The notes beneath the pieces are model-generated. The model was given only the letters and a program-made list of their open reading frames with translations, searched no databases and was not told the DNA's origin. The position numbers and the translations under genes are program-made. A DNA stretch of 64,000 nt. It comes from Ralstonia pickettii. Lineage in GTDB: Bacteria > Pseudomonadota > Gammaproteobacteria > Burkholderiales > Burkholderiaceae. Every line of letters starts with the position of its first letter. Position 1 is the first letter of the stretch. Positions 1 to 64,000 of the stretch are shown here, in pieces. The stretch is taken from NCBI RefSeq assembly GCF_001699815.1, contig NZ_MCGB01000072.1, forward strand, positions 1-64,000. The letters are read 5' to 3'.

Positions 1-44
1 TGCCGCCAGCGTTCAATCTGAGCCAGGATCAAACTCTTCAGTTC
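1..44 (-). rRNA. rrs: 16S ribosomal RNA, 5' end only
   Basis: Read on the minus strand, positions 37 to 18 give AGAGTTTGATCCTGGCTCAG, the universal 16S 5' primer site, followed by the usual ATTGAACGCTGGCGGCA. Aligning by eye to E. coli numbering puts nucleotide 1 of the mature RNA near position 44. The rest of the gene lies outside the window to the left. A ribosomal leader with boxA and a promoter lies upstream, at 207-302. Confidence 0.97.
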
Positions 45-206
45 AATCTGCTGTTTTCGCTCTTTACGAGCGGTCGCTCACTCTCAGAATCTGACTTGAA
101 CTTTCGTTCAAACCTTACTTCTGTGCGAGCACTTTATTACTTGTTAGCTAGCGGATCGAAATCCGCCGCACCCAGTATTAAGCGCCCACACTTATCGGCT
201 GTTTGC

Positions 207-219
207 TTGTTAAAGAACT
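207..219 (-). promoter_or_regulatory. rrn leader boxA antitermination site
   Basis: The minus strand reads AGTTCTTTAACAA, which matches the bacterial boxA consensus TGCTCTTTAACAA at almost every position. It lies between the promoter at 274-302 and the 16S 5' end, the place where NusB-S10 boxA sites sit in rRNA leaders. Confidence 0.85.
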
Positions 220-273
220 TCGCGATCAACTTTGTTTATCGCGTCGCTGCGTTGTCTGCAGCAGAGAAACGAG

Positions 274-302
274 ATTATGCAGAGCTTTTTTGTCGCTGTC
301 AA
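274..302 (-). promoter_or_regulatory. rRNA operon promoter (sigma-70)
   Basis: On the minus strand there is a perfect -35 TTGACA (297-302), a 17-base spacer and a -10 CATAAT (274-279). The A/T-rich stretch just upstream (about 303-322) could act as an UP element. Transcription would start near 267 and run through boxA into 16S. The remaining 303-606 is C-rich and shows no gene or signal I can support. Confidence 0.85.
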
Positions 303-603
303 CAACTCGTCGAAGAATTTTTATCCACCAACGCGCTGCCAACCACCACCGAATCTCCAGCCAATCGCCAACCACCCAATCGACCGCAAACCCGCTCTAA
401 ACCTGCTTCTCCACCACTCAACACCACCACCGTCACCTGCGTTTCGGCGCTGTGTTTTGCAGCGAGGGGCGAACTATAGGCGGGTTCCCGGAGCTTGGCA
501 ACACCTTTGTCATGACGGGCTGATGACGTGTTCGTGAAGAATAGCCGCCAGCCCCGTCTGCATATGGGATTGCGGCCCCAAAAGGACTCGCAAAAGCAGG
601 CCT

Positions 604-635
604 GGGATACCCGATACCGTTACTCGGGTATTCCC
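604..635 (-). terminator. Hairpin downstream of the enoyl-CoA hydratase gene
   Basis: An inverted repeat, GGGATACCCGA against TCGGGTATTCCC with one bulge, lies about 25 bases after the stop of the minus-strand hydratase gene. It has no run of U directly after it, so it is a weak or factor-assisted terminator, or an mRNA-stabilising hairpin. Confidence 0.4.
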
Positions 636-658
636 GAAGTCACCCTGCTACGCCGTCC

Positions 659-1435
659 TTATTGGTGCTTGAACGCCGCTGCACGCTTTTCGACGAAGGC
701 GCGCATGCCTTCTTTCTGGTCTTCTGTAGCGAATGTGGCGTGGAACAGGCGGCGCTCCAGATGCACGCCCTCGCTGAGCGAAGTCTCGTAGGCCGCGTTG
801 ATCGACTCTTTGATCATCATGACCGTGGGCAGCGAGAAGCCGGCAATGGTTTCTGCGGCCTGAATGGCTTCGTCGAGCAGCTTGTCGGCGGGGATGACGC
901 GCGAGACTAGGCCGGCGCGCTCGGCTTCCTCCGCGCCCATCATGCGGGCAGTCAAGCAGAGGTCCATGGCCTTGGCCTTGGAGACGGCGCGCGGCAGGCG
1001 TTGCGTGCCGCCTGCGCCGGGCATGGTGCCGAGCTTGATTTCCGGCTGGCCGAACTTGGCGGTATCGGCGGCGAGGATGATGTCGCACATCATGGCCAGT
1101 TCACAGCCGCCACCGAGCGCGTAGCCGGCCACCGCGGCGATCACCGGCTTGCGGATGCGGCGAATGGTTTCCCAGTTGCGCGTGATGTATTCGTTCTTGT
1201 AGACGGTAGCGAAGTCGTAATCGGCCATGGCGCCGATATCCGCGCCGGCGGCGAACGCCTTTTCACTGCCGGTAATGACGATGGCGCCAATGTTGGCGTC
1301 GGCATCGAAGGCGAGCAACGCGCCACCGAGTTCGTCCATGAGCGCATCGTTGAGGGCGTTGAGTGCCTTCGGACGATTGAGCGTAATGAGACCGACGCGA
1401 CCGCGCGTTTCGACCAGAATGTTTTCGTAGGACAT
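659..1435 (-). CDS. Enoyl-CoA hydratase (crotonase family, PaaF/FadB1-like)
   Basis: This 258-residue crotonase-fold enzyme probably adds water to 2-trans-enoyl-CoA in fatty acid or phenylacetate beta-oxidation in the cytoplasm. Both catalytic glutamates of mitochondrial-type enoyl-CoA hydratase are present: Glu112 in GGGCE and Glu132 in QPEIKLG. The oxyanion-hole segments (AAGADI near 62-67, GYALGGG near 104-110) are also intact, and the length is normal for the family. It is divergent from paaG, with 83 bases between them that contain a TetR-type palindrome, so both are probably controlled together. The pairing with paaG suggests PaaF, the 2,3-dehydroadipyl-CoA hydratase, but a general enoyl-CoA hydratase cannot be excluded. 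Confidence 0.9.
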
Positions 1436-1463
1436 GGAAGCTCCAGTTGGAATGGATGTAATA

Positions 1464-1487
1464 TTAGCCGACCAACCGGTCGGTTAA
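1464..1487. promoter_or_regulatory. Palindromic operator in the divergent ech/paaG promoter region
   Basis: Two 10-base arms, TTAGCCGACC and GGTCGGTTAA, differ at one position and flank a 4-base AACC spacer, giving a CCGACC...GGTCGG palindrome. It is centred in the 83-base gap between the two start codons. TetR-family regulators of acyl-CoA catabolism commonly bind sites of this GC-rich shape. No regulator gene lies next to it, so which protein binds is inference. Confidence 0.55.
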
Positions 1488-1518
1488 TCAATGAACCGAT
1501 GACCGAGGAGGAGACAAG

Positions 1519-2307
1519 ATGACCAGCCCGACCATTCTGCTTGACTGGCATGAACACGTGGCAACCATCACGCTGAACCGGCCCGATCAGCTCAACAGCT
1601 TCACGGCCGGCATGCACCGGGAACTGCGCGAAGCGCTGGACAAGGTGGAGCGCCAGCGCGCCCGCGCTTTGATCCTGACCGGAGCGGGACGCGGCTTCTG
1701 CGCAGGGCAGGATCTCTCCGAACTCAATTTCACGCCCGGGCAGATGACCGACCTGGGCCAGCTCATCGACGAGCAATTCAACCCGCTGGTGCGCCGTCTG
1801 CGCGCCATGCCCCTGCCCGTGATTGCCGCCGTGAATGGCGTGGCCGCCGGCGCCGGCGCAAACCTGGCGCTGGCGTGCGACATCGTGATGGCCGCCGAGA
1901 ATGCATGCTTCCTCCAGGCGTTTGTAAAGATCGGGCTGCTGCCGGATTCGGGCGGGACGTGGTTCCTGCCGCAGCGCATCGGTGTGGCGCGGTCGATGGG
2001 GCTGGCGATGCTTGGCGAGAAGCTCGACGCCAAGACTGCGCTCGCCTGGGGCTTGATCTGGGGCGTTTATCACGATGCCAAGATCCTGATGACCGAAGTG
2101 AATTGCATGGCCGACCATCTGGCCAAGCAACCCACCCGGGCGCTGGCGGCCATCAAGCGCGCCATGCATGCGGCGCCCACACAGTCGTTGGACGCCCAAC
2201 TGGATCTCGAGCGCGACCTGCAGCGCGAACTCGGCAATTCCCGCGACTATGCAGAAGGCGTGGACGCCTTTCTGAACAAGCGCGTGGCCCATTTCACCGG
2301 CGAATAA
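1519..2307 (+). CDS. paaG: 2-(1,2-epoxy-1,2-dihydrophenyl)acetyl-CoA isomerase
   Basis: A 262-residue crotonase-fold isomerase. PaaG turns ring-1,2-epoxyphenylacetyl-CoA into the oxepin and later shifts a double bond in the phenylacetate pathway. The sequence has the PaaG-type active site: LLPDSGGTW with Asp143 where hydratases have glutamate, and AGAGANLALACD at about 110-121. The start is supported by a strong GGAGGAGACAAG Shine-Dalgarno ending just before the ATG. It begins a co-oriented run paaG-paaI-paaK. The paaABCDE epoxidase and paaZ genes are not in the window, so they must be elsewhere if the pathway is complete. Confidence 0.88.
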   Translation: MTSPTILLDWHEHVATITLNRPDQLNSFTAGMHRELREALDKVERQRARALILTGAGRGFCAGQDLSELNFTPGQMTDLGQLIDEQFNPLVRRLRAMPLPVIAAVNGVAAGAGANLALACDIVMAAENACFLQAFVKIGLLPDSGGTWFLPQRIGVARSMGLAMLGEKLDAKTALAWGLIWGVYHDAKILMTEVNCMADHLAKQPTRALAAIKRAMHAAPTQSLDAQLDLERDLQRELGNSRDYAEGVDAFLNKRVAHFTGE

Positions 2308-2317
2308 GGACATCAGC

Positions 2318-2779
2318 GTGACGGAAACGACCCTCCACGATGCGCAGGCGCTGGCTGAAGCGGCCTGCAAAAGCATGTTCGACGCTGATGCCTGCACCCG
2401 CTGGCTCGGCATGCGCGTGGAGGCGGTCGCGCCCGGCTATGCCCGGCTGTCGATGGCGGTGCGGCCTGAATTCCTCAACGGGCATCGCACCTGTCATGGC
2501 GGATTGATCTTCACGCTGGCCGATTCGGCTTTCGCGTTTGCCTGCAACAGCCATAACCACAACACGGTGGCGGCTGGGTGCGGCGTCGACTTCCTGCGCC
2601 CGGCGCACGGCGGCGACACCCTCACAGCAGAGGCAACCGAGCAGGTCTTGTCCGGCCGACACGGCATCTACGACGTACGCGTGACAAACCAGGCCGGCGA
2701 GGTGGTCGCCATGTTTCGCGGCAAATCTGCGCAGATTCGCGGCCAGGTCATTCCGGTCCCTGGCAGCCCAGAACCCTAG
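2318..2779 (+). CDS. paaI: Hydroxyphenylacetyl-CoA thioesterase, hotdog fold
   Basis: A 153-residue hotdog-fold thioesterase. PaaI hydrolyses stalled ring-hydroxylated phenylacetyl-CoA and frees CoA. The PaaI motif is clear: CHGG at 59-62 followed by Asp69 in TLADS, the catalytic acid. The start is a GTG eight bases after an AAGGA Shine-Dalgarno, and only ten bases separate it from the paaG stop, so the two are co-transcribed. A 204-base gap with a long imperfect palindrome separates it from paaK. Confidence 0.88.
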   Translation: MTETTLHDAQALAEAACKSMFDADACTRWLGMRVEAVAPGYARLSMAVRPEFLNGHRTCHGGLIFTLADSAFAFACNSHNHNTVAAGCGVDFLRPAHGGDTLTAEATEQVLSGRHGIYDVRVTNQAGEVVAMFRGKSAQIRGQVIPVPGSPEP

Positions 2780-2835
2780 TTCGACCTCTATATAAAGCCG
2801 TTCACAAAACCGCATCACCATTAGAGGACGCCTCA

Positions 2836-2956
2836 GAACCTGTTCACGATCCGTATCGAGCGGCCCGAGGTTGGCCCGAGAAGCGCAACCGTACATGGGT
2901 ACGGTGAGCATCGCAGGGCCAAGATCGGGACGCGCAGTAGGATCGTGAGCAGGTTC
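2836..2956. repeat. Long nested inverted repeat (possible palindromic mobile or regulatory element)
   Basis: Outer arms GAACCTGTTCACGATC (2836-2851) and GATCGTGAGCAGGTTC (2941-2956) are complementary except at one base. Inside are TTGGCCC (2871-2877) against GGGCCAA (2916-2922), and an apical CCGTAC-ATGG-GTACGG (2889-2904). The 121 bases can therefore fold into one long nested hairpin on either strand. It sits in the gap between paaI and paaK, and its right arm overlaps an upstream in-frame GTG of paaK. It could be a REP/MITE-like element or an RNA structure. Confidence 0.6.
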
Positions 2957-2983
2957 GCACGACGGCGTCCCGAGGAGACCCGC

Positions 2984-4288
2984 ATGCGCCCCCGCTCGAC
3001 CGACCTGCCGCTCGATCCGATCGAGACCGCCAGCCGCGACGCCATCCAGGCACTGCAGCTTGAACGCCTGAAGCGCAGCCTCGCGCACGCGTATGAGAAC
3101 GTGCCCGCCTATCGGGCGAAGTTCGACGCGGCGGGTGTGCATCCGTCAGATTTGCAGTCGCTTGCCGATCTGGCGAAGTTTCCGTTCACAACCAAGACCG
3201 ATCTGCGCGACAACTATCCGTTCGGCATGTTTGCGGTGCCGCAGGATCGGATCGCGCGCATCCACGCGTCGTCGGGTACGACCGGCAAACCCACGGTGGT
3301 CGGCTACACGCTGGCGGATATCGATACATGGGCCGGCTTGGTGGCGCGCTCGATCCGGGCGGCGGGGGCACGGCGCGGCGACAAGGTCCACGTGAGCTAC
3401 GGCTACGGGCTTTTCACCGGCGGCCTGGGCGCGCATTACGGCGTGGAGCGCGCGGGGCTGACGGCCATCCCGTTTGGCGGTGGGCAAACCGAGCGGCAAG
3501 TGCAACTCATCCACGATTTTCAGCCGCAAATCATCATGGTGACGCCCAGCTACATGCTGGCCATTGCCGACGAGTTCGAACGCCAAGGCATGGACCCGGC
3601 CGCGTCGAGCCTGCAGATCGGCATCTTCGGCGCCGAGCCATGGACACCCGAAATGCGCAGCGCCATCGAAGCGCGCATGGGGCTTTCAGCGGTCGATATC
3701 TACGGCCTGTCGGAGGTGATGGGGCCTGGCGTGGCCAGCGAATGCGCCGAAACCAAGGACGGCCCGACCATCTGGGAAGACCACTTCTATCCGGAGATCA
3801 TTGATCCGGACACCGGCGAGGTGCTGCCCGACGGCGAATTCGGCGAACTGGTGTTCACGTCGCTGACCAAGGAAGCGATGCCGGTGGTGCGCTATCGCAC
3901 GCGCGATCTGACGCGCCTATTGCCCGGCACGGCGCGTCCGGGCTTGCGCCGCATGGAGAAAATCACCGGCCGCTGCGACGACATGATGATCGTGCGCGGT
4001 GTGAACGTGTTCCCATCGCAGATCGAGGAATTGATCCTGAAGCACGCGGCGCTATCACCGCACTATCAATGCGTGCTCGGCAAGGAAGGACCGCTGGATA
4101 CACTGACGGTGCGGATCGAGGCGGCGCTAGGCGCGCCGGCTGACGCGGCAAAATCGGCGAGCAGCCACCTGGCGCGCGACATCAAGTCGTTGATCGGCGT
4201 GACCGCCGCGATCGAGACACTGGCCAGCGGCGGAATCGAGCGGTCGGTCGGCAAGGCGCGCCGCGTGGTGGACTTGCGGCGCACCTAG
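2984..4288 (+). CDS. paaK: Phenylacetate-CoA ligase
   Basis: An ANL-superfamily ligase of 434 residues that activates phenylacetate to phenylacetyl-CoA with ATP, the first step of the pathway. The adenylation P-loop SSGTTGKPT is at residues 96-104, followed by the GYGLFTGGLG segment typical of PaaK. YGLSEVMGPG and, near the C-terminus, the RCDDMMIVRGVNVFPSQIE hinge and C-domain motif are also present. I chose the ATG at 2984 because GAGGAG precedes it. An in-frame GTG at 2945 lies inside the upstream palindrome and would add 13 unconserved residues. The gene converges on mltA with 14 bases between stops. Confidence 0.93.
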   Translation: MRPRSTDLPLDPIETASRDAIQALQLERLKRSLAHAYENVPAYRAKFDAAGVHPSDLQSLADLAKFPFTTKTDLRDNYPFGMFAVPQDRIARIHASSGTTGKPTVVGYTLADIDTWAGLVARSIRAAGARRGDKVHVSYGYGLFTGGLGAHYGVERAGLTAIPFGGGQTERQVQLIHDFQPQIIMVTPSYMLAIADEFERQGMDPAASSLQIGIFGAEPWTPEMRSAIEARMGLSAVDIYGLSEVMGPGVASECAETKDGPTIWEDHFYPEIIDPDTGEVLPDGEFGELVFTSLTKEAMPVVRYRTRDLTRLLPGTARPGLRRMEKITGRCDDMMIVRGVNVFPSQIEELILKHAALSPHYQCVLGKEGPLDTLTVRIEAALGAPADAAKSASSHLARDIKSLIGVTAAIETLASGGIERSVGKARRVVDLRRT

Positions 4289-4302
4289 CGTCTTGCAGCG
4301 TG

Positions 4303-5445
4303 TTACCGGGCAGCAACGCCGATGCTGCCCCCCTTCGGCACCAGCACCCACAGCCGACCGGCCTGCTTCATGCGGCCCGCGAGGTCGCCAGCGGCATCGC
4401 CATGGCCGAAGTAATAGTCGGCGCGCACAGCCCCGCGAATGGCCGAACCCACGTCCTGCGCAAACACGAGCTTCTGGATCGGATCGGTCGATAGCGGCTT
4501 GGTCGTCGACAGGAACACCGGCGAGCCCAGCGGAATGTAGGTCGGGTCGACGGCGATCGAGCGTTCGTCCGTGAGCGGCACGCCCAGCTTGCCGATCGGG
4601 CCGCCCGTGTTGCCCGGCGTTTCGGCAAAGAACACGTAGCGCGGGTTGATGTTGAGCATCTCTTCCACGCGGCTCGGATTGGCGCGGGCCCACGCCTTGA
4701 TCCCTTGCATGGTGGCCTGCATCGGCGTGATTTCGCCCATGTCGAGCAGCCAGCGCGCAAACGAACGGAACGGCTGGTTGTTCGTGCCCCCCACGCCCAG
4801 GCGCATGATGCCCCCCTCTTCCAGCTGAACCTGTCCCGAGCCCTGGATCTGCAGGAACGCCGCTTCGACCGGGTCGTCCACCCAGACAACTTCTTGCCCC
4901 TGAAGCGCCGGACTGCGGATCAACTGCGCGCGCGCCGGCAGCGTCTTGCCGCGCCACGCGGCAGGCATGCGGTACAGCGGCGTCTGATAGGCGCCGTGGC
5001 GGGTGCGCGAGCCACGCAGCAGCGGTTCGTAGTAACCGGTGATGAGGCCGCTGTCGGTGCCGTCGTCCTTCACGACCCGATACGGCGTGAAGTTGTCTTC
5101 AAAAAACACGCGCATGGCAATCGGATCACCGGCATCGACCATCAGGCCAGCGGAGCACACGCGCGACCAATCGGTGCGGCGCTTCATCGCCTGGCAGTTC
5201 GATTGCAGCGCGGGCCAGGCGGAGGCGAGGTCATCGGCGGTCCAGCCGGACACATCAGCCCAGGTGGCGGGGGCCAGATGCCCGCCGAGCGAGCCTGTTG
5301 GCGCTTGCGGCGTTTCGACGCGGGGCGGGGGCCCGCTCGTACAAGCGGCAAGCAAGGCCACGACCAGAACAGCGGCCAGTCCGCCCCAGCGGCGACAGGT
5401 GCCGGTGCGGGCTTGTGTCAATGCGTCCAAGGTTGCTGCTGTCAT
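4303..5445 (-). CDS. mltA: Membrane-bound lytic murein transglycosylase A
   Basis: An outer-membrane lipoprotein of about 380 residues that cleaves peptidoglycan glycan strands to 1,6-anhydromuropeptides. The N-terminus has a hydrophobic stretch ending in the lipobox LLAAC, the acylation site. The MltA domain follows (TGYYEPLLRGS), and then the 3D domain with AQDVGSAIRG and RADYYFGHGD, which contains the catalytic aspartate region. The ATG at 5445 was preferred to an upstream start at 5514 because it places the signal peptide normally. The upstream region is shared with a divergent small membrane protein gene. Confidence 0.93.
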   Translation of the reverse strand: MTAATLDALTQARTGTCRRWGGLAAVLVVALLAACTSGPPPRVETPQAPTGSLGGHLAPATWADVSGWTADDLASAWPALQSNCQAMKRRTDWSRVCSAGLMVDAGDPIAMRVFFEDNFTPYRVVKDDGTDSGLITGYYEPLLRGSRTRHGAYQTPLYRMPAAWRGKTLPARAQLIRSPALQGQEVVWVDDPVEAAFLQIQGSGQVQLEEGGIMRLGVGGTNNQPFRSFARWLLDMGEITPMQATMQGIKAWARANPSRVEEMLNINPRYVFFAETPGNTGGPIGKLGVPLTDERSIAVDPTYIPLGSPVFLSTTKPLSTDPIQKLVFAQDVGSAIRGAVRADYYFGHGDAAGDLAGRMKQAGRLWVLVPKGGSIGVAAR

Positions 5446-5519
5446 GCGTGTTTCATCCTGTCCGGTGCGGCCGCGGGCTTGGCTACAATGCCTCGCACCC
5501 GAGCTTCCCGCCATCGACC

Positions 5520-5753
5520 ATGAGCCAATTCTTTGAAAACCATCCGATGATGCTGTTCGGCCTGGAGGCCGGCGTGGCGCTGTTCCTGCTGATCTTCATC
5601 GTGATCTGGACAATGTCGGGCGCCAAGAAGCATCCACGCCCGCTGCGTGCCCCGCCCGAGCATCCGTCGCGCCACGGCGACGCTGCCAAGCCTTCGCAAT
5701 CGACCGACGCAGCGCCAAAAGATTCTCAAGCCGCCAATTCCGACGCGCCCTGA
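5520..5753 (+). CDS. Small single-pass membrane protein, function unknown
   Basis: A 77-residue protein starting MSQFFENHPM. It has one strongly hydrophobic segment at about residues 12-31 (LFGLEAGVALFLLIFIVIWT), followed by a basic then Pro/Ala/Ser-rich tail that is probably disordered. A TACAAT box at 5484-5489 could be its -10, although no good -35 is visible. It is divergent from mltA and converges on apaG, with a 7-base gap between stops. I do not recognise the family. Confidence 0.7.
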   Translation: MSQFFENHPMMLFGLEAGVALFLLIFIVIWTMSGAKKHPRPLRAPPEHPSRHGDAAKPSQSTDAAPKDSQAANSDAP

Positions 5754-5760
5754 TTCCCGA

Positions 5761-6135
5761 TCAGTGCAGCATGCGCGGCATCACCAGCGCAAATTCGGGG
5801 ATGGGCGCCTCGAAACGGTGGCCGTCTTCGGCCACGCAGAAATATTCGCCGCGCATCGTGCCCACGGGCGTCTTGATGGTCGCCCAGCTCGTGTACTCGA
5901 AGGATTCACCCGGCGGGAGCAGCGGCTGATGGCCGACCACGCCGAGGCCGTTCACTTCCTGGACCTGCTCTTCGGCGTCGGTAATCACCCAGTGGCGTGA
6001 AATGAGCTGGCTCGGCACGTCGCCGGTATTGCGGATGGTGATGGTGTAGGCGAAGGCGTAGCTGCCCTGCTCCGGCTCGGATTGCTCCGGCAGATAGCGC
6101 GTCCGGACCTGGACGGTGAGTTCGTAGCTTGGCAT
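5761..6135 (-). CDS. apaG: ApaG domain protein (Co2+/Mg2+ efflux-associated)
   Basis: A 124-residue ApaG protein with a fibronectin-type-III-like beta fold. Its physiological role is unsettled; it is linked to diadenosine polyphosphate and divalent cation phenotypes in other bacteria. Family motifs are visible: FAYTITIRNTG, QLISRHWVITD, and GVVGHQPLLPPGESFEYTSW followed by GTMRGEYFC. The ATG at 6135 gives the standard family length and begins MPSYELTVQVRTRYLPEQS. It is divergent from rpe. Confidence 0.93.
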   Translation of the reverse strand: MPSYELTVQVRTRYLPEQSEPEQGSYAFAYTITIRNTGDVPSQLISRHWVITDAEEQVQEVNGLGVVGHQPLLPPGESFEYTSWATIKTPVGTMRGEYFCVAEDGHRFEAPIPEFALVMPRMLH

Positions 6136-6277
6136 GACAATCCACAATAAGAATGGCGCCCATTGTGCGGCATGGCCGTGGCACCGGCAAGGCGCGAGCG
6201 GACGTCCGATCCGGCTAAAATAGCGCCCTTCCTTGCGCTTTCGCGTGCGAGCTCACGCGCCTTATCCGTCTCCCATC

Positions 6278-7003
6278 ATGTCTGCAGCCATCGATCCGTC
6301 CGGTTTCCGCATCGCCCCGTCCATCCTCTCCGCCGACTTTGCCCGCCTGGGCGAAGAAGTGCGCCGCGTGCTCGAATCGGGCGCGGACTGGATCCACTTC
6401 GATGTGATGGACAACCACTACGTGCCGAACCTGACCGTCGGGCCGCTGGTTTGCGAGGCGATCCGCCCGCACGCACAAAAGGACGGCAAGCCGGTGCCGA
6501 TCGACGTGCATCTGATGGTCAGCCCGGTCGATCGCATCATCCCGGACTTCGCAAAGGCCGGCGCCGACCTGATCACCTTCCACCCGGAAGCGTCCGAGCA
6601 CATCGACCGCTCGCTGGCGCTGATCCGCGACAACGGCTGCAAGGCCGGCCTGGTGTTCAATCCGGCCACCCCGCTGCACTACCTGGACCATGTAATGGAC
6701 CGCCTGGACATGGTGCTGATCATGTCGGTCAACCCCGGCTTTGGCGGCCAATCGTTCATTCCGGAAGCGCTGAACAAGCTGCGTGCCGTGCGCCAAAAGC
6801 TCGACGCATACCAGGACAAGACCGGCCGCAAGATCCTCCTTGAGATCGACGGCGGCGTGAAGGCAGACAACATTGCCGAGATTGCCAAGGCCGGCGCAGA
6901 CACCTTCGTCGCGGGTTCGGCCGTGTTCGGCAAGCCGGACGCGGATGGCGGCTACCGCGGCACCGTGGGCGCGCTGCGCCAAGCGCTGGCCCCCCTGGCA
7001 TGA
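6278..7003 (+). CDS. rpe: Ribulose-phosphate 3-epimerase
   Basis: A 241-residue TIM-barrel enzyme that interconverts ribulose 5-phosphate and xylulose 5-phosphate in the pentose phosphate pathway. Metal and catalytic residues are present in [19 protein letters not shown] and LEIDGGVK, and the phosphate-binding VAGSAVFG is near the end. The ATG at 6278 ([19 protein letters not shown]) matches the family N-terminus; an in-frame ATG at 6233 would add an unconserved tail. The TGA overlaps the gph start in ATGA, so the two are translationally coupled. Confidence 0.96.
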
Positions 7004-7746
7004 TGACGGGCGTGCTACCCGCCGGCCCCGTCCGCGCTGTCATCATCGACCTAGACGGGACGATGGTCGACACGGCGGGCGACTTCCACGCCGCCATCAA
7101 TGCGATGCTGGGGGCGCTTGGCGCCGCGCCGGACATGCCAGCCGAGGAAGTGGTCAGTTACGTCGGCAAAGGCTCGGAAAACCTCGTGCGGCGCGCGCTT
7201 GATGCACGCTTGCCGCCCGCCCAGGCCAACAGCCGCTTTGCGGAGGGGCTGGAGTTGTACCAGCGCGCCTACATCGCCATCAACGGACAGCACGTGAACG
7301 TCTATGACGGCGTGCGCGAAGGGCTGGCTGCACTGCGCGACATGGGCATCGCTCTCGCGTGCGTGACGAATAAGCCACGCGATTTCACGCAGCCGCTCCT
7401 GGCGCAGCTCGGCCTGAACACGTATTTCGACCTCGTCTACCCGGGCGACGCCTTCCAGTATCGCAAGCCCGATCCGTACCCCATGCTGCGGGTGGCGGAG
7501 GCGTTTGGCGTGGCCCCGGTTGAAATCGTGGCCATTGGCGACTCGGAAAACGACGCCCGCGCGGCCCGTGCCGCCGGCATGCGCGTGCTGGCGGTACCGT
7601 ATGGCTATAACCACGGCCAGCCTATACAGGGCGCCGGGGCCGATGCTATAGTCGACACACTTTTTGCGGCAGCCGAGTTGATCCGGCCCTATGCGGAGCC
7701 ACACAACGCCGTCTCTGCCGCTTCAACTGACGATCCATGTTCCTGA
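7000..7746 (+). CDS. gph: Phosphoglycolate phosphatase
   Basis: A HAD-superfamily phosphatase of 248 residues that removes phosphate from 2-phosphoglycolate. HAD motif I is [10 protein letters not shown], where both aspartates of DxD are present. Motif II is CVTNKP, and motifs III/IV are KPDPYPM and [15 protein letters not shown]. It overlaps rpe by four bases at the start. Its last ten bases overlap the putative trpL leader peptide, so the tryptophan attenuator region begins inside this gene. The rpe-gph-trpE order is common in beta- and gammaproteobacteria. Confidence 0.93.
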
Positions 7747-7823
7747 ATCGCAAACGCGTCGACGCTGGTGGTGACCGGGGGGCCTGGCCCTGGCGGCCCT
7801 GGCACGCCCTCGTCCGGGCGTAA
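7737..7823 (+). CDS. trpL: Putative trp operon leader peptide
   Basis: A 28-codon open frame, too short for standard gene calls, begins with ATG at 7737 inside the end of gph and stops with TAA at 7821-7823. The peptide begins [15 protein letters not shown] and continues AWPWRPWHALVRA. It has three Trp codons within six codons (TGG at 7785, 7791 and 7800) directly upstream of trpE, the hallmark of transcription attenuation by ribosome stalling. A perfect hairpin ACGCCC-TCGTCC-GGGCGT (7804-7821) overlaps its 3' end. The Shine-Dalgarno is weak, and GC-rich DNA can produce TGG by chance, so this remains a strong candidate rather than proven. Confidence 0.6.
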   Translation: MFLNRKRVDAGGDRGAWPWRPWHALVRA

Positions 7824-8132
7824 GCGTTTGCACGGCTGCTGATCGTTCTTCCTCGGTTTCGGCACTCTGGCGCGCCACGAACGCGCCGCCCAAACCACCC
7901 CCGCATCTCCTGCCCCAAACGCTGACCGCCCGCCGGTCTTCCGCTGACCCGCTATCGGCTGCGGACGACCCTTGCGGGATCGCACGGTCGCTTTTACGAC
8001 GTTCGCGCGTTCCCATCCCTGATGTTCTGCTAACGTTCCGACGGCACCATCGACGCTCTTGCGTTTGCCGTGGACCGAACGCATGTCGGTGGGCGCGCAA
8101 CCGCCCCGCCTGCTGAATCGACCTGACCGCTC
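7824..8132 (+). promoter_or_regulatory. trpE leader region, candidate attenuator
   Basis: This 309-base non-coding leader separates the trpL candidate from trpE. Several alternative stems can be drawn. GACCG-CCCGC-CGGTC (7924-7938) competes for its 5' arm with CGGTC at 7985-7989. That second CGGTC overlaps CGACC-N15-GGTCG (7966-7990), which is followed by CTTTT and so is terminator-like. GGCGCG and CGCGCC near 7869-7888 form another stem. Which fold terminates transcription cannot be decided by eye, and the U-tract is short. Confidence 0.35.
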
Positions 8133-9665
8133 ATGACCGAACTCGAATTCAAATCGCTGGCCGACCAGGGCTACAACCGTATTCCGCTGATTGCCGAGGC
8201 ATTGGCCGACCTGGAGACGCCGCTGTCGCTGTATCTGAAGCTGGCGCAATCGCACGACCGCGGCACGCACACGTTCCTGCTGGAATCGGTAGTGGGCGGC
8301 GAGCGCTTCGGGCGTTACTCCTTCATCGGCCTGCATGCGCACACCTTGCTGCGCGCGAAGGGCAATCGCACGGAAGTCGTCACCGACGGCAAGGTGGTGG
8401 AGACGAACGAAGGCAACCCGCTGGACTTTATTGCCGCGTTCGAGCGCCGTCAGAAAGTGGCGCTGCGCCCGGGCCTGCCGCGGTTTTGCGGCGGCCTGGC
8501 CGGCTACTTCGGCTACGACGCCGTGCGCTTCATCGAGCCGCGACTGGCTGACACCGCCCCGCCCGACGATCTGCAACTGCCCGACATCCAACTCATGCTG
8601 TGCGAAGAGTTGGCCGTGATCGACAACCTGTCCGGCAAGCTCTACCTGATCGTCTACGCCGACCCGTCCAAGCCCGAAGCCTATTCACGCGCCAAGCAGC
8701 GCCTGCGCGCGTTGCGTACGAAGCTGCACCAGCCGGTGGATGTGCCGGTGACGTCAGCGTCGGTGCGTACCGACACCATTCGGGAGTTCGACAAGGCGGA
8801 CTACATCACCGCCGTGCTCAAGGCCAAGGAATACATCGCCGCCGGCGACATGATGCAGGTGCAGATCGGCCAGCGGCTGGTCAAGCCGTTCCGCGATGCG
8901 CCGCTGTCGCTGTACCGCGCGCTGCGCTCGCTGAACCCGTCGCCGTACATGTACTTCTACAACTTCGGCGACATGCAGATCGTCGGGGCATCGCCGGAAA
9001 TCCTGGTGCGCCAGGAAGAGCGTCGTGTCCCGGTTGCTGAAAATAACGGCAACGGCGCCGACGAATCCGCCCGCATCGTCACGATCCGTCCGCTGGCCGG
9101 CACGCGCCCGCGCGGCAGCACGCCCGAGCGCGATGCGGAACTCGCCACCGAGCTGCTCAACGATCCGAAAGAGATCGCCGAGCACGTCATGCTGATCGAC
9201 CTCGCGCGCAACGACATCGGCCGCATTGCCGAGATCGGCTCGGTCAAGGTGACGGACCAGATGGTCATCGAGAAGTATTCCCACGTGCAGCACATCGTCA
9301 GCTCGGTCGAAGGCCGCCTCAAGCCCGGCATGACGAACATGGACGTACTGCGCGCGACCTTCCCGGCCGGCACGCTGTCGGGTGCACCTAAAGTGCGCGC
9401 AATGGAGATCATCGACGAGCTGGAGCCCGTCAAGCGCGGCATCTACGGCGGCGCGGTGGGCTATCTCTCGTTCTCGGGCGAGATGGATCTGGCGATCGCC
9501 ATCCGCACCGGCATCGTCAAGGACGGCAACCTCTATGTGCAGGCCGCCGCCGGGGTGGTGGCCGATTCCGACCCGGATGCCGAATGGAGAGAGACCGAAC
9601 ACAAGGCGCGCGCCGTGCTGCGTGCCGCCGAGCAAGTGCAAGACGGCCTCGACGCCGATTTCTGA
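8133..9665 (+). CDS. trpE: Anthranilate synthase component I
   Basis: A 510-residue chorismate-utilising enzyme that makes anthranilate from chorismate, with ammonia supplied by TrpG. The N-terminal LLESV segment (about residues 49-53) is the tryptophan feedback site. The C-terminal chorismate-binding domain shows [37 protein letters not shown], and [20 protein letters not shown]. Length and motifs are normal. It begins the trpE-trpG-orf-trpD-trpC run and is preceded by a leader with a Trp-rich peptide, suggesting attenuation in addition to feedback inhibition. Confidence 0.97.
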
Positions 9666-9681
9666 GGTTAAGGAGACCACC

Positions 9682-10251
9682 ATGCTGCTGATGCTCGACA
9701 ACTACGACTCCTTTACCTACAACATCGTCCAGTACTTTGGCGAACTCGGCCAGGACGTGCGCACCTATCGCAACGACGAGATCACGATCGAAGAGATCGA
9801 AAAGCTGAACCCGGAGCGCATCTGCCTGTCGCCCGGCCCGTGCACGCCGACGGAAGCCGGCATCCTCGTTCCGGCGCTCAAGCACTTTGCGGGGCGCGTG
9901 CCCATCCTGGGCGTGTGCCTCGGGCACCAGGCCATTGCCGACGCGTTTGGCGGGCGCGTGATCCGCGCGCAGAAGGTGATGCACGGCAAGGTCAGCACCA
10001 TCGAAAACACCGGCGTGGGCGTATTCGCCAACCTGCCGCGGCATTTCAAGGTGACGCGCTATCACTCACTCGCGATCGAGCGCGAAACGCTGCCGGACTG
10101 CCTGGAAGTGACAGCCTGGACCGAAGACGGCGAAATCATGGGCGTGCGCCATAAGACGCTGCCGGTGGAAGGCGTGCAGTTCCACCCGGAATCGATCCTG
10201 TCGGAACACGGCCACGCGCTGCTCGCCAACTTCCTGAAGGAACGCGTCTGA
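9682..10251 (+). CDS. trpG: Anthranilate synthase component II (glutamine amidotransferase)
   Basis: A class I glutamine amidotransferase of 189 residues that supplies ammonia to TrpE. The nucleophile Cys79 sits in GVCLGHQAI, and the HPES catalytic His-Glu motif is in the C-terminal part (VQFHPESIL). The start at 9682 follows AAGGAGA by about seven bases and gives [14 protein letters not shown], the standard N-terminus. It lies 16 bases after trpE, and its stop shares one base with the ATG of the next gene (TGATG), indicating coupled translation. It may also serve PabB, as in many betaproteobacteria. Confidence 0.96.
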
Positions 10252-10682
10252 TGCGCCGCGCGTGCGCGGTGGCGCTGGCGATGATCGCAAGCCTGCCGGC
10301 GATGGCCGGTACGCTGGAAGCCTGCCGGGCCGCCCAGCCTGAGGCCGGCAACGTCGCCCAATGCGTGCAGACCGCACGCAAGGCGGCGCAAACGGAACTG
10401 GCCTCGGCCGAATCGACACGCCGCACCGCGCTACGCGCCCGCATGGCTGCCAACAAGGGCACGGACCGTGGCGCCGCCATGGCTTTCGACCGCACCGTGC
10501 GCGCACACCAACTCTACCGGCAGGCCGAATGTGACCTGCAACGCCGCCTGGCCCGCAATGCGCCCGATGCCGACCTGGCAGAAGCCGCGTGCGAGGCCGA
10601 TCTCTCGCGTGAGCGCATCGGCGCCTTGCGCGACGCCGCACAGCCGGCCACCCCGGTTGCGGCTCCGGCAGCGCCCAACTGA
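10251..10682 (+). CDS. Secreted LprI/DUF1311-like protein within the trp operon
   Basis: A 143-residue protein with a signal peptide ([20 protein letters not shown]) and a mature part rich in Ala, Arg and Cys. The pattern of a conserved Cys in [11 protein letters not shown], followed about 20 residues later by [13 protein letters not shown], resembles the lysozyme-inhibitor LprI/DUF1311 domain; the match is by eye only. It is inserted between trpG and trpD and coupled to trpG through TGATG, so it is transcribed with tryptophan genes though it should be periplasmic. A link to tryptophan synthesis is not evident. Confidence 0.65.
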
Positions 10683-10695
10683 ATACGGAACGACC

Positions 10696-11733
10696 ATGTC
10701 CATCACTCCGCAAGAAGCGCTGACGCGCTGCATCGAGCACCGCGAGATCTTCCACGACGAAATGCTGCACCTGATGCGGCTCATCATGCGCGGCGAGATG
10801 TCGCCCGTCATGGCGGCCGCCCTCACCATGGGGCTGCGCGTCAAGAAAGAGACCATCGGCGAGATCGCGGCCGCTGCCACCGTCATGCGCGAATTCGCCA
10901 CCAAGGTCGATGTGCCGGCTGAGGTGTCCGATCACTTTGTTGACATCGTCGGCACGGGCGGCGACGGCGCCAACACCTTCAACATCTCCACCGCTTCGAT
11001 GTTCGTGGCGGCCGCCGCAGGCGCGCGCATCGCCAAACATGGCGGACGCGGCGTCAGCTCCAAGTCGGGCAGTGCCGATGTGCTCGAAGCGCTGGGCGTG
11101 AACATCATGCTCACGCCCGAACAGGTGGCCGAATCGATCGAGACGGCCGGCATCGGTTTCATGTTCGCGCCCAACCACCACCCGGCCATGAAGAACGTCG
11201 CCCCGATCCGCAAGGAGCTGGGCGTGCGCACGATCTTCAACATCCTCGGGCCCCTGACCAACCCGGCCGGCGCGCCGAACATCCTCATGGGCGTGTTCCA
11301 TCCGGACCTGGTCGGCATCCAGGTGCGTGTGATGCAGCGGCTGGGCGCCAAGCACGCCGTGGTCGTCTACGGCAAGGACGGCATGGACGAGGTCTCGCTG
11401 GGTGCTGCCACGCTGGTCGGCGAACTGAAGGACGGCGTGGTGACCGAATACGAAATCCATCCGGAAGACTTCGGGCTGCAGATGGTCTCCAACCGCAGCC
11501 TGAAGGTGGCCGACGCCGACGAGTCCAAAGCCATGCTGATCGAAGCGCTGGAAAACAAGCCGGGCACGCCGCGCGAGATCGTCTCGCTCAACGCGGGCGC
11601 GGCGCTGTATGCAGCCAACATCGCCGGCTCGATCGGCGACGGCATGAAGCTGGCCCGCGAAGCCATCGCCTCGGGCGCCGCGCGCGCCAAGCTCGACGAA
11701 CTCGTGCGCGTCACCAACCAGTTCAAAGCCTGA
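10696..11733 (+). CDS. trpD: Anthranilate phosphoribosyltransferase
   Basis: A 345-residue enzyme that transfers phosphoribose from PRPP to anthranilate. The glycine-rich PRPP loop [14 protein letters not shown], then [15 protein letters not shown], and the anthranilate-binding [19 protein letters not shown] segment are all present. The ATG at 10696 ([17 protein letters not shown]) was chosen over a longer in-frame start at 10468 because it gives the normal length and lies 13 bases after the preceding gene. TrpC follows after one base. Confidence 0.96.
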
Positions 11734-11734
11734 T

Positions 11735-12538
11735 ATGTCCGACATCCTCCAGAAAATCCTGGCCGTGAAGGCCGAAGAAGTGGCCGCCGCGCGCAAGCAC
11801 CGAGACCTGCCCAGCGTGCGCGCCGAAGCCGAAGCCAACCGCAGCGACAGCACGCTCAGGGCCCGCGGCTTTGCCAGGGCAATGCGCGACAAGATCGCCG
11901 CCGGCAACGCAGCGGTCATCGCCGAAGTGAAAAAGGCGTCGCCGTCCAAAGGTGTGCTGCGCCCGAACTTCAAGCCAGCCGACATCGCCCGCAGCTATGC
12001 CGAGCACGGCGCCGCGTGTCTGTCCGTCCTGACCGACGAACAGTTCTTCCAGGGCCACGCCGATTACCTGCGCGAGGCGCGCGCCGCCTGCACGCTGCCG
12101 GTGCTGCGCAAGGATTTCATGGTCGATCTGTATCAGGTGTACGAAGCGCGCTCGTGGGGTGCGGACTGCATCCTGCTGATCGTCGCCGCGCTGGACCAGG
12201 GCCTGATGGAAGAACTCGAAGCGTGCGCGCTGGAACTCGGCATGGACGTGCTCGTGGAAGTGCACGACGGCCATGAGCTGGACCGCGCGCTGCGCCTGCA
12301 AACACCGCTGGTGGGTGTGAACAACCGCAACCTGCGCACGTTCGAAACCACGCTCGACACCACGCTCGGCCTGCTCAAGCACATGCCGGACGATCGCATC
12401 GTCGTCACGGAATCCGGCATCCTCACGCCGGACGATGTGCGCAAGATGCGCGCCGCAGCCGTCAACGCGTTCCTCGTCGGCGAAGCCTTCATGCGTGCAG
12501 ACGACCCGGGCGCCGAACTGGCCCGCCTGTTTGCCTGA
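11735..12538 (+). CDS. trpC: Indole-3-glycerol phosphate synthase
   Basis: A 267-residue TIM-barrel enzyme that closes the indole ring. The N-terminal catalytic loop [12 protein letters not shown] is present, as are [27 protein letters not shown] and VTESGI, and phosphate binding is by [14 protein letters not shown]. It starts directly behind trpD. It is a stand-alone protein without a fused TrpF; trpF, trpB and trpA are not nearby, so the pathway is split. Confidence 0.96.
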
Positions 12539-12550
12539 GCGCCAGACACA

Positions 12551-13210
12551 ATGGCCCGCGAGATTGAACTGAAGCTGGCCGTATCGGCCGGCGCGCACGA
12601 CGCACTGGTCGGCTGGCTGGACGCCAATGCGCAGGCGGCCGGCTCGGTGGAATTGGCGAACGTCTACTACGACACGCGCGACCAGGCGCTGGCGCGCAAC
12701 CGCGCCGCGCTGCGCGTGCGCCGTCAGGGCAGTCAATGGCTGCAGACGCTGAAGACCGCAGCAGTGAGTACGTCCGGTTTGAGCGCCCGCCACGAATGGG
12801 AGGTGCCGCTGCAGAACGATGCACTGTCCGTCGATGCCTTCGTCGCCAACAACGCCGCCGAAGCCGCCGACTATGTTCGGCCACACGCCGCTGCGCTCGC
12901 CCCGCTGTTCCGCACCGACTTCACGCGCCGCCTGTGGCACGTGGGTGCCGAGGGCGGCGAGATCGAGATTGCACTGGACGCCGGCGCCATCCTCATCCCC
13001 GGCACGCAGGCGCGCGAGCCGATCGACGAACTGGAACTGGAGTGGAAACCGGCAGACGACAGCACGCTCGGCGAAGACGCGATTGCAGAGCGCCTGCACG
13101 CCTGGACGCAAACGCTGCGTGCCGCCGTGCCGGGCCTCACGCCGCTCGACATCAGCAAGGCGCAACGCGGCTACCAGTTGCGCGAGAAAGCCGTCGGGGG
13201 CCAGACATGA
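12551..13210 (+). CDS. CYTH-domain protein (inorganic triphosphatase-like)
   Basis: A 219-residue CYTH protein. CYTH enzymes bind triphosphate groups in a beta tunnel and usually hydrolyse inorganic triphosphate. The defining ExExK motif is EIELK at residues 4-8. Further charged strands such as LRVRRQG and LQTLKTA, HEWEVPL, and ELELEWK line the expected tunnel. It lacks the C-terminal CHAD domain found in longer relatives such as YgiF. It follows trpC by 12 bases and overlaps ung by four bases (ATGA). Confidence 0.85.
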   Translation: MAREIELKLAVSAGAHDALVGWLDANAQAAGSVELANVYYDTRDQALARNRAALRVRRQGSQWLQTLKTAAVSTSGLSARHEWEVPLQNDALSVDAFVANNAAEAADYVRPHAAALAPLFRTDFTRRLWHVGAEGGEIEIALDAGAILIPGTQAREPIDELELEWKPADDSTLGEDAIAERLHAWTQTLRAAVPGLTPLDISKAQRGYQLREKAVGGQT

Positions 13211-13998
13211 CGCGACGCGCCAATCCGGCGCAAGCCGCCCTCTTCGATGAACCCGCGGTGGACGCGGCCGACGTGAGTTTCATCCCGCTGGCCCAGCAGT
13301 TCGACGCCCTCCCCGCCGACTGGAAGGCGGTCCTCACGCCCTGCATCGCGCAGACCAATTGGCCTGAACTATGTGCCTTTGTCGATGGCGAGCGCGCAGC
13401 GGGCAAGCCGATCTTCCCGACGGATGTCTTCCGCGCGCTGCACCTGACTTCGGTGGACGATGTACGCGTCGTCATCCTCGGCCAGGACCCGTATCACGGC
13501 ACAGGCACCGTGGATGGCCGCGAGATTCCGCAGGCGCATGGGCTGGCGTTTTCAGTGCCGGCGGGTGTGCGCGTGCCGCCAAGCCTGCGCAACATCTACA
13601 AGGAAATCGAAGCGGAGTTCGGCTGCAAGCTGCCAGGCACCTCCGGCAACCTGGAGGGCTGGGCACAGCAAGGCGTGCTGCTGCTGAACACGGTGCTCAC
13701 CGTCGAACAAGGCCAGGCTGCGAGCCACGCCAAGCGCGGCTGGGAGCGCATCACCGATTGCCTGCTGGAGCAACTCGCACGCGTCGGCCACAAGCGCGTG
13801 TTCATGCTGTGGGGCAGCCACGCGCAGGCCAAGCGCGCGCTGCTGTCGGACGGGCATCTGGTGCTGGAGGCGCCGCACCCGTCGCCGCTGTCGGCGCATC
13901 GCGGGTTCTTGGGATGCGGGCATTTCAAGACGGCGAATGATTGGCTGGCGGCGCAGCGCCAACCGACCATCGACTGGCTGAAACCGCAGGCCGCTTGA
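13207..13998 (+). CDS. ung: Uracil-DNA glycosylase, family 1
   Basis: A 263-residue DNA repair enzyme that removes uracil from DNA. Family 1 motifs are intact: the water-activating GQDPYHG, the FSVPAGVRVPPSLRNIYKE segment, LLLNTVLTVE, and the DNA-intercalation loop HPSPLSAHRGFLGCGHF. The start at 13207 overlaps the stop of the CYTH gene. An upstream in-frame start at 12736 would overlap that gene completely and was rejected. The region right after its stop holds a 21-base tandem repeat array. Confidence 0.95.
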   Translation: MTRRANPAQAALFDEPAVDAADVSFIPLAQQFDALPADWKAVLTPCIAQTNWPELCAFVDGERAAGKPIFPTDVFRALHLTSVDDVRVVILGQDPYHGTGTVDGREIPQAHGLAFSVPAGVRVPPSLRNIYKEIEAEFGCKLPGTSGNLEGWAQQGVLLLNTVLTVEQGQAASHAKRGWERITDCLLEQLARVGHKRVFMLWGSHAQAKRALLSDGHLVLEAPHPSPLSAHRGFLGCGHFKTANDWLAAQRQPTIDWLKPQAA

Positions 13999-14030
13999 AC
14001 GGCGCGGGCCAGGCGGCCCATCGACGAGCC

Positions 14031-14282
14031 GTGAAGTGTCGGCTTCGACCGTCTGGATGCCGCGTTCGGCGCTCCGGAACTCAACGTTGAATCTCCGAGA
14101 CTCGACTTCGACTCTCCGAGGGTCAAATTCGACCTTTTTCGGCTCGAGTTTGAGTCTTCAAGATCCATCGTCGGCCCTCCGAGACTCGACTTCGGCCCTC
14201 TGAGGCTAACCTTTGACGCTCGGATACTGGAAGTCGACGGTCTGAAGCTGGACGTCGGCTCTCTGAGCCCCGTCGTCCAGGG
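14031..14282. repeat. Degenerate 21-bp tandem repeat array, 12 units
   Basis: From 14031 the sequence falls into consecutive 21-base units without any gap, boundaries at 14031, 14052, 14073 and so on to 14282. The typical unit is TCTGAGACTCGACTTCGACCC. The two best copies (14094 and 14178) share 17 of 21 bases or more; others keep the TC-GA-CT core. Since 21 is a multiple of three, the array encodes heptapeptide repeats in more than one frame: PRLDFDS-like on the plus strand and SSLGDST-like on the minus strand. No start codon and ribosome site clearly serves the plus frame. It lies between convergent ung and the FUSC gene. Confidence 0.7.
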
Positions 14283-14352
14283 TCGGGGGCTCAGCGCAGT
14301 CGCGGTGGAAGATCCCGCCGCCGGCGCGGAGCCTTTCAGCCGCCGGCCGCGC

Positions 14353-16569
14353 CTAGTCCTTCGAAATACGCAGCGCGCGTCCGAGCGCACCACAACGCAA
14401 TGCGATTTTGGACGTGTCAGCCCGCAGCGCCTGCAGACGCCGCTCTAGCAGGTGCATCGCCGACAGCGATTCGGATTCGGCGGCCGCATCGACCATGCGC
14501 GAGCGTGCCGACTGATCGGCGAAGTCGGCTGCGCCCAGCTCCTGTGTGTCGCGAGGGCGCACGCCCCAGCCGCCCTCTTGCACGGCCTGGTCAAAGCGCT
14601 CCTGGGCGCGCGCCAGGCTTTCGAGTGCGGCCTCAGCCGTTTGCTCGACCAGCGCCCGCGTATCGGCTTCGTCTAGCTCCTGCGCCCGTTGCCGCACAAG
14701 GATGCGCACCGCGGCAACGTGCGCCGCCACGAGGTAGTTCTGCACGATGAAGCGGTTCAGGTTGTCGACGGCACGGTGCCGGCTCTTGGGCTCGTCGAGC
14801 ATGCGCGCGAAGGCGGCGATGAGCCCCGTGAGCGACTCCATGAACTGCTTGCGCTGCACGCGGTAGACGAAGTCATCCTTGAGCGAGCCGAGCAGCAAGT
14901 CGCGCGCGGCTTCGATAAAGCGGCGGTTGGTGCGCAGCACGTCGTCCACCAGCTTGGGAAGGTTGCGGTATTCCCAGCTTGGCAGGACGTAGCTGAAGGC
15001 CGTGGCGATGGCCGCGCCGATCAGCGTATCGACCAGCCGTTCACCGATGGCGCCCTTGCTGCCGGGCAGCAGCAGGTTGATCTGGATGAGCACCTGCACG
15101 CACGCCGCAATGGCCGTGTAGCGGTAGCGCACGGTAACGAACGCGGCGCTGGCGGCGGTGGACAGGTACAGCACGCCCATCAGGATCCACGTCGAATGCG
15201 TGTACCGCAGGATCACGGCGGCAATGACGCAACCGATGAGCGTACCCAGCACCCGGTCGAAGTTGCGCTGGCGCGTCATGCTGAACGTCGGCTTGAGAAT
15301 CACGACGATGGTCAGCAAGACCCAGTAGCCGTGCGAGCTATATGGGAGATGGTCGGCAATCCACAGCCCGGCCGCCACGGCCATGGAAATGCGCAGCGCA
15401 AAGCGCAGCACCGGCGAACGCCACGTCAACTCTTCCAGCACCAGCCGCAGCTCGTACTTCTGGCGCGTGAGAAACGGCGTCATGTCGGGACGCAGCAGCA
15501 CCTGCGACAGCTCGACCGGCGTAGCGGTGGCGGCGTGCAACTGCGCCATGAGGCGGATTGCGCCCCGCACCGTGGCCACCGATTCTTCGAGCGCGGCAAT
15601 CGCCTCGATCGGCACGCCGTGATGGTTGTGCTGCAGCTCGTGCAGCGCGCCTTCAATGGCGGCCACCTCCTGGTCGTACGACACCGGCGTGGGTGACGGC
15701 CGGTCGCGGCCGACGGCATAGGCGACGCCTTCGATGTCCATGCGCAAGCGTTCGATCACGTCGCGCAGCAGGCGCATCACCTCGGCGTCGGCCAGCCACT
15801 GGCGCAGCAGCGGGTAGTCGGTGTTGGACGACAGCAGATACTCGTAGATATCGAGCATCCGCATGTGAATCTGCACGAGGCGGCCGTCGCTCGTGGTGCG
15901 GTTGTCGCGAAAGACGAAATCGCGCGCCACCTGCTGCTTGTCAGCCACGGCAATCTGCTGGCGCACGAGCGCGTTGAACTGCTCGTCGAAATCCTTGGAG
16001 GCGTCGTAGAAGCCGGCTTTGCACTCCACGTACACGGCCAGTTCGTACAGGCATTCGGCCAGCACCTGCTCTTTGATGCGGCGGCGCTGGCCCCACGCCA
16101 CCGCCATCGCAAACGCCATGTAGCCGATGGCGCCGAGGAAGAACTGCAGCGTGTGCTCCACCGCTTCGCGGAAGGCGAATTCCTCGGTGAACGTGAGCGT
16201 CATGACGAACAGCGCCGCGAACTGCAGCGGCATTGTCTTGTTGCCGTACGCCACCATGAGTCCCGCGAGGAAGCTCACCACCACGATCACCACCGGCAGG
16301 ATCGCGTACGGCGTCACCACCGCCACGAGAAAGGTGACGGCGGTCGTCAGCAGCACGCACGCCATCATCTCGTTGAACTTGTGCCGCAGCGGGCTGGGCA
16401 AATCCATGAGGCTCGTGCACAGCGCACCGATCGACACCACCATCGCGCCCTGCAGGTCCATCACCAGCAGCGCGAGCAGTGTCAGACCGATCACGCCGGT
16501 GGCAGTACGGATGCCGCGCGAGACGTAATGGCTGTAGAGGAAGGTGCGTGGATCGTGTACGTAGTCCAT
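14353..16569 (-). CDS. FUSC-family inner membrane protein (YccS/aromatic acid exporter-like)
   Basis: A 738-residue protein with two membrane bundles, one at about residues 20-160 and another at about 390-530. Each is followed by a soluble helical domain, the layout of FUSC/YccS and p-hydroxybenzoic acid efflux proteins. The second bundle contains SHGYWVLLTIVVILKPTFS and the conserved R-Q-R-N-F-D-R-V-L-G-T-L-I-G-C segment. The ATG at 16569 (MDYVHDPRTFLYSHY) was preferred; an upstream in-frame start at 17154 would overlap the peptidase gene. It lies 11 bases behind the M61 peptidase gene. The substrate is unknown. Confidence 0.85.
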   Translation of the reverse strand: MDYVHDPRTFLYSHYVSRGIRTATGVIGLTLLALLVMDLQGAMVVSIGALCTSLMDLPSPLRHKFNEMMACVLLTTAVTFLVAVVTPYAILPVVIVVVSFLAGLMVAYGNKTMPLQFAALFVMTLTFTEEFAFREAVEHTLQFFLGAIGYMAFAMAVAWGQRRRIKEQVLAECLYELAVYVECKAGFYDASKDFDEQFNALVRQQIAVADKQQVARDFVFRDNRTTSDGRLVQIHMRMLDIYEYLLSSNTDYPLLRQWLADAEVMRLLRDVIERLRMDIEGVAYAVGRDRPSPTPVSYDQEVAAIEGALHELQHNHHGVPIEAIAALEESVATVRGAIRLMAQLHAATATPVELSQVLLRPDMTPFLTRQKYELRLVLEELTWRSPVLRFALRISMAVAAGLWIADHLPYSSHGYWVLLTIVVILKPTFSMTRQRNFDRVLGTLIGCVIAAVILRYTHSTWILMGVLYLSTAASAAFVTVRYRYTAIAACVQVLIQINLLLPGSKGAIGERLVDTLIGAAIATAFSYVLPSWEYRNLPKLVDDVLRTNRRFIEAARDLLLGSLKDDFVYRVQRKQFMESLTGLIAAFARMLDEPKSRHRAVDNLNRFIVQNYLVAAHVAAVRILVRQRAQELDEADTRALVEQTAEAALESLARAQERFDQAVQEGGWGVRPRDTQELGAADFADQSARSRMVDAAAESESLSAMHLLERRLQALRADTSKIALRCGALGRALRISKD

Positions 16570-16580
16570 CGGGCTACGTG

Positions 16581-18443
16581 TCAGGCTGACTTGCCGCGTG
16601 ACGCGCGCGTGCTGCGCGCCGCTGCCCGTTTGCCCAGCCAGGCCGAGCGCAGCGGCGAGGGCTCTGCTGCCAGCGCCAGCGTGAACTGCGGCGTCGCATC
16701 GGCGGCGAGCGTTACCTTCAGCGTCATCAGTTCGTCGCGGCGGAACACGTGCACCGGCACGGTATCGCCGGCGCGATAGCGCGTGAGCGTCTTGTCGAGC
16801 TGGCCGGCCGGAACACGCAGGCCGTCCACCGCGACGATCAGATCGCCGGCAGACAATCCGGCGCGCTGCGCCGGGCTGCCGTCGAAGACCTGCTGCAGCT
16901 TGACGAAGCCGTTCTCGGCGGCGGTCTTGACGCCCAGCGCGAGCGCCGTATCGGCGGCCTTGCGCGTGGCGCTCACGCCCATCGCCTTGAAGAGCGCAGG
17001 CAGCGGTGGGTCGTCGCGGCCTTCGCTCAACTGGCGCACCAGCGTGCGCAGGCGCACACCGGTGGTTTCTTCCATCAGGGTGATGAGCCCCGCTTCGGTC
17101 ACGCCGCGCTGCGCGTGGCCGGCGGCGTAGAAATCGCGGCCGTACGTCACCCACAGAGCGCGCATCACGTCATCGAGCGAACGTTCGCCGTGGGTCTGCG
17201 TGCGGATCGTGAGGTCCAGCGCCAGCGCCACCAGCGAGCCCTTGGTGTAATAGCTGACGATGGCGTTGGGGGCGTTCTCGTCCTGGCGGTAGTACTTCGT
17301 CCAGGCGTCGAACGAGCTTTCTGCCACGCTCTGCTTGAGGCGGCCGCTGCCGCGCAGCACGCCGTTCCATGTCTTGCCGAGCATCTCCAGATATTGCGCT
17401 TCGGAGATCAGGCCCGAGCGCACCAGCATCAGGTCGTCGTAATAGCTGGTGAACCCTTCAAACAGCCACAGCAACGGTGTGTGGACCTCGCGGTCGAGCG
17501 CGTACGGCACGAAGGTGGCCGGCTTGATGCGCTTGACGTTCCAGGTGTGGAAATACTCGTGGCTAACGAGGCCAAGGAAGGTGCGATAGCCCTCGGTGGT
17601 CTCATCGCGGCCGGCTACGGGCAAATCGCCGCGCGCGCACATCAGCGCGGTGCTGGCGCGATGCTCGAGGCCGCCGTAGCCGTCGGTGGTGACCATCGTC
17701 ATGAAGACGTAGCGGCGGTTGCTGTCGAGGAACGGCGCCGTGGCGGTGTGCGGCTCGAACAGGCGGATCTGCGCTTCGCAGATGCGCTTGAAATCGCGGG
17801 CGATGCGTTCCAGATCGAGATTCGGTACGCGGCCGGTAAAGACGGCGTCGTGCTGCGCGCCGCAGGCCTCGAACGACACCAGCTCGAACGTGCCCATCTC
17901 AACCGGGTGGTCGATCAGTTCGTCGTAGTCCGCTGCTTCGTACCAGCCGAAGCCGTGGCGCTTGGCGCCAGCCTTGCCCTGGACGCGTCCAGTGGCCTCG
18001 CGCAGCGCGGTCGCCACGCGCCAGCCGCGGTAGGCCTCTCCGGCCGGCGGCTGGATGTCGACCAGGCAACGCTGGTCATCCGCGCCTTCCACACGCAGGA
18101 ATACCGACGTGCCATTGAAGAAGCCGCGCGTGGCGTCCAGGTGCGCGGCGCGCACCGACAAGTCCCACGCATAGACGTCGTATGAAACCGTCAGCGGCCC
18201 GGTGCACGGGGCGGCCCACCACGTGTGCTTGTCGACCTTGGACAGGCGCACCGGCCTGTCCGCCGACGATGCCTCGATCCGCACGATGTTGCGCGCGAAC
18301 TCGCGGATCATGTAGCTGCCCGGAATCCACGCCGGCAGCGAAAAGCGCTGGCCTTGGCTGTCGGGCGCGTCAACCGTGACGGTGACGGTGAAAACGTGCG
18401 CCTCGGGCGCGGCGGGGGCAATGGTGTAGCGGATCGGCTTCAT
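16581..18443 (-). CDS. M61-family metallopeptidase with C-terminal PDZ domain
   Basis: A 620-residue peptidase of the glycyl-aminopeptidase M61 family. The zinc site HEYFH is near residue 292 within SHEYFHTWNVKRIKP, and the third ligand glutamate is in WLFEGFTSYY about 35 residues later. A PDZ domain follows near the C-terminus (GSPAQRAGLSAGDLIVAVDG). No signal peptide is seen, so it is probably cytoplasmic. A TACAAT -10 box lies 7 to 12 bases before the ATG, so transcription may start at or within a base of the start codon (leaderless). It probably forms an operon with the downstream FUSC gene. Confidence 0.9.
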   Translation of the reverse strand: MKPIRYTIAPAAPEAHVFTVTVTVDAPDSQGQRFSLPAWIPGSYMIREFARNIVRIEASSADRPVRLSKVDKHTWWAAPCTGPLTVSYDVYAWDLSVRAAHLDATRGFFNGTSVFLRVEGADDQRCLVDIQPPAGEAYRGWRVATALREATGRVQGKAGAKRHGFGWYEAADYDELIDHPVEMGTFELVSFEACGAQHDAVFTGRVPNLDLERIARDFKRICEAQIRLFEPHTATAPFLDSNRRYVFMTMVTTDGYGGLEHRASTALMCARGDLPVAGRDETTEGYRTFLGLVSHEYFHTWNVKRIKPATFVPYALDREVHTPLLWLFEGFTSYYDDLMLVRSGLISEAQYLEMLGKTWNGVLRGSGRLKQSVAESSFDAWTKYYRQDENAPNAIVSYYTKGSLVALALDLTIRTQTHGERSLDDVMRALWVTYGRDFYAAGHAQRGVTEAGLITLMEETTGVRLRTLVRQLSEGRDDPPLPALFKAMGVSATRKAADTALALGVKTAAENGFVKLQQVFDGSPAQRAGLSAGDLIVAVDGLRVPAGQLDKTLTRYRAGDTVPVHVFRRDELMTLKVTLAADATPQFTLALAAEPSPLRSAWLGKRAAARSTRASRGKSA

Positions 18444-18450
18444 GGCGGAC

Positions 18451-18480
18451 ATTGTAGCGTTGCCGTCCCACGCCGCCGAA
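18451..18480 (-). promoter_or_regulatory. Promoter of the M61 peptidase gene
   Basis: The minus strand has TACAAT (18451-18456) with an 18-base spacer to TTCGGC (18475-18480), a poor -35. The expected transcription start, about 7 bases past the -10, falls at 18443-18444, which is the ATG itself. An alternative ATG at 18452 would lie inside the -10 box and is therefore unlikely. Confidence 0.45.
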
Positions 18481-18510
18481 GCCAAATCGTCCGCAAACCG
18501 GCCTGCCAGC

Positions 18511-19527
18511 CTATCGGTTGACGTCGACCACGACGCGCCCGCGCATCTTGCCGGCCATGATGTCGTGGGCTGCGTCGATGGCCTCGGAAAGCGTCACCTC
18601 GCGCGTGATGGCGGCCAGGCGATCGGGCAGCAGATCGGCGGCCAGACGCTGCCACGCGGTCTGGCGCAGCGCGCGTGGCGCCATCACGCTGTCGATCCCG
18701 CACAGGGTCACGCCACGCAGGATGAACGGTGCGACCGTGGCCGGAAAATCCATCCCCTGCGCAAGCCCGCACGCCGTGACCACACCGCCATAGCGCACCT
18801 GTGCGCACGCGTTCGCCAGCGTGTGCGAGCCCACCGAATCGACCACCGCCGCCCAGCGTTCCTTCTGCAACGGCTTGCCGGGGGCGGAAAGCTCGGCGCG
18901 GTCGATCACCTCCGTCGCGCCCAGCGCCTGCAGGAAATCGGCCTCGCTCGTCTTGCCGGTGGACGCCACCACGCGGTAGCCCAGCTTGCCGAGCAGCGCG
19001 ATGGCGATCGAGCCCACGCCGCCCGATGCGCCCGTCACCAGGACCTCGCCGTCGCCCGGTTTCACGCCGGCACGCTCCAACGCCAGCACCGACAGCATCG
19101 CCGTGTAGCCGGCCGTGCCGATCGCCATGGCCTGCCGCGCGTCGAGCCCCGCCGGCAATGCCACCAGCCAATTGCCCGAAAGCCGCGCCTGCTGGGCGAG
19201 GCACCCCCAATGCGTCTCGCCGACGCCCCAGCCGTTGAGCACGACCGCATCGCCCGTCCTCCAGTCCGGATGCGAGGAATCGAGCACGACACCCGCGCCG
19301 TCGATGCCGGCCACCATCGGCCATTTGCGCACGACCGGGCCTTTGCCGGTGATGGCCAGGCCGTCCTTGTAATTGATGGTCGACCAGTCCACGCGGATCA
19401 GCACATCGCCGGCGGTCACCTCGTTGGCCAGCGCTTCGGGTGCGGACAACGCCGCGTCATCGAGGTCGACGATGTGGGCCAGCGGCCCGCCATCCTGCTT
19501 TTCCAGCATCAGCGCGCGAAACGACAT
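18511..19527 (-). CDS. acuI: AcuI/YhdH-type NADPH-dependent acryloyl-CoA reductase
   Basis: A 338-residue medium-chain reductase without zinc ligands. AcuI reduces toxic acryloyl-CoA to propionyl-CoA. The sequence has the family signatures TINYKDGLAITG, the Rossmann motif VTGASGGVGSIAI, and the NADP-side segment VASTGK. The C-terminal VVVDV ends the last strand. The ATG at 19527 follows a GGAGA ribosome site; an upstream in-frame ATG at 19557 adds ten unconserved residues. It is a single gene on the minus strand, after the dsbC terminator. Other quinone-oxidoreductase activities in this family cannot be excluded. Confidence 0.88.
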   Translation of the reverse strand: MSFRALMLEKQDGGPLAHIVDLDDAALSAPEALANEVTAGDVLIRVDWSTINYKDGLAITGKGPVVRKWPMVAGIDGAGVVLDSSHPDWRTGDAVVLNGWGVGETHWGCLAQQARLSGNWLVALPAGLDARQAMAIGTAGYTAMLSVLALERAGVKPGDGEVLVTGASGGVGSIAIALLGKLGYRVVASTGKTSEADFLQALGATEVIDRAELSAPGKPLQKERWAAVVDSVGSHTLANACAQVRYGGVVTACGLAQGMDFPATVAPFILRGVTLCGIDSVMAPRALRQTAWQRLAADLLPDRLAAITREVTLSEAIDAAHDIMAGKMRGRVVVDVNR

Positions 19528-19563
19528 ACCAAGTCTCCAAAGGTGAGTTGAATGCAAGCGCCC

Positions 19564-19593
19564 AAAGAAAAAGCGCCGGATCGACCGGCGCTT
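19564..19593 (-). terminator. Rho-independent terminator of dsbC
   Basis: On the minus strand the perfect stem AAGCGCCGG / CCGGCGCTT with a 5-base loop runs into TTTTTCTTT. It lies 12 bases beyond the dsbC stop codon. Confidence 0.9.
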
Positions 19594-19605
19594 CCTTCGC
19601 GTGAA

Positions 19606-20352
19606 TTATGACTTCTTGAGCGCGGCGAACTTACGCTCCAGCGTGGCTGCATCGATCAGGCCCGGGGCCCGCGAGCCGTCCGGGAAGATGATGGCCGGCG
19701 TGCCGGTCACGTTCAGTTGCTGGCCAAGCTTCAGGTTGGCTTCCAGCGGTGTATCGCAGGTGCCGGCGCCGCCCGGGGCGGTCTTGGCGGTCATCCAGTC
19801 GCGCCAGGCCTTGGCGCGGTCGGCCGAACACCAGATCTGCTTGGCCTTGGTGTTCGAGTCTTCCGACAGGATCGGGAACAGGAAGGTGTAGACGGTGACG
19901 TTGTCGACCTGCGTGAGCATCTGCTCCAGCTTGTGGCAGTACGGGCAGTTCGGATCGGAGAACACGGCGATCTTGCGTGCACCGTTGCCCTTGACCCACT
20001 TCACGGCGCGGTCCAGCGGCAGGTCGGACCACTTGACGCGGTTCAGCTCGGCCAGGCGCTCCTGCGTGAGGTTCGTGGCGGTCTGCGTGTCCAGCAGATC
20101 GCCGTTGAGCACGTAGCGGCCGGTGGCATCGCTGTAGACGACCTGGCTGCCGAGGTTGATCTCGTACAGGCCGGCCAGCGGCGACTTGGTGACGCTCTTG
20201 ATCTCCACGTTCGGGCCCAGGGCCTTCTGCACCGTGGCCTTCACCTTGTCCAATGCGGGCTCGGCGGCACCGGCGCTCAATACATAGCCCGCGCCAATGG
20301 CTGCCACTGCCACCGCAGAGGCGATGGCCGCCACCCGAATACGAAACGACAT
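19606..20352 (-). CDS. dsbC: Thiol:disulfide interchange protein (disulfide isomerase)
   Basis: A 248-residue periplasmic protein that rearranges wrong disulfides. It has a signal sequence (MSFRIRVAAIASAVAVAAIG), the N-terminal dimerisation domain, and a thioredoxin domain with the active-site CPYC at residues 136-139 in FSDPNCPYCHKLE. The cis-proline loop is TGTPAIIFPDGSR. The start at 20352 follows AGGAG. It lies behind the ubiH-like gene on the same strand with 46 bases between them and ends in a strong terminator. Confidence 0.95.
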   Translation of the reverse strand: MSFRIRVAAIASAVAVAAIGAGYVLSAGAAEPALDKVKATVQKALGPNVEIKSVTKSPLAGLYEINLGSQVVYSDATGRYVLNGDLLDTQTATNLTQERLAELNRVKWSDLPLDRAVKWVKGNGARKIAVFSDPNCPYCHKLEQMLTQVDNVTVYTFLFPILSEDSNTKAKQIWCSADRAKAWRDWMTAKTAPGGAGTCDTPLEANLKLGQQLNVTGTPAIIFPDGSRAPGLIDAATLERKFAALKKS

Positions 20353-20398
20353 AACGACTCCTGGAACCCCGAAAAACCACAAATCCGCTGAGAGTGCC

Positions 20399-21694
20399 TC
20401 AGCCGAGTGCGTGCCTGATCAACAAGCGTTTGATAAATGGCGTCATGCCCACCATGCGCATCCCCGCGTTGCGTACCGTGCGAGGCAGCGCGCCCGGCAG
20501 GGCGAACAGTTTGTGCAGACCATCGGTGGCGGCCGTGAGCGAAAGGAGGTCTTCGCGGCGGGCACGCTCGTAGCGGCGCAGCAACCTCAGATCGCCATGA
20601 TCGCGCATGGTTTCACGTTCCGCCATCACACGGCCAATTTCCGACACATCCCTAAGCCCGAGGTTCATGCCCTGCCCGGCCAGCGGATGAATCACATGCG
20701 CTGCATCGCCCACCAGCGCCACACGTGGCGCGACCGCCCGGCTGGCGTGTTGCAGCACGAGCGGGAAGCCCTGCGCAGGCGTGATGTTCGACAAGCGCCC
20801 GAAGCGGGCGGCGATGGCGCCACCCGCCGCGGCCTCGACCGCGCGGCACAGCGCCTCGGGCGACAGCGCAAGCAGTTCGCGGGCGTGATCTTCACTGGCC
20901 GACCACACCATCGACACGCGTCGATCGGGCAGCGGCAGCATCGCGAGGATCTCGCCGCGTACCGGCGCGGCGTCATCCGCTTCGGCGGCCTGCTCGGCGG
21001 ATGCACCGAGGAACCATTGCCACGCGGTGTCCTGATGCCAGCGCTCGGCCTGGAAGTTGGCAACCACGCCGAGCTGCCGGTACGGCTTCGCTTCGGCCTG
21101 GATGCCGGCCTGCTGGCGCACCCACGAATTCTTGCCATCGGCGCCGATCACGCATTCCGCGCGGATCGTCTGCCCGTCGGCCAGCGTCAGGCGCACGGCA
21201 TCGGCTTGCATTTCGAAGCCGGTGGCGGCGTGCGGGAAGGTCTGCACCGTGTGGGCGAAGCGCAGCGCCGTTTCCAGCGCACGCTCGACCAGCGAGGATT
21301 CGGCAATCCACGCCAGTTGCGGCGTGCCGGCTGCGTAGGCGGAAAAGTGCAGGTCGGGATGGGCGTGTTCGCCGCGTGCGGCGGCGGCGTCGCCGAAGAT
21401 GCGCATGTCGTGCACAGGCTGCACGCGCGTCATGTCGAGGGCCGGCCAGATGCGCAACTGCTCCAGCAGCGCCTGCGAGCTGGACGAGAACGCGTAGACG
21501 CGTGCATCCCAGGCGTCCGGCCCGGCGGCTGCGGACACTGGGGCGGGCGTTGCGATATGCGCGATGCGCAAGCCGATCTGCGCCAGCCGGAGCGCGCAGG
21601 CGCGCCCGACGATGCCACCGCCCACCACGGCCACGTGGTAAGGCGCAGCCTCCTTGTGAGCCGCCTTGGAAGAGGAAAACGCGGGTGTATTCAT
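20399..21694 (-). CDS. UbiH/UbiF-family FAD-dependent hydroxylase
   Basis: A 431-residue flavoprotein monooxygenase of the ubiquinone-biosynthesis hydroxylase family. The dinucleotide-binding VVGGGIVGRACALRLA is near residue 20, the middle GADGKNSWVR motif follows, and the FAD ribityl motif GDAAHVIHPLAGQGMNLGLRD is in the C-terminal third. Which ring position it hydroxylates (UbiH, UbiF, UbiI or UbiM type) is not clear. A perfect TATAAT box ends ten bases before the ATG, so the mRNA leader may be only about three bases. Confidence 0.88.
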   Translation of the reverse strand: MNTPAFSSSKAAHKEAAPYHVAVVGGGIVGRACALRLAQIGLRIAHIATPAPVSAAAGPDAWDARVYAFSSSSQALLEQLRIWPALDMTRVQPVHDMRIFGDAAAARGEHAHPDLHFSAYAAGTPQLAWIAESSLVERALETALRFAHTVQTFPHAATGFEMQADAVRLTLADGQTIRAECVIGADGKNSWVRQQAGIQAEAKPYRQLGVVANFQAERWHQDTAWQWFLGASAEQAAEADDAAPVRGEILAMLPLPDRRVSMVWSASEDHARELLALSPEALCRAVEAAAGGAIAARFGRLSNITPAQGFPLVLQHASRAVAPRVALVGDAAHVIHPLAGQGMNLGLRDVSEIGRVMAERETMRDHGDLRLLRRYERARREDLLSLTAATDGLHKLFALPGALPRTVRNAGMRMVGMTPFIKRLLIRHALG

Positions 21695-21703
21695 GGTGCG
21701 CCG

Positions 21704-21709
21704 ATTATA
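21704..21709 (-). promoter_or_regulatory. -10 box of the UbiH-family gene
   Basis: The minus strand reads TATAAT exactly, in GCTATAATCGG. No convincing -35 lies 16-18 bases upstream. With the usual 7-base distance the start of transcription is at about 21697, three bases before the ATG, which suggests a nearly leaderless mRNA. Confidence 0.5.
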
Positions 21710-21858
21710 GCGGCGGGGGGTGCTGCGCCCTTGTGACCGCGCAAATGTGTCGCGACGGATATGGGGCACCGCCGCAGATCGGCTCGGTGTTTACGCCTAC
21801 CGTCTCCAAAAGAGGCAAAAAAATCACTTCAGATCGTTGCTGCGTCCGGAGCATATTT

Positions 21859-21894
21859 GGTACGCATATGTGTCAGGTACGCCGCATGTGTGCC
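21859..21894. repeat. Two tandem degenerate direct repeats in an intergenic region
   Basis: GGTACGCATATGTGTCA (21859-21875) is directly followed by GGTACGCCGCATGTGTGCC (21876-21894). A TGACGTCA palindrome lies at 21926-21933. These are the only signals I see in the 365-base gap between the divergent ubiH-like and lipoprotein genes, and they may be binding sites for a regulator of either gene. Confidence 0.35.
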
Positions 21895-22059
21895 AAGCAC
21901 GTCGCCTGCCCGCAGACCCCAAAAGTGACGTCATTTACACCTCGAGCCATGCACTCAAGTCATCCGCCAGGATGGACGATAAAAGGCGGGTAATTCGACG
22001 TTTTGAAGGGCGTGAGCCGCCGATACAGTGCGGGTCCGATCCACGCATTTCCCATCGCC

Positions 22060-22449
22060 ATGTGGACTTTCTCCGAACGCTCCGCCGCATCTCTGATGCT
22101 GGCCGCGCTGCTGGCACTGGCCGGCTGTGCGCAAATGCCTGCCCAGACGCCCGCCCCGGTGGCCCGCACCGCGCCCACCGGCGAAGTCATGACCTTCGCC
22201 ATCCCGCCCGATGCGCTGGGCGCGCATGATCCGCAACTGACCGCTGTGCTGACCAAGGCTGGCGCGCTCGCCGCTGCACAAAAACGGTCGGCGACGATCC
22301 AGGTGGCCGCGCTGGCACAGGATTTCCGCTATCTGAACCAGGCGCTATGGAACGGCGTGCCCGCGCAGCGCGCCGGCTATGTCCGCCTGGAAAACCTGAC
22401 CGTCAGCGCCAGCCAGCCCTATAGCGTGACGATCCGCACGCAGGATTAA
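22060..22449 (+). CDS. Small predicted lipoprotein, function unknown
   Basis: A 129-residue protein with a type II signal peptide whose lipobox is LAGC, followed by a Pro/Ala-rich linker and a C-terminal part without a fold I recognise. The ATG at 22060 (MWTFSERSAASLML) gives the best signal peptide; an in-frame start at 22003 would bury it. The next gene follows after ten bases, so it is probably the first gene of a three-gene run of exported proteins ending with a lytic transglycosylase. Confidence 0.65.
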   Translation: MWTFSERSAASLMLAALLALAGCAQMPAQTPAPVARTAPTGEVMTFAIPPDALGAHDPQLTAVLTKAGALAAAQKRSATIQVAALAQDFRYLNQALWNGVPAQRAGYVRLENLTVSASQPYSVTIRTQD

Positions 22450-22459
22450 GAGGACCTTC

Positions 22460-22798
22460 ATGCGTATGACCCATCTGCTCTTCCCGCTCACCGTCGGCCT
22501 GCTGACGGTACCGGCCGCCTCGGCTTTTGCCGCGCCGCCCGATGCACTGATGCCGGCGACGGCCGCGGCGCCCGACCGGGTCTATCCGCCCCTGCCCTCG
22601 CTGGCGATGCTGCCGCCGGGCGGCGGCGCCGAAATCGAGCCTGCGCCTGCCGCCCACACGCGTGGCAGCAAGCGCAAGGTTGTGACGACGCAGTGGCGCA
22701 AGGCGACCGAGCCGGTGCCGCGCATGGTGGTGTCGGAGGCATCGCACACGTATCTGGCCGGGATCGAGCGACAGCTTGAAGTGGCCCTGCAGAAGTAA
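22460..22798 (+). CDS. Small exported protein, function unknown
   Basis: A 112-residue protein with a cleavable signal peptide (MRMTHLLFPLTVGLLTVPAA, cleavage near AFA). A Pro-rich stretch, a basic patch SKRKVV and a helical end, YLAGIERQLEVALQK, follow. No family is recognised. An AGAGGA ribosome site precedes the ATG. Its place between a lipoprotein and a transglycosylase suggests a cell-envelope role. Confidence 0.65.
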   Translation: MRMTHLLFPLTVGLLTVPAASAFAAPPDALMPATAAAPDRVYPPLPSLAMLPPGGGAEIEPAPAAHTRGSKRKVVTTQWRKATEPVPRMVVSEASHTYLAGIERQLEVALQK

Positions 22799-22822
22799 TC
22801 CACGATCTCCGCCGGAGCCGTC

Positions 22823-23296
22823 ATGCCCCTCGCCCGCCCTCTTCGCTTGAACTGCAGCCGCCTTGGCGCGGCGCTTGTGCTGGCCGCCTCCAGCGTTGCT
22901 GCGCACGCCGCCTCGGGCGATTGCTTTGAGCAGGCCGGTACCTATCAGGGCGTCAACCCGACGGTGCTGCGCGCCATCGTGTGGTTTGAATCGAAGGGTG
23001 ATGCGGGCGCCATCCACCGCAACGCAGATGGCTCGGTCGACATCGGCCAGGCGCAGATCAATTCAATCCACTTCAGCACGCTGGCGCGCTACGGCGTGCC
23101 GCGCCGTGCACTGACCGACGCCTGCGTCAACGTGTTCGTAGCGGCCTGGCTGCTCAAGCAGAAGATGGTCCGCCATGGAAATACATGGCGGGCCATCGGC
23201 GCGTATCACTCGGAAACGCCTGCCCACCGCGACGCCTATGCGCGCAGCATCCAGCGGGTGCTGATGTCGTGGGGGGAATTGCGGGCCGACCGCTGA
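22823..23296 (+). CDS. Lytic transglycosylase, IagB/IpgF/VirB1-like
   Basis: A 157-residue secreted muramidase with a signal peptide and a single SLT domain. The catalytic glutamate is in VWFESKG, followed by ADGSVDIGQAQINS and, at the end, GAYHSETPAHRDAYARS. Small transglycosylases of this type open peptidoglycan for secretion systems, pili or flagella. No secretion genes are in the window, but an isolated fliT gene follows in convergent orientation, so the partner machine is unknown. Confidence 0.88.
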   Translation: MPLARPLRLNCSRLGAALVLAASSVAAHAASGDCFEQAGTYQGVNPTVLRAIVWFESKGDAGAIHRNADGSVDIGQAQINSIHFSTLARYGVPRRALTDACVNVFVAAWLLKQKMVRHGNTWRAIGAYHSETPAHRDAYARSIQRVLMSWGELRADR

Positions 23297-23327
23297 ATCG
23301 GGTCCGGCCCTGGAACCAGGCTGCCGC

Positions 23328-23705
23328 TCAGTAGTACGAGACGGCGGCGTATGCCTGACGTGCGCCGATGGCACGGCGCTCGCCGCTGACCAGGCGCATC
23401 AGCTCATCCTGACGCGGGCAGACCAGCGCACGCACACGGGCGTCGTTGGCCAGAATGCGCATCATCAGGTCGCGCTTGCGCTGTATTTCTTCGTGCGACA
23501 AGGCCGGGCGCAGACCGTGGCCCAAGCGCTCCATGTGCGCCGCGCATTCGCGCTCCAGCAAGCTCACTTCGTCCCAGTCGCCGCGTTCTGCAGCATCCAC
23601 CATGTCTTCGGACAGGCTGGCGATGGCCTCGTAGCAGGCAAACAGGCCGGCGCTGTCGGAAACCGTATGGATCGGGCGGGCGGCGGTGGCGACAGTCCAG
23701 GACAT
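23328..23705 (-). CDS. fliT: FliT-type flagellar chaperone
   Basis: A 125-residue, almost fully helical protein resembling FliT, the export chaperone of the filament cap FliD. Recognisable are YEAIASLSEDMVDAAERGDWDEV near the N-terminus, then the EIQRKRDLMMRILAND segment and a Gln/Arg-rich last helix. The ATG at 23705 has GGAG upstream; the longer in-frame start at 23942 is not supported. It stands alone, away from the usual fliD-fliS-fliT order, and is preceded by a sigma-54-like promoter. It may be a second or relocated copy. Confidence 0.75.
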   Translation of the reverse strand: MSWTVATAARPIHTVSDSAGLFACYEAIASLSEDMVDAAERGDWDEVSLLERECAAHMERLGHGLRPALSHEEIQRKRDLMMRILANDARVRALVCPRQDELMRLVSGERRAIGARQAYAAVSYY

Positions 23706-23747
23706 GCTGTGCTCCAGAGTCAAACGTTGTTGTTTGCAGCAAGCTAG

Positions 23748-23764
23748 TGCAATAGGCATGCCTG
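23748..23764 (-). promoter_or_regulatory. Candidate sigma-54 promoter for fliT
   Basis: The minus strand reads CAGGCATGCCTATTGCA. GG and GC are spaced by ten bases, and the surrounding bases fit YTGGCACGRNNNTTGCW at 11 of 14 defined positions. Transcription would start near 23738, leaving a 33-base leader that contains the GGAG ribosome site. Confidence 0.45.
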
Positions 23765-23895
23765 GCCGGTGCCGAGCCGTTTCCCACCCGCCCAGAAATG
23801 CCGCCAAAGCCTTTGCTGGCTTGGGTTCGGAGGATACGGAGAGCGTCCGGCGGCGGGCATCGCAGACTCGAAAAACGGCCACTCGGGGCGAAGTT

Positions 23896-23916
23896 GTTAC
23901 GTTTCTGGAACGTAAC
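23896..23916. promoter_or_regulatory. Palindrome GTTACGTT-N5-AACGTAAC, candidate operator
   Basis: A perfect 8-base inverted repeat is followed by two further CGTAAC copies within 20 bases, making four copies of the hexamer. It lies in the 411-base gap between fliT and ychF, in which the sigma-54-like site is the only other signal I see. The binding protein is unknown. Confidence 0.4.
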
Positions 23917-24116
23917 GCGTAACGGGGCCGTAACGCCTTCACACCGCGAGCCGCCTAGCGCCTTGCACGACCAAATGCGCTTTCATTCCGGGGCGGGGCC
24001 CCACCTAGAGCGGTTACAATCACGCCTTTCCGTGAACGACGCGCACAGCCCGGATTCCACTGTGCTGCCGCCTCCTCCCGCGTCACGCAACCCCTTGATT
24101 TAGAGCCTTTTTCACC

Positions 24117-25208
24117 ATGAGCCTCCAATGCGGCATCGTCGGTCTGCCGAACGTCGGTAAGTCGACCCTGTTCAATGCCCTGACCAAAGCCGGCATCGCC
24201 GCCGAGAACTACCCGTTCTGCACGATCGAGCCCAACGTCGGCGTGGTGGAAGTGCCGGACGCCCGTCTGCAGGCACTGGCCGACATCGTCAAGCCCGAGC
24301 GGGTGCTGCCGGCAGTGGTCGAGTTCGTCGACATTGCGGGCCTGGTGGCGGGCGCCTCCAAGGGTGAGGGGCTGGGCAACCAGTTCCTGGCCAACATTCG
24401 CGAGACGGATGCCATCACGCACGTGGTGCGCTGTTTCGAAGATGAAAACGTGATCCACGTCGCCGGCAAGGTCGACCCGATCGCCGACATCGAGGTCATC
24501 AACACCGAACTGGCCCTCGCTGACCTGGCTACGGTGGAAAAGGCGCTGCAGCGCTACACCAAGGCCGCCAAGTCGGGCAACGACAAGGAAGCCGCCAAGC
24601 TGGTCGCCGTGCTGGAAAAAGCGCAGAAGGTGCTGGACGAAGCCAAGCCCGTGCGCGGCCTGAACCTGACCGACGACGAATGGGCAACCATCAAGCCGCT
24701 GTGCCTGATCACCGCGAAGCCGACCATGTACGTTGCCAACGTGCGCGAAGACGGCTTCGAGAACAACCCGCATCTGGATGCCGTGCGCAACTACGCCGCG
24801 CAGACGAATTCGCCGGTGGTGGCTGTGTGCGCCGCCATCGAAGCCGAAATCGCGGATCTGGATGACGCCGACAAGGCCGAATTCCTTGCCGACATCGGCA
24901 TGGACGAACCCGGCCTGAACCGCGTGATCCGCGCGGCCTTCAAGCTGCTGGGCCTGCAAACCTACTTCACCGCCGGTGTGAAGGAAGTGCGCGCCTGGAC
25001 GATCCACATCGGCGACACGGCGCCCCGCGCCGCAGCGGCCATCCACACCGACTTCGAACGCGGCTTCATCCGCGCCCAGACCATTTCGTACGACGATTTC
25101 ATCCAGTACAAGGGCGAACAGGGTGCCAAGGAAGCCGGCAAGATGCGCGCCGAAGGTAAGGAATACATCGTCAAGGACGGCGACGTGCTGCACTTCCTGT
25201 TCCATTAA
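24117..25208 (+). CDS. ychF: Ribosome-associated, redox-regulated ATPase YchF (OLA1 family)
   Basis: A 363-residue Obg-family P-loop protein that prefers ATP over GTP. Walker A is GLPNVGKST near residue 8, and the switch region is [20 protein letters not shown]. The G4 position has NVRED instead of NKxD, the change that gives ATP preference. The C-terminal TGS domain ends in [14 protein letters not shown]. It marks the left border of the genomic island; its native terminator now appears to be 22 kb away at 47288-47317. Confidence 0.97.
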
Positions 25209-25287
25209 CAGGTTTACTCCCCGGATACACGTTTGACAGAAGGCGCCTGCATGGACACACTCCCTGTGCTTCCGTGCGGCGCCTCTC

Positions 25288-26709
25288 ATGTCTCAAACGC
25301 CATCTGTCTACACGCTCCCTATCTTCCGGAATACCCAGGTTGCTGATGAACCGGCACCTGGACGCATCCCCGTAGACCATCAGGTAAAAGGGGAACGGGT
25401 CAAGTATTGGCGCGAGTTGCGTGCCTCCAAGACAGTGAAATGGGAGACGTTCCCGCACTTCCCTCTGGTGCTCAATGCCGACGGATCACCGTGGGCCCCT
25501 GCCTGCCTGTGGTTGTTAGATCGTGCGCGGGCCAGACCCCACAAGGTGTCCTCGCTCAATCCCGTTGCGCAAGGGCTGCGGGCCTACAAGCAGTTCCTCG
25601 ATGAATTTGGGCTCCAGTGGGACGACTTCTCCGCGGTCGACAAATACCTGCGCCCAACCTACCACTACAAGACCCACCTCCAAGGTCTGATTAACAGCGG
25701 CGCAATCAAACACAGCACGGCCAGTAGCCGCATGCAGACGGTGGTGGGCTTCTACCGGTTTCTAATGGAGAGTGAACGACTGGGCTTCCGCCCTCAGAAC
25801 GCCCCATGGGTTGATCGGACAGTCGGCCTTGAATACCGCGACAGCAAGGGTTTCAAGCAGATCAAGGAGGTGACGGCGACCGACGTATCCATCAGGGTTC
25901 CGAAGCGGGACTACGCATGGGATCGCCGGATCGATGACGGCGGAAAGCTGCTGCCACTCTCCCGGCATGAGCAGAAGACACTGGTCAAAGCGCTGAAGCT
26001 GCTCGGCAATCGCGACTACGAGCTGATGCACTACACCGCGCTCCTGACCGGCGCGCGGATCCAGACCGTCCTGACACTGCGTTGGGGCGATTTCGCGACG
26101 CCGCCGAGCCAAATCAACCAGTGGCCGTTCAAGCTGCAATGCGGACCAGGGACAGGTATCGACACCAAAGGCGATGTGCCGGATGTGCACCTGTCGGTGC
26201 AGAAGGACCTCTACGAATGGCTACATATCTACGCTGTCTCTGACCGTGCCGGGTCTAGACGTGAGAAGTCCAACCTCAAGCAGGACCCAATGAACTATCT
26301 GTTCCTGTCCAGTCAAGGTGGCCCCCATTACGAATCCAAGGCTGATCGCAACGCCCTTTGGGATTCCGCCGAACCGCCGCTGAAGCGCTCGTCTCCGACT
26401 GGACAGAACCTCCGGTCCTTCATCACGGACTACGTGATCCCTGAGATCCGCAAGACGATCCCGGCCTTCCACTATCAGTTCCATGACCTGCGGGCCACCT
26501 TTGGAGTCAACTGGGTCGACGCGGTCATGAGGAACCAAGACACGCGCCAGCGTTACATCTGGACTCGAGACCAACTCCGTAAACTCATGTGGCACAAAAG
26601 GCCAACCACGACGGATCTGTACATCGACTACCGCCAGCACACTGAACTCCTCGAAAAGGCCGAGGCTGACTGGAACCACAATCTACTCGACCTCATTCGC
26701 TCAGCCTAA
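25288..26709 (+). CDS. ginA: Tyrosine recombinase of a tripartite module, GinA-like
   Basis: A 473-residue site-specific recombinase and the first gene of the island. The catalytic set is visible: Arg257 in TGARIQTVL, His399 and Arg402 in FHDLRATF, His436 in MWHKRP and the nucleophile Tyr445 in TTTDLYIDY. An N-terminal core-binding domain occupies roughly residues 60-190. It is followed by two other recombinases and a small protein in the same direction, the arrangement defined as ginABCD in GInt islands. The symbol is given by gene order and length, not by an alignment. Confidence 0.82.
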   Translation: MSQTPSVYTLPIFRNTQVADEPAPGRIPVDHQVKGERVKYWRELRASKTVKWETFPHFPLVLNADGSPWAPACLWLLDRARARPHKVSSLNPVAQGLRAYKQFLDEFGLQWDDFSAVDKYLRPTYHYKTHLQGLINSGAIKHSTASSRMQTVVGFYRFLMESERLGFRPQNAPWVDRTVGLEYRDSKGFKQIKEVTATDVSIRVPKRDYAWDRRIDDGGKLLPLSRHEQKTLVKALKLLGNRDYELMHYTALLTGARIQTVLTLRWGDFATPPSQINQWPFKLQCGPGTGIDTKGDVPDVHLSVQKDLYEWLHIYAVSDRAGSRREKSNLKQDPMNYLFLSSQGGPHYESKADRNALWDSAEPPLKRSSPTGQNLRSFITDYVIPEIRKTIPAFHYQFHDLRATFGVNWVDAVMRNQDTRQRYIWTRDQLRKLMWHKRPTTTDLYIDYRQHTELLEKAEADWNHNLLDLIRSA

Positions 26710-26756
26710 CGGTGCGAAGGTCTATAGCGACAAGAACGGACGGGCGGGATACCACC

Positions 26757-28574
26757 ATGCATGAACCTGACTGGATTAGCACGGGCGGCGGCTACCCTAG
26801 TGGTCTGCCTCGCTTGGCATTCCCATTAGAAGGGGCCATGCCCGATCTCTATGTGCCCCAGAGCACGATTCTGCAGACGGCAAATGGAGTCCAGACCCAT
26901 GCTTATCTCTGGTGCTACCTTGAGCGTGAGGTATACGGCAAAAGATATCGGTTCAACCCAGCGAGCCTGTCTACGCAGCGCGTCAAAGACATGCCTAAAG
27001 CCATTGAACGCCTGTCCAAGCGCTTCTGCTTCGACAACGCCAGACCGAGGTCGGTGAGTGACGAGTTGGCCAACGGCATGTCCCGATTCTTGAACTGGAC
27101 TGATCGCCCGATTCACCATAGGCGGTTTGAATCCATCCTGAGCGACCCGGATCTCGCTCTGGAGGCTCTGAAAAAGCACCACAGCTACCTGCGGCAGCGC
27201 ATGCAGGCAAACCAGACAGAAAATCGCATCAGCGTATCTGCGGCGTCGATGATGGATGTCGACGCCATCAAGATGATGGCGGTGATCCACGACCGGGAAT
27301 ACGGCAACGAGATCGAGGCCATCAAGTACATCCACGGTGACGGTGTTAGAACTCCTAAAACCGAAGACGTGGCTGCCTTCATGGCTTGCGTGCAAGGGGT
27401 ATTCGATTCGGTGGCTCGGATCGTTCTCGACACACAGGACTACAACGGCAACTCGTCTCTCGGCGATCTCCGTTGGCAGTCGGAGGGGCGAGAACTCGCG
27501 GTTCCCATCGCAGAAGGCATCCACATCGAGCGTGCCATGGAACTTGGTTGCATGGCGTACGCTGCATTGTGCGTCGGCGACTCCGGCGCCAACCTCGCCC
27601 CAATTCAGTCTTACGAAGAGCCCGAGGACTTACGAGAGCAACTGGATAACCCCGAAAAGCTCAACCTGCGCCACAAGGTCATCAAGTTCCGGGCCGGAGG
27701 AAAGGAGGCGCCGGTTCATCTGACCTCCACCACCGTGACCCGCATGCGGTCTTACCTGCGGCTCCGGGAAGCTCTACGTCTGAGACTCGGGAGCCCTGAA
27801 ATCGGGCCGATGTTCATTCAGTGCATCTACCCCTCGTCGCCTCAAGCGCGGCCTTTAGGGATCATCTCGCTGCCGCCGAACTTCACCTCTGCATTGCGTA
27901 GCAGGTTCAGCGCCGTCGGCATCAAGTTACCGCAAGTGACGATGCAGCAGTTGCGTGCCCATAAAGCCGGCAAGGTTGCCAAGGAACACAATCCCAAGGT
28001 GGCGGCCGACATGATGGGGCACTCGGTAAGCACGGCCATCCGCAGATACAGCAAGATCACGGATGTCGAGGCGAGGTCTGAAATGGCTCCGTTCCTGGCC
28101 TCACTGACCTCAGTGGTCCTGACCCGCTCGGAGGCTGACGCCACGTCGTCCAAGCCAGTCACCCCGTTCACCGCGATCCCCGCCGGAGGCTGCGAAGACC
28201 ACGGCCATCCCGAGGCGCTGGGTGAGAACCCGCTGGTAGAGCCCGATTGCAAGAAGACCGAAGGATGCTTCTTCTGCAACAAGTTCCACGTCCACGCCGA
28301 CGAAGAGGATTGCCTCAAGTTGATGTCTTGCCGATCGGTACTGGAACGCTTGGCACCAAGACTCGGTGATTCAGGCGTGGCTGAACTAGTCTATACCGTC
28401 GTAAGCGAGCGCATCGGTGCCCTACTCGACGAGATCAGGCGCATCAATCCCGAGGCTCATGAGCGTGCTCGGGCAGCCGTCCTGAAGGAAGGCAAGCTCA
28501 GCCGATACTGGGCGAGCAAGCTCCAACAACTTCACTTGCTGGGCCTGCTAGCGCAGTCTTCCGCCCTGGCCTGA
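26757..28574 (+). CDS. ginB: Tyrosine recombinase-like protein, GinB-like, with C-terminal Cys cluster
   Basis: About 605 residues. The C-terminal catalytic half is recognisable, with Arg400 in QQLRAHKAG, His422 in MMGHSVS and Tyr431 in IRRYSKI. The first catalytic arginine is not seen in its expected place (CVGDSGANLAP, near residue 280). After the catalytic part comes a Cys/His-rich stretch, DCKKTEGCFFCNKFHVHA, that could bind zinc. A GTG at 26712, three bases after ginA, is a possible earlier start; I chose the ATG at 26757. The second recombinase of GInt modules fits by position and size. Confidence 0.72.
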   Translation: MHEPDWISTGGGYPSGLPRLAFPLEGAMPDLYVPQSTILQTANGVQTHAYLWCYLEREVYGKRYRFNPASLSTQRVKDMPKAIERLSKRFCFDNARPRSVSDELANGMSRFLNWTDRPIHHRRFESILSDPDLALEALKKHHSYLRQRMQANQTENRISVSAASMMDVDAIKMMAVIHDREYGNEIEAIKYIHGDGVRTPKTEDVAAFMACVQGVFDSVARIVLDTQDYNGNSSLGDLRWQSEGRELAVPIAEGIHIERAMELGCMAYAALCVGDSGANLAPIQSYEEPEDLREQLDNPEKLNLRHKVIKFRAGGKEAPVHLTSTTVTRMRSYLRLREALRLRLGSPEIGPMFIQCIYPSSPQARPLGIISLPPNFTSALRSRFSAVGIKLPQVTMQQLRAHKAGKVAKEHNPKVAADMMGHSVSTAIRRYSKITDVEARSEMAPFLASLTSVVLTRSEADATSSKPVTPFTAIPAGGCEDHGHPEALGENPLVEPDCKKTEGCFFCNKFHVHADEEDCLKLMSCRSVLERLAPRLGDSGVAELVYTVVSERIGALLDEIRRINPEAHERARAAVLKEGKLSRYWASKLQQLHLLGLLAQSSALA

Positions 28575-28631
28575 TCGCTAGACACTGCGCTCACCCTCAA
28601 CCTCACCGAAACCTGCCTGCGGGACGAGTCC

Positions 28632-30650
28632 ATGCAAAGAAGCGATCTGACGACATCGGCAACTACCTCGTCTAACTCTTTGCGGGGAAGGGAGGCCGAC
28701 CGCGATCGCGATTGGGCGCCGGACGGTGTTCCTGGAGTTTCGGGCGGAATACCACAAGCTCCCCACGTGGAGCCCTACTTCGATCCTCAGATGGTCGTGA
28801 CGCTGGATCCAAACGGGCAGCCTCTCAGCCGCTACGGAGACAGAAGCTGGGATCTGCGGTCCATGAGTACAGACGGTGGACAAACCTCGTACTCACACAC
28901 CTTCTTAGATGCACAGCCCCTATCGGGTTCACCAGAAATCGGCAGACCGAACCTTACTGCGCTGATTAGCGAGCAGCAAAAGGCGCTGCTGTGGTTGCAC
29001 ATGGATGCTGGGCGGCAAAGAGCCCTGAGAACGATACTGCAGGCGGGCCGTACGATGAACAGACTCACTCAAGGTGCCGTCAGCCGGGGAATTTCGCTGT
29101 TCGAGTTGTTCTGCAACCCTCAGGTGCTCAGCGAGGAATCGGCGGAATTGAACAGCAGCTACGCCAACACCGTGCGAGCCTTGCTTCGGACACTGTGGCG
29201 CCACCGTGACTTCCTCAAGATTGGGCTCGAAATCCGCTTGAAGCAACTGGTTGAGGTCATCAAGGAATCTGCCCCAGGAGAGGCGAAAGACCGCCAAACG
29301 CCCATCATCCCATCCCGCATCTACTGCGCGATCTTATCTAGCCTGCTGGACCGTCTGGATGAGATCGAGTCTGACCTAGATACTCTACTGGATGCTTACC
29401 GGCAAGAGCGCACGTGCACGCTCAGTGCCTCAAGCTGCCTGACCGACAAGCAGCGATATATGCAACGCGAAATGCAACTCCAAGGGATGCTGGAGGCTAT
29501 GCGGAACAGGGGATGGAAGACGGGAAGCATGCGCGGATTCGTCGCCGGCGAGATCGCCGTAGTCCAACTTAGGCTGATGTGCATCGTAATCGCCTTCACC
29601 GGCATGCGAGTAGCGGAAGCGCAGATCCTGCCGCTCAAAGGAGTTCTGGAGGAGGCGAAACACCGTGACACGGTGCACCACGTGGTCAACGGATACAGTC
29701 ACAAGCTCAACGGTGGCAGAAAGAAGCGCGCCAGTTGGATCACAAGCCGCGAGGGCCATCGGGCAATCTTGCTCGCTCAAAGAATCGCCTCGGTCATCTT
29801 GGAGGTACTGAAAGATGGTGATCCAGCAAACGATGACGCCGCCTTACTGTTCTGTTCGACGGCCAATCCTTACAAGAAGCAGAGTCTTTCGAGCATTTAC
29901 AGACGTCTGCACGGCCAGTTGTTCCCTGAGATTTGCCCCCTCATTACGCAAGCCGACATCGACGAACTCAACGCAATGGAGTTGCAGCGGAACTGGCTGC
30001 GTGAGGGCATGGAGGTCGGCAAACCGTGGCCGCTGGCCTTTCACCAATACCGGCGCAGCCTGTCGGTTTATGCCCATCGCTCGGGCATGGTGAGCCTGCC
30101 GGCGCTCAAAGGACAGCTGCAGCACATCACCGATGAGATGCGCGCGTACTACAGCGATGGGTTCTGCCGGGCAGTCAACCTCGTCTTCGACAAGGAGCAC
30201 TTTAGCCATGATTGGAACGCCGCCAAGTCGGAATCGAGCTTCCTCGCTTACAGCTTAGCCTTGCTGTTCTCGGACGAAGACCTCATCGGCGAAGTGGGTG
30301 GACGGGGCGCGGTCCGAATGCAGCAAACTGTATCCAGCCGATCCAAGGAAGAGACACTGAAACTGTTTCGTGATGGCAAGCTGGCCTATCGCGAAACCGT
30401 TCTGGGCGGTTGCATCGCCGTGGAGGACTGCAATCGCACACCGCTGGAGCCCATTCCTTGGGACTGCCTGGAGAAAGACTGCACCAACGCGGTGGTGTTT
30501 GAAAAACGTCTGGGTCTGTTGATCAAGACGCAGGAGACGGTTGTCGCCACGCTGGCCAGCACAGAAGCGGGCGGCGTTGAGCACCGCCTGGAAGCCGATC
30601 ACCTGCAAGTGCTTCTTAAAGCTCGCAAACGCCTCTCGGAAGCTGTATGA
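28632..30650 (+). CDS. ginC: Tyrosine recombinase, GinC-like
   Basis: A 672-residue recombinase, much longer than single integrases. Catalytic residues: Arg326 in FTGMRVAEAQ, His471 and Arg474 in FHQYRRS, His498 in QLQHIT and Tyr506 or Tyr507 in AYYSDG. The N-terminal 110 residues look disordered, and about 110 residues after the catalytic tyrosine carry several cysteines (GGCIAVEDC, WDCLEKDC). Its stop overlaps the ATG of ginD (ATGA), so the last two genes are translated together. Confidence 0.8.
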   Translation: MQRSDLTTSATTSSNSLRGREADRDRDWAPDGVPGVSGGIPQAPHVEPYFDPQMVVTLDPNGQPLSRYGDRSWDLRSMSTDGGQTSYSHTFLDAQPLSGSPEIGRPNLTALISEQQKALLWLHMDAGRQRALRTILQAGRTMNRLTQGAVSRGISLFELFCNPQVLSEESAELNSSYANTVRALLRTLWRHRDFLKIGLEIRLKQLVEVIKESAPGEAKDRQTPIIPSRIYCAILSSLLDRLDEIESDLDTLLDAYRQERTCTLSASSCLTDKQRYMQREMQLQGMLEAMRNRGWKTGSMRGFVAGEIAVVQLRLMCIVIAFTGMRVAEAQILPLKGVLEEAKHRDTVHHVVNGYSHKLNGGRKKRASWITSREGHRAILLAQRIASVILEVLKDGDPANDDAALLFCSTANPYKKQSLSSIYRRLHGQLFPEICPLITQADIDELNAMELQRNWLREGMEVGKPWPLAFHQYRRSLSVYAHRSGMVSLPALKGQLQHITDEMRAYYSDGFCRAVNLVFDKEHFSHDWNAAKSESSFLAYSLALLFSDEDLIGEVGGRGAVRMQQTVSSRSKEETLKLFRDGKLAYRETVLGGCIAVEDCNRTPLEPIPWDCLEKDCTNAVVFEKRLGLLIKTQETVVATLASTEAGGVEHRLEADHLQVLLKARKRLSEAV

Positions 30651-31024
30651 GCGCCAAGGTCCAAGTCGACAAATACTTCACCGCACTCGAGCGTCTGAAG
30701 GCACGTGGCGAGCCGATCAGCAATGATGCTGTGGCCCTAGAGGCCGGCAGCGGCCGGGGCAGCATCAAGAAGTCCAGGCCTGCCTACGCCGAACTTATCG
30801 CGGCGATCAATGCGGCCGCCAAACAGCAGGCTGAAGCCAAAGTCGCCTCAGATCCTATGCCTGGTATGCGCAAGGACATCGAAGATCTGACGAGGCGACT
30901 GGACCAGTCCCTCGACAGAGAGGTGGCTCTGCTGCACGAGCTCTACGACCTGCGCGCCAAGGCCAAGCAATTGGCGGAAGAGAACCGACTCCTAAAGCTC
31001 GGCAGACTCGTCCCGGTGCAATGA
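30647..31024 (+). CDS. ginD: Small HTH/coiled-coil protein of the recombinase module, GinD-like
   Basis: A 125-residue basic protein. The N-terminal half (YFTALERLKARGEPISNDAV then ALEAGSGRGSIKKSR) looks like a helix-turn-helix. The C-terminal half is a predicted coiled coil rich in Leu, Glu and Arg (RKDIEDLTRRLDQSLDREV and following). It is coupled to ginC through ATGA. In GInt islands a fourth gene of this size is required for excision; its biochemical role is unknown. It may act as a recombination directionality or DNA-bridging factor. Confidence 0.72.
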   Translation: MSAKVQVDKYFTALERLKARGEPISNDAVALEAGSGRGSIKKSRPAYAELIAAINAAAKQQAEAKVASDPMPGMRKDIEDLTRRLDQSLDREVALLHELYDLRAKAKQLAEENRLLKLGRLVPVQ

Positions 31025-31681
31025 GCCTATTCAAAAGGGGTATCCGCATTTGCTGGTTGATGTCCTGATTGTATGCTGCAGTGCAAAAATCTTGCAGTCG
31101 GAAGTGCGATTTCACGATGGGATCGACCGTCCCAGTTCGACCCTTCTCTGCCGTATGCCTTCTGTGGATCGAATGACTGTAATCCCCAGTTGATCGGCCA
31201 TCGAAATTAGTCTAGTCGCGCCAAACCACTCCAGGGATATGCGCTAGAACAGGCCGCCCAAGAATGGCCCGAAGCTCAGCGAGATACAGTGGTTCCTCCA
31301 AATGCGACGGGCCTACAAGACAGCCCAATGCCGAGTTGCAACGGCCGCTGGGCAAGAAGACTTAGCAGGCGGAAATCCTGACGGGAAGCCGTGGAATACG
31401 GACGCTTAAACTCCTTCATCGCTGCAACCAACTGCGAGGCTGGGACTTCTACAACTTCGCCAGCGCTCACGACGGCCAAGCTTCGTTTTGCTCACAACTC
31501 ATATGTGACGAATTAGATCCCATCATTCGCAGCGTTGTTTTCCGCATCACGCCACCCGCCAGCAGCCGCAGCTTCCACCACCGCTCCACCAGACGCTGCC
31601 CACCCCAACTGGGCTCATCTCATGCCGAACGCTGCACTCGCCCACGCGACCCCTATTCGGGTTGATCTCAATCAAATTTTC
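31025..31681. other. Non-coding or degraded stretch after the recombinase module
   Basis: About 650 bases between ginD and the oph promoter show no open frame with coding character. The longest frame (minus strand, 31276-31479, 67 codons) has no recognisable domain or ribosome site. Base composition is mixed and includes a C-rich part near 31550-31620. It may be the remains of an older cargo junction. Confidence 0.4.
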
Positions 31682-31711
31682 TTGTTAGCGTAACTAGATA
31701 TCTAATATAAT
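31682..31711 (+). promoter_or_regulatory. ophA2B promoter with MarR-type operator in the spacer
   Basis: A TTGTTA -35 (31682-31687) and a perfect TATAAT -10 (31706-31711) are 18 bases apart. The palindrome AACTAGATATCTAATA (31692-31707) fills the spacer and touches the -10, so a bound repressor would block RNA polymerase. The same AAYTAGA-NN-TCTARTW pattern recurs at 39654 and 39755 at the other oph promoters. Confidence 0.75.
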
Positions 31712-31757
31712 TGGCCAACGCCAGTTGAGGAAGGCGACCCACCGCCTGGAGACAGAT

Positions 31758-33089
31758 ATGCTGACCCATGAAGAGAATGAACTGTTGTGCCGAGTAGAAG
31801 GCGATGCCCCGATGGGGAAGCTGATGCGCCAGCACTGGACCCCTGTTTGCCTGATTGAAGAAGTCAGCGAACCGGACGGCGCGCCGGTCAAGGCTCGCGT
31901 TTTTGGTGAAGACCTGGTCGTGTTCCGCGACAACGAGGGGCGCGTCGGTGTGATGGGCGAGTATTGCCCGCACCGCCGAGCATCGCTTGTGTACGGTCGT
32001 AACGAAGACGGTGGCCTGCGCTGCCTGTACCACGGCTGGAAGTTCGACGTGCTGGGCAATGTGCTGGAAATGGTGTCCGAGCCGGCCGCCAGCGGCATGA
32101 CCGAGAAGGTCAAGCACAAGGCGTATCCCTCGAAGGAATGGGGCGGCATGATCTGGGCGTACATGGGTCCGCAGGACACCATTCCCGAATTCGTCGCCCC
32201 CGCCTGGGCTCCGACCGAGGACACCCGAGTCAGCATCGCGAAGGCGCTGCTGCCGTGCAATTGGGCCCAGATCCTTGAGGGCGCGATTGACTCCGCACAT
32301 AGCTCGAGCCTGCACTCGTCCGATTTCGTGCCGGCCCGCGTCGGCGGGGGCGAGGCAACGTCGAAAAACTGGCTGCGTCCGTCCACCGACAAGGCACCGC
32401 GCCTGCAGGTCGAGCGCACCGAATATGGGTTCCGCTATGCTGCGCTGCGCCGCCCAATCTTCAACGCCAACACGCACGACTACGTGCGCTCGACGGTGTT
32501 CGTTGCACCCGGCATCGTGCTGATTCCGCCCAACAACCTGTATAACGTCGCCAACATCAACGTGCCGATGGACGACACGAATACGGCGTTCTACTTCATC
32601 GCGTGGGGCGATCCCGCGACGACCCCGGAAACCGAAACCTGGCGCAAGTTCCTCCATCAACAGATCGGCCCGGATCTGGACGAGCGCTACCGTCCGCTGC
32701 GCAATCACGAGAACCGCTTCTGGCAAGACCGGCAGGCCATGAAGGCTGGCAATTTCACCGGCATCACGGGCTTCCCGAACCAGGACATCGCCATGTGGGT
32801 CACGATGGGTCCGATCGCCAATCGTTCGGACGAGCGTCTGGGCGCGAGCGATCTCGCCATTGTCGAGTTCCGTCGCCGCATGCTCGATGCCCTCGCGGAA
32901 TTCGAGCAGGACGCCGAAGCCATCGGTACCGGCGCGAAGGCGATCCCGCAGACGGTCTGTTCGTATCAGGCAGTGGTGCCGAAGGAGACCGACTGGCGTG
33001 CGTACGCCGCCCGTTATGTCAGCGCGAAGCATGCCCTGCCGGAAGACGAGCCCGCTGCGCTCGCGACCGACTATCAGGTCAGGCAATAA
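31758..33089 (+). CDS. ophA2: Phthalate 4,5-dioxygenase, Rieske oxygenase component
   Basis: A 443-residue Rieske non-heme iron oxygenase that would add O2 to phthalate to give the cis-4,5-dihydrodiol. The Rieske cluster ligands are Cys70/His72 (CPH) and Cys89/His92 (CLYH), and the mononuclear iron site is Asp178-His181-His186 (DSAHSSSLH). The start at 31758 has GGAGA upstream. It is followed after three bases by ophB and fed by the reductase OphA1 encoded 8 kb downstream. Substrate assignment rests on the full oph gene set around it; a related aromatic carboxylate is possible. Confidence 0.85.
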   Translation: MLTHEENELLCRVEGDAPMGKLMRQHWTPVCLIEEVSEPDGAPVKARVFGEDLVVFRDNEGRVGVMGEYCPHRRASLVYGRNEDGGLRCLYHGWKFDVLGNVLEMVSEPAASGMTEKVKHKAYPSKEWGGMIWAYMGPQDTIPEFVAPAWAPTEDTRVSIAKALLPCNWAQILEGAIDSAHSSSLHSSDFVPARVGGGEATSKNWLRPSTDKAPRLQVERTEYGFRYAALRRPIFNANTHDYVRSTVFVAPGIVLIPPNNLYNVANINVPMDDTNTAFYFIAWGDPATTPETETWRKFLHQQIGPDLDERYRPLRNHENRFWQDRQAMKAGNFTGITGFPNQDIAMWVTMGPIANRSDERLGASDLAIVEFRRRMLDALAEFEQDAEAIGTGAKAIPQTVCSYQAVVPKETDWRAYAARYVSAKHALPEDEPAALATDYQVRQ

Positions 33090-33092
33090 GCG

Positions 33093-34280
33093 ATGAAGCC
33101 GGCCATGGAACAGCGCCGTTTGCGCATCGGGGTGGCAGGACTGGGGCGCGCCTTTTCGCTGATGCTGCCCACCTTCCTGCAGGACCCGAGGGTTCAACTC
33201 GTCGCCGCATGCGACCCGCGCGAGGAAGCACGGCAGCAGTTCGCCGCCGATTTCGGCGCACGGACCTACGCAGACGTGCGGGACCTGGCCGGCGACCCCG
33301 ATGTGGAAGTCATCTACGTGGCCAGCCCCCATCAGTTTCACGCGCAGCACACTGAGATTGCCGCAGCCAACGGCAAACACGTACTGGTCGAGAAGCCGAT
33401 GGCGCTCAAAGCGGCCGACTGCGATCGCATGATCGCCGCGTGCTGGGCGGCAAACGTGCATCTAATCGTCGGACACTGCCACAGCTTCGATACGCCGTAT
33501 CTCCGTACGCGCGACCTGATCCGTTCGGGCGATTTCGGTGCGGTGAAGATGATCCAGGCGTTCAACTACACGGATTATCTATACCGGCCGCGCCGCTCGG
33601 AAGAACTCATGACGGCCGAAGGTGGCGGTGCCGTATTCAGCCAGGCGGCGCACCAGGTCGACATCGTGCGGATGCTCGCGGGCTCGCGCGCGACGCGCCT
33701 GCGCGCAAGCGTCGGCCGGTGGGATTCGAAGCGCCCCACCGAAGGCGCGTATTCGGCACTGATCTGGTTCGAGAATGGCGCCTATGCTTCGCTGTCGTAC
33801 AGCGGGTATGGCCACTTCAACAGCGACGAGTGGATGAGCTGGATCGGCGAGATGGGTGACCAGGCAAGTCCCGACGCCTACGGCGCCGCCCGGAGGCGGC
33901 TGGCGACCATCGCCTCATCCAATGATGAAGCACAGCTCAAGGCGGCCGGTACGTATGGCGGCGCCGCATACAAGCCGCCCTCGACCGCGGCAGTGGAGGC
34001 GGCACGCCACCATCAGCATTTCGGCCCGGTGATCGTGGCGTGCGAACACGCCGACCTGCGCCCCCTGCCCGATTCCATCATCGTGTACGGTGATCACCAA
34101 CGGGAGACGCTGCCGCTTTCCCTCCCCACCGTGCCGCGCGGCGAAGTGATTGACGAACTCTACGAAGCCATCATCGCTGGGCAGGCGCCTCTTCATAACG
34201 GCGAGTGGGCAAAGGGCACGCTGGAGATTTGCATCGCCATCCTGGAGTCGAGCGAAACCGGCAAAGACGTGTCGCTCTGA
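33093..34280 (+). CDS. ophB: cis-4,5-dihydrodiol phthalate dehydrogenase (Gfo/Idh/MocA family)
   Basis: A 395-residue NAD(P)-dependent dehydrogenase that rearomatises the dihydrodiol to 4,5-dihydroxyphthalate, as Pht4/OphB does. The Rossmann motif GVAGLGRAF is near residue 11 and the family motif [11 protein letters not shown] near residue 92. The Gfo/Idh fold rather than a short-chain dehydrogenase is the known form in phthalate clusters. It follows ophA2 by three bases; an ATG at 33105 is an alternative start. A strong hairpin terminator follows. Confidence 0.84.
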
Positions 34281-34295
34281 TCCTCGTGAGAAAAT

Positions 34296-34327
34296 AAGAA
34301 GCCCTCGCACAGCGAGGACTTCTTTTT
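34296..34327. terminator. Bidirectional terminator between ophB and the nadC-like gene
   Basis: The stem AAGAAGCCCTCG / CGAGGACTTCTT with a CACAG loop and a single non-canonical pair is followed by TTTTT on the plus strand. A-rich sequence on the left lets it also work on the minus strand, where the convergent gene ends at 34371. Confidence 0.85.
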
Positions 34328-34370
34328 GTGTGGCGCGGCGGGCAGCCGACGATGACTTCCCGAGCCAACA

Positions 34371-35216
34371 CTACGCGCCTAGCGCCTCAACCCGCAGCGA
34401 GAAATCCACTGCCCTGACGTGCTTTGTGAGTCCGCCAACGGAAATGCGGTCCACGCCCGTTTCCGCAATGGCACGCAGCGTTTCCTTCGTCACGCCGCCT
34501 GACACCTCCAGGCTGGCGCGCCCGTTGTTGATGCGCACCGCCTCCCGCATCTGTTCCAGCGAGAAATTATCGAGAAGGATTGCGCCGGCGTCTGCGGAGA
34601 GCGCTTGTGCCAGTTCATCCAGCGTCTCGACCTCGACCTGCACCGGCACGCCCGCACCAATTACCTGAGCAGCGCGCACCGTCGGCGCAATGCCACCACC
34701 CGCTGCGACGTGGTTCTCCTTGATCAGGATGCCGTCATACAGCCCCCGGCGATGGTTCTCGCCACCACCGATGCGCACCGCATACTTCTGCGCCAGACGC
34801 AGTCCGGGCAGGGTCTTTCGGGTATCGAGAATCCGCGCCCTGGTGCCCTTTACGATCTCCACCAGGGCGTGCGTCGCCGTGGCCACACCCGACAGCAGTT
34901 GAATGAAATTGAGCGCCGTGCGCTCCGCAGTCAGAATGCTGCGCGCCGGCCCGGCGATCTGGCACACCGCCTGCCCTTCGCGCATCCATTCGCCTTCGCC
35001 AACGAACCACCTGATCGTGATGCCCGGCTCGTACCGCCGCAGGGTTTCCTCAAACCATGGCCTGCCGCACAACAGCGCAGCTTCGCGCACCGTGAGAACC
35101 GCCTCGGCCGAGGCCGCAGGGTCAACGAGCTGGGAAGTCCAGTCGATATTGCCAACATCTTCCGCGAGCGCGTCGCAGACATTGCGCGTCATTGCCGCGC
35201 GGGTTGCTACATCCAT
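34371..35216 (-). CDS. Quinolinate phosphoribosyltransferase (NadC paralogue of phthalate clusters)
   Basis: A 281-residue decarboxylating phosphoribosyltransferase that makes nicotinate mononucleotide from quinolinate. The conserved core is present: ERTALNFIQLLSG, ILDTRKTLPGLR, RIGGGENHRRGLYDGILIKENH, VEVET and VSGG. A dedicated copy beside oph genes is known from Burkholderia cepacia DBO1, where it supports growth on phthalate; phthalate resembles quinolinate and is thought to disturb the normal NadC. The ATG at 35216 gives the normal length; a longer in-frame start at 35324 has no support. Confidence 0.88.
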   Translation of the reverse strand: MDVATRAAMTRNVCDALAEDVGNIDWTSQLVDPAASAEAVLTVREAALLCGRPWFEETLRRYEPGITIRWFVGEGEWMREGQAVCQIAGPARSILTAERTALNFIQLLSGVATATHALVEIVKGTRARILDTRKTLPGLRLAQKYAVRIGGGENHRRGLYDGILIKENHVAAGGGIAPTVRAAQVIGAGVPVQVEVETLDELAQALSADAGAILLDNFSLEQMREAVRINNGRASLEVSGGVTKETLRAIAETGVDRISVGGLTKHVRAVDFSLRVEALGA

Positions 35217-35339
35217 TTGAAAGATCCGATATTGAGCGGAGAAACTGCCTGAGATCGGCAGCTGCCGCACGGAGGCGCCGCCGCCAATCGACTGAATATG
35301 TGGAGAAGGAAAACCTGGCCGCACGGATCTGAGACGTTC

Positions 35340-35918
35340 TTACTCCTCGCCGCGCGAGGCGATCAGGCTACCCATTTCCCGCGTGGACGGAATCCGCAGC
35401 GCCGGATCATCCGTCTCGGCTTCGTCGCGCGCCATGTTTTCGATGATCGTCAGGAGCACCTTGCGCGCAATGTTGATCTCCGTTGCCTTCAGGCCCCTGA
35501 CGCTGATCTCGTTGACCTCTTCAGCCAGTGGAACGAGCTTGTTCTTCAGGCTACGGCCGCGAGCCGTGAGATACACGTGCGTGTTCTTGCGATTGCCCGG
35601 GGCATAGTGACGCTCGACGTATCCAAGCTTTTCCATCGCGGACACCGCGCTGAAAGTGGTTGGCGTGGTCGTGCCGGCCTCGTCGCTGAGTTCTTTCTGC
35701 GTCAGCCCGTCGGTGACCCACAGGATGCGCAAGAACGCCCAGTGGCCAAATGAGACCTCGTGCTGCGCCAGGCGCATCTGCAGCCCACGCACCATCGCGC
35801 GGGCTGCGTCCTTGACCAAGTGGGCAAGACGATCATCCGGGACGGCCTCGTGCCAATGCCGCAGGATGGGATCCTCTTTGGAAGCCTTTGCCTTGCCAGA
35901 AGAACGTGTTGCTACCAT
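35340..35918 (-). CDS. MarR-family transcriptional regulator of the oph cluster
   Basis: A 192-residue winged-helix regulator. The recognition helix region is TQKELSDEAGTTTPTTFSAVSAMEKLGYVER and the wing is APGNRKNTHVYLTARG. It starts at 35918 after GAGGAAAG. It is the only regulator inside the cluster, so it most likely binds the three AAYTAGA-NN-TCTARTW palindromes and is released by phthalate or an intermediate. That link is inference from co-location and promoter geometry. It lies upstream of the nadC-like gene in the same direction. Confidence 0.85.
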   Translation of the reverse strand: MVATRSSGKAKASKEDPILRHWHEAVPDDRLAHLVKDAARAMVRGLQMRLAQHEVSFGHWAFLRILWVTDGLTQKELSDEAGTTTPTTFSAVSAMEKLGYVERHYAPGNRKNTHVYLTARGRSLKNKLVPLAEEVNEISVRGLKATEINIARKVLLTIIENMARDEAETDDPALRIPSTREMGSLIASRGEE

Positions 35919-36013
35919 GCTTTCCTCGCCGTGACCGTAACCAAAATGGTTCACATCATAGCGTTCAACAGTGCGCGTGCCGCCTGGCGGCCGCGCACCG
36001 AGGCCCTGAAAAT

Positions 36014-37078
36014 TCAGAAGAGATGGCGAATACCGACCGTCACACCCGCCTGGTTCATGCCCGCCACAACGTCCACGCCGGTACCGCGAATGCCAACATT
36101 GGTCGTTGACCGGTTGGCAACGTACGCGCCCTCCGCATACACGTCTGTGCGCTTGGATAATGCGTAGTCGACCAGCAATGCCCCCATCGTCGGCCCGCCG
36201 TTAGATTCGCGGAAGTGCGTGTGGTAGACGCTGGCCGAAATCGACAGCGGCGCGTTCACCTGCCAGGTCATGCCACCCCAGTACAGCCAGGAACTCGGCG
36301 GCGCATCCGTGTTGCGCGTATTCAACCAGCGCAGACCTGCCAGTGCCTTGACCGGTCCGATCTGGTACGACAGGCCCAGCAGCGTGCGCTGCTGGGTATT
36401 GCTTTGCGTGGCGATCGACGTGCCCTGCAATTGATCATAGGTCACGCCGACGCTAAACGGACCCTGGTCGTACAGGATCGCAGCGCTCATTTCGCGCCCC
36501 ACCTTCGAAGCACCCGGCACCTCGCCGCCATTCTGAATGGCCGCGTCGAAGCCCGCACTGTACAACGCTGCAAACGTCACACCGCCCAGATTCAAGCCAT
36601 AGCGCACCGAATTGTCCGCGCGATTCACGAACTGGCTGTCCATGCTCTGTGCGGAGTAGCTTGGGTTGAACGTCAGCGGGTCATACTTGAACATCAACTC
36701 ATAGAGCAGGTTCTGGTGACGCCCCAGCGTCAGCGTGCCGCTTGGCGTGGCGAGACCAACGAAGGCCTTGCGGCCGAAGAGCCGCCCGCTCTGTCCGAGC
36801 GTGCCTGTATCCGAGTTGAATCCGCCCTCCAGCGTCATCATTGCCTTGTAGCCGCCGCCAAGATCCTCCGATCCCTTCAGCCCCCAGCGCGATCCGGCGA
36901 GATTGCCAGACTGCTCGCGTACCACCGAGCCCTTGCTGGCACCTTGCGCCACCCGGTTGACGTACTCCACACCCGTATCAACGATGCCGTAAAGGGTGAC
37001 CGAACTTTGTGCATGGGCTGCCGTACCGGCGAGCGCCAGAAGCGCGCCACCGGCACGCGCGATGATTTGTCTCGTCAT
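36014..37078 (-). CDS. Outer membrane porin (general porin, Burkholderiales type)
   Basis: A 354-residue beta-barrel porin with a signal peptide ending AHAQSSVTLYGIVD, the usual start of mature betaproteobacterial porins. It also has the loop motif SRWGLKGSEDLGGG and the C-terminal phenylalanine (RHLF) needed for barrel insertion. In phthalate clusters a porin (OphP in some strains) lets the dicarboxylate cross the outer membrane. It lies 105 bases behind ophC, separated by two hairpins. Confidence 0.88.
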   Translation of the reverse strand: MTRQIIARAGGALLALAGTAAHAQSSVTLYGIVDTGVEYVNRVAQGASKGSVVREQSGNLAGSRWGLKGSEDLGGGYKAMMTLEGGFNSDTGTLGQSGRLFGRKAFVGLATPSGTLTLGRHQNLLYELMFKYDPLTFNPSYSAQSMDSQFVNRADNSVRYGLNLGGVTFAALYSAGFDAAIQNGGEVPGASKVGREMSAAILYDQGPFSVGVTYDQLQGTSIATQSNTQQRTLLGLSYQIGPVKALAGLRWLNTRNTDAPPSSWLYWGGMTWQVNAPLSISASVYHTHFRESNGGPTMGALLVDYALSKRTDVYAEGAYVANRSTTNVGIRGTGVDVVAGMNQAGVTVGIRHLF

Positions 37079-37130
37079 TATTTTGATTTCGTAGTTCTAA
37101 GAGGGGCTGTCCCGCTTCCTGGTGTTCCCC

Positions 37131-37174
37131 GCGCATCTGGCGGGAGGCAGATGCGCGACGGGCATCAATGCCCG
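37131..37174. other. Two tandem hairpins between ophC and the porin gene
   Basis: GCGCATCTG (37131-37139) pairs perfectly with CAGATGCGC (37148-37156), and CGGGCAT-CA-ATGCCCG (37159-37174) forms a second stem right after it. Neither has a U-tract. They could act as mRNA-stabilising or processing structures that give ophC and the porin different transcript levels. Confidence 0.5.
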
Positions 37175-37183
37175 CTGCGGGAA

Positions 37184-38176
37184 TCAGATCTTGAAGCTTT
37201 CCAGGCTGGCTGGATGAAACAACTCAGCCGGCTGAAGACGCCGGCTCGACAGCCCTTCAGCGTGATGCTGCGCCAGGAAACGGTCGATCACGTGCTCGTT
37301 GTTAGCGAATCCATATGACCAGAAATCGTGGCCCATCAGGCGGCGCGCATTGCGCAGCTGGTCTTCGATGAACGGAAGCGTGACCTTGGTGGCCGACGTA
37401 TCGCTCAAACGCGCGAGCGCCACTTCCTTCGAATGCTCGAACGCCTTCGCCATGGCGCCGGGCAGCCACGGATGCTGCTCGGCCAGCGTCTTCCGGATGC
37501 CGAGCGTGTGCATGATCGGGAACAGCTTGCGGCGCTCGTACCATTCCGCCGCGCTCTTTTGCGGGTCGTCGAAGAGGTACTTGACCTGCGGATGCCCACG
37601 GTCGAAACACGACGGTGCACGCGGCCCGATCACACCGTCGATCTCCCCCTCGGCCAGCAGGTTCGAGATCGTCTTCCCTTCCGGTGCGTTTTCAAGTATG
37701 ACGCCCTCCGGCAGCTTCAGCGAGATCTTCTCCACGCGCGTCGGATCTTCGTAACCGCCGCGCACCCAGCGAATGTCCGACGCTTTCACGCCATACTCCT
37801 CTTCGAGGAACATGCGGACCCACACGTTGGCCGTGAGCTGGTATTCCGGCACGCCGATGCGCTTGCCTTTCAGGTCTTCCGGCCGGTTGATGCCACGATC
37901 GGCACGCACGTAAATCGAGCTGTGGCGGAACGCGCGCGACGGGAACACCGGCACGGCGATGTACGGCGAGGTACCTGCGGCCGTCTTGACCGAATAGCTA
38001 CTGAGCGAGAGCTCGCAAATGTCGTAGTCTGCGTGGCGGAAAGCACGGAAGAAAATTTCTTCCGGGTCCTGCAGCATGAACACGGGATCCACGCCGTCAA
38101 TCTGGACGCCGCCGTCGATCAGCGGACGCATCCGGTCATAGTTGCCCACGGCGATGGAGAGTTTAAGCTTGCTCAT
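37184..38176 (-). CDS. ophC: 4,5-dihydroxyphthalate decarboxylase
   Basis: A 330-residue protein of the periplasmic-binding-like fold used by Pht5/OphC. The enzyme removes one carboxyl from 4,5-dihydroxyphthalate to give protocatechuate. Typical segments are MSKLKLSIAVGNYDRMRPL, then FRAFRHADYDICELS, KGKRIGVPEYQLTANVW and SPYIAVPVFPSRAFRHS. No signal peptide is present, which agrees with an enzyme rather than a binding protein. The start at 38176 follows AAAGGAA. It lies behind ophD with 45 bases between them. Protocatechuate ring-cleavage genes are not in the island and must be on the host chromosome. Confidence 0.87.
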   Translation of the reverse strand: MSKLKLSIAVGNYDRMRPLIDGGVQIDGVDPVFMLQDPEEIFFRAFRHADYDICELSLSSYSVKTAAGTSPYIAVPVFPSRAFRHSSIYVRADRGINRPEDLKGKRIGVPEYQLTANVWVRMFLEEEYGVKASDIRWVRGGYEDPTRVEKISLKLPEGVILENAPEGKTISNLLAEGEIDGVIGPRAPSCFDRGHPQVKYLFDDPQKSAAEWYERRKLFPIMHTLGIRKTLAEQHPWLPGAMAKAFEHSKEVALARLSDTSATKVTLPFIEDQLRNARRLMGHDFWSYGFANNEHVIDRFLAQHHAEGLSSRRLQPAELFHPASLESFKI

Positions 38177-38221
38177 TGATGTTCCTTTCAAACAATCGAA
38201 ATCAATCCGTTGCGTGCGTTC

Positions 38222-39568
38222 TCACACACCGGATTTCGGCGCCTGTTGCTGACGTGGCACGCCGAAGAGGACCGCAATACCGCCAGCGAAGACGAGCACG
38301 GCAACCAGCAGGATGCCGGCCGAGAAACTGCCCGTCACGGTCTTTACCCAGCCGAGCACGATCGGGGCGAAGAAGGCACCGACCTGGCCGAGACTGCTGA
38401 TGACGCCGATCCCGCCCGCGGCCGCCTCGCCCTTGAGGTAGTTCGGCGGAATGGTCCAGATGATGGCCGCGGCGGCGAAGTAGCTCACCGAAACGAGGCT
38501 CAGGCACACGATCGCAGCGGCCGGGTTGTGGGTCAGCATCGTCAACAGCGTTGCGCCCGCGGCACCCGCCGTCGTGGACAGAAAGAAGTGCCAGCGACGC
38601 TCAAGCCGCATATCGGAGCTGCGTGCAATCAGCAGCATGGCAACGGCGCCGACGATGTAAGGCAACGCCGACAGGAAGCCGATCTCCAGCATGTTGGAGA
38701 TGCCCGTCTGCTTGATGATGGTTGGCGTCCAATAGTTCAGGATCGTGCCGCAGATGGGTACCGTGGCCCAGCCTGCTGCGATCACATAGACGCGTGGGTC
38801 GCGCAGCGCAACCATCAGGCGGCTCGGCGCGCTGTCTGGTTTCTGGCGGTGTTCTTCCTCCAGGGCGGCCACGATAATGCGCTTCTGTGCGGCAGTCAGC
38901 CACTTCGCATCCTGCGGTTTATCGACCAAATAGAACCAGGCAAAAACACCTGCAAGCACAGCCGGCAGGCCCTCAATGAACAACAGCCACTGCCAGTTGC
39001 GGAAGCCCCAGACATCCGTGAAATTCTGGAGAATCAGGCCAGAAAGCGGGCCGCCGATGATGCCGGCGACGGCAATCGCCAGCAGGAATCGCGACGTGAT
39101 ACGAGCGCGACGCTGCGCGGGATACCAGAACGAGAGATAGAGAATGATCCCCGGCCAGAAGCCCGCCTCCGCCGCGCCAAGCAGCGTCCGGGCGAGATAG
39201 AACTGCCAGGGGGCATTCATGAAGGCCATTGCTGTGGAAATGGTGCCCCACAACAGCATGATCCGCGTTACGGTCTTGCGTGCGCCGATGCGCCTGAGTA
39301 GCAACGTGCTCGGCACTTCGAGCAGGATGTAGCCGATGAAGAACAGGCTCACGCCGAGCCCGTATGCGGCATCGCTGAGTCCCAGGTCCTGCTTCAACTG
39401 CAGTTGCGCGAAGCTGATATTGACGCGATCGAGATAGTTCAGCACCCAGCAGAGGAACAGGAAACTCATCAGCCTGAGTGTGATCTTTCGATAGGTCGCC
39501 TCTACGGCTACGGAATCGTCGCTCAGATGCGGGGGCGCATCCGCGTAGCTCAACGTGGAGTCATTCAT
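38222..39568 (-). CDS. ophD: MFS transporter for phthalate (OphD/Pht1-like)
   Basis: A 448-residue major-facilitator permease of the anion:cation symporter family with about 12 membrane helices. Characteristic pieces are [18 protein letters not shown] in the first helix, the [20 protein letters not shown] loop, and [17 protein letters not shown] in the central loop. It would bring phthalate across the inner membrane. It is the first gene of the minus-strand unit ophD-ophC-porin, and its upstream region contains the oph operator at 39654-39669. Confidence 0.85.
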
Positions 39569-39653
39569 TTCGTTGTCTCTTGGGGGCGTTTTGTCGACTC
39601 GATCAGTCAGACCCCCGCGCTGGACGGTGTCTGCTTCTCGTTGCCGACTATTT

Positions 39654-39669
39654 AATTAGACGTCTAGTT
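39654..39669. promoter_or_regulatory. oph operator 2 (AATTAGACGTCTAGTT), upstream of ophD
   Basis: A near-perfect palindrome with core TAGACGTCTA lies 86 bases before the ophD start. It matches the operators at 31692 and 39755. A clear -35/-10 pair around it on the minus strand was not found, although TTAAAT follows it directly. The rest of the 265-base ophD-ophA1 gap holds only the ophA1 promoter at 39749-39777. Confidence 0.65.
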
Positions 39670-39748
39670 ATGAGACTACGAGGCCTTGGTGCCTCTGACA
39701 AGTGAGGGTTTATACCGAACCCGGAAATTCAACCGGCGATTACGTCGC

Positions 39749-39777
39749 TTGCCAAATTAGATCTCTAGTAATATGAT
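39749..39777 (+). promoter_or_regulatory. ophA1 promoter with operator 3 filling the spacer
   Basis: TTGCCA (39749-39754) and TATGAT (39772-39777) are 17 bases apart, and the operator AATTAGATCTCTAGTA (39755-39770) fills the spacer exactly. The geometry is the same as at ophA2 and indicates repression by steric block. The transcript leader to the ophA1 ATG would be about 50 bases. Confidence 0.75.
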
Positions 39778-39833
39778 ACGAACCACCCGCTGAAATGAAA
39801 ACGAAACAAGTAGACAAGTAGACGGAGACAGGC

Positions 39834-40796
39834 ATGACTACCCAGGACACCGGTTTTCTGCGGCTGACGATCGCGGAGAAGGAAAAGATTGCGCGCGACA
39901 TCTGGCGCTTTGAACTGACCGATCCGCAGGGCGCGCCTCTTCCGCCATTCGAAGCCGGATCGAATCTGACCGTCGTGGTGCCCAATGGCATGCGCCGCAG
40001 CTATTCCCTCTGCAACGATTCGCAGGAAAGTCATCGCTACGTCATCGCGGTCAAGCGCGACAGCAATGGTCGCGGCGGCTCCATGAGCCTGATCGACGGC
40101 ACGTCCACCGGTGATCTGATTGACGTATCCCTGCCGCGAAACGAATTTCCGCTCGACGAGCGCGCGAAATCGTTCATTCTTGTCGCGGGTGGCATTGGCA
40201 TCACGCCGATGCTCTCGATGGCGCGCCAACTGAAGGCGGAAGGATTGCGGGATTTCAAGCTGTACTACCTGGCTCGCGACCCGGAAGGTACAGCGTTCCT
40301 GGACGAACTCAGCAGCGACCAATGGCGCTCGAGGGTGAAAATTCACCACGATCTCGGCGACCCCACCAAATCATTCGACTTCTGGACCCTGTTCGAGCGC
40401 CCCAAGGCCGCACACATCTACTGCTGCGGGCCGCAGATGCTAATGGACACGGTGCGCGACATGACGGGGCACTGGCCGCCTGGCACGGTTCACTTTGAGA
40501 GCTTTGGCGCCAATAACGCGAACGCGCAAGTGAACACGCCGTTCATCGTTCGGCTCAAGCGCACCGGTACGCCGCTGGACATCCCGGCTGATCGATCGAT
40601 CCTTGATGTGCTGCGCGCAGAAAATGTGCACGTTGCAAGCTCATGCGAAAGCGGCACCTGCGGATCCTGCCGGACCGCGCTGTGCTCGGGCGAGGCGGAT
40701 CATCGAGACATGGTGCTGCGGGACGACGAGAAAGCCACGCAGATCATGGTCTGCGTATCGCGTGCAAAATCGGGCGAACTGGTTCTGGACCTCTGA
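39834..40796 (+). CDS. ophA1: Phthalate dioxygenase reductase
   Basis: A 320-residue iron-sulfur flavoprotein that passes electrons from NADH to the oxygenase OphA2. The domain order is flavin (RRSYSLCN near residues 51-58), NAD (VAGGIGITPMLSMARQL, later YCCGPQMLMD) and a C-terminal plant-type 2Fe-2S cluster with Cys271, Cys276 and Cys279 (CESGTCGSC) plus a Cys near 309. This order is typical of phthalate dioxygenase reductase. GGAGA precedes the ATG. It is divergent from ophD, as in Burkholderia oph clusters, and is followed by a hemerythrin gene. Confidence 0.88.
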   Translation: MTTQDTGFLRLTIAEKEKIARDIWRFELTDPQGAPLPPFEAGSNLTVVVPNGMRRSYSLCNDSQESHRYVIAVKRDSNGRGGSMSLIDGTSTGDLIDVSLPRNEFPLDERAKSFILVAGGIGITPMLSMARQLKAEGLRDFKLYYLARDPEGTAFLDELSSDQWRSRVKIHHDLGDPTKSFDFWTLFERPKAAHIYCCGPQMLMDTVRDMTGHWPPGTVHFESFGANNANAQVNTPFIVRLKRTGTPLDIPADRSILDVLRAENVHVASSCESGTCGSCRTALCSGEADHRDMVLRDDEKATQIMVCVSRAKSGELVLDL

Positions 40797-40839
40797 TACA
40801 TCCCGCCGCAACGCACGAACCCAACACGAGGACTTGACC

Positions 40840-41337
40840 ATGAGCGACCAGACTCCCTCCCGCGCCCCAACCACACGGGATACCAGTGCGCCGACGCCGG
40901 CCAGCGACAACAGTCTCGCCTGGTCCGATATGCGTCTCCTCGGGTTCACGCCCATGGACGACGTGCACGAGGAGTTTCACACGCTTGCACTGAAACTGGT
41001 GACCTGCTCGGATGCGAGCGCCGCCGATGCAATCGAACGATTCGAGCAGCACGCGATCAGCCATTTTGAGCAGGAAGATGAATGGATGCGCTCCACCAAC
41101 TTCCCTCCGCGGGACTGCCACCTCGCCGAGCATGCGGCTGTGCTCAAATCGGTCGGTGACGTCAAGCAAGCCGTGGCGCTAGGAGAGGCCGGCGCCGACG
41201 TGGTTCGAAGCTTGGGGATGGCTCTCTTTGACTGGTTCCCGATTCATGCCGACTACCTGGATTCCGCGCTGGCAGCCTGGATGACAAAACAGACCATGGG
41301 CGGAAAGCCCATCGTGTTGCGCCGCACGCTCGCCTGA
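40840..41337 (+). CDS. Bacteriohemerythrin
   Basis: A 165-residue protein with the four-helix di-iron oxygen-binding fold. Ligand residues are visible in order: VHEEFHTLAL, HAISHFEQEDEWM, CHLAEHAAVL and HADYLDSAL, giving the H...H...HxxxE...H...H...D set. The first 30 residues are Ser/Thr/Pro-rich and likely disordered. It begins 43 bases after ophA1 in the same direction, so it is probably induced with the dioxygenase. Supplying or buffering O2 for ring hydroxylation is a reasonable but unproven role. Confidence 0.85.
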   Translation: MSDQTPSRAPTTRDTSAPTPASDNSLAWSDMRLLGFTPMDDVHEEFHTLALKLVTCSDASAADAIERFEQHAISHFEQEDEWMRSTNFPPRDCHLAEHAAVLKSVGDVKQAVALGEAGADVVRSLGMALFDWFPIHADYLDSALAAWMTKQTMGGKPIVLRRTLA

Positions 41338-41744
41338 ATTGGCTCACGGGCTCACCCCCACTTCGAGGGCAGCGCACTGCGCGGACGTGGAGCTGTTTAG
41401 TCCTTCGTCGGCCGGCGATACATTTAAGTGGTGCCAGCGGCCGAACGTAATGCTACTTCGGCCGTTCGGCAAATGCGTATGGTTGGCTGCTTCTGGCCGT
41501 TCGGCGACCCTCATTCGCCCATGTCGCACGATACATTGCACCGCACAAGGCGAAATCAACCACGAAATGCGGATACCCTTCAAAAGTAGGTACGTTGCGG
41601 CCTGACCAGCACTAGTGATCAGGTCCAACAAATCCACCTTCACGGCTTCCTGACGCACGTTGCAAAAGGGCTAGGTCGAGGTCACCGACATCTTCATTGG
41701 CTTTCCGAATGTGGGTTGTTCAGCTGGACAGCAGCGGCTTGTGC
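41338..41744. other. Intergenic stretch between the oph and defence cargo
   Basis: About 400 bases without a convincing gene. GGCCGTTCGGC-like motifs recur (near 41429, 41459 and 41497). A minus-strand frame at 41344-41658 has no recognisable domain and no ribosome site. This is probably a junction between two cargo segments. Confidence 0.4.
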
Positions 41745-42257
41745 TTACCTCGTCGGCTTGTCGGCCTGAAACTCGATGATGACGCCAAGCGCTGCGAGTT
41801 GCGGCGGCACTTCCGGGTGTTCACGACAAACGCGCGTGAAAGAATCCGCGATCTCTCCGATGGTGACAGTCCTGATCTTCGGCCCGTACACCTCAACAGC
41901 ATTCATAAAGCCCGTGGCGTATCCCATTTCAACCAAGCGGCCTTGGTCGGTGTTCGACTGTGCGACCCACTCCCGGCAGCTATCCAAAACCGTAGCGTGC
42001 GTGGGCGCGGCCCCGGCTGAGAGGCCGTGTGCGAGAACCAGCGTCGAGTCTTCCTTCTCCTGCGAACCGGGCATGACAATTAGGTCTTCCAGTTTCGGAT
42101 CGCCTGGCTTCGCTGTCGGGACGCTCGGGAGTTGGCCAGTTGCCCGTCCATAGGTGATAAGCCTGGCGGGGTCGAAGTCAGCGGGGAGTCCGTTGTCTGC
42201 TGCCTGCGCAACAGTGGCAACGAGAACGGTTGCCGCGAACAGAACTGTGCGTTTCAT
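41745..42257 (-). CDS. Small periplasmic protein, possibly Rap1a/Tai immunity-like
   Basis: A 170-residue protein with a clear signal peptide (MKRTVLFAATVLVATVAQA). The C-terminal half, with CREWVAQ, GYATGFMNAVE and then RVCREHPEVPPQLAALGVI, resembles by eye the Rap1a/Tai type VI immunity domain, which has a Gly-Tyr-x-x-Gly helix and a C-terminal HPE. Two cysteines could form a disulfide. It is the third gene of a minus-strand operon behind the SieB-like gene. The function is not certain; periplasmic immunity or phage-exclusion help are both possible. Confidence 0.55.
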   Translation of the reverse strand: MKRTVLFAATVLVATVAQAADNGLPADFDPARLITYGRATGQLPSVPTAKPGDPKLEDLIVMPGSQEKEDSTLVLAHGLSAGAAPTHATVLDSCREWVAQSNTDQGRLVEMGYATGFMNAVEVYGPKIRTVTIGEIADSFTRVCREHPEVPPQLAALGVIIEFQADKPTR

Positions 42258-42267
42258 CGAATTTTTC

Positions 42268-42774
42268 CTACAGCAGAAGCTCAGGCTCCGCCGAGAGAAT
42301 TTCACGAGCCCATGGTTGCATGTTGAACGGAAACCCAAGTCCATATGAAACGGATGATGCTCTATACAGTACCCTCTTTCCCTCCAACCCTCGCACGGCG
42401 CCGTCGTTTAGGCTGTAAGTGACCGACGCGGCCTGGTCGCGGATGTAGGGAATCAGAACTGCCTTCTCGTCCGGTGTAAGCGTTGTCAGCCACTTTCGTC
42501 TGACCTTACGCATCCGCGCATCGTCTAGCAACGAGCCGATTACATTGAAAACCCATGCGAGCCCGTGCGCGAGCAGATAGGCACAGGAAGCCAGTAACGC
42601 GAATCCAATCCACATTCGATACTTCGCGAGAAAGTCCGCGAGACCTGTTGCAGCAATAGCGTGTGCCGGAGCGTATAAAAGTGCCCCGCTAGCGAGTGCG
42701 ATGGCAAGTAGTGGCTTTACGGCAATCTGCCCAACTGCCTTAATGCCCTCAGCAATGTCCCCAATCATGCCCAT
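42268..42774 (-). CDS. Superinfection exclusion protein B (SieB)-like membrane protein
   Basis: A 168-residue protein with two membrane segments, at about residues 19-42 and 52-76. A cytoplasmic domain follows, with LTPDEKAVLIPYIRD, LNDGAVRGLEGKRVLYRAS and GFPFNMQPWAREIL. This domain pattern is that of SieB, which in lambdoid prophages aborts infection by some other phages. The ribosome site AGGAAAA precedes the ATG. It is in an operon with a 49-residue protein upstream and a periplasmic protein downstream, next to a Gabija-like pair. Confidence 0.75.
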   Translation of the reverse strand: MGMIGDIAEGIKAVGQIAVKPLLAIALASGALLYAPAHAIAATGLADFLAKYRMWIGFALLASCAYLLAHGLAWVFNVIGSLLDDARMRKVRRKWLTTLTPDEKAVLIPYIRDQAASVTYSLNDGAVRGLEGKRVLYRASSVSYGLGFPFNMQPWAREILSAEPELLL

Positions 42775-42794
42775 GTCAGCGTTTTCCTGGTCAA

Positions 42795-42944
42795 TTACCT
42801 TAGCAGCGCATCCAGAAGCTCTCTGTATGCACTTGCTTTTGTGTCAGTGCTAATGATGACAGCACGTTTACCGCCCCGCCCGGCAAAGTGCGCACCCGCA
42901 TAGCCGCACAGACTTGCTATCAGAACGGTCATCAGCAGTTCCAT
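42795..42944 (-). CDS. 49-residue small membrane-anchored protein, previously unlisted
   Basis: This short frame reads MELLMTVLIASLCGYAGAHF, then a basic stretch AGRGGKRAVIISTDT, and ends KASAYRELLDALLR. It has a good ribosome site (GGGGAG, nine bases before the ATG). The first 20 residues can span the membrane, and the rest looks helical. It ends 20 bases before the SieB-like start in the same direction, so the three minus-strand genes form an operon. The function is unknown. Confidence 0.6.
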   Translation of the reverse strand: MELLMTVLIASLCGYAGAHFAGRGGKRAVIISTDTKASAYRELLDALLR

Positions 42945-43126
42945 TGAGGCGTTCTCCCCATTTTCGTTTTAGTTACGAGATGGTACGTGAGCTGCCGGTC
43001 AAAAATGGGACGCTAGTCCAATGTCCACGCCGCGTCCTCAGAAAATCAGACAAATGCAACCCTGCGCACTAGTCCTTTGCCGCCGATGGCGGCGAACCTG
43101 TTGCGGACCTATTCAGGCTTACAGCA

Positions 43127-43154
43127 TTGCCAAGCGGCAGATCGAACGTACAAT
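43127..43154 (+). promoter_or_regulatory. Promoter of the Gabija-like operon
   Basis: TTGCCA (43127-43132) and TACAAT (43149-43154) are spaced by 16 bases on the plus strand. The predicted leader is about 70 bases. It contains a possible hairpin, CCCAGGC against GCCTGGG (about 43180-43212), just before the ribosome site. Confidence 0.5.
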
Positions 43155-43231
43155 TTCGCAGGACCGCCACGCGGGCCCCCAGGCAATAGCATCAAGACAA
43201 AGGCGCCTGGGCAGGGAAAGGGAGACCGGAC

Positions 43232-45265
43232 GTGAAGCTGTCCGAAATTGCCATCATGAACTTCCGGCTGCTGCAGTACGCCCGTATGCGGCTGGACACG
43301 ACAGGCATCACCACGATCCTCGTCGGCCCCAACAATAGCGGCAAGACTTCGGCCATCGAGGCCATGCTGACCTTCCTGCAAAGGCCGATCAAGCAGCTGT
43401 CGATCAATGATTTTTCTCTGGGGTGTCGCGATGCCCTAAAGAAGTTTGAGCAGCACGTCCTAGCGCCGCCTGCGGCGGCCGCACCCGCGGGGGGCGAAGC
43501 TGCAGTAGCCGCGCCACCGCCCCTCCCCGACTTGCCGGTCTTGTCGTTGCGCCTCAAGTTCGACTACGACGACACGGGCCCAGATTTGGCGATTGCAGGG
43601 GAGTTGCTGATGGATCTGGAGGATGCGTCCGCCTCGGTGATGGTCGAAATCCGCTTCGCGCCTGCGAATCCCGAGCAACTGGCGCAGGCCTACCTGAAGG
43701 ACCGGGACGACGATCAGTCGCTTTTCGATTATCTTGCGGCCACCCTGCATGACCACTACAAGCTCGACCAATTCAAGTTGAGCCCTGACGGCAGCGAAGC
43801 CGAGCGCCTGCCCGACCGAGGCATCTTGCAGCGGCTGATCCGCATCGACGTCGTCAGCGCTCAGCGCCACATCGACGACCGTGAAGAAGGCAGCAAGGCC
43901 ACGCGCCTCTCGACATTGCTCCACACGCACTACGAGCGCCGCTACAAAGTCGATGCTCCCAACGATTTCAAGGCACTCGAGAAGACGCTGCGGGACCAGT
44001 CCACCATCCTTGGCCCTCAGTACGTCAAGGCTTTCGACGGCCTGATGAAGGGGTTGGCGAAGTTCGGCCATCCGGAATCCCCCAAGCTAACTGTGCGCGC
44101 TGAGCTCAGCGCCGATGGCCTTTTCAAGGACACGACGCGCGTCTACTACTCGGCGGCCAGCGCAACGACGCCACCAGCCGAGGGACCCGCGGCAGCGCTT
44201 GATCAGGCCTTCGAGCTTCCCGAGCGATACAACGGACTCGGGTTCAAGAACCTCATCTACATTGTTCTGTGCCTCAAGTCCTTCCGTGAGGACGTGGAGT
44301 CTGACCTCGAGCATCGTCCCCGTGTCCACTTGGTCGTCGTTGAGGAGCCCGAGGTGCACATGCATCCTCAGATGCAGGCGGTCTTCGTCCAGAAGGTCAG
44401 CGAGTTCCTCACACCCGCTGCGGGTGAGACCGGCGTGCAACTGCTGCTGACGACGCACTCATCGCACATGGCGGCCAACTGCGGCTTCGCGCCGATTCGC
44501 TACTTCCGGCGAAACAAGGGAACGGTCGAGATCAAGGACCTGCTGTCCTTCGAGTGCTCTGCAACGACCGACCCCGAAAAGGCCGCGATGGAGTTCCTGC
44601 GGAAGTACTTGACGACCACTCGATGCGACATGTTCTTCGCGGACAAGCTCGTGTTCATCGAAGGGCAAGTCGAGCGCATGCTTCTGCCTCGCCTAATCGC
44701 CGCCCTGGATATCGCACTGCGCGACAAGCTAACCTCGACTTATGTCTGCACGGTAGAAGTGGGCGGCGCGTACGCACATCTCTTCCGCAAGCTGATCGAG
44801 TTCTTGCAGTTGCCGGCTCTGGTCATCACCGATTTGGATTCGATCGATGGCACAACCAAGAAGAAGGCGCCCGTCGCAAACGGGCATGTCAGCAGTAATG
44901 CAACCCTGTCTCAGTGGCTTCCAGGAAGTTCTGATTTGCCTGTGCTGATGGCGGCTGGCGAAGCACAAAAGACCTCTGGACGTGTCCGGGTTGCCTATCA
45001 AGTCCCGGAAGCAGTCGGCCAACCGTGCGCTCGCAGCTTCGAGGAAGCCTTTGTCTACGCGAACGCGGCATGGCTGACCGCCAACAAAGCCAAGATGTTG
45101 GCCACCGGAGAAACATTCACTCATGCTGACGCCGCAGCCCTGACCGCGGACGCCTACAACGTAAGTCTGCCGAAGGTCGACTTTGCGCTTGATCTGCTGG
45201 CCAACGAAGGCTGGGCCACACCGATGTACATCCGCGAGGGGCTCGAATGGTTGGCGAAGCAGTAG
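43232..45265 (+). CDS. OLD-family ATP-dependent endonuclease with TOPRIM domain, GajA-like
   Basis: A 677-residue ABC-type ATPase fused to a TOPRIM nuclease. Walker A is GPNNSGKT (32-39), Walker B is VVVEEPEVHMHPQ, and the His switch is LLLTTHSSHM. The TOPRIM acidic residues are Glu477 (FIEGQVERMLL) and Asp534/Asp536 (TDLDSIDG). With a UvrD-type helicase gene overlapping its end, this is the Gabija arrangement, an anti-phage system in which GajA nicks DNA. It is about 100 residues longer than the best-known GajA and has an Ala/Pro-rich insert at about residues 74-98. The start is a GTG behind AAGGGAGA. Confidence 0.8.
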   Translation: MKLSEIAIMNFRLLQYARMRLDTTGITTILVGPNNSGKTSAIEAMLTFLQRPIKQLSINDFSLGCRDALKKFEQHVLAPPAAAAPAGGEAAVAAPPPLPDLPVLSLRLKFDYDDTGPDLAIAGELLMDLEDASASVMVEIRFAPANPEQLAQAYLKDRDDDQSLFDYLAATLHDHYKLDQFKLSPDGSEAERLPDRGILQRLIRIDVVSAQRHIDDREEGSKATRLSTLLHTHYERRYKVDAPNDFKALEKTLRDQSTILGPQYVKAFDGLMKGLAKFGHPESPKLTVRAELSADGLFKDTTRVYYSAASATTPPAEGPAAALDQAFELPERYNGLGFKNLIYIVLCLKSFREDVESDLEHRPRVHLVVVEEPEVHMHPQMQAVFVQKVSEFLTPAAGETGVQLLLTTHSSHMAANCGFAPIRYFRRNKGTVEIKDLLSFECSATTDPEKAAMEFLRKYLTTTRCDMFFADKLVFIEGQVERMLLPRLIAALDIALRDKLTSTYVCTVEVGGAYAHLFRKLIEFLQLPALVITDLDSIDGTTKKKAPVANGHVSSNATLSQWLPGSSDLPVLMAAGEAQKTSGRVRVAYQVPEAVGQPCARSFEEAFVYANAAWLTANKAKMLATGETFTHADAAALTADAYNVSLPKVDFALDLLANEGWATPMYIREGLEWLAKQ

Positions 45266-47004
45266 CCGCGGCCGCGCCCGAAAAGACAGCGGACGAGCGC
45301 ATCGCCGAATGCCTCGCCGAGGGTCGCAGTTTCGTTCTCGACGCTGGTGCCGGCGCGGGCAAGACTTACTCTCTCGTCGAGGGTCTGAAGAAGCTCTGTG
45401 CACCGACGGTCGCCGACCGGCTCAGGCGTGACGGGCAGCAGATCGCCTGCATCACCTATACCAATGTGGCCAAGGACCAGGTGATTGACCGCATCCAGGG
45501 CAACTCTTTGGTGCGTGTCTCGACTATCCATGACTTCCTATGGAGCACGTTGCAGCCCCACCAGCAAGCCCTTCGGCAGGCTCTGCTCGATTTCAATGCT
45601 GCACTCCCCACGGGGAGCTCGCGTCGGGTTGATCAAGCGGAACTAGCAGCAAGGGTCGCCGCCCGGCTTGAGGTGAAGTACTCGGACCGGGGCTCCAAGT
45701 TCCTCGAGGGTCGGATCTATCACGACGACCTGCTTTCGATCGCGCGCATCGCCTACACCAGATACGACAAGCTGGCGCGCATCGTGGCGAGCCGCTACCC
45801 CTACATCTTCATCGACGAGTACCAGGACACCAGCGAAGCAGTGATCGACATCCTGCTTTGCCGGATGCTACCGCTGGCTGGCAACAAGCTCGTGCTCGGA
45901 TTTTTCGGTGACAAGATGCAGAACATCTATCACCATGGAGAACACAAGGGGATCGGCGAACTTCCAGCTGAGCTGGCAGCGCCACTTGAGGTCATCGTCA
46001 AGCGCGAGAACCGTCGTTGCTCGCTGCGCGTCATGGATGTGTTGAACAACATCCGGACCGACATCACGCAGATACCTGGGAGCAACAACGCGCAAGGCGA
46101 CGTAGCGTACATCCGCGTTGCGGCTGGTGCCGATGAAGCGGGTCTTCAACGCGCACGCGACCTGCTGACCGACACCTTGAACTGGGACCTGGCAAGCCAA
46201 GGAACACGCGAGCTTTACCTCACCCATCGGCTGATTGCCCGCAAGGCTGGTTTTGCTGACTTGCTTCAGGCCTTCACGGATCGTGGGTCCTTTGCCAAGG
46301 ATGCCCTCACCGACGGCTCTGATCGGCGGATTGCGTTCTTCTTGGAGAAGGTTGAACCGCTGGCCCTGGCCTGGGAGAAGGGGCAGATCGGCGAGACGCT
46401 GGGCCGGCTCCATGGCGCGGGGCACCGACTAGCCAGTCGCACAGCAAAGTCTGGCGTGCGCGATGCGCTTAATGCCCTGACGGCAAAGCGAGCTGCCGGC
46501 ACAGTCCGTGAAGTGCTTGAGACGATCCGCGACCGCCAGCTATTCCCACTGACCGATGACTTGGCCCTCCGGCTTGTAAACACGCAGCCCATCCTCACTG
46601 CGGAGATGGATGATGCCGCGAAAGAGCGCGAGCAACTGGAGGCGACGCTGTACGGGGCCTTCTTCGCGCTTCCCTACCAGCAGGTCGCCGCCTTCGCCCG
46701 GTTCTTCATGACCAGCACGCCGTTTGCTACCAAGCATGGCGTGAAGGGAGACGAGTTCGATACCGTGCTGGTCGTGCTGGACGACTCCGGCGCCGCGTGG
46801 ACCTTCTATTCGTTCGACAAGTACCTGTCCGGTGCGGATGAGACGGCGAAACCAGAGCGCGCAAAGCGGTCTCGCAATGTCTTCTACGTCTGCTGCTCTA
46901 GGGCCCGGCAGAGGCTGGCGGTGATCGATCTCACCGGTGCTTCCGCGGCGAAGGACGAGCGAATGCGCACGCTGTTCGGACTGGACCGCTGCTATGAGGT
47001 ATAG
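45247..47004 (+). CDS. UvrD/Rep-family helicase, GajB-like
   Basis: A 585-residue superfamily 1 helicase. Motif I is AGAGAGKT (33-40), motif II is DEYQDT from Asp190, motif V is HGVKGDEFDTVLV, and motif VI is VFYVCCSRARQRLAV. The start overlaps the 3' end of the nuclease gene by 19 bases, so production of the two proteins is coupled. In Gabija, GajB senses DNA ends and works with GajA. The pair could also be another OLD-helicase type (class 2 OLD), which overlaps with Gabija by definition. Confidence 0.8.
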   Translation: MVGEAVAAAAPEKTADERIAECLAEGRSFVLDAGAGAGKTYSLVEGLKKLCAPTVADRLRRDGQQIACITYTNVAKDQVIDRIQGNSLVRVSTIHDFLWSTLQPHQQALRQALLDFNAALPTGSSRRVDQAELAARVAARLEVKYSDRGSKFLEGRIYHDDLLSIARIAYTRYDKLARIVASRYPYIFIDEYQDTSEAVIDILLCRMLPLAGNKLVLGFFGDKMQNIYHHGEHKGIGELPAELAAPLEVIVKRENRRCSLRVMDVLNNIRTDITQIPGSNNAQGDVAYIRVAAGADEAGLQRARDLLTDTLNWDLASQGTRELYLTHRLIARKAGFADLLQAFTDRGSFAKDALTDGSDRRIAFFLEKVEPLALAWEKGQIGETLGRLHGAGHRLASRTAKSGVRDALNALTAKRAAGTVREVLETIRDRQLFPLTDDLALRLVNTQPILTAEMDDAAKEREQLEATLYGAFFALPYQQVAAFARFFMTSTPFATKHGVKGDEFDTVLVVLDDSGAAWTFYSFDKYLSGADETAKPERAKRSRNVFYVCCSRARQRLAVIDLTGASAAKDERMRTLFGLDRCYEV

Positions 47005-47151
47005 CAGCACGGCGCAGATCCGTGACCGGCAGGGAGGGCCACCACTGACGCCGACGAAGGTCCGCCCATGTACCTGCTCTACCGCGGCTGCGCGGTTGGC
47101 CCACGCAAGGGCTCTGAGAAGCCTCTGCTCGATGTACACTTCAGGCTTTGT

Positions 47152-47268
47152 AGTGTCCATATCTACTGGCCACACGAGCGACACAAGGAATCACCTAAGT
47201 TGTTGATTGCTCAGCCATTCGATGTGTCCATATACCCGTAGACTTGCTAATGTTGTTCAACGTCTGAC
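47152..47268. repeat. Right-end repeats of the island (candidate attachment region)
   Basis: The motif AGTGTCCATAT (from 47152) recurs as TGTGTCCATAT (from 47223), 71 bases later, and the inverted form ATGGACACA is at the left end (25251). ACGTCTGAC (47260-47268) nearly repeats ACGTTTGAC at the left end. The surrounding 600 bases (47005-47605) hold no gene that I can support. Confidence 0.4.
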
Positions 47269-47287
47269 CCCGCGCACGTCCAACGAG

Positions 47288-47317
47288 AAAGCCCCGCAGT
47301 GATTGCGGGGCTTTTTT
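47288..47317 (+). terminator. Rho-independent terminator, probably the native ychF terminator
   Basis: The perfect stem GCCCCGCA / TGCGGGGC with a GTGAT loop is followed by TTTTTT. No island gene ends near it (gajB stops 284 bases earlier), and ychF lacks a terminator before the island. It therefore probably served ychF before the island was inserted. Confidence 0.85.
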
Positions 47318-47605
47318 CATGGGCGAGGCGCAAGCACGCAGCGGTGGCCCGCCAGACGAATGCCGTCCCCACCCTTGTAACGTTGAGGCGGCCCAGCATC
47401 ACTTTTTTACACGCGGGCAAGTGAACAAGACGGCTTCGATGCTCGGCAAGGCCCATCGCTGCGCCATTTTCACGTCGCTGGCACGCCGGTTGCGTGAAAC
47501 GCGGCAGATACGCTGAACCCCGGCAGGCCGCTTCCGCCCGGGGCAGCCCGCCGCCCCGACTGGCATTCAGCCAGGACCGTTCGGACGGCGCACTCGCCCA
47601 ACGCC

Positions 47606-49894
47606 ATGAGTTCGCAATCGCCTCCGCCCTTGTCTGCAATTGACGACATCGACGCCTCGACCGGTATCGGCAGCAACGCTGCCATCCAGTCGCGCGGGGT
47701 GTTGCTGTGCCTGTCCGAACCCGATCTGCGCATCCATCAGGTGAGTGAAAACCTGGAGGCCGCGCTGGGTACGCCACTGGCCACCGCGCTGCAGGCGCCT
47801 GTTGACCATGTCATCGGCACGGCGGGGCGCGAGGTGCTGGAGCGCGCCCTGGGCACGCACAGCATCGACGGACACCCCTTGTATATCGGCACACTCCTGA
47901 CGCCGCACGGGCACGCACTCGACGCGGTGGTGCATCGGCACAAGGGCACGCTCATCCTGGAGGTGGAACCCGCCATGCATGCGGCCGACGGCGCGTTTGC
48001 GTCGATGTATCCGCTGGTGCGCACCTTTGTCGCCAGCCTGCAAGCCGTAGGCACGATCGATGCGCTGACGGACCTCGCCGCGCGCGAAGTCCACCACCTC
48101 ACCCACTTTGGCCGCGTCACGATCTACCGCATTGAGCGCGATGGCTCCTTGCAAGCGCTCGCTGAAGCGCGCAACGAGGCCTATGACACGCTGGTCGGTA
48201 CGCACCTGTCTGGCGCCGGCATAACGCCCGAACTGCGCAATCTGTATAGCCACAACCCCTTGCGCCTGGTGGCAGACGTCGACGACACGCCGGTGGGGCT
48301 GGTGCCCCCGCTGCATCCGTCCACCGGGCGGACGACCGATCTGACCTACGCGGCCTTGCGCGCGGCTTCCGATGCGCAGCGCGAAACCATGCGCCGCATG
48401 GGCGCGAAGGCGTCGCTCACGCTGGCGCTTACGGTGCGCGGGAACCTGTGGGGCTTGATCGCCCGCCACCATGCGACGCCCTGTTCGTTGTCGTTTGAAG
48501 TGCGCACGGCATGCGAACACCTGGCGCAGATTCTGTCGCTGCAGATCGAAGCGAAGGAAGATCGCGCCGAGATCGCCCACCGGCTGGAACTGCGACGCAT
48601 CCTTGTGCGCCTGCTGGCCGCGATGGCCGACCGTGACCATTTCCACGAAGGCCTGCTCGAACATCCCGCCGATCTGCTGCGCTTTGCCTCGGCCAGCGGC
48701 GCCGCCATCGTTCGCCAGGGCGAGTGCGTGCGCATCGGTGCCGCGCCTGACGAAGCCAGCATCCTGCGCCTGACCGAATGGCTGGCCAATGCGCACCCCG
48801 GGGAGGTCTTCCACACCGACCGTGTGGCCGCCACCTACCCGGACAGCGCAGCGCTGCTGCCCCAGGCCAGTGGCGTGCTGGCCGTGCAGGTTTCGCAACT
48901 GCATCGCCACTACGTGCTGTGGTTCCGCCCCGAAACCCCGCACACCGTGCGCTGGGCGGGCGACGCACCGGACGCGGCCATCGCCCACGACAGCCAGCAC
49001 GTGCTGGGCCGCACCCGCCATTGGCAGGAGCGCATCGCGCACACTTCGCGCCCGTGGCGCACAAGCGAAGTGGAAACCGCCGCGGAGTTCCGCTACGCCG
49101 TCCTGAACATCGTGCTGCGCCGCGCGGAAGAAGCCGCGGAGTTGGCCAGCGAACTGCGCCGCGCCAACCACGAACTGGAAGCGTTTTCGTATTCCGTATC
49201 GCACGACTTGCGCGCGCCGCTGCGCCACATCGCCGGCTATGCCGAACTACTGGACGAGATGGAGGGCCAGCACGTCTCGGCACGCGGGCGGCACTTTCTG
49301 CAGACGATCTCAGAGTCGTCGCGCTTTGCGGGCAAGCTGGTCGACGATCTGCTGACCTTTTCGCAGATGGGCCGCGGCGCGCTTCATCTGACCGACGTCG
49401 ATCTCGCACAGCTCGTGCGCGGCGTCGTGCGCGATCTGACGCCAGATCAGGGACGTCGCCATATTGAATGGGACATCGCCACCTTGCCGGTGGTGCGCGC
49501 CGACCCGGCATTCCTGCAACTGGCGATGCGCAACCTGCTCTCCAACGCAGTCAAATACACGCGCGGCCGTGACCCGGCGCGCATCCATATCGACGCCGAA
49601 CAGACCGACGCCGAAACCATCGTGCGCATTGCCGACAACGGCGTGGGCTTCTCGATGGAATACGTGGCCAAGCTGTTCGGCGTGTTCCAGCGGCTGCATC
49701 GCATGGACGAGTTCGAGGGCACCGGCATCGGCCTGGCTAATGTGCGGCGCATCATCGATCGCCACGGCGGCCGCACCTGGGCCGAGGGCGAGCTTGATCG
49801 CGGCGCGACGTTCTACTTCGCGCTGCCGCGCACGCCGGACCCGCAGGCGGCATCCGCAGCGGGCCTCCGCACACCCGTGACTCGCGATGCCTGA
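47606..49894 (+). CDS. Phytochrome-like sensor histidine kinase lacking the bilin-binding residues
   Basis: A 762-residue protein with PAS (about 25-120), GAF (about 145-320), PHY-like (330-500) and histidine kinase (FSYSVSHDLRAPLRHIAGY; NLLSNAVKY; DNGVGFSM; GTGIGLAN) domains, the layout of bacteriophytochromes. By manual alignment to Deinococcus BphP, the bilin-attaching Cys is replaced (Asp16; no Cys before residue 35). PASDIP is SGAGIT with Asp207 changed to Gly205, and His260 is changed to Gln258, while His290 is kept as His288. It therefore probably senses something other than red light, or has lost sensing. It overlaps the response regulator frame (TGATG). Confidence 0.85.
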   Translation: MSSQSPPPLSAIDDIDASTGIGSNAAIQSRGVLLCLSEPDLRIHQVSENLEAALGTPLATALQAPVDHVIGTAGREVLERALGTHSIDGHPLYIGTLLTPHGHALDAVVHRHKGTLILEVEPAMHAADGAFASMYPLVRTFVASLQAVGTIDALTDLAAREVHHLTHFGRVTIYRIERDGSLQALAEARNEAYDTLVGTHLSGAGITPELRNLYSHNPLRLVADVDDTPVGLVPPLHPSTGRTTDLTYAALRAASDAQRETMRRMGAKASLTLALTVRGNLWGLIARHHATPCSLSFEVRTACEHLAQILSLQIEAKEDRAEIAHRLELRRILVRLLAAMADRDHFHEGLLEHPADLLRFASASGAAIVRQGECVRIGAAPDEASILRLTEWLANAHPGEVFHTDRVAATYPDSAALLPQASGVLAVQVSQLHRHYVLWFRPETPHTVRWAGDAPDAAIAHDSQHVLGRTRHWQERIAHTSRPWRTSEVETAAEFRYAVLNIVLRRAEEAAELASELRRANHELEAFSYSVSHDLRAPLRHIAGYAELLDEMEGQHVSARGRHFLQTISESSRFAGKLVDDLLTFSQMGRGALHLTDVDLAQLVRGVVRDLTPDQGRRHIEWDIATLPVVRADPAFLQLAMRNLLSNAVKYTRGRDPARIHIDAEQTDAETIVRIADNGVGFSMEYVAKLFGVFQRLHRMDEFEGTGIGLANVRRIIDRHGGRTWAEGELDRGATFYFALPRTPDPQAASAAGLRTPVTRDA

Positions 49895-49920
49895 TGGTTC
49901 TTTCCACGCTCATTGCCACC

Positions 49921-50388
49921 ATGCTCAAACCCATCCTGCTCGTTGAAGACAATCCGAACGACCTCGAGCTGACCCTGCTGGCGCTGGAGCGCAGCCAGCT
50001 TGCCAACGATGTGGTCGTCACCCGCGACGGCGCTGAAGCGCTGGACTACCTGCACGCGCGCAACCTGTACGCGCAACGCGTGCCGGGCAACCCTGCCGTG
50101 GTGCTGCTCGACTTGAAGCTGCCCAAGGTCGACGGGCTGGAAGTGCTGGCCGAGATCCGTGCCACGCCCGCGCTCAAGAGCCTGCCCGTGGTCATGCTCA
50201 CGTCGTCGCGCGAAGAAACCGATCTGCTGCGCAGCTACGAACTGGGCGTCAACGCCTACGTGGTCAAACCGGTGGAGTTCCGGGCGTTTGTCGATGCGAT
50301 TGCCGACCTGGGCGTATTCTGGGCGGTGCTCAATGAACCGCCGCCCGGCTCCACCCGGGCACGCCGCACGTTGCTGCCGGTAAGCTAG
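49921..50388 (+). CDS. Single-domain response regulator, Rcp1-like
   Basis: A 155-residue receiver domain protein without an output domain, the usual partner of bacteriophytochromes. Acidic pocket residues are in LLVEDNPNDLE, the phosphorylated Asp is in VVLLDLKLPKVDG, Thr/Ser is in VVMLTSSREE, and the conserved Lys is in YVVKPVEF. The start at 49921 gives the usual MLKPILLVEDN. An ATG at 49894 overlaps the kinase stop as TGATG and is a possible coupled start adding nine residues. Confidence 0.9.
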   Translation: MLKPILLVEDNPNDLELTLLALERSQLANDVVVTRDGAEALDYLHARNLYAQRVPGNPAVVLLDLKLPKVDGLEVLAEIRATPALKSLPVVMLTSSREETDLLRSYELGVNAYVVKPVEFRAFVDAIADLGVFWAVLNEPPPGSTRARRTLLPVS

Positions 50389-50413
50389 CGGCCCATCCGG
50401 AGCATTCGCCCCC

Positions 50414-52372
50414 ATGCCCAATCTTCAACTGCTGCTGGTCGAAGACAATCCGCTCGACGCAGAACTTACGCGCGCACGGCTGGAAACCGCCAACCTGCAG
50501 GCTGACACCACGCTGGTCGACAACGAGACCGACTTCATCGCCCAACTGAGCGCGCGAACCTTCGACGCCATCCTGGCCGACTACATGCTGCCGCAGTTCA
50601 CGGGGGCGGAGGCGCTCGACATTGCGCGCCGCATGGCACCGCAAACGCCGTTCATCTTCGTGTCGGGTGCGCTGGGCGAAGAGCATGCGGTGGACATGCT
50701 CAAACGCGGCGCCACCGATTACGTCATCAAGCAGCGCCTGCAGCGCCTGCCCGTGGTGCTGCTGCGGGCGCTGGCCGAAGCAGCCGAACGCCGCCAGCGC
50801 ATCGCCGCAGAAGCTGCCCTGCGCGAAGCGGAAACGCACTTCCGCCTGCTGATCAACGCGCTCAAGGAGCACGCCGTGCTCTCGCTCGACCCGCAGGGCA
50901 TCGTGCGCACCTGGAATGCGGCGTCGCGCAGCATTCTTGGTTATGCGCGCGAAGACATCCTCGGCAAATCGGCGGAGATTCTGTATCCGCAGGCCGCGCG
51001 CGAGGCAGGTGAATTCCAGCGCAAGCTCGAACGCGTGCGCCGCGAAGGCAGCCTCACCGACGACCGCTGGATGCTGCGCAAGGACGGCACGCCGTTCTAC
51101 GCATCCAGCGTGGTCACCGCCATCCACAACGAGACGGGGCAACTGGTCGGCTTCTCCAAGATCATCCGCGACTCCACGGAAGAGCGCATCGCCGCAGACG
51201 CCCTGCGCCGTGCCAAGGAAGAAGCCGAGACCGCCAACCACGCCAAGGACCACTTCCTGGCCGTGCTCTCGCACGAGCTGCGCACGCCGCTCACGCCAAT
51301 TCTGACCGCCGTGCATCTGCTGGAACTGCGCCAGGATCTGCCTGCTTATGTGGTCGCGCAGCTCGAAGTCGTGCGCCGCAACGCCGAACTGGAAGCACGC
51401 CTGATCGACGACCTGCTCGACATCACCGGCATTGCGCGCGGCAAGCTGGCCGTGAGCTTTGCGCTGGTCGACCTGTATCCGCTGCTGGAGAGCACGCTGG
51501 AGATGTCGCGCAACGACATGCAGGCCAAGCGGCTGTCGCTCAAGACGCGCTTCGAGGCGGGCCGCAGTCGGCTGTATGCCGACGGCGCGCGCATCCAGCA
51601 GGTGATCTGGAACCTAGTGCGCAACGCCGTCAAGTTCACGCCCGAAGGCGGCGCCATCGGGGTGCGCGTCTGGAACCCCTCGCCCTCCACCGTGGCCGTG
51701 GCCGTGAAGGACAACGGCATCGGCATCGAACCCGACGCGCTGCCGCGTATCTTCTCGGCGTTCGAGCAGGCCGATGCATCGATCACACAGCGCTTTGGCG
51801 GGCTTGGCCTGGGCCTGGCGATTGCCTATGCGCTGGTGCAGAAGCATGAGGGTTCATTGATCGCTGAGAGCGCCGGCCGCCACGAGGGCGCCACGTTCAC
51901 GCTCACGCTGCCGCTGGCCACCGAGATGGTGCAGCCCGAGACGCCGCCGTCGCCGCCCTCGCCACGCGCCCAACCGACGCGCGGCCTGCACGTGCTGCTG
52001 GTGGAAGACAACGCCGATACGGCCGAAGCCATGTCGCAGATGCTGGAGATCCTCGGCCACAGCGTCGCCGTGGCCAATGGCGCGCGCACGGCCATGCAAG
52101 CCGCTGAATCCGGCACGTTCGATCTGCTGATCAGCGATATCGGCCTGCCGGACGGCAGCGGCCTGGACGTGGTGCGCGTTTTTGCCGAGCGGCAAGCCGC
52201 CCCGTCGATCGCGATTACGGGTTACGGCATGGAAGAAGACATCGCCCGCTGTCGTGACGCGGGCTTTACGGATCACCTGACCAAACCGGTGGACTTCAAG
52301 CGGCTGGAAACGCTGATGGCCGGCTATCTGGCCGCGCGCGACGCGCGCACCACCGGCGTGGGCGCGGGATAA
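50414..52372 (+). CDS. Hybrid sensor kinase REC-PAS-HisKA-HATPase-REC
   Basis: A 652-residue signalling protein. The first receiver (residues 1-120) has LLVEDNPLDAE and ILADYMLPQFTG. The PAS domain (about 140-255) contains TWNAASRSILGYAREDILG. The kinase has LSHELRTPLTPIL, LVRNAVKFTP and DNGIGIEPDALP. The second receiver (about 530-645) has LLVEDNADTAE and LLISDIGLPDGSG. It lies 25 bases after the single-domain regulator, so the three genes form a phosphorelay: phytochrome-like kinase, shuttle regulator and hybrid kinase. No DNA-binding output gene is next to them. Confidence 0.9.
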   Translation: MPNLQLLLVEDNPLDAELTRARLETANLQADTTLVDNETDFIAQLSARTFDAILADYMLPQFTGAEALDIARRMAPQTPFIFVSGALGEEHAVDMLKRGATDYVIKQRLQRLPVVLLRALAEAAERRQRIAAEAALREAETHFRLLINALKEHAVLSLDPQGIVRTWNAASRSILGYAREDILGKSAEILYPQAAREAGEFQRKLERVRREGSLTDDRWMLRKDGTPFYASSVVTAIHNETGQLVGFSKIIRDSTEERIAADALRRAKEEAETANHAKDHFLAVLSHELRTPLTPILTAVHLLELRQDLPAYVVAQLEVVRRNAELEARLIDDLLDITGIARGKLAVSFALVDLYPLLESTLEMSRNDMQAKRLSLKTRFEAGRSRLYADGARIQQVIWNLVRNAVKFTPEGGAIGVRVWNPSPSTVAVAVKDNGIGIEPDALPRIFSAFEQADASITQRFGGLGLGLAIAYALVQKHEGSLIAESAGRHEGATFTLTLPLATEMVQPETPPSPPSPRAQPTRGLHVLLVEDNADTAEAMSQMLEILGHSVAVANGARTAMQAAESGTFDLLISDIGLPDGSGLDVVRVFAERQAAPSIAITGYGMEEDIARCRDAGFTDHLTKPVDFKRLETLMAGYLAARDARTTGVGAG

Positions 52373-52402
52373 GCCGCGCCAGAATGCCGCAGGACAGTCA
52401 CC

Positions 52403-52645
52403 CTAGCGGCGCAACAGGCCCCATGCTGCAGATAGCAGCATGGCGCCTACCACGGCGGCCGTCCACGCCATGATCTGCCCATCGGCATACAGGTGAGCGA
52501 ACTGGCCGCTGTAGTAGCCGACCAACGCTCCAATTCCGCCCGTCGCCAGCGCAGCCGCCCATCCCAGGCGTTTGCCTGCGGGATGCAGCCAACGCGCCGC
52601 CACGCCCACCGCCAACCCGATCCACAGCGGCCCGATCCACCCCAT
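52403..52645 (-). CDS. Small membrane protein, YeaQ/YmgE (GlsB)-like
   Basis: An 80-residue protein with three hydrophobic segments. The first starts MGWIGPLWIGLAVGVAARW, and the second and third are Gly/Ala-rich (GWAAALATGGIGALVGYYSGQ; AWTAAVVGAMLLSAAWGLL). This matches the transglycosylase-associated/YeaQ family by eye. The ATG at 52645 has GGAGAACAGG upstream; a longer in-frame start at 52756 is not supported. It converges on the hybrid kinase gene. The function of this family is not known. Confidence 0.75.
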   Translation of the reverse strand: MGWIGPLWIGLAVGVAARWLHPAGKRLGWAAALATGGIGALVGYYSGQFAHLYADGQIMAWTAAVVGAMLLSAAWGLLRR

Positions 52646-52813
52646 GCCTGTTCTCCGTATTGCCCTTGAGCGATTCAACTGGACGCGTACCTTAGCGCAG
52701 GACGCAGCGGAAGGCCACGGCGGTGCCCCGCGCGGCGCGTGACGAATAACCGACATTCATCCATACACGTCACCAGATTTGACCTGTGTCCTGCTGATCC
52801 GGGGGCCGGGCGT

Positions 52814-52819
52814 TATAAT
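52814..52819 (+). promoter_or_regulatory. -10 box upstream of hemA
   Basis: TATAAT lies 47 bases before the hemA ATG. A matching -35 at 16-18 bases is weak (TGCTGA at 52792). A TTGACC at 52779 is too far away. Confidence 0.4.
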
Positions 52820-52865
52820 CCAGAGTGCTCAAAATTCGTGCCGTTTCTTTAACCGGCCGCCCCAC

Positions 52866-54173
52866 ATGCAGTTGCTGACGCTCGGAATCAACCACCACAC
52901 TGCGCCGCTTTCCCTGCGCGAGAAGGTGGCGTTTCCGCTCGAGCAGCTCAAGCCCGCGCTGGGCACGCTGCGCCAGCATCTGCCCCACCTCAGAAGCACG
53001 GCAGAAGCCGCCATTCTCTCCACCTGCAATCGCACCGAAATCTACTGCGCCACCGACGGCAACCTGCCTGAACAGACCGCGCACGAACATGCCATTCGCT
53101 GGCTGGCGCAGCACCACAACATCGACGCCGGCGAACTTGCGCCCCATGTGTATTCGCTCGGCCAGTCGCTGGCCGTACGCCACGCATTTCGCGTGGCCAG
53201 CGGGCTCGATTCGATGGTGCTGGGCGAGACCCAGATCCTCGGGCAGATGAAAGACGCCGTGCGCACCGCCACCGAGGCGGGCGCCTTGGGCACGTACCTG
53301 AATCAGCTGTTCCAGCGCACCTTTGCCGTGGCCAAGGAAGTGCGCGGCACGACAGAGATCGGCGCGCATTCCGTGTCGATGGCCGCCGCCGCCGTTCGCC
53401 TGGCGCAGCGCATCTTTGAGTCGATCGCTGATCAGCGCGTCCTGTTCATCGGCGCCGGCGAGATGATCGAGCTGTGCGCCACCCACTTCGCCGCGCAGAC
53501 GCCGCGCGAAGTGGTGATCGCCAACCGCACGCTGGAACGCGGCGAGAAGCTGGCCGAATCGCTGTCGAACCAGGGCCTGAACGCCCGCGCCGTGCGTCTG
53601 GCCGAACTGCCGACCAAGCTTGCCGAGTTCGACATCGTTGTCTCGTGCACCGCCAGCACGCTGCCCATCATCGGCCTGGGCGCCGTTGAGCGCGCCATCA
53701 AGCAGCGCCGCCACCGCCCAATGTTCATGGTCGACCTGGCGGTGCCGCGCGACATCGAACCCGAAGTCGCACGTCTGTCCGACGTGTTCCTCTACACCGT
53801 GGACGACCTGGGCGCTATCGTGCGCGAAGGCAACGCGCTGCGGCAGGCCGCCGTGGCGCAGGCCGAGGCCATCATCGAAACGCGCGTGCTGAACTTCATG
53901 CACTGGCTCGATGCGCGCAGCGTGGTGCCGATCATTCGCGATCTGCACGCCCAGGCTGAAACGCTGCGCCAAGGTGAACTGGAACGCGCCCAGCGCATGC
54001 TCGCCCGCGGCGACGATCCGGCGCTGGTGCTCGAAGCGCTGTCTCAGGCGCTCACCAAGAAATTCCTCCACGGCCCGACGCATGCGCTCAACCACGCGCA
54101 GGGCGAAGGCCGCGAACAGCTCATCGACCTGCTGCCGGCGCTATTCCGCCAGTCCAGCCACTCCGAGCGCTAG
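52866..54173 (+). CDS. hemA: Glutamyl-tRNA reductase
   Basis: A 435-residue enzyme that reduces glutamyl-tRNA to glutamate-1-semialdehyde, the first step of tetrapyrrole synthesis. The N-terminal catalytic domain shows [17 protein letters not shown] and [11 protein letters not shown] with the active-site Cys near residue 50. The NADPH domain has [15 protein letters not shown] and the following ANRTLERG. The C-terminal dimerisation helix ends in a long Arg/Glu-rich stretch. The start at 52866 ([14 protein letters not shown]) is the family norm. It is followed by prfA and prmC, the usual beta- and gammaproteobacterial order. Confidence 0.96.
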
Positions 54174-54282
54174 CGGCCAGCGCATCGCACGTGCGCCGCA
54201 TGGTTTCACGCCCGGCGCGCAACATCTGGCGCGGTATCATGCGCCGCCTCCGCTTCCAGCGTTTCCCTCCGCGACTGCCCGA

Positions 54283-55365
54283 ATGAAGCCCAGCATGCTG
54301 TCCAAGCTCGACCAACTGGCCGAGCGCATCGTCGAAATCAACGCGCTGCTTGCGCGTGAAGACGCCACCGCCAACCTCGACCAATATCGCAAGCTCACGC
54401 GCGAACACGCCGAGCTGGAGCCCGTGGTCGCGCAATTTGCCGCATGGAAGCAGGCGGAGGAAGACATCGCCACCGCGCAGGAGCTGGCGGCCGATCCGGA
54501 CATGAAGGCGTTTGCGGAAGACGAACTGCGTGCCGCGCGCGAGCGGATGGAATCCCTCGAAGGCGAACTGCAACGTCTGCTGCTGCCAAAAGACCCGAAC
54601 GACCACCGCAACATCTTCGTGGAAATCCGCGCAGGCACGGGCGGCGATGAATCCGCGCTCTTTGCCGGCGACCTGCTGCGCATGTACACGCGCTACGCCG
54701 AACGGCAGCGCTGGCAGGTGGAGATCGTGAGCGAATCGCCATCAGACCTTGGCGGCTACAAGGAAGTGATTGCGCGGCTGGTGGGCGAAGGCGCGTACTC
54801 GCGCCTGAAGTTCGAATCTGGCGGCCACCGCGTGCAGCGCGTGCCGGCCACCGAGGCGCAGGGGCGCATCCATACGTCGGCCTGCACCGTGGCGGTCATG
54901 CCGGAAGCCGATGCGCTGGCCGACATCCAGATCAACCCGGCCGATCTGCGCATCGATACGTTCCGCGCGTCGGGCGCAGGCGGCCAGCACATCAACAAGA
55001 CGGATTCCGCCGTGCGCATCACCCACCTGCCGACCGGCCTGGTGGTGGAATGCCAGGACGACCGCAGCCAGCACCGCAACAAGGACCGCGCCATGCAAGT
55101 CCTTGCCGCGCGCCTGAAGGATCGCCAGGAGCGCGAGGCGCAAGCCAAGGAAGCCAGCGCGCGCAAGAGCCTGATCGGCTCGGGCGACCGGTCCGACCGC
55201 ATCCGCACGTACAACTTCCCGCAAGGCCGCGTGACCGATCACCGCATCAACCTGACGCTGTACAAAATCGACGCGATCATGGACGGCGACATCGATGAAC
55301 TCGTGGGCGCGTTGGCTGCTGAGCACCAGGCGGAACAGCTCGCGGCGCTGGGCGAAGACGCCTGA
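54283..55365 (+). CDS. prfA: Peptide chain release factor 1
   Basis: A 360-residue protein that ends translation at UAA and UAG. The codon-recognition PAT motif is in [18 protein letters not shown], and the catalytic GGQ is in [13 protein letters not shown], the glutamine that PrmC methylates. The start at 54283 ([16 protein letters not shown]) gives the standard length. An upstream in-frame start at 53911 lies inside hemA and was rejected. An ATG at 54295 is a minor alternative. PrmC follows after one interposed lipoprotein gene. Confidence 0.96.
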
Positions 55366-55546
55366 TCGCCCAATCGTTAAAAAGCGCGCTCTCCGTAACA
55401 TCCGCTTGCGTTTGATACAGCTTTGCGCGATGGCGAGACGGTCCCGCGTTCCTATAATCGATCTCGATCACGCCGAGTGCATCGCCGGTCGCATCCGGCA
55501 CGCACTCACCAACAAGCGCGGCAACATCACGATTAGGAGAATCGCA

Positions 55547-55915
55547 ATGCGTACCCAACTGCTGGCTATTACCGTCGCCACCACCCTCGCACTCGGCCTG
55601 GCCGCCTGCGGCAAGAAAGACGAGGCCACCGACCAGGCGGCCAAGAGCGCGATGGAGCAATCGAAGGACGCCGCCAAACAGGCGCTCGACAACGCCGGCA
55701 CCGCCGTGACCAAGGCCGCGGACGCCGCCAAGGTGGAACTGTCGCAAGCGGCTTCGGACGCGCAAGTCTCCGCCTCGGGCGCGCTGGCGCAGGCCAAGGA
55801 GGCCGCCAAGACCGCGGCCGACAAGACGGCCGACGCGGCCAAGGTTGCAGCAGACAAAACCGCTGACGCCACCAAGGAAGCGGCCAACAAGGTCAAGGAC
55901 GCGACCAAGCAGTAA
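55547..55915 (+). CDS. Small Ala/Lys-rich lipoprotein, coiled-coil or LEA-like
   Basis: A 122-residue protein with lipobox LAACG after MRTQLLAITVATTLALGL. The mature part is almost only Ala, Lys, Asp, Thr and Glu, with repeated KTADKTADAAKVAADKTADATKEA units of about 11 residues, as in LEA-like or apolipoprotein-like helices. AGGAGA precedes the ATG, and a TATAAT box lies at 55453-55458. The longer in-frame start at 55295 lies inside prfA. It sits between prfA and prmC, which are usually adjacent. Its role is unknown; envelope stress or membrane protection is possible. Confidence 0.75.
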   Translation: MRTQLLAITVATTLALGLAACGKKDEATDQAAKSAMEQSKDAAKQALDNAGTAVTKAADAAKVELSQAASDAQVSASGALAQAKEAAKTAADKTADAAKVAADKTADATKEAANKVKDATKQ

Positions 55916-56012
55916 GCGCCGCTCAACCGCACAGCCCCGCTCGCGGGCCCGCGCCACATCGGCCGGGCCCGTGTTATTTTGTGCGCCCGATCTCCGCTGC
56001 CAGTCTGTTGCC

Positions 56013-56915
56013 GTGTCGTCTGTTCCCGTCATTTCGCCCGAAACCCTGGCTCGTGTGGCCGATGCGCTGACAGCGCTGGCCCGTGCCGGCCTGCCCGCAC
56101 TGGAAGCACGCATGCTGGTCTCGCACGTGACGGGCCTGTCGCGCGTGCAACTCATCACGCAAGACACCTGCGCCATCGACGTGGCCGCGCGCGCGCGTAT
56201 CAGCGAACTCGCGGCGCGCCGCTTGGCCGGCGAGCCGATGGCGTATCTGCTCGGCGAACGAGAATTCTTCGGCCGCACCTTCAAGGTGACGCCCGCCGTG
56301 CTGATCCCGCGCCCTGATACCGAATTGCTGGTCGAACAGGCGCTGGACCACCTCGAGGAGTGCGATGCGCCGGCCGTGCTCGACATGGGCACGGGCAGCG
56401 GCATCATCGCCATCACGATTGCGCTGGCGCGGCGCGACGCGCGCGTGTGGGCCACCGACGCCTCCGCCGATGCGCTGGCCGTGGCGATCGACAACGCCAA
56501 GGCGCTCGGTGCCACCAACGTCCAGACTGCGCTGGGCGACTGGTACGGCGCGCTGGCCGGAACCGATGCGCCACCCGCCTTCGACCTGATCGCCAGCAAC
56601 CCGCCCTACATCGCCGCCACCGACGCGCATCTCGACCAGGGCGACCTGCGCTTCGAGCCCGCCAGCGCCCTCACCGACCACGATGACGGCCTGCGCCACC
56701 TGTGCAGCATCGTCGCCGGGGCGCCGGCGCGGCTCGTCTCCGGGGGATGGCTGCTGGTCGAACACGGCTACGACCAAGGCGAACCTGTGCGAGCGCTGCT
56801 GGGCGGCGCCGGCTTCGCCAACGTCTTCACCGCGCAGGACCTAGCCGGCCACGACCGGTGCAGCGGCGGGCAATGGCCGGATCAAAACGCCGGTGCGCGT
56901 TCCTCGCTAAAATAG
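56013..56915 (+). CDS. prmC: Peptide chain release factor N(5)-glutamine methyltransferase
   Basis: A 300-residue S-adenosylmethionine-dependent enzyme that methylates the GGQ glutamine of release factors. The SAM site is VLDMGTGSGIIAI and the glutamine-binding motif is SNPPYIA. The N-terminal helical domain has LSRVQLITQD and GEPMAYLLGEREFFGR. The likely start is a GTG at 56013 (MSSVPVISPETL). There is no in-frame ATG nearby, and earlier codons overlap the preceding lipoprotein gene. GrxD follows after 68 bases. Confidence 0.93.
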   Translation: MSSVPVISPETLARVADALTALARAGLPALEARMLVSHVTGLSRVQLITQDTCAIDVAARARISELAARRLAGEPMAYLLGEREFFGRTFKVTPAVLIPRPDTELLVEQALDHLEECDAPAVLDMGTGSGIIAITIALARRDARVWATDASADALAVAIDNAKALGATNVQTALGDWYGALAGTDAPPAFDLIASNPPYIAATDAHLDQGDLRFEPASALTDHDDGLRHLCSIVAGAPARLVSGGWLLVEHGYDQGEPVRALLGGAGFANVFTAQDLAGHDRCSGGQWPDQNAGARSSLK

Positions 56916-56983
56916 ATGGGTTTTCCAATGTGGATGTCAGCTCGGGAACCCGGCTGCCGCCCCTCACCCAATCGAGTCTCCCC

Positions 56984-57295
56984 ATGAGCACCACGCACGA
57001 AAAGATCGACCAGATCGTCAAAGGCCACCCCGTCGTCCTCTTCATGAAGGGCACGGCGCAATTCCCGATGTGCGGCTTTTCGGGCCGCGCCATCCAGATC
57101 CTGAAGGCCTGCGGCGTGGACCGTCCGCACACCGTCAACGTGCTGGAAGACGACGAAATCCGCCAGGGCATCAAGGACTACGCCAACTGGCCGACCATTC
57201 CGCAGCTCTATGTCAACGGCGAGTTCATCGGCGGCTCGGACATCATGATGGAGATGTACCAGAGCGGCGAGCTGCAGCCGCTGCTGGCTGCTTGA
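56984..57295 (+). CDS. grxD: Monothiol glutaredoxin (CGFS type)
   Basis: A 103-residue Grx4-type glutaredoxin that carries 2Fe-2S clusters. The active site is CGFS in FPMCGFSGRA. Glutathione-binding segments are KGTAQFP, NWPTIPQLYVNGEFIGG and SDIMMEM. The ATG at 56984 gives the usual length. An in-frame start at 56702 lies inside prmC and was rejected. The prmC-grxD-ubiX order is known from other Burkholderiales. Confidence 0.95.
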   Translation: MSTTHEKIDQIVKGHPVVLFMKGTAQFPMCGFSGRAIQILKACGVDRPHTVNVLEDDEIRQGIKDYANWPTIPQLYVNGEFIGGSDIMMEMYQSGELQPLLAA

Positions 57296-57314
57296 GCTAC
57301 GGTCTCATTTCAGC

Positions 57315-57938
57315 GTGACTCCGACCCCGAACGCCACGGCTCAGACGCCACCCGTGCGCCGCATCATCGTGGCGATCACGGGGGCGTCAGGGGCAATTTA
57401 CGGGGTGCGGCTGCTGCAGGTTCTGGAGGGCCTACGTGAAACAGCGGGGGTGGAATCGCACCTGCTGATGTCGCCCGCAGGGCTGATGAACGTGCAGCAT
57501 GAGCTGCACATGGCACGCGAAGAGGTGGAAGCGCTGGCGCACGTCGTGCATAACGTGCGCGATATCGGCGCGACCATTGCCAGCGGCTCGTTTGCAGCGG
57601 AAGCGATGGTGGTCGCGCCCTGCTCGATGAAGACGCTGGCGGCCGTCGCGCATGGCCTGTCAGACAACCTCATTGCGCGCGCTGCCGACGTCACGCTCAA
57701 GGAGCGCCGCCGCCTCATCCTGATGGTGCGCGAAACGCCGTTGAATCTGGCGCACCTGCGCAACATGACGGCCGTCACAGAGATGGGCGGAATCGTGTTT
57801 CCGCCCGTGCCGGGCTTTTACCAGCGCCCCAAGACGATCGACGACCTGGTCGACCACACGGTCGGGCGCGTGCTGGATCTGATCGGCTTGCCGCAGACGT
57901 TGGCGCCGGGCTGGCGGGGCCTGCGTTCAACGGACTAG
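57315..57938 (+). CDS. ubiX: Flavin prenyltransferase
   Basis: A 207-residue enzyme that attaches a dimethylallyl group to FMN to make the prenylated cofactor of UbiD decarboxylases. Key segments are IIVAITGASGAIYGVRLLQ (flavin phosphate), LSDNLIARAADVTLKERR and PMxxxGGIV-like TEMGGIVFPPVPGFYQRP. The start is a GTG at 57315. It starts 19 bases after grxD. A role in ubiquinone synthesis is most likely; a phenolic acid decarboxylase subunit is less likely, as no ubiD is near. Confidence 0.93.
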   Translation: MTPTPNATAQTPPVRRIIVAITGASGAIYGVRLLQVLEGLRETAGVESHLLMSPAGLMNVQHELHMAREEVEALAHVVHNVRDIGATIASGSFAAEAMVVAPCSMKTLAAVAHGLSDNLIARAADVTLKERRRLILMVRETPLNLAHLRNMTAVTEMGGIVFPPVPGFYQRPKTIDDLVDHTVGRVLDLIGLPQTLAPGWRGLRSTD

Positions 57939-57960
57939 ACGCTGATCAGCCGACTGCCGA

Positions 57961-58131
57961 TCAGCGGTGGTGGTAATTGAAGTACACCGAAGGTCCACCC
58001 CAATAGCCGCCGTAATAGGCGGGATAAGCCGGTGCGGCATAAACCGGCGCAGGCGCCACAGCCACCGGCGCCGGATACACAGCACATCCCCCAAGCGTCG
58101 CGGCCAACAAGGCCAGAGCCACGATTTTCAT
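57961..58131 (-). CDS. 56-residue lipoprotein, Pro/Tyr-rich, previously unlisted
   Basis: A short frame that begins MKIVALALLAATLGGCAVYP, so it has a signal peptide with lipobox LGGC. The mature part consists of PAPV/APVYAAPAYP-type repeats and YYGGYWGGPSVYF, and ends NYHHR. AAGGA precedes the ATG. It converges on ubiX. The composition resembles the secreted protein at 63642-63965 and small Tyr/Pro/Gly-rich envelope proteins of other Burkholderiales. The function is unknown. Confidence 0.7.
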   Translation of the reverse strand: MKIVALALLAATLGGCAVYPAPVAVAPAPVYAAPAYPAYYGGYWGGPSVYFNYHHR

Positions 58132-58252
58132 GATTAGCGTCCTTCGGCCCCGCTAGTGGAGCCATGTCGACGTTATAAGCCGGCGCGAGCGACGCCGGCG
58201 TCATGCGGGTGTAAGCGGTGTAACCGAAAACTACGAACGGGTGTTCGTAAGT

Positions 58253-58993
58253 TCACTGCTTAGGCATCGGCTTACCTGCAGAAGGCTTGGCCGTCGCGGC
58301 GGGCGCGGACGCGGCCACACCGGACGCCGCAGGCGGTTTGGGTGCATTCGGGTCGACTTCCGCACGCATCTGGTCCATGACCGCCCCGGCGCGCGGCGCC
58401 CAAAGGAATTCCACCGTGCCGTTCTGTGGCTCTTCAGGAATCGCATACATCGTGATGATCGTCTGCTGACCCGCCCAACGTGCGCGAAGCGAATCGACTG
58501 TCTTGCCAGACTTGAGCTTGAGGGGCGCCTTGCCTTCCTGCGCTGGCTTGCCGTAGCGATCGGACAAGGCCTGGAAGACGCGCTGTTCGGTATCCACGCC
58601 GCGCGTCGGCACGAACATGCCGGCGATGTTGCCATCCTGGTCAATCAGCAGCACGGCCTGCGGTCCATCCATCAACTCGGGGCGCGATGCCTGCGGCACG
58701 CCCAGCGAACGCGTGCGGCCGTGCGATTCCAGCGCGTCGGAGCAATATTCGGCGACGTCGTTGCCGCCATTCGCGCGGACGTCTTCGCACGAAGGCAGCT
58801 TGCGCAGCGGCTTGCCGAGCGGAAAGGCATCGAGCAGCACCGCCACATCGCCAGGGTCGCGCGCCGCCTTGGCGGGTGCTGCGGCCTTGGGAGCAGCCTT
58901 GGCTGCGGGTGCGGCAAACGCCACGGGCGCGAGCAACGAGGTCGAGATGGCAAGCGCAGCAGTTGCAGTGGCGCGTCGCGTCCAGCAGGTCAT
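58253..58993 (-). CDS. Secreted protein of unknown function
   Basis: A 246-residue protein with a signal peptide (cleavage after PVAFA) and an Ala/Pro-rich linker. A central folded part has three cysteines or fewer (SCEDVR, EYCSDAL) and a segment QAVLLIDQDGNIAGMFVPTRG. The C-terminal tail is low-complexity Ala/Pro/Lys. The pattern QALSDRYGKP suggests a comparison with small periplasmic calcium or redox proteins, but I do not recognise a family. It is a single gene divergent from opgG. Confidence 0.7.
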   Translation of the reverse strand: MTCWTRRATATAALAISTSLLAPVAFAAPAAKAAPKAAAPAKAARDPGDVAVLLDAFPLGKPLRKLPSCEDVRANGGNDVAEYCSDALESHGRTRSLGVPQASRPELMDGPQAVLLIDQDGNIAGMFVPTRGVDTEQRVFQALSDRYGKPAQEGKAPLKLKSGKTVDSLRARWAGQQTIITMYAIPEEPQNGTVEFLWAPRAGAVMDQMRAEVDPNAPKPPAASGVAASAPAATAKPSAGKPMPKQ

Positions 58994-59191
58994 GCGAACT
59001 CCATTGAGAAAAGAGCCGAAAGTGTGCCACGCGGGAATCCGGGCGCACGGAAAAGCGATTCTGACTGCCGGCAGACGGCCTGCGTTCCCGTCAACCGAAT
59101 GGCCGAGCGGCTCGAAACCGCTTGGTTACACGCCATTTGACGCGGATAGCGGCCCGATGCGGCCGGAAACATTATCAAAATGTTGCCGCTT

Positions 59192-59221
59192 TTGATCTCG
59201 CAAAGGTCCGGCGGGTAAAAT
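59192..59221 (+). promoter_or_regulatory. Promoter of opgGH
   Basis: TTGATC (59192-59197) and TAAAAT (59216-59221) are spaced by 18 bases. The leader to the opgG ATG would be about 100 bases. The rest of the 334-base gap (58994-59327) contains an inverted repeat AACAT-N7-ATGTT near 59168 and nothing else I can support. Confidence 0.5.
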
Positions 59222-59327
59222 CTCGGCGGCACAGACGAATGACCGGCAGGACCGAAGCGTCACGTTCCTCGGCCCGCCGCATAGACTCGATCTCATTTTG
59301 AACATTCCCTCCGCTGTTTCCTCCCGC

Positions 59328-60890
59328 ATGCCGTCAGCCGCCCGCGCTGTACGCACCCGTTCGGTAGCCCGCCATGCGCGGCTGGCCGTCGGCCTGCTGG
59401 CGCTGGCTTCGGCTCATGCTGCGCTGGCCTTCGGCTTCAACGATGTGGCCGCACGCGCCAAGCAACTGGCCGCCAAGCCTTACCAGGCGCCCGCCGACAC
59501 CCTGCCGCGCGAACTGCGCGAACTGCGCTACGACCAGTACCGCGAAATCCGCTTCAAGTCCGACCAGGCCTATTGGCGCCGTGACAAGCTGCCGTTCGAA
59601 CTCGGCTTCTTCCACGAGGGTTCGTACTACGACCAGCCTGTGAAGATCAACGAGGTGTCGCCCGCCGGCGTGCGCGAAATCCGCTTCGATCCGCGCCTGT
59701 TCGACTACGGCCCGGTCAAGCTCGATCCGAAACAGGTGCAGAAGCTCGGCTTTGCCGGCTTCCGCGTGCACTATCCGATGAACACGCCCAAGTACAAGGA
59801 CGAAGTCATCGTGTTCCTGGGCGCGTCGTACTTCCGCGGCATCGGCAAGGGGCAGGTCTACGGCCTGTCCGCGCGCGGTCTGGCCATCGACACCGCGCTC
59901 AATTCGGGCGAGGAATTCCCCCGCTTCACCGATTTCTGGATCGAACGCCCCGCGGTCAACGCCAAGGAACTGACAATCTACGCGCTGCTCAACTCGCGCC
60001 GCGCCACGGGTGCCTACCGCTTTGTCATCAAGCCGGGCAGCGATACGGCGGTCGACGTGAAGGCGCAGGTGTACATGCGCGAAAACGTGAGCAAGCTGGC
60101 CATCGCACCGCTCACCAGCATGTTCTTCTTTGGCGAGAATCAGCCGGCGCCTGCGCTGGATTTCCGCCCCGAGGTGCACGACTCCGACGGCCTGTCGGTG
60201 CTTTCCGGCACGGGTGAATGGATCTGGCGTCCGCTGACGAACCCCAAGCGCCTGCTGGTCAGCTCGTTCGGGACGACCAATCCGGGCGGCTTCGGCCTGA
60301 TGCAGCGTGACCGCGCGTTCTCCAGCTACCAGGAAATCGGCGACCGCTATGAACTGCGCCCGAGCGCGTGGGTCGAGCCCGTCGGCAAATGGGGCGCGGG
60401 CCGCGTGGAGCTTGTGCAGATCCCGACGCCCGACGAGACGAACGACAATGTGGTCGCCTACTGGGTGCCCGAGAACCCGCCCAAGCCGCATCAGCCGTTC
60501 AACCTTGAATACCGCCTGCTGTGGCAGAAGGATGCCGACAAGAAGCCAGCGCTGGCATGGGTTACGCAGACGCGCCGCTCGCACGGCTGGACCACCAAGC
60601 GCCCCGACGAGCGCAAGCCTGACGATACGATCGCCTTCGTGGTCGACTTTGAAGGCCCCGCACTGGCCAAGCTGGCGCCGAATGCGCCGGTTGAGCCGGT
60701 GTTCTCGGCAGATGCCAACGGCAAGATCGAATCGATCTTCGGCCAGCCCAACACCGCGACCGGCGGCTGGCGCGTGACCGTGCGCCTCAAGCGGGTCGAC
60801 GACGACAAACCCGTCGAATTGCGCGGCTACCTGCGCAGCGGCGGCACCGGACTCTCTGAGACGTGGAGCTACCTGTTACCGCCGGGCTGA
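59328..60890 (+). CDS. opgG: Periplasmic glucan biosynthesis protein OpgG
   Basis: A 520-residue periplasmic protein needed for osmoregulated periplasmic glucans. The signal peptide is followed by the mature start [18 protein letters not shown]. The beta-sandwich motifs are [56 protein letters not shown], then FFGENQP and [14 protein letters not shown]. The ATG at 59328 gives a sensible signal peptide. An in-frame TTG at 59298 would add ten residues and cannot be excluded. It is followed two bases later by opgH. Confidence 0.95.
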
Positions 60891-60892
60891 AC

Positions 60893-63451
60893 GTGACGAC
60901 AGCCCAGACTGGCGGTGCTCCCGGCGCCGCCCCCTCCACCAGCCCTGCCACAGCGCAGTCTGTGGCAGACCATTACCTTGAAGCGCTGCCGCTGGCGGCC
61001 GATGCGCGTGCTGCGCTGCTGCACGACGCGGGCATCACCGCTGGCGACGACGATGCAGCGGCGCTTGCCAAGCTGCATCGCGCACTGGCCAGGCTCGACC
61101 CGGCGCAGACAACCTCGCTTGACGCCGACGCGCCGGCCTACGCCTCCGTAGGCTCGCGCCTGGATGCCGCCTATGGCGCCACGCGCGCCAATGCCGCATC
61201 GACGGAGCCCACTGCTGAACCGGTACCGCCGCTTGAGCACGATAGCCAGGGCCGCATCCATCTGGATACGGGCCCCGCACCCGCGCGCCGGTCGATGGTG
61301 CCGTGGCCGTGGGTGCTCGGGCCCATCTGGCGCGCGCGCAAGGCCATCGACCGCTGGATGCACGGCGGCCAGAAGCCGGTGCCGTATGAAGCGCCCGACT
61401 CGCCCGACCCGAAAGGCATCTGGCGCTTCGTCGGGGCGCGCCGGCGCCTGACGCTTCTCGCGCTGATGATCGCGCAGACCATCGCTGCCACCTGGGCGAT
61501 GAGCACAGTGCTGCCATACCACGGCGCAGATTGGCTCGAAGCCATCATCATCGTGCTGTTTGCGGTGCTGTTCTGCTGGGTGTCAGCTGGCTTCTGGACG
61601 GCCATCACCGGCTTCCTGCTGCTGGCCTTCCACGGCGACCGCTTCGTCATCTCGCGCCGCGCCACGCCCGACGCCACGATTCCGGACGATGCGCGCACGG
61701 CCATCGTCATGCCGATCTGCAATGAAGATGTGCAGCGCGTGTTCGCGGGGCTGCGCGCGACGTACGAGTCGTTGCAGCGCACGGGACACCTGGAGCACTT
61801 CGACTTCTTCGTGCTGTCGGACTCCGGCGACCCGGACATCCGCACGGCAGAAGCCGACGCATGGCTGCACATCTGCCGCGCGCTCGATGGTTTCGGCCGC
61901 ATCTTCTACCGCTGGCGCCGCCACCGCGTGAAGCGCAAGAGCGGCAACATCGACGATTTCTGCCGGCGCTGGGGCGGCAAATACCGCTACATGATCGTGC
62001 TCGACGCCGACAGCGTGATGAGCGGCGATTGCCTGACGCGCCTCGTGCAGTTGATGGAAGGCGCGCCAAGCGCGGGCATCATCCAGACCGCGCCGCGCGC
62101 CGCCGGCCGCGACACGCTGTATGCGCGTATCCAGCAATTCGCCACGCGCGTGTACGGGCCGCTGTTCACCGCTGGCCTGCACTACTGGCAACTCGGCGAG
62201 TCGCACTACTGGGGCCACAACGCCATCATCCGGCTAGACCCGTTCATCAAGCACTGCGCGCTGGCGCCGATTCCGGGCAAGGGCTCGCTTTCCGGCGAGA
62301 TCATGTCGCACGACTTTGTCGAAGCCGCGCTGATGCGGCGCGCCGGCTGGGCCGTGTGGATCGCCTACGACCTCGACGGCAGCTACGAAGAAATGCCGCC
62401 CAACCTGCTCGACGAGCTGGGCCGCGACCGCCGCTGGTGCCACGGCAACCTCATGAACTTCCGCCTGTTCGGCGCGCCGGGCTTTCACCGTGTGCACCGC
62501 GCGGTGTTCATCACCGGCGTGATGGCGTATCTGTCGGCGCCGCTGTGGTTCCTGTTTCTGATCCTGTCGACGGCCCTGCTGGCCAAGCACACGCTGATCG
62601 CGCCGGAATACTTCACGCAGCCCCGCCAGCTCTTCCCGATCTGGCCGGAGTGGCATCCGGAAAAAGCCGCCGCGCTGTTTTCCGCCACCGCCACCGTGCT
62701 GTTCCTGCCGAAGATCCTGAGCGTGCTCGTCCTGTGGGCGCAGGGGCCGAAACGCTTTGGCGGGGCGATCCACCTGGCGTTGTCGATGGCAATCGAGGCG
62801 GTGTTCTCGGTGCTGGCCGCGCCGGTGCGCATGCTGTTCCACACGCGCTTTGTGACGGCCGCGTTCCTCGGCTGGAAGGTGCACTGGAAGTCGCCGCCGC
62901 GCGAAGATGCACAGACGCATTGGAGCGACGCCGTACGCCGCCACGGCCTGCACACCGTCATCGGCATCGTTTGGGCCGCCATCGTGTATTGGCTGAACCC
63001 GAGCTTCCTTTGGTGGCTGTCGCCCGTGGTCGGCGCGCTGATCGTGTCGATTCCGCTGTCCGTGTTCTCCAGCCGCGTGAGCCTGGGCCGCCGCATGCGG
63101 CGCCTGCGCCTGTTCATGATTCCCGAGGAAGTGCGCCCGCCGCGTGAGTTGCGCGCCACGCGCAAGCACCTGCGCAATGCGCCGCCGATGCCGGATTTCC
63201 GCCAAGCCGTGGTCGACCCCGTCACCAACGCGCTGATGTGCGCGATCGGCACGGCGCGCTTTCCGCACGACCGGCGCTTGGTTGCCGTGCGTGAGGCGCA
63301 TGTGCGCCATGCGTTGGAGGTTGGCCCGGACAAGCTCACGGGCAAGCAGAAGCTGGTGTTGCTGTCCGATCCATTCTCCTTGTCGGCACTGCACCTGGCG
63401 GTGTGGTCGTCACCTGCACAGCGTGCGGCCTGGGAAGCTGCACAGGGCTGA
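60893..63451 (+). CDS. opgH: Glucan glucosyltransferase OpgH
   Basis: An 852-residue inner-membrane glycosyltransferase of family 2 that builds the beta-1,2 glucan backbone from UDP-glucose. The soluble N-terminal part is followed by two membrane helices (about 195-250). Next comes the catalytic domain with [27 protein letters not shown] and DRRWCHGN, then several C-terminal helices. The start is probably the GTG at 60893, two bases after opgG; an upstream GTG at 60863 would overlap opgG. With opgG it forms the standard opgGH operon. Confidence 0.94.
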
Positions 63452-63475
63452 ACGCGCCACCCCACTTGAAGTGCC

Positions 63476-63508
63476 GCGCCCCACCAGCGTCTTGCCGGTG
63501 GGGCGTTT
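63476..63508 (+). terminator. Rho-independent terminator of opgGH
   Basis: CGCCCCACC (63476-63484) pairs with GGTGGGGCG (63496-63504) and is followed by TTTT. It lies 25 bases after the opgH stop. Confidence 0.85.
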
Positions 63509-63641
63509 TACTTCCCGTTACATCCGTAGGATTTGCGTATCACCTGAAGCGCCCAACGGTTCATAGAATGGCATCACGAACTTGATACACGAAGTCGACG
63601 GCACAGTAGCCCCCGGCCTCGCAACCGTAAGGAGAAGCATC

Positions 63642-63965
63642 ATGAAACGCACACTGCTCGCATTCGTTCTGGGTGGCGCCGCGCTGTGCGCCTCGACGGC
63701 GGCGCTGGCGCATGTGGATGTCGGCGTGGCGATCGGCGTGCCTGCGCCGGTGTATGTGGCCCCGGCACCTGTCTATGCACCCCCGCCCGTGGTATATCGC
63801 CCTGCCCCGGTCTATGCCCCGGCCCCGGTGATCTATGGCGGCTACTATCGTGACCGCGACGACTGGCGTGAGCGCGAATGGCGCCGCCACGAGTGGCGCG
63901 AACGCGAATGGCACGAACACGAAGGGCACCACGATCACGGCTGGCACCGCGGCTGGGACCGCTAA
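63642..63965 (+). CDS. Secreted Pro/Tyr-rich protein with His/Arg-rich tail
   Basis: A 107-residue protein with a signal peptide (MKRTLLAFVLGGAALCASTA). The middle contains repeated PAPVYAPPPVVYRPAPVYAP units. The C-terminus is very rich in Arg, His, Glu and Trp (WREREWRRHEWREREW, then HEHEGHHDHGWHRGW). TAAGGAGAAG precedes the ATG. The His-rich tail could bind metal ions. It is a common but uncharacterised type of Burkholderiales envelope protein. The longer in-frame start at 63582 is not supported. Confidence 0.75.
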   Translation: MKRTLLAFVLGGAALCASTAALAHVDVGVAIGVPAPVYVAPAPVYAPPPVVYRPAPVYAPAPVIYGGYYRDRDDWREREWRRHEWREREWHEHEGHHDHGWHRGWDR

Positions 63966-64000
63966 CGCCTAGCGGCAACAGGCAGCTACATCGGCAACGG

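Follow-up and report, generated by a model that had tools for sequence, protein, structure and literature searches.

A probable GInt-like integrative element in the last codons of ychF, with phthalate-catabolic and Gabija cargo

The gene ychF of a Ralstonia-like bacterium is separated from its transcription terminator, in the 64,000-nucleotide stretch of DNA analysed here (the window), by a set of recombinase-type genes and a varied cargo, raising the question of which kind of mobile element has settled there and how it would recognize its target. The locus is most probably occupied by a site-specific integrative element of the superfamily that joins GInt islands and strand-biased circularizing integrative elements (SEs), on the GInt-like side, from a lineage with the final codons of ychF as its target. 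The island adds a new lineage to an already known type of island, and its ends give clues to its mode of movement.

Target site and ends of the insertion

The insert measures 22,050 bp (25203-47252) and splits the last codons of ychF (24117-25208, + strand; Pfam YchF-GTPase_C). A preliminary description had set the ends at 25229 and 47268 and placed the island right behind ychF; the element does adjoin the gene but lies inside it, and its true ends are bordered by 6-nt cores at 25197-25202 and 47253-47258. The first codons of the insert, CAT TAA, provide a new stop and change the YchF C-terminus from ...LFNV to ...LFH, and the displaced final codons AAC GTC TGA are found at 47259-47267 (+). 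Because the left terminal repeat, C, begins with CAT TAA, YchF would still be made from the interrupted gene. Comparison of ychF-downstream regions, the check proposed in that description, shows that 14 of 15 same-genus genomes are without the island and have an uninterrupted ychF (...LFNV-stop) followed directly by its terminator, so that site-specific insertion with an empty site in relatives, one of the features that mark a GInt, is present. In all 14 empty sites a stable hairpin and an accompanying T run begin 38-44 nt past the ychF stop, and the window copy is the hairpin at 47288-47314 (+; fold -32.6 kcal/mol), which a simple terminator scan does not list; the earlier view that ychF has been parted from its own terminator is borne out.

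The left core, CTGTTC (25197-25202, +), corresponds to the host attB core, being the same in 13 of the 14 empty sites (TTGTTC in the other). It is followed by the left terminal repeat C, CATTAACAGGTTTAC (25203-25217, +), found at the same place in the related loci L020 and L021, which matches the right terminal repeat C′, CATTAGCAAGTCTAC on the − strand (47238-47252), at 12 of 15 positions. Next to C′ stands the right 6-mer, TTGTTC (47253-47258, +), a candidate footprint. Imperfect terminal inverted repeats (13-19 bp) and a 6-nt spacer expected, from sequence, in the joint of a circle are both SE features, and the ends of the island look SE-like. Two TGGACA sites lie 71 bp apart near the right end (47153-47160 and 47224-47231, −); their distances from the end, +23 and +94, are kept in all four right ends compared, and a TGGACA site is found at +50 in each of three left ends. 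Among 16 genus genomes the right-end pattern is confined to the two occupied ones. As flanking direct repeats, described for GInts as imperfect and 10-17 nt long, only TGTTC is shared outright, with 7 of 11 positions agreeing by eye. GInts are described with a short AT-rich 3′ end; here AT content rises mildly, to 53% in the last 100 bp vs 40% for the island, and for L020 a stretch of 150 bp at the end has 46%; promoter scans near both ends found none.

The 6-mers on the two sides behave differently. That of attL is CTGTTC in all three left ends, whereas those of attR are TTGTTC, CTTTTC, GCCTGC, and GTCATG, none equal to the ychF core; with n=4 right ends, this weakly supports a placement bias of the right 6-mer. 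Two of the four coincide with the 6-mer at the same ychF position in other species. A first ychF pattern was too narrow beyond the genus (15/396) and was replaced by a wider one, whose 118 matches in family genomes were taken as ychF ends; counted by eye, these contain TTGTTC in 27 cases and CTTTTC in one. GCCTGC and GTCATG are not ychF-like, and an origin of the right 6-mer in a previous ychF is therefore not general.

The recombination module and its relatives

Four co-directional genes at 25288-31024 encode proteins of 473, 620, 672, and 125 aa. The first (25288-26709, +) is a GinA-like tyrosine recombinase with R257, K294, H399, R402, H436, and Y445 (12/12), and the third (28632-30650, +) a large tyrosine recombinase with R326, K358, H471, R474, H498, and Y507 (12/12 and 16/16), both retaining the full R-K-HxxR-H-Y set. 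Gene 2 (26712-28574, +; its siblings begin at the ATG equivalent to 26757) encodes a degenerate relative in which the first Arg and the His of HxxR are absent, as in 16 of 16 operons. Gene 4 (30647-31024, +) specifies a small GinD-like protein, 76-94% identical in three siblings. A ginABCD-like operon of three recombinase-type genes and a small one is accordingly present, although the three recombinases of the preliminary description reduce to two full catalytic sets and a degenerate partner. The GinC proteins of published GInts are described as lacking the first catalytic Arg; here gene 3 has it (R326) and gene 2 does not. In GInts all four genes are reported to be required for excision and integration.

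Against solved structures, gene 2 reaches the XerC-like 4a8e at E 0.0021, with an unrelated GTP-binding protein at 0.59, and gene 3 has no match at E 1. In Pfam, genes 1, 2, and 4 match no recombinase family, gene 3 has a sub-cutoff Phage_integrase match (0.0031), and gene 4 has only two weak matches (0.0027 and 0.017). None of the four genes matches NCBIfam at 0.001; over eight gene 2 members, XerC (0.092) and XerS (0.18) appear for one member each, and a hypothetical-protein family at 0.02. Structure prediction for gene 2 from four sequences yields a mean pLDDT of 32.4. A search of E. coli DNA with an operon fragment gave no match, a class-wide profile scan was positive in 3 of 369 genomes, the host's own included, and no ssb was recognised by eye upstream at 11 inspected GInt-like loci.

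In a comparison among operons, window gene 2 matches its counterparts on the GInt-like side at 9e-62 to 2e-4, and SE gene 2 never below 0.007; for gene 4 the values are 8e-23 to 0.04, the last being that of B. dolosa alone, with SE gene 4 not below 10. In the tree, the ychF clade has support of 100/100, and an 11-row non-SE branch 87/97, below the level starred by the tree tool. Judged by sequence, the operon belongs with the non-SE, GInt-like members of a superfamily in which SE elements are also found. The class name GInt derives from the relationship to other operons rather than from direct comparison with a published GInt; the earlier interpretation is partly supported, in that the four-gene module and the GInt-like relatives stand, but the degenerate protein is the second and not the third.

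An SE proper, which would be the first in Betaproteobacteria, is an improbable reading. The SE gene order (recombinase, degenerate partner, large recombinase, small protein) is shared, as are the terminal imperfect repeats and 6-nt spacer given as SE features in a passage of PMC10214605, and the boundary between the two sides is not clean: pWTJH6 matches gene 2 of pEC111 at 3e-9, and Klebsiella L104 matches gene 2 of pAQU1 at 4e-6 and gene 4 of pEC111 at 9e-7, so that similarity to SE genes 2 and 4 does occur in some operons of the GInt-like side. However, homologues of the SE proteins Tfp and Srap (genes 2 and 4) are not recognisable in the window, where E values to the pAQU1 reference sequences are 0.007-0.009 and 10, and all 200 bootstrap trees (100%) keep five SE-type rows apart from the three ychF rows. 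An excerpt of PMC10214605 also reports no Tfp or Srap relatives found in Betaproteobacteria. SEs are further characterized by strand-biased formation of the joint and by excision that leaves no empty site behind. As for RIT elements, another possibility raised at the outset, one RIT-like trio in pHG1 (L024) has no useful similarity to the operon, with a best E of 0.003, to gene 2.

The GInt-like element has sisters at the same ychF codons, with other cargo, in Cupriavidus necator UYPR2.512 and Ralstonia sp. SET104. L020 shares 86% nt identity from ychF through gene 4 and 84.5% over 220 bp at the right end, and has its own cargo; L021 (G013) is likewise a sister at the same site. In the window and L020 the operon delimits the 5′ end and cargo follows gene 4, as described for GInts; L021, and apparently L022, carry cargo ahead of gene 1, on the side of the left end. 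These sisters in other species argue against an immobile remnant whose ends are intact but which no longer moves, as do the four open genes, the catalytic residues of genes 1 and 3, and the presence of both ends; since the genome holds a single copy and mobility is predicted here from sequence, that reading keeps a small probability.

Cargo

The phthalate block begins with a phthalate 4,5-dioxygenase oxygenase, OphA2-like (31758-33089, +; PDB 7fjl/7v25, 1.8e-246), and a Gfo/Idh/MocA dehydrogenase with a probable OphB-like role (33093-34280, +). On the − strand follow a quinolinate phosphoribosyltransferase-like gene (34371-35324; nadC 1.7e-88), presumably with an OphE-like role, a MarR regulator (35340-35954), a porin (36014-37078), 4,5-dihydroxyphthalate decarboxylase (37184-38191; 9jp7, of that same name, 1.3e-131), and an MFS transporter probably for phthalate uptake (38222-39568). 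A FAD/2Fe-2S reductase with a putative OphA1-like role (39834-40796, +) and a hemerythrin-like protein (40840-41337, +; scanned as the longer ORF 40603-41334) complete the block. The oxygenase and decarboxylase matches confirm the proposed phthalate-to-protocatechuate set, and with pcaH in the same genome (354.9 bits, cut-off 296.4) the host would be able to channel phthalate into protocatechuate by means of the cargo. The block may be redundant, because a second phthalate gene pair, 81% identical and with both genes open, lies at C50 of the genome.

An inverted repeat flanks this block, with one copy behind gene 4 (31038-31064, +) and the other at 41552-41578 (−). Its 24-nt motif occurs exactly only twice in the 5.24-Mb genome, with one further copy at two mismatches; viral contigs contain no exact copy. 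The idea that the 27-bp repeat forms a cargo border was dropped because a relative of it sits elsewhere in the genome. That the block is a separate transposon, bounded by these repeats, that jumped into the island is hard to sustain: three other genomes have clusters with 91-93% identity to most of the 31.60-41.35 kb segment, but this homology ends before the repeats, the copy behind gene 4 is native to L020 and L021, both without the block, and a transposase is absent among its annotated genes.

The defence genes comprise a SieB-like superinfection-exclusion protein (42268-42774, −; Pfam SieB 8.1e-28, no PADLOC model at E 0.01) and the Gabija nuclease GajA (43232-45265, +; PADLOC 1.6e-174) and helicase GajB (45247-47004, +; 5.8e-155). 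Beside the SieB-like gene, a small protein (41745-42344, −) has only weak matches, from E 0.17 (none at E 0.001 in Pfam or 0.01 in PADLOC). GajA (ATPase and TOPRIM) and the adjacent UvrD-like GajB, with P-loops present, constitute a Gabija system that would let the host resist phages. The SieB-like and Gabija-like labels hold, and nutrient and defence genes do occur together, a pairing earlier called unusual; defence cargo in itself is nothing unusual, and since each of three sisters examined also has defence-type genes in or beside it (the left end of L022 not seen), only the phthalate block stands out. Restriction-modification systems are often found in GInts (PMC5385486), and a passage of PMC10121019, in whose naming GInts are the Tn6571 family, counts them as defence-carrying elements; no report linking Gabija in particular with a GInt was found. 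Combining a pollutant-degrading pathway with phage defence, one small island could move both traits. Conjugation genes are absent among those annotated in the island.

Proposed mechanism and comparison with known systems

Genes 1 and 3 would act as two active tyrosine recombinases, assisted by the degenerate gene 2 product and the small gene 4 protein, in a complex binding C/C′ and the TGGACA sites. The element ends would join into a circle that then inserts at the CTGTTC core of ychF; the host core would stay beside C on the left and the incoming spacer beside C′ on the right, as reported for SEs. A strong hairpin (25235-25292, +; -35.2 kcal/mol, z -6.18), which contains a TGGACA site (25252-25257) and runs into the ginA start codon, has a counterpart in L020 (-44.6 kcal/mol, z -9.20). 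Paired changes between the two species were not above shuffles (128/500), and Rfam gave 0 matches within 24000-48500. The hairpin may silence ginA in read-through transcripts from ychF.

A broader idea, whose standing is somewhat short of even, is that elements of the GInt-like and SE types move by a single mechanism and have ends of one design. A complex of two recombinases and a degenerate partner would act on C/C′ and on TGGACA arm sites at fixed positions, and the 6-nt spacer would be placed on one side only. The right 6-mer would then record the last insertion site, an other-species ychF for TTGTTC here and CTTTTC in the Cupriavidus sister, and the start-codon hairpin would shield gene 1 from ychF read-through. 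In passages of PMC10214605 the way in which SEs, GInts, RITs, and Tn554 are related is called vague and strand bias in GInt recombination elusive. With an exactly defined target, right ends known from four elements and left ends from three, and sub-terminal sites that are conserved, the ychF lineage makes this question directly testable.

Compared with known systems, the Gabija genes and the phthalate block have near whole-length matches, with no essential difference seen from Gabija and from phthalate 4,5-dioxygenase (oph/pht) clusters, and are ordinary members carried as cargo. The RIT-like trio of pHG1 also has three tyrosine recombinases in a row but differs in its shorter proteins (420, 327, and 336 aa), with no small fourth gene seen. 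The element resembles SEs, as described in PMC10214605, in the order of its genes, in having imperfect inverted repeats at its termini and a 6-nt spacer, and in a left core as in the host beside a different right 6-mer; unlike them, it has a betaproteobacterial host, and its genes 2 and 4 show no recognisable relationship to the SE ones. With GInts (Bardaji et al. 2017, PMC5385486) it shares a four-gene operon at the 5′ end encoding three recombinase-type proteins along with a small protein, site-specific insertion into the end of a gene with a change to the encoded C-terminus, and mixed cargo, here ~16 kb within the published 2.5-70 kb. It departs from them in its new target, ychF, in having the degenerate protein second, where in published GInts it is the third protein, GinC, that is said to be missing the first Arg, and in sisters L021 and apparently L022 that carry cargo before gene 1.

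The ychF island and its empty site

DNA of lower GC content (about 60% vs 66%) separates ychF (24117-25208) from a phytochrome kinase gene that begins at 47606. The closest empty relative aligns on both sides of this gap, over 24000-25202 and 47254-48758 at 95-96% identity, which puts the island at 25203-47252 and replaces the 25229-47268 of the preliminary description. Insertion has occurred inside ychF, whose final codons now read CAT TAA; the displaced AAC GTC TGA and the ychF terminator have been pushed to the island's right end. The same description had proposed seeking an empty site downstream of ychF in relatives, and a survey of the ychF 3' end in 16 genomes of the genus, this one included, located it: 14 of the 15 others carry an uninterrupted TTC-(CTG or TTG)-TTC-AAC-GT(C or G)-stop, directly followed by a terminator-type hairpin and T run 38-44 nt past the stop. 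The core 6-mer is CTGTTC in 13 of these and TTGTTC in one. Only Ralstonia sp. SET104 has an occupied ychF among the 15.

Within the island lie four genes that all point the same way (25288-31024), a block for phthalate use (31758-41337), a SieB-like gene beside a small neighbor, and a Gabija pair. The open-licence literature searched names neither a ychF-targeting GInt nor one with a phthalate set. A Streptococcus pneumoniae satellite prophage sits upstream of ychF according to a section of PMC10383233, and a portion of PMC10121019 presents GInts as defence carriers, with a figure legend that lists Gabija among systems and ties it to no GInt.

Upstream of the first gene, 25235-25292 is predicted to fold at -35.2 kcal/mol (z -6.18) into a hairpin that extends into the start codon. 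The hairpin is stronger in the Cupriavidus necator UYPR2.512 copy (-44.6, z -9.20) and weaker in SET104, where cargo lies between it and gene 1 (-25.8, z -3.05); paired changes within it show no excess over shuffles. The behavior of IS10 and IS50 provides a model for a shield against read-through, and by analogy the hairpin may shield gene 1 from ychF read-through.

Sister elements and their ends

A genome scan with gene 2 recovered three relatives. In C. necator the ychF junction is identical in place to that of the window, with 86% identity from ychF through 31135 and 84.5% over 220 bp at the right end. SET104 shares the left junction, its right end falling at a contig edge. A Rubrivivax MAG contains the module at 65-80% protein identity and a right end with AACGTCTGA after it, on a sequence piece that covers module and right end and leaves ychF and the left end outside. 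Relatives of gene 3 (E ≤ 1e-40) occur in 23 of 398 family genomes, own included, and at 80% in only two, SET104 and G325. Start sites of other family GInt-like operons vary; one (L089) seems to have inserted into the end of what looks by eye like a glyoxalase gene, with altered last codons.

From the exact termini, the left end CATTAACAGGTTTAC equals the inverted right end CATTAGCAAGTCTAC at 12 of 15 positions. The subterminal TGGACA lies at +50 from the left end (3/3) and at +23 and +94 from the right (4/4; +24 and +95 in the SET104 slice, whose start is earlier by one base), and the right terminal repeat (C') plus TGGACA occurs in two of the 16 genus genomes, each time as an element right end. 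A circularized element would join the repeats across a 6-nt spacer. The left 6-mer is CTGTTC in all three cases; the right one is TTGTTC in the window, CTTTTC in C. necator, GCCTGC in SET104, and GTCATG in Rubrivivax. TTGTTC and CTTTTC are Leu-Phe codons, and among 118 of 200 family genomes that match a 24-nt ychF-end pattern, matches taken as ychF ends and not each confirmed as ychF, they number 27 and one, respectively (counted by eye). These 6-mers fit the rule of strand-biased circularizing integrative elements (SEs), with host core beside the left repeat (C) and carried spacer beside C', which fits a right 6-mer that is a trace of the last insertion site. Because GCCTGC and GTCATG bear no likeness to ychF, such traces may also derive from other sites; alternatively, the idea may be mistaken.

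Cargo of the ychF lineage

Clusters in G012 (same genus), G330, and G219 resemble the phthalate block (31.60-41.35 kb) at 91-93% identity along most of its extent; toward the hemerythrin end two of the three fall to about 87%, and none of them has the porin part. Relatives of the block's first two genes (E ≤ 1e-100) are found in 49 of 396 family genomes, own included. The same genome carries a second phthalate oxygenase/dehydrogenase pair (L097, G000:C50:2546-5069; 81% identity, both frames open, QPRTase-like neighbor) and pcaH on contig C56.

A 27-bp inverted repeat (31038-31064/41552-41578) stands on either side of the block. Its 24-nt core has two exact genome copies only and a third with two mismatches behind a hairpin (G000:C57:115245-115268); the 31038-31064 copy is kept behind gene 4 in C. 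necator and SET104. Intergenic 41380-41640 and 31130-31640 are degenerate, related to L066 331-620 near the SET104 right end, and look like a decayed dispersed repeat.

In C. necator the cargo comprises ThiF, JAB, and CapP-like genes (CapP, 1.7e-71); the first two, of which the second has a JAB domain, may form a ubiquitin-like system and adjoin HTH and CapP-like genes (L020 14739-18970). SET104 carries an SMC-type LmuB-like ATPase (2.5e-23) left of gene 1 (L021 3644-8375) and, right of gene 4 (15370-20932), a trio of Hsp70, AAA (IetA-like, 1.6e-26), and an unknown, possibly a defence system. Its left end is separated from gene 1 by 5.7 kb, cut directly before ATGTCTCAA. The Rubrivivax left end likewise does not lie just ahead of gene 1, and the type I restriction set found there on the left side of gene 1 belongs to the element only if the left end lies further out. 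Cargo in the ychF lineage can thus occupy either side of the module.

The four-gene module among known systems

The module had been described as three tyrosine recombinases plus a small gene. The four-gene order holds, but gene 2 is degenerate: across 12, later 16, operons, it lacks the first Arg and the HxxR His in 16/16 while retaining K, R, and Y. Genes 1 and 3 keep R-K-H-R-H-Y intact (12/12; gene 3, rechecked, 16/16). Gene order is colinear across operons, the sole cross-position match below E 0.01 being 49 residues at 0.004. Domain calls and catalytic residues can disagree, as a plasmid operon (L104) illustrates: RefSeq calls its first two genes integrases and Pfam Phage_integrase is weak in genes 1 and 2 and absent from gene 3, whereas, of genes 2 and 3 inspected, gene 3 has the catalytic set and gene 2 is without the first Arg. 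On plasmid pHG1, a GInt-like operon has a three-integrase (RIT-like) trio (L024 2359-5604) between its genes 1 and 2, in the opposite orientation.

Plasmid pAQU1 is named as an SE carrier in a part of PMC10214605, and the operon at L038 31978-37969, identified as its SE by gene order and the blaGMA-1 neighbor, has the same gene order as the window module. Genes 2 and 4 of the window match other GInt-like operons and no SEs; SE gene 2 (to 3e-9) and SE gene 4 (to 9e-7) do find matches in some other GInt-like operons, so by sequence the border between the classes is not clean. In a gene 3 tree, five SE-type rows, two of them long and unsurely placed, stand apart from the three rows of the ychF lineage in every one of 200 bootstrap trees (100%); the ychF rows unite at 100/100, and the 11-row non-SE branch reaches 87/97, under the starred level. 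Although the first Arg is absent from gene 2 here and from GinC in the published GInts treated in a section of PMC5385486, a difference that counts against the assignment, we file the module as GInt-like because the relevant part of PMC10214605 reports GInts, and no relatives of the SE proteins Tfp and Srap, in Betaproteobacteria.
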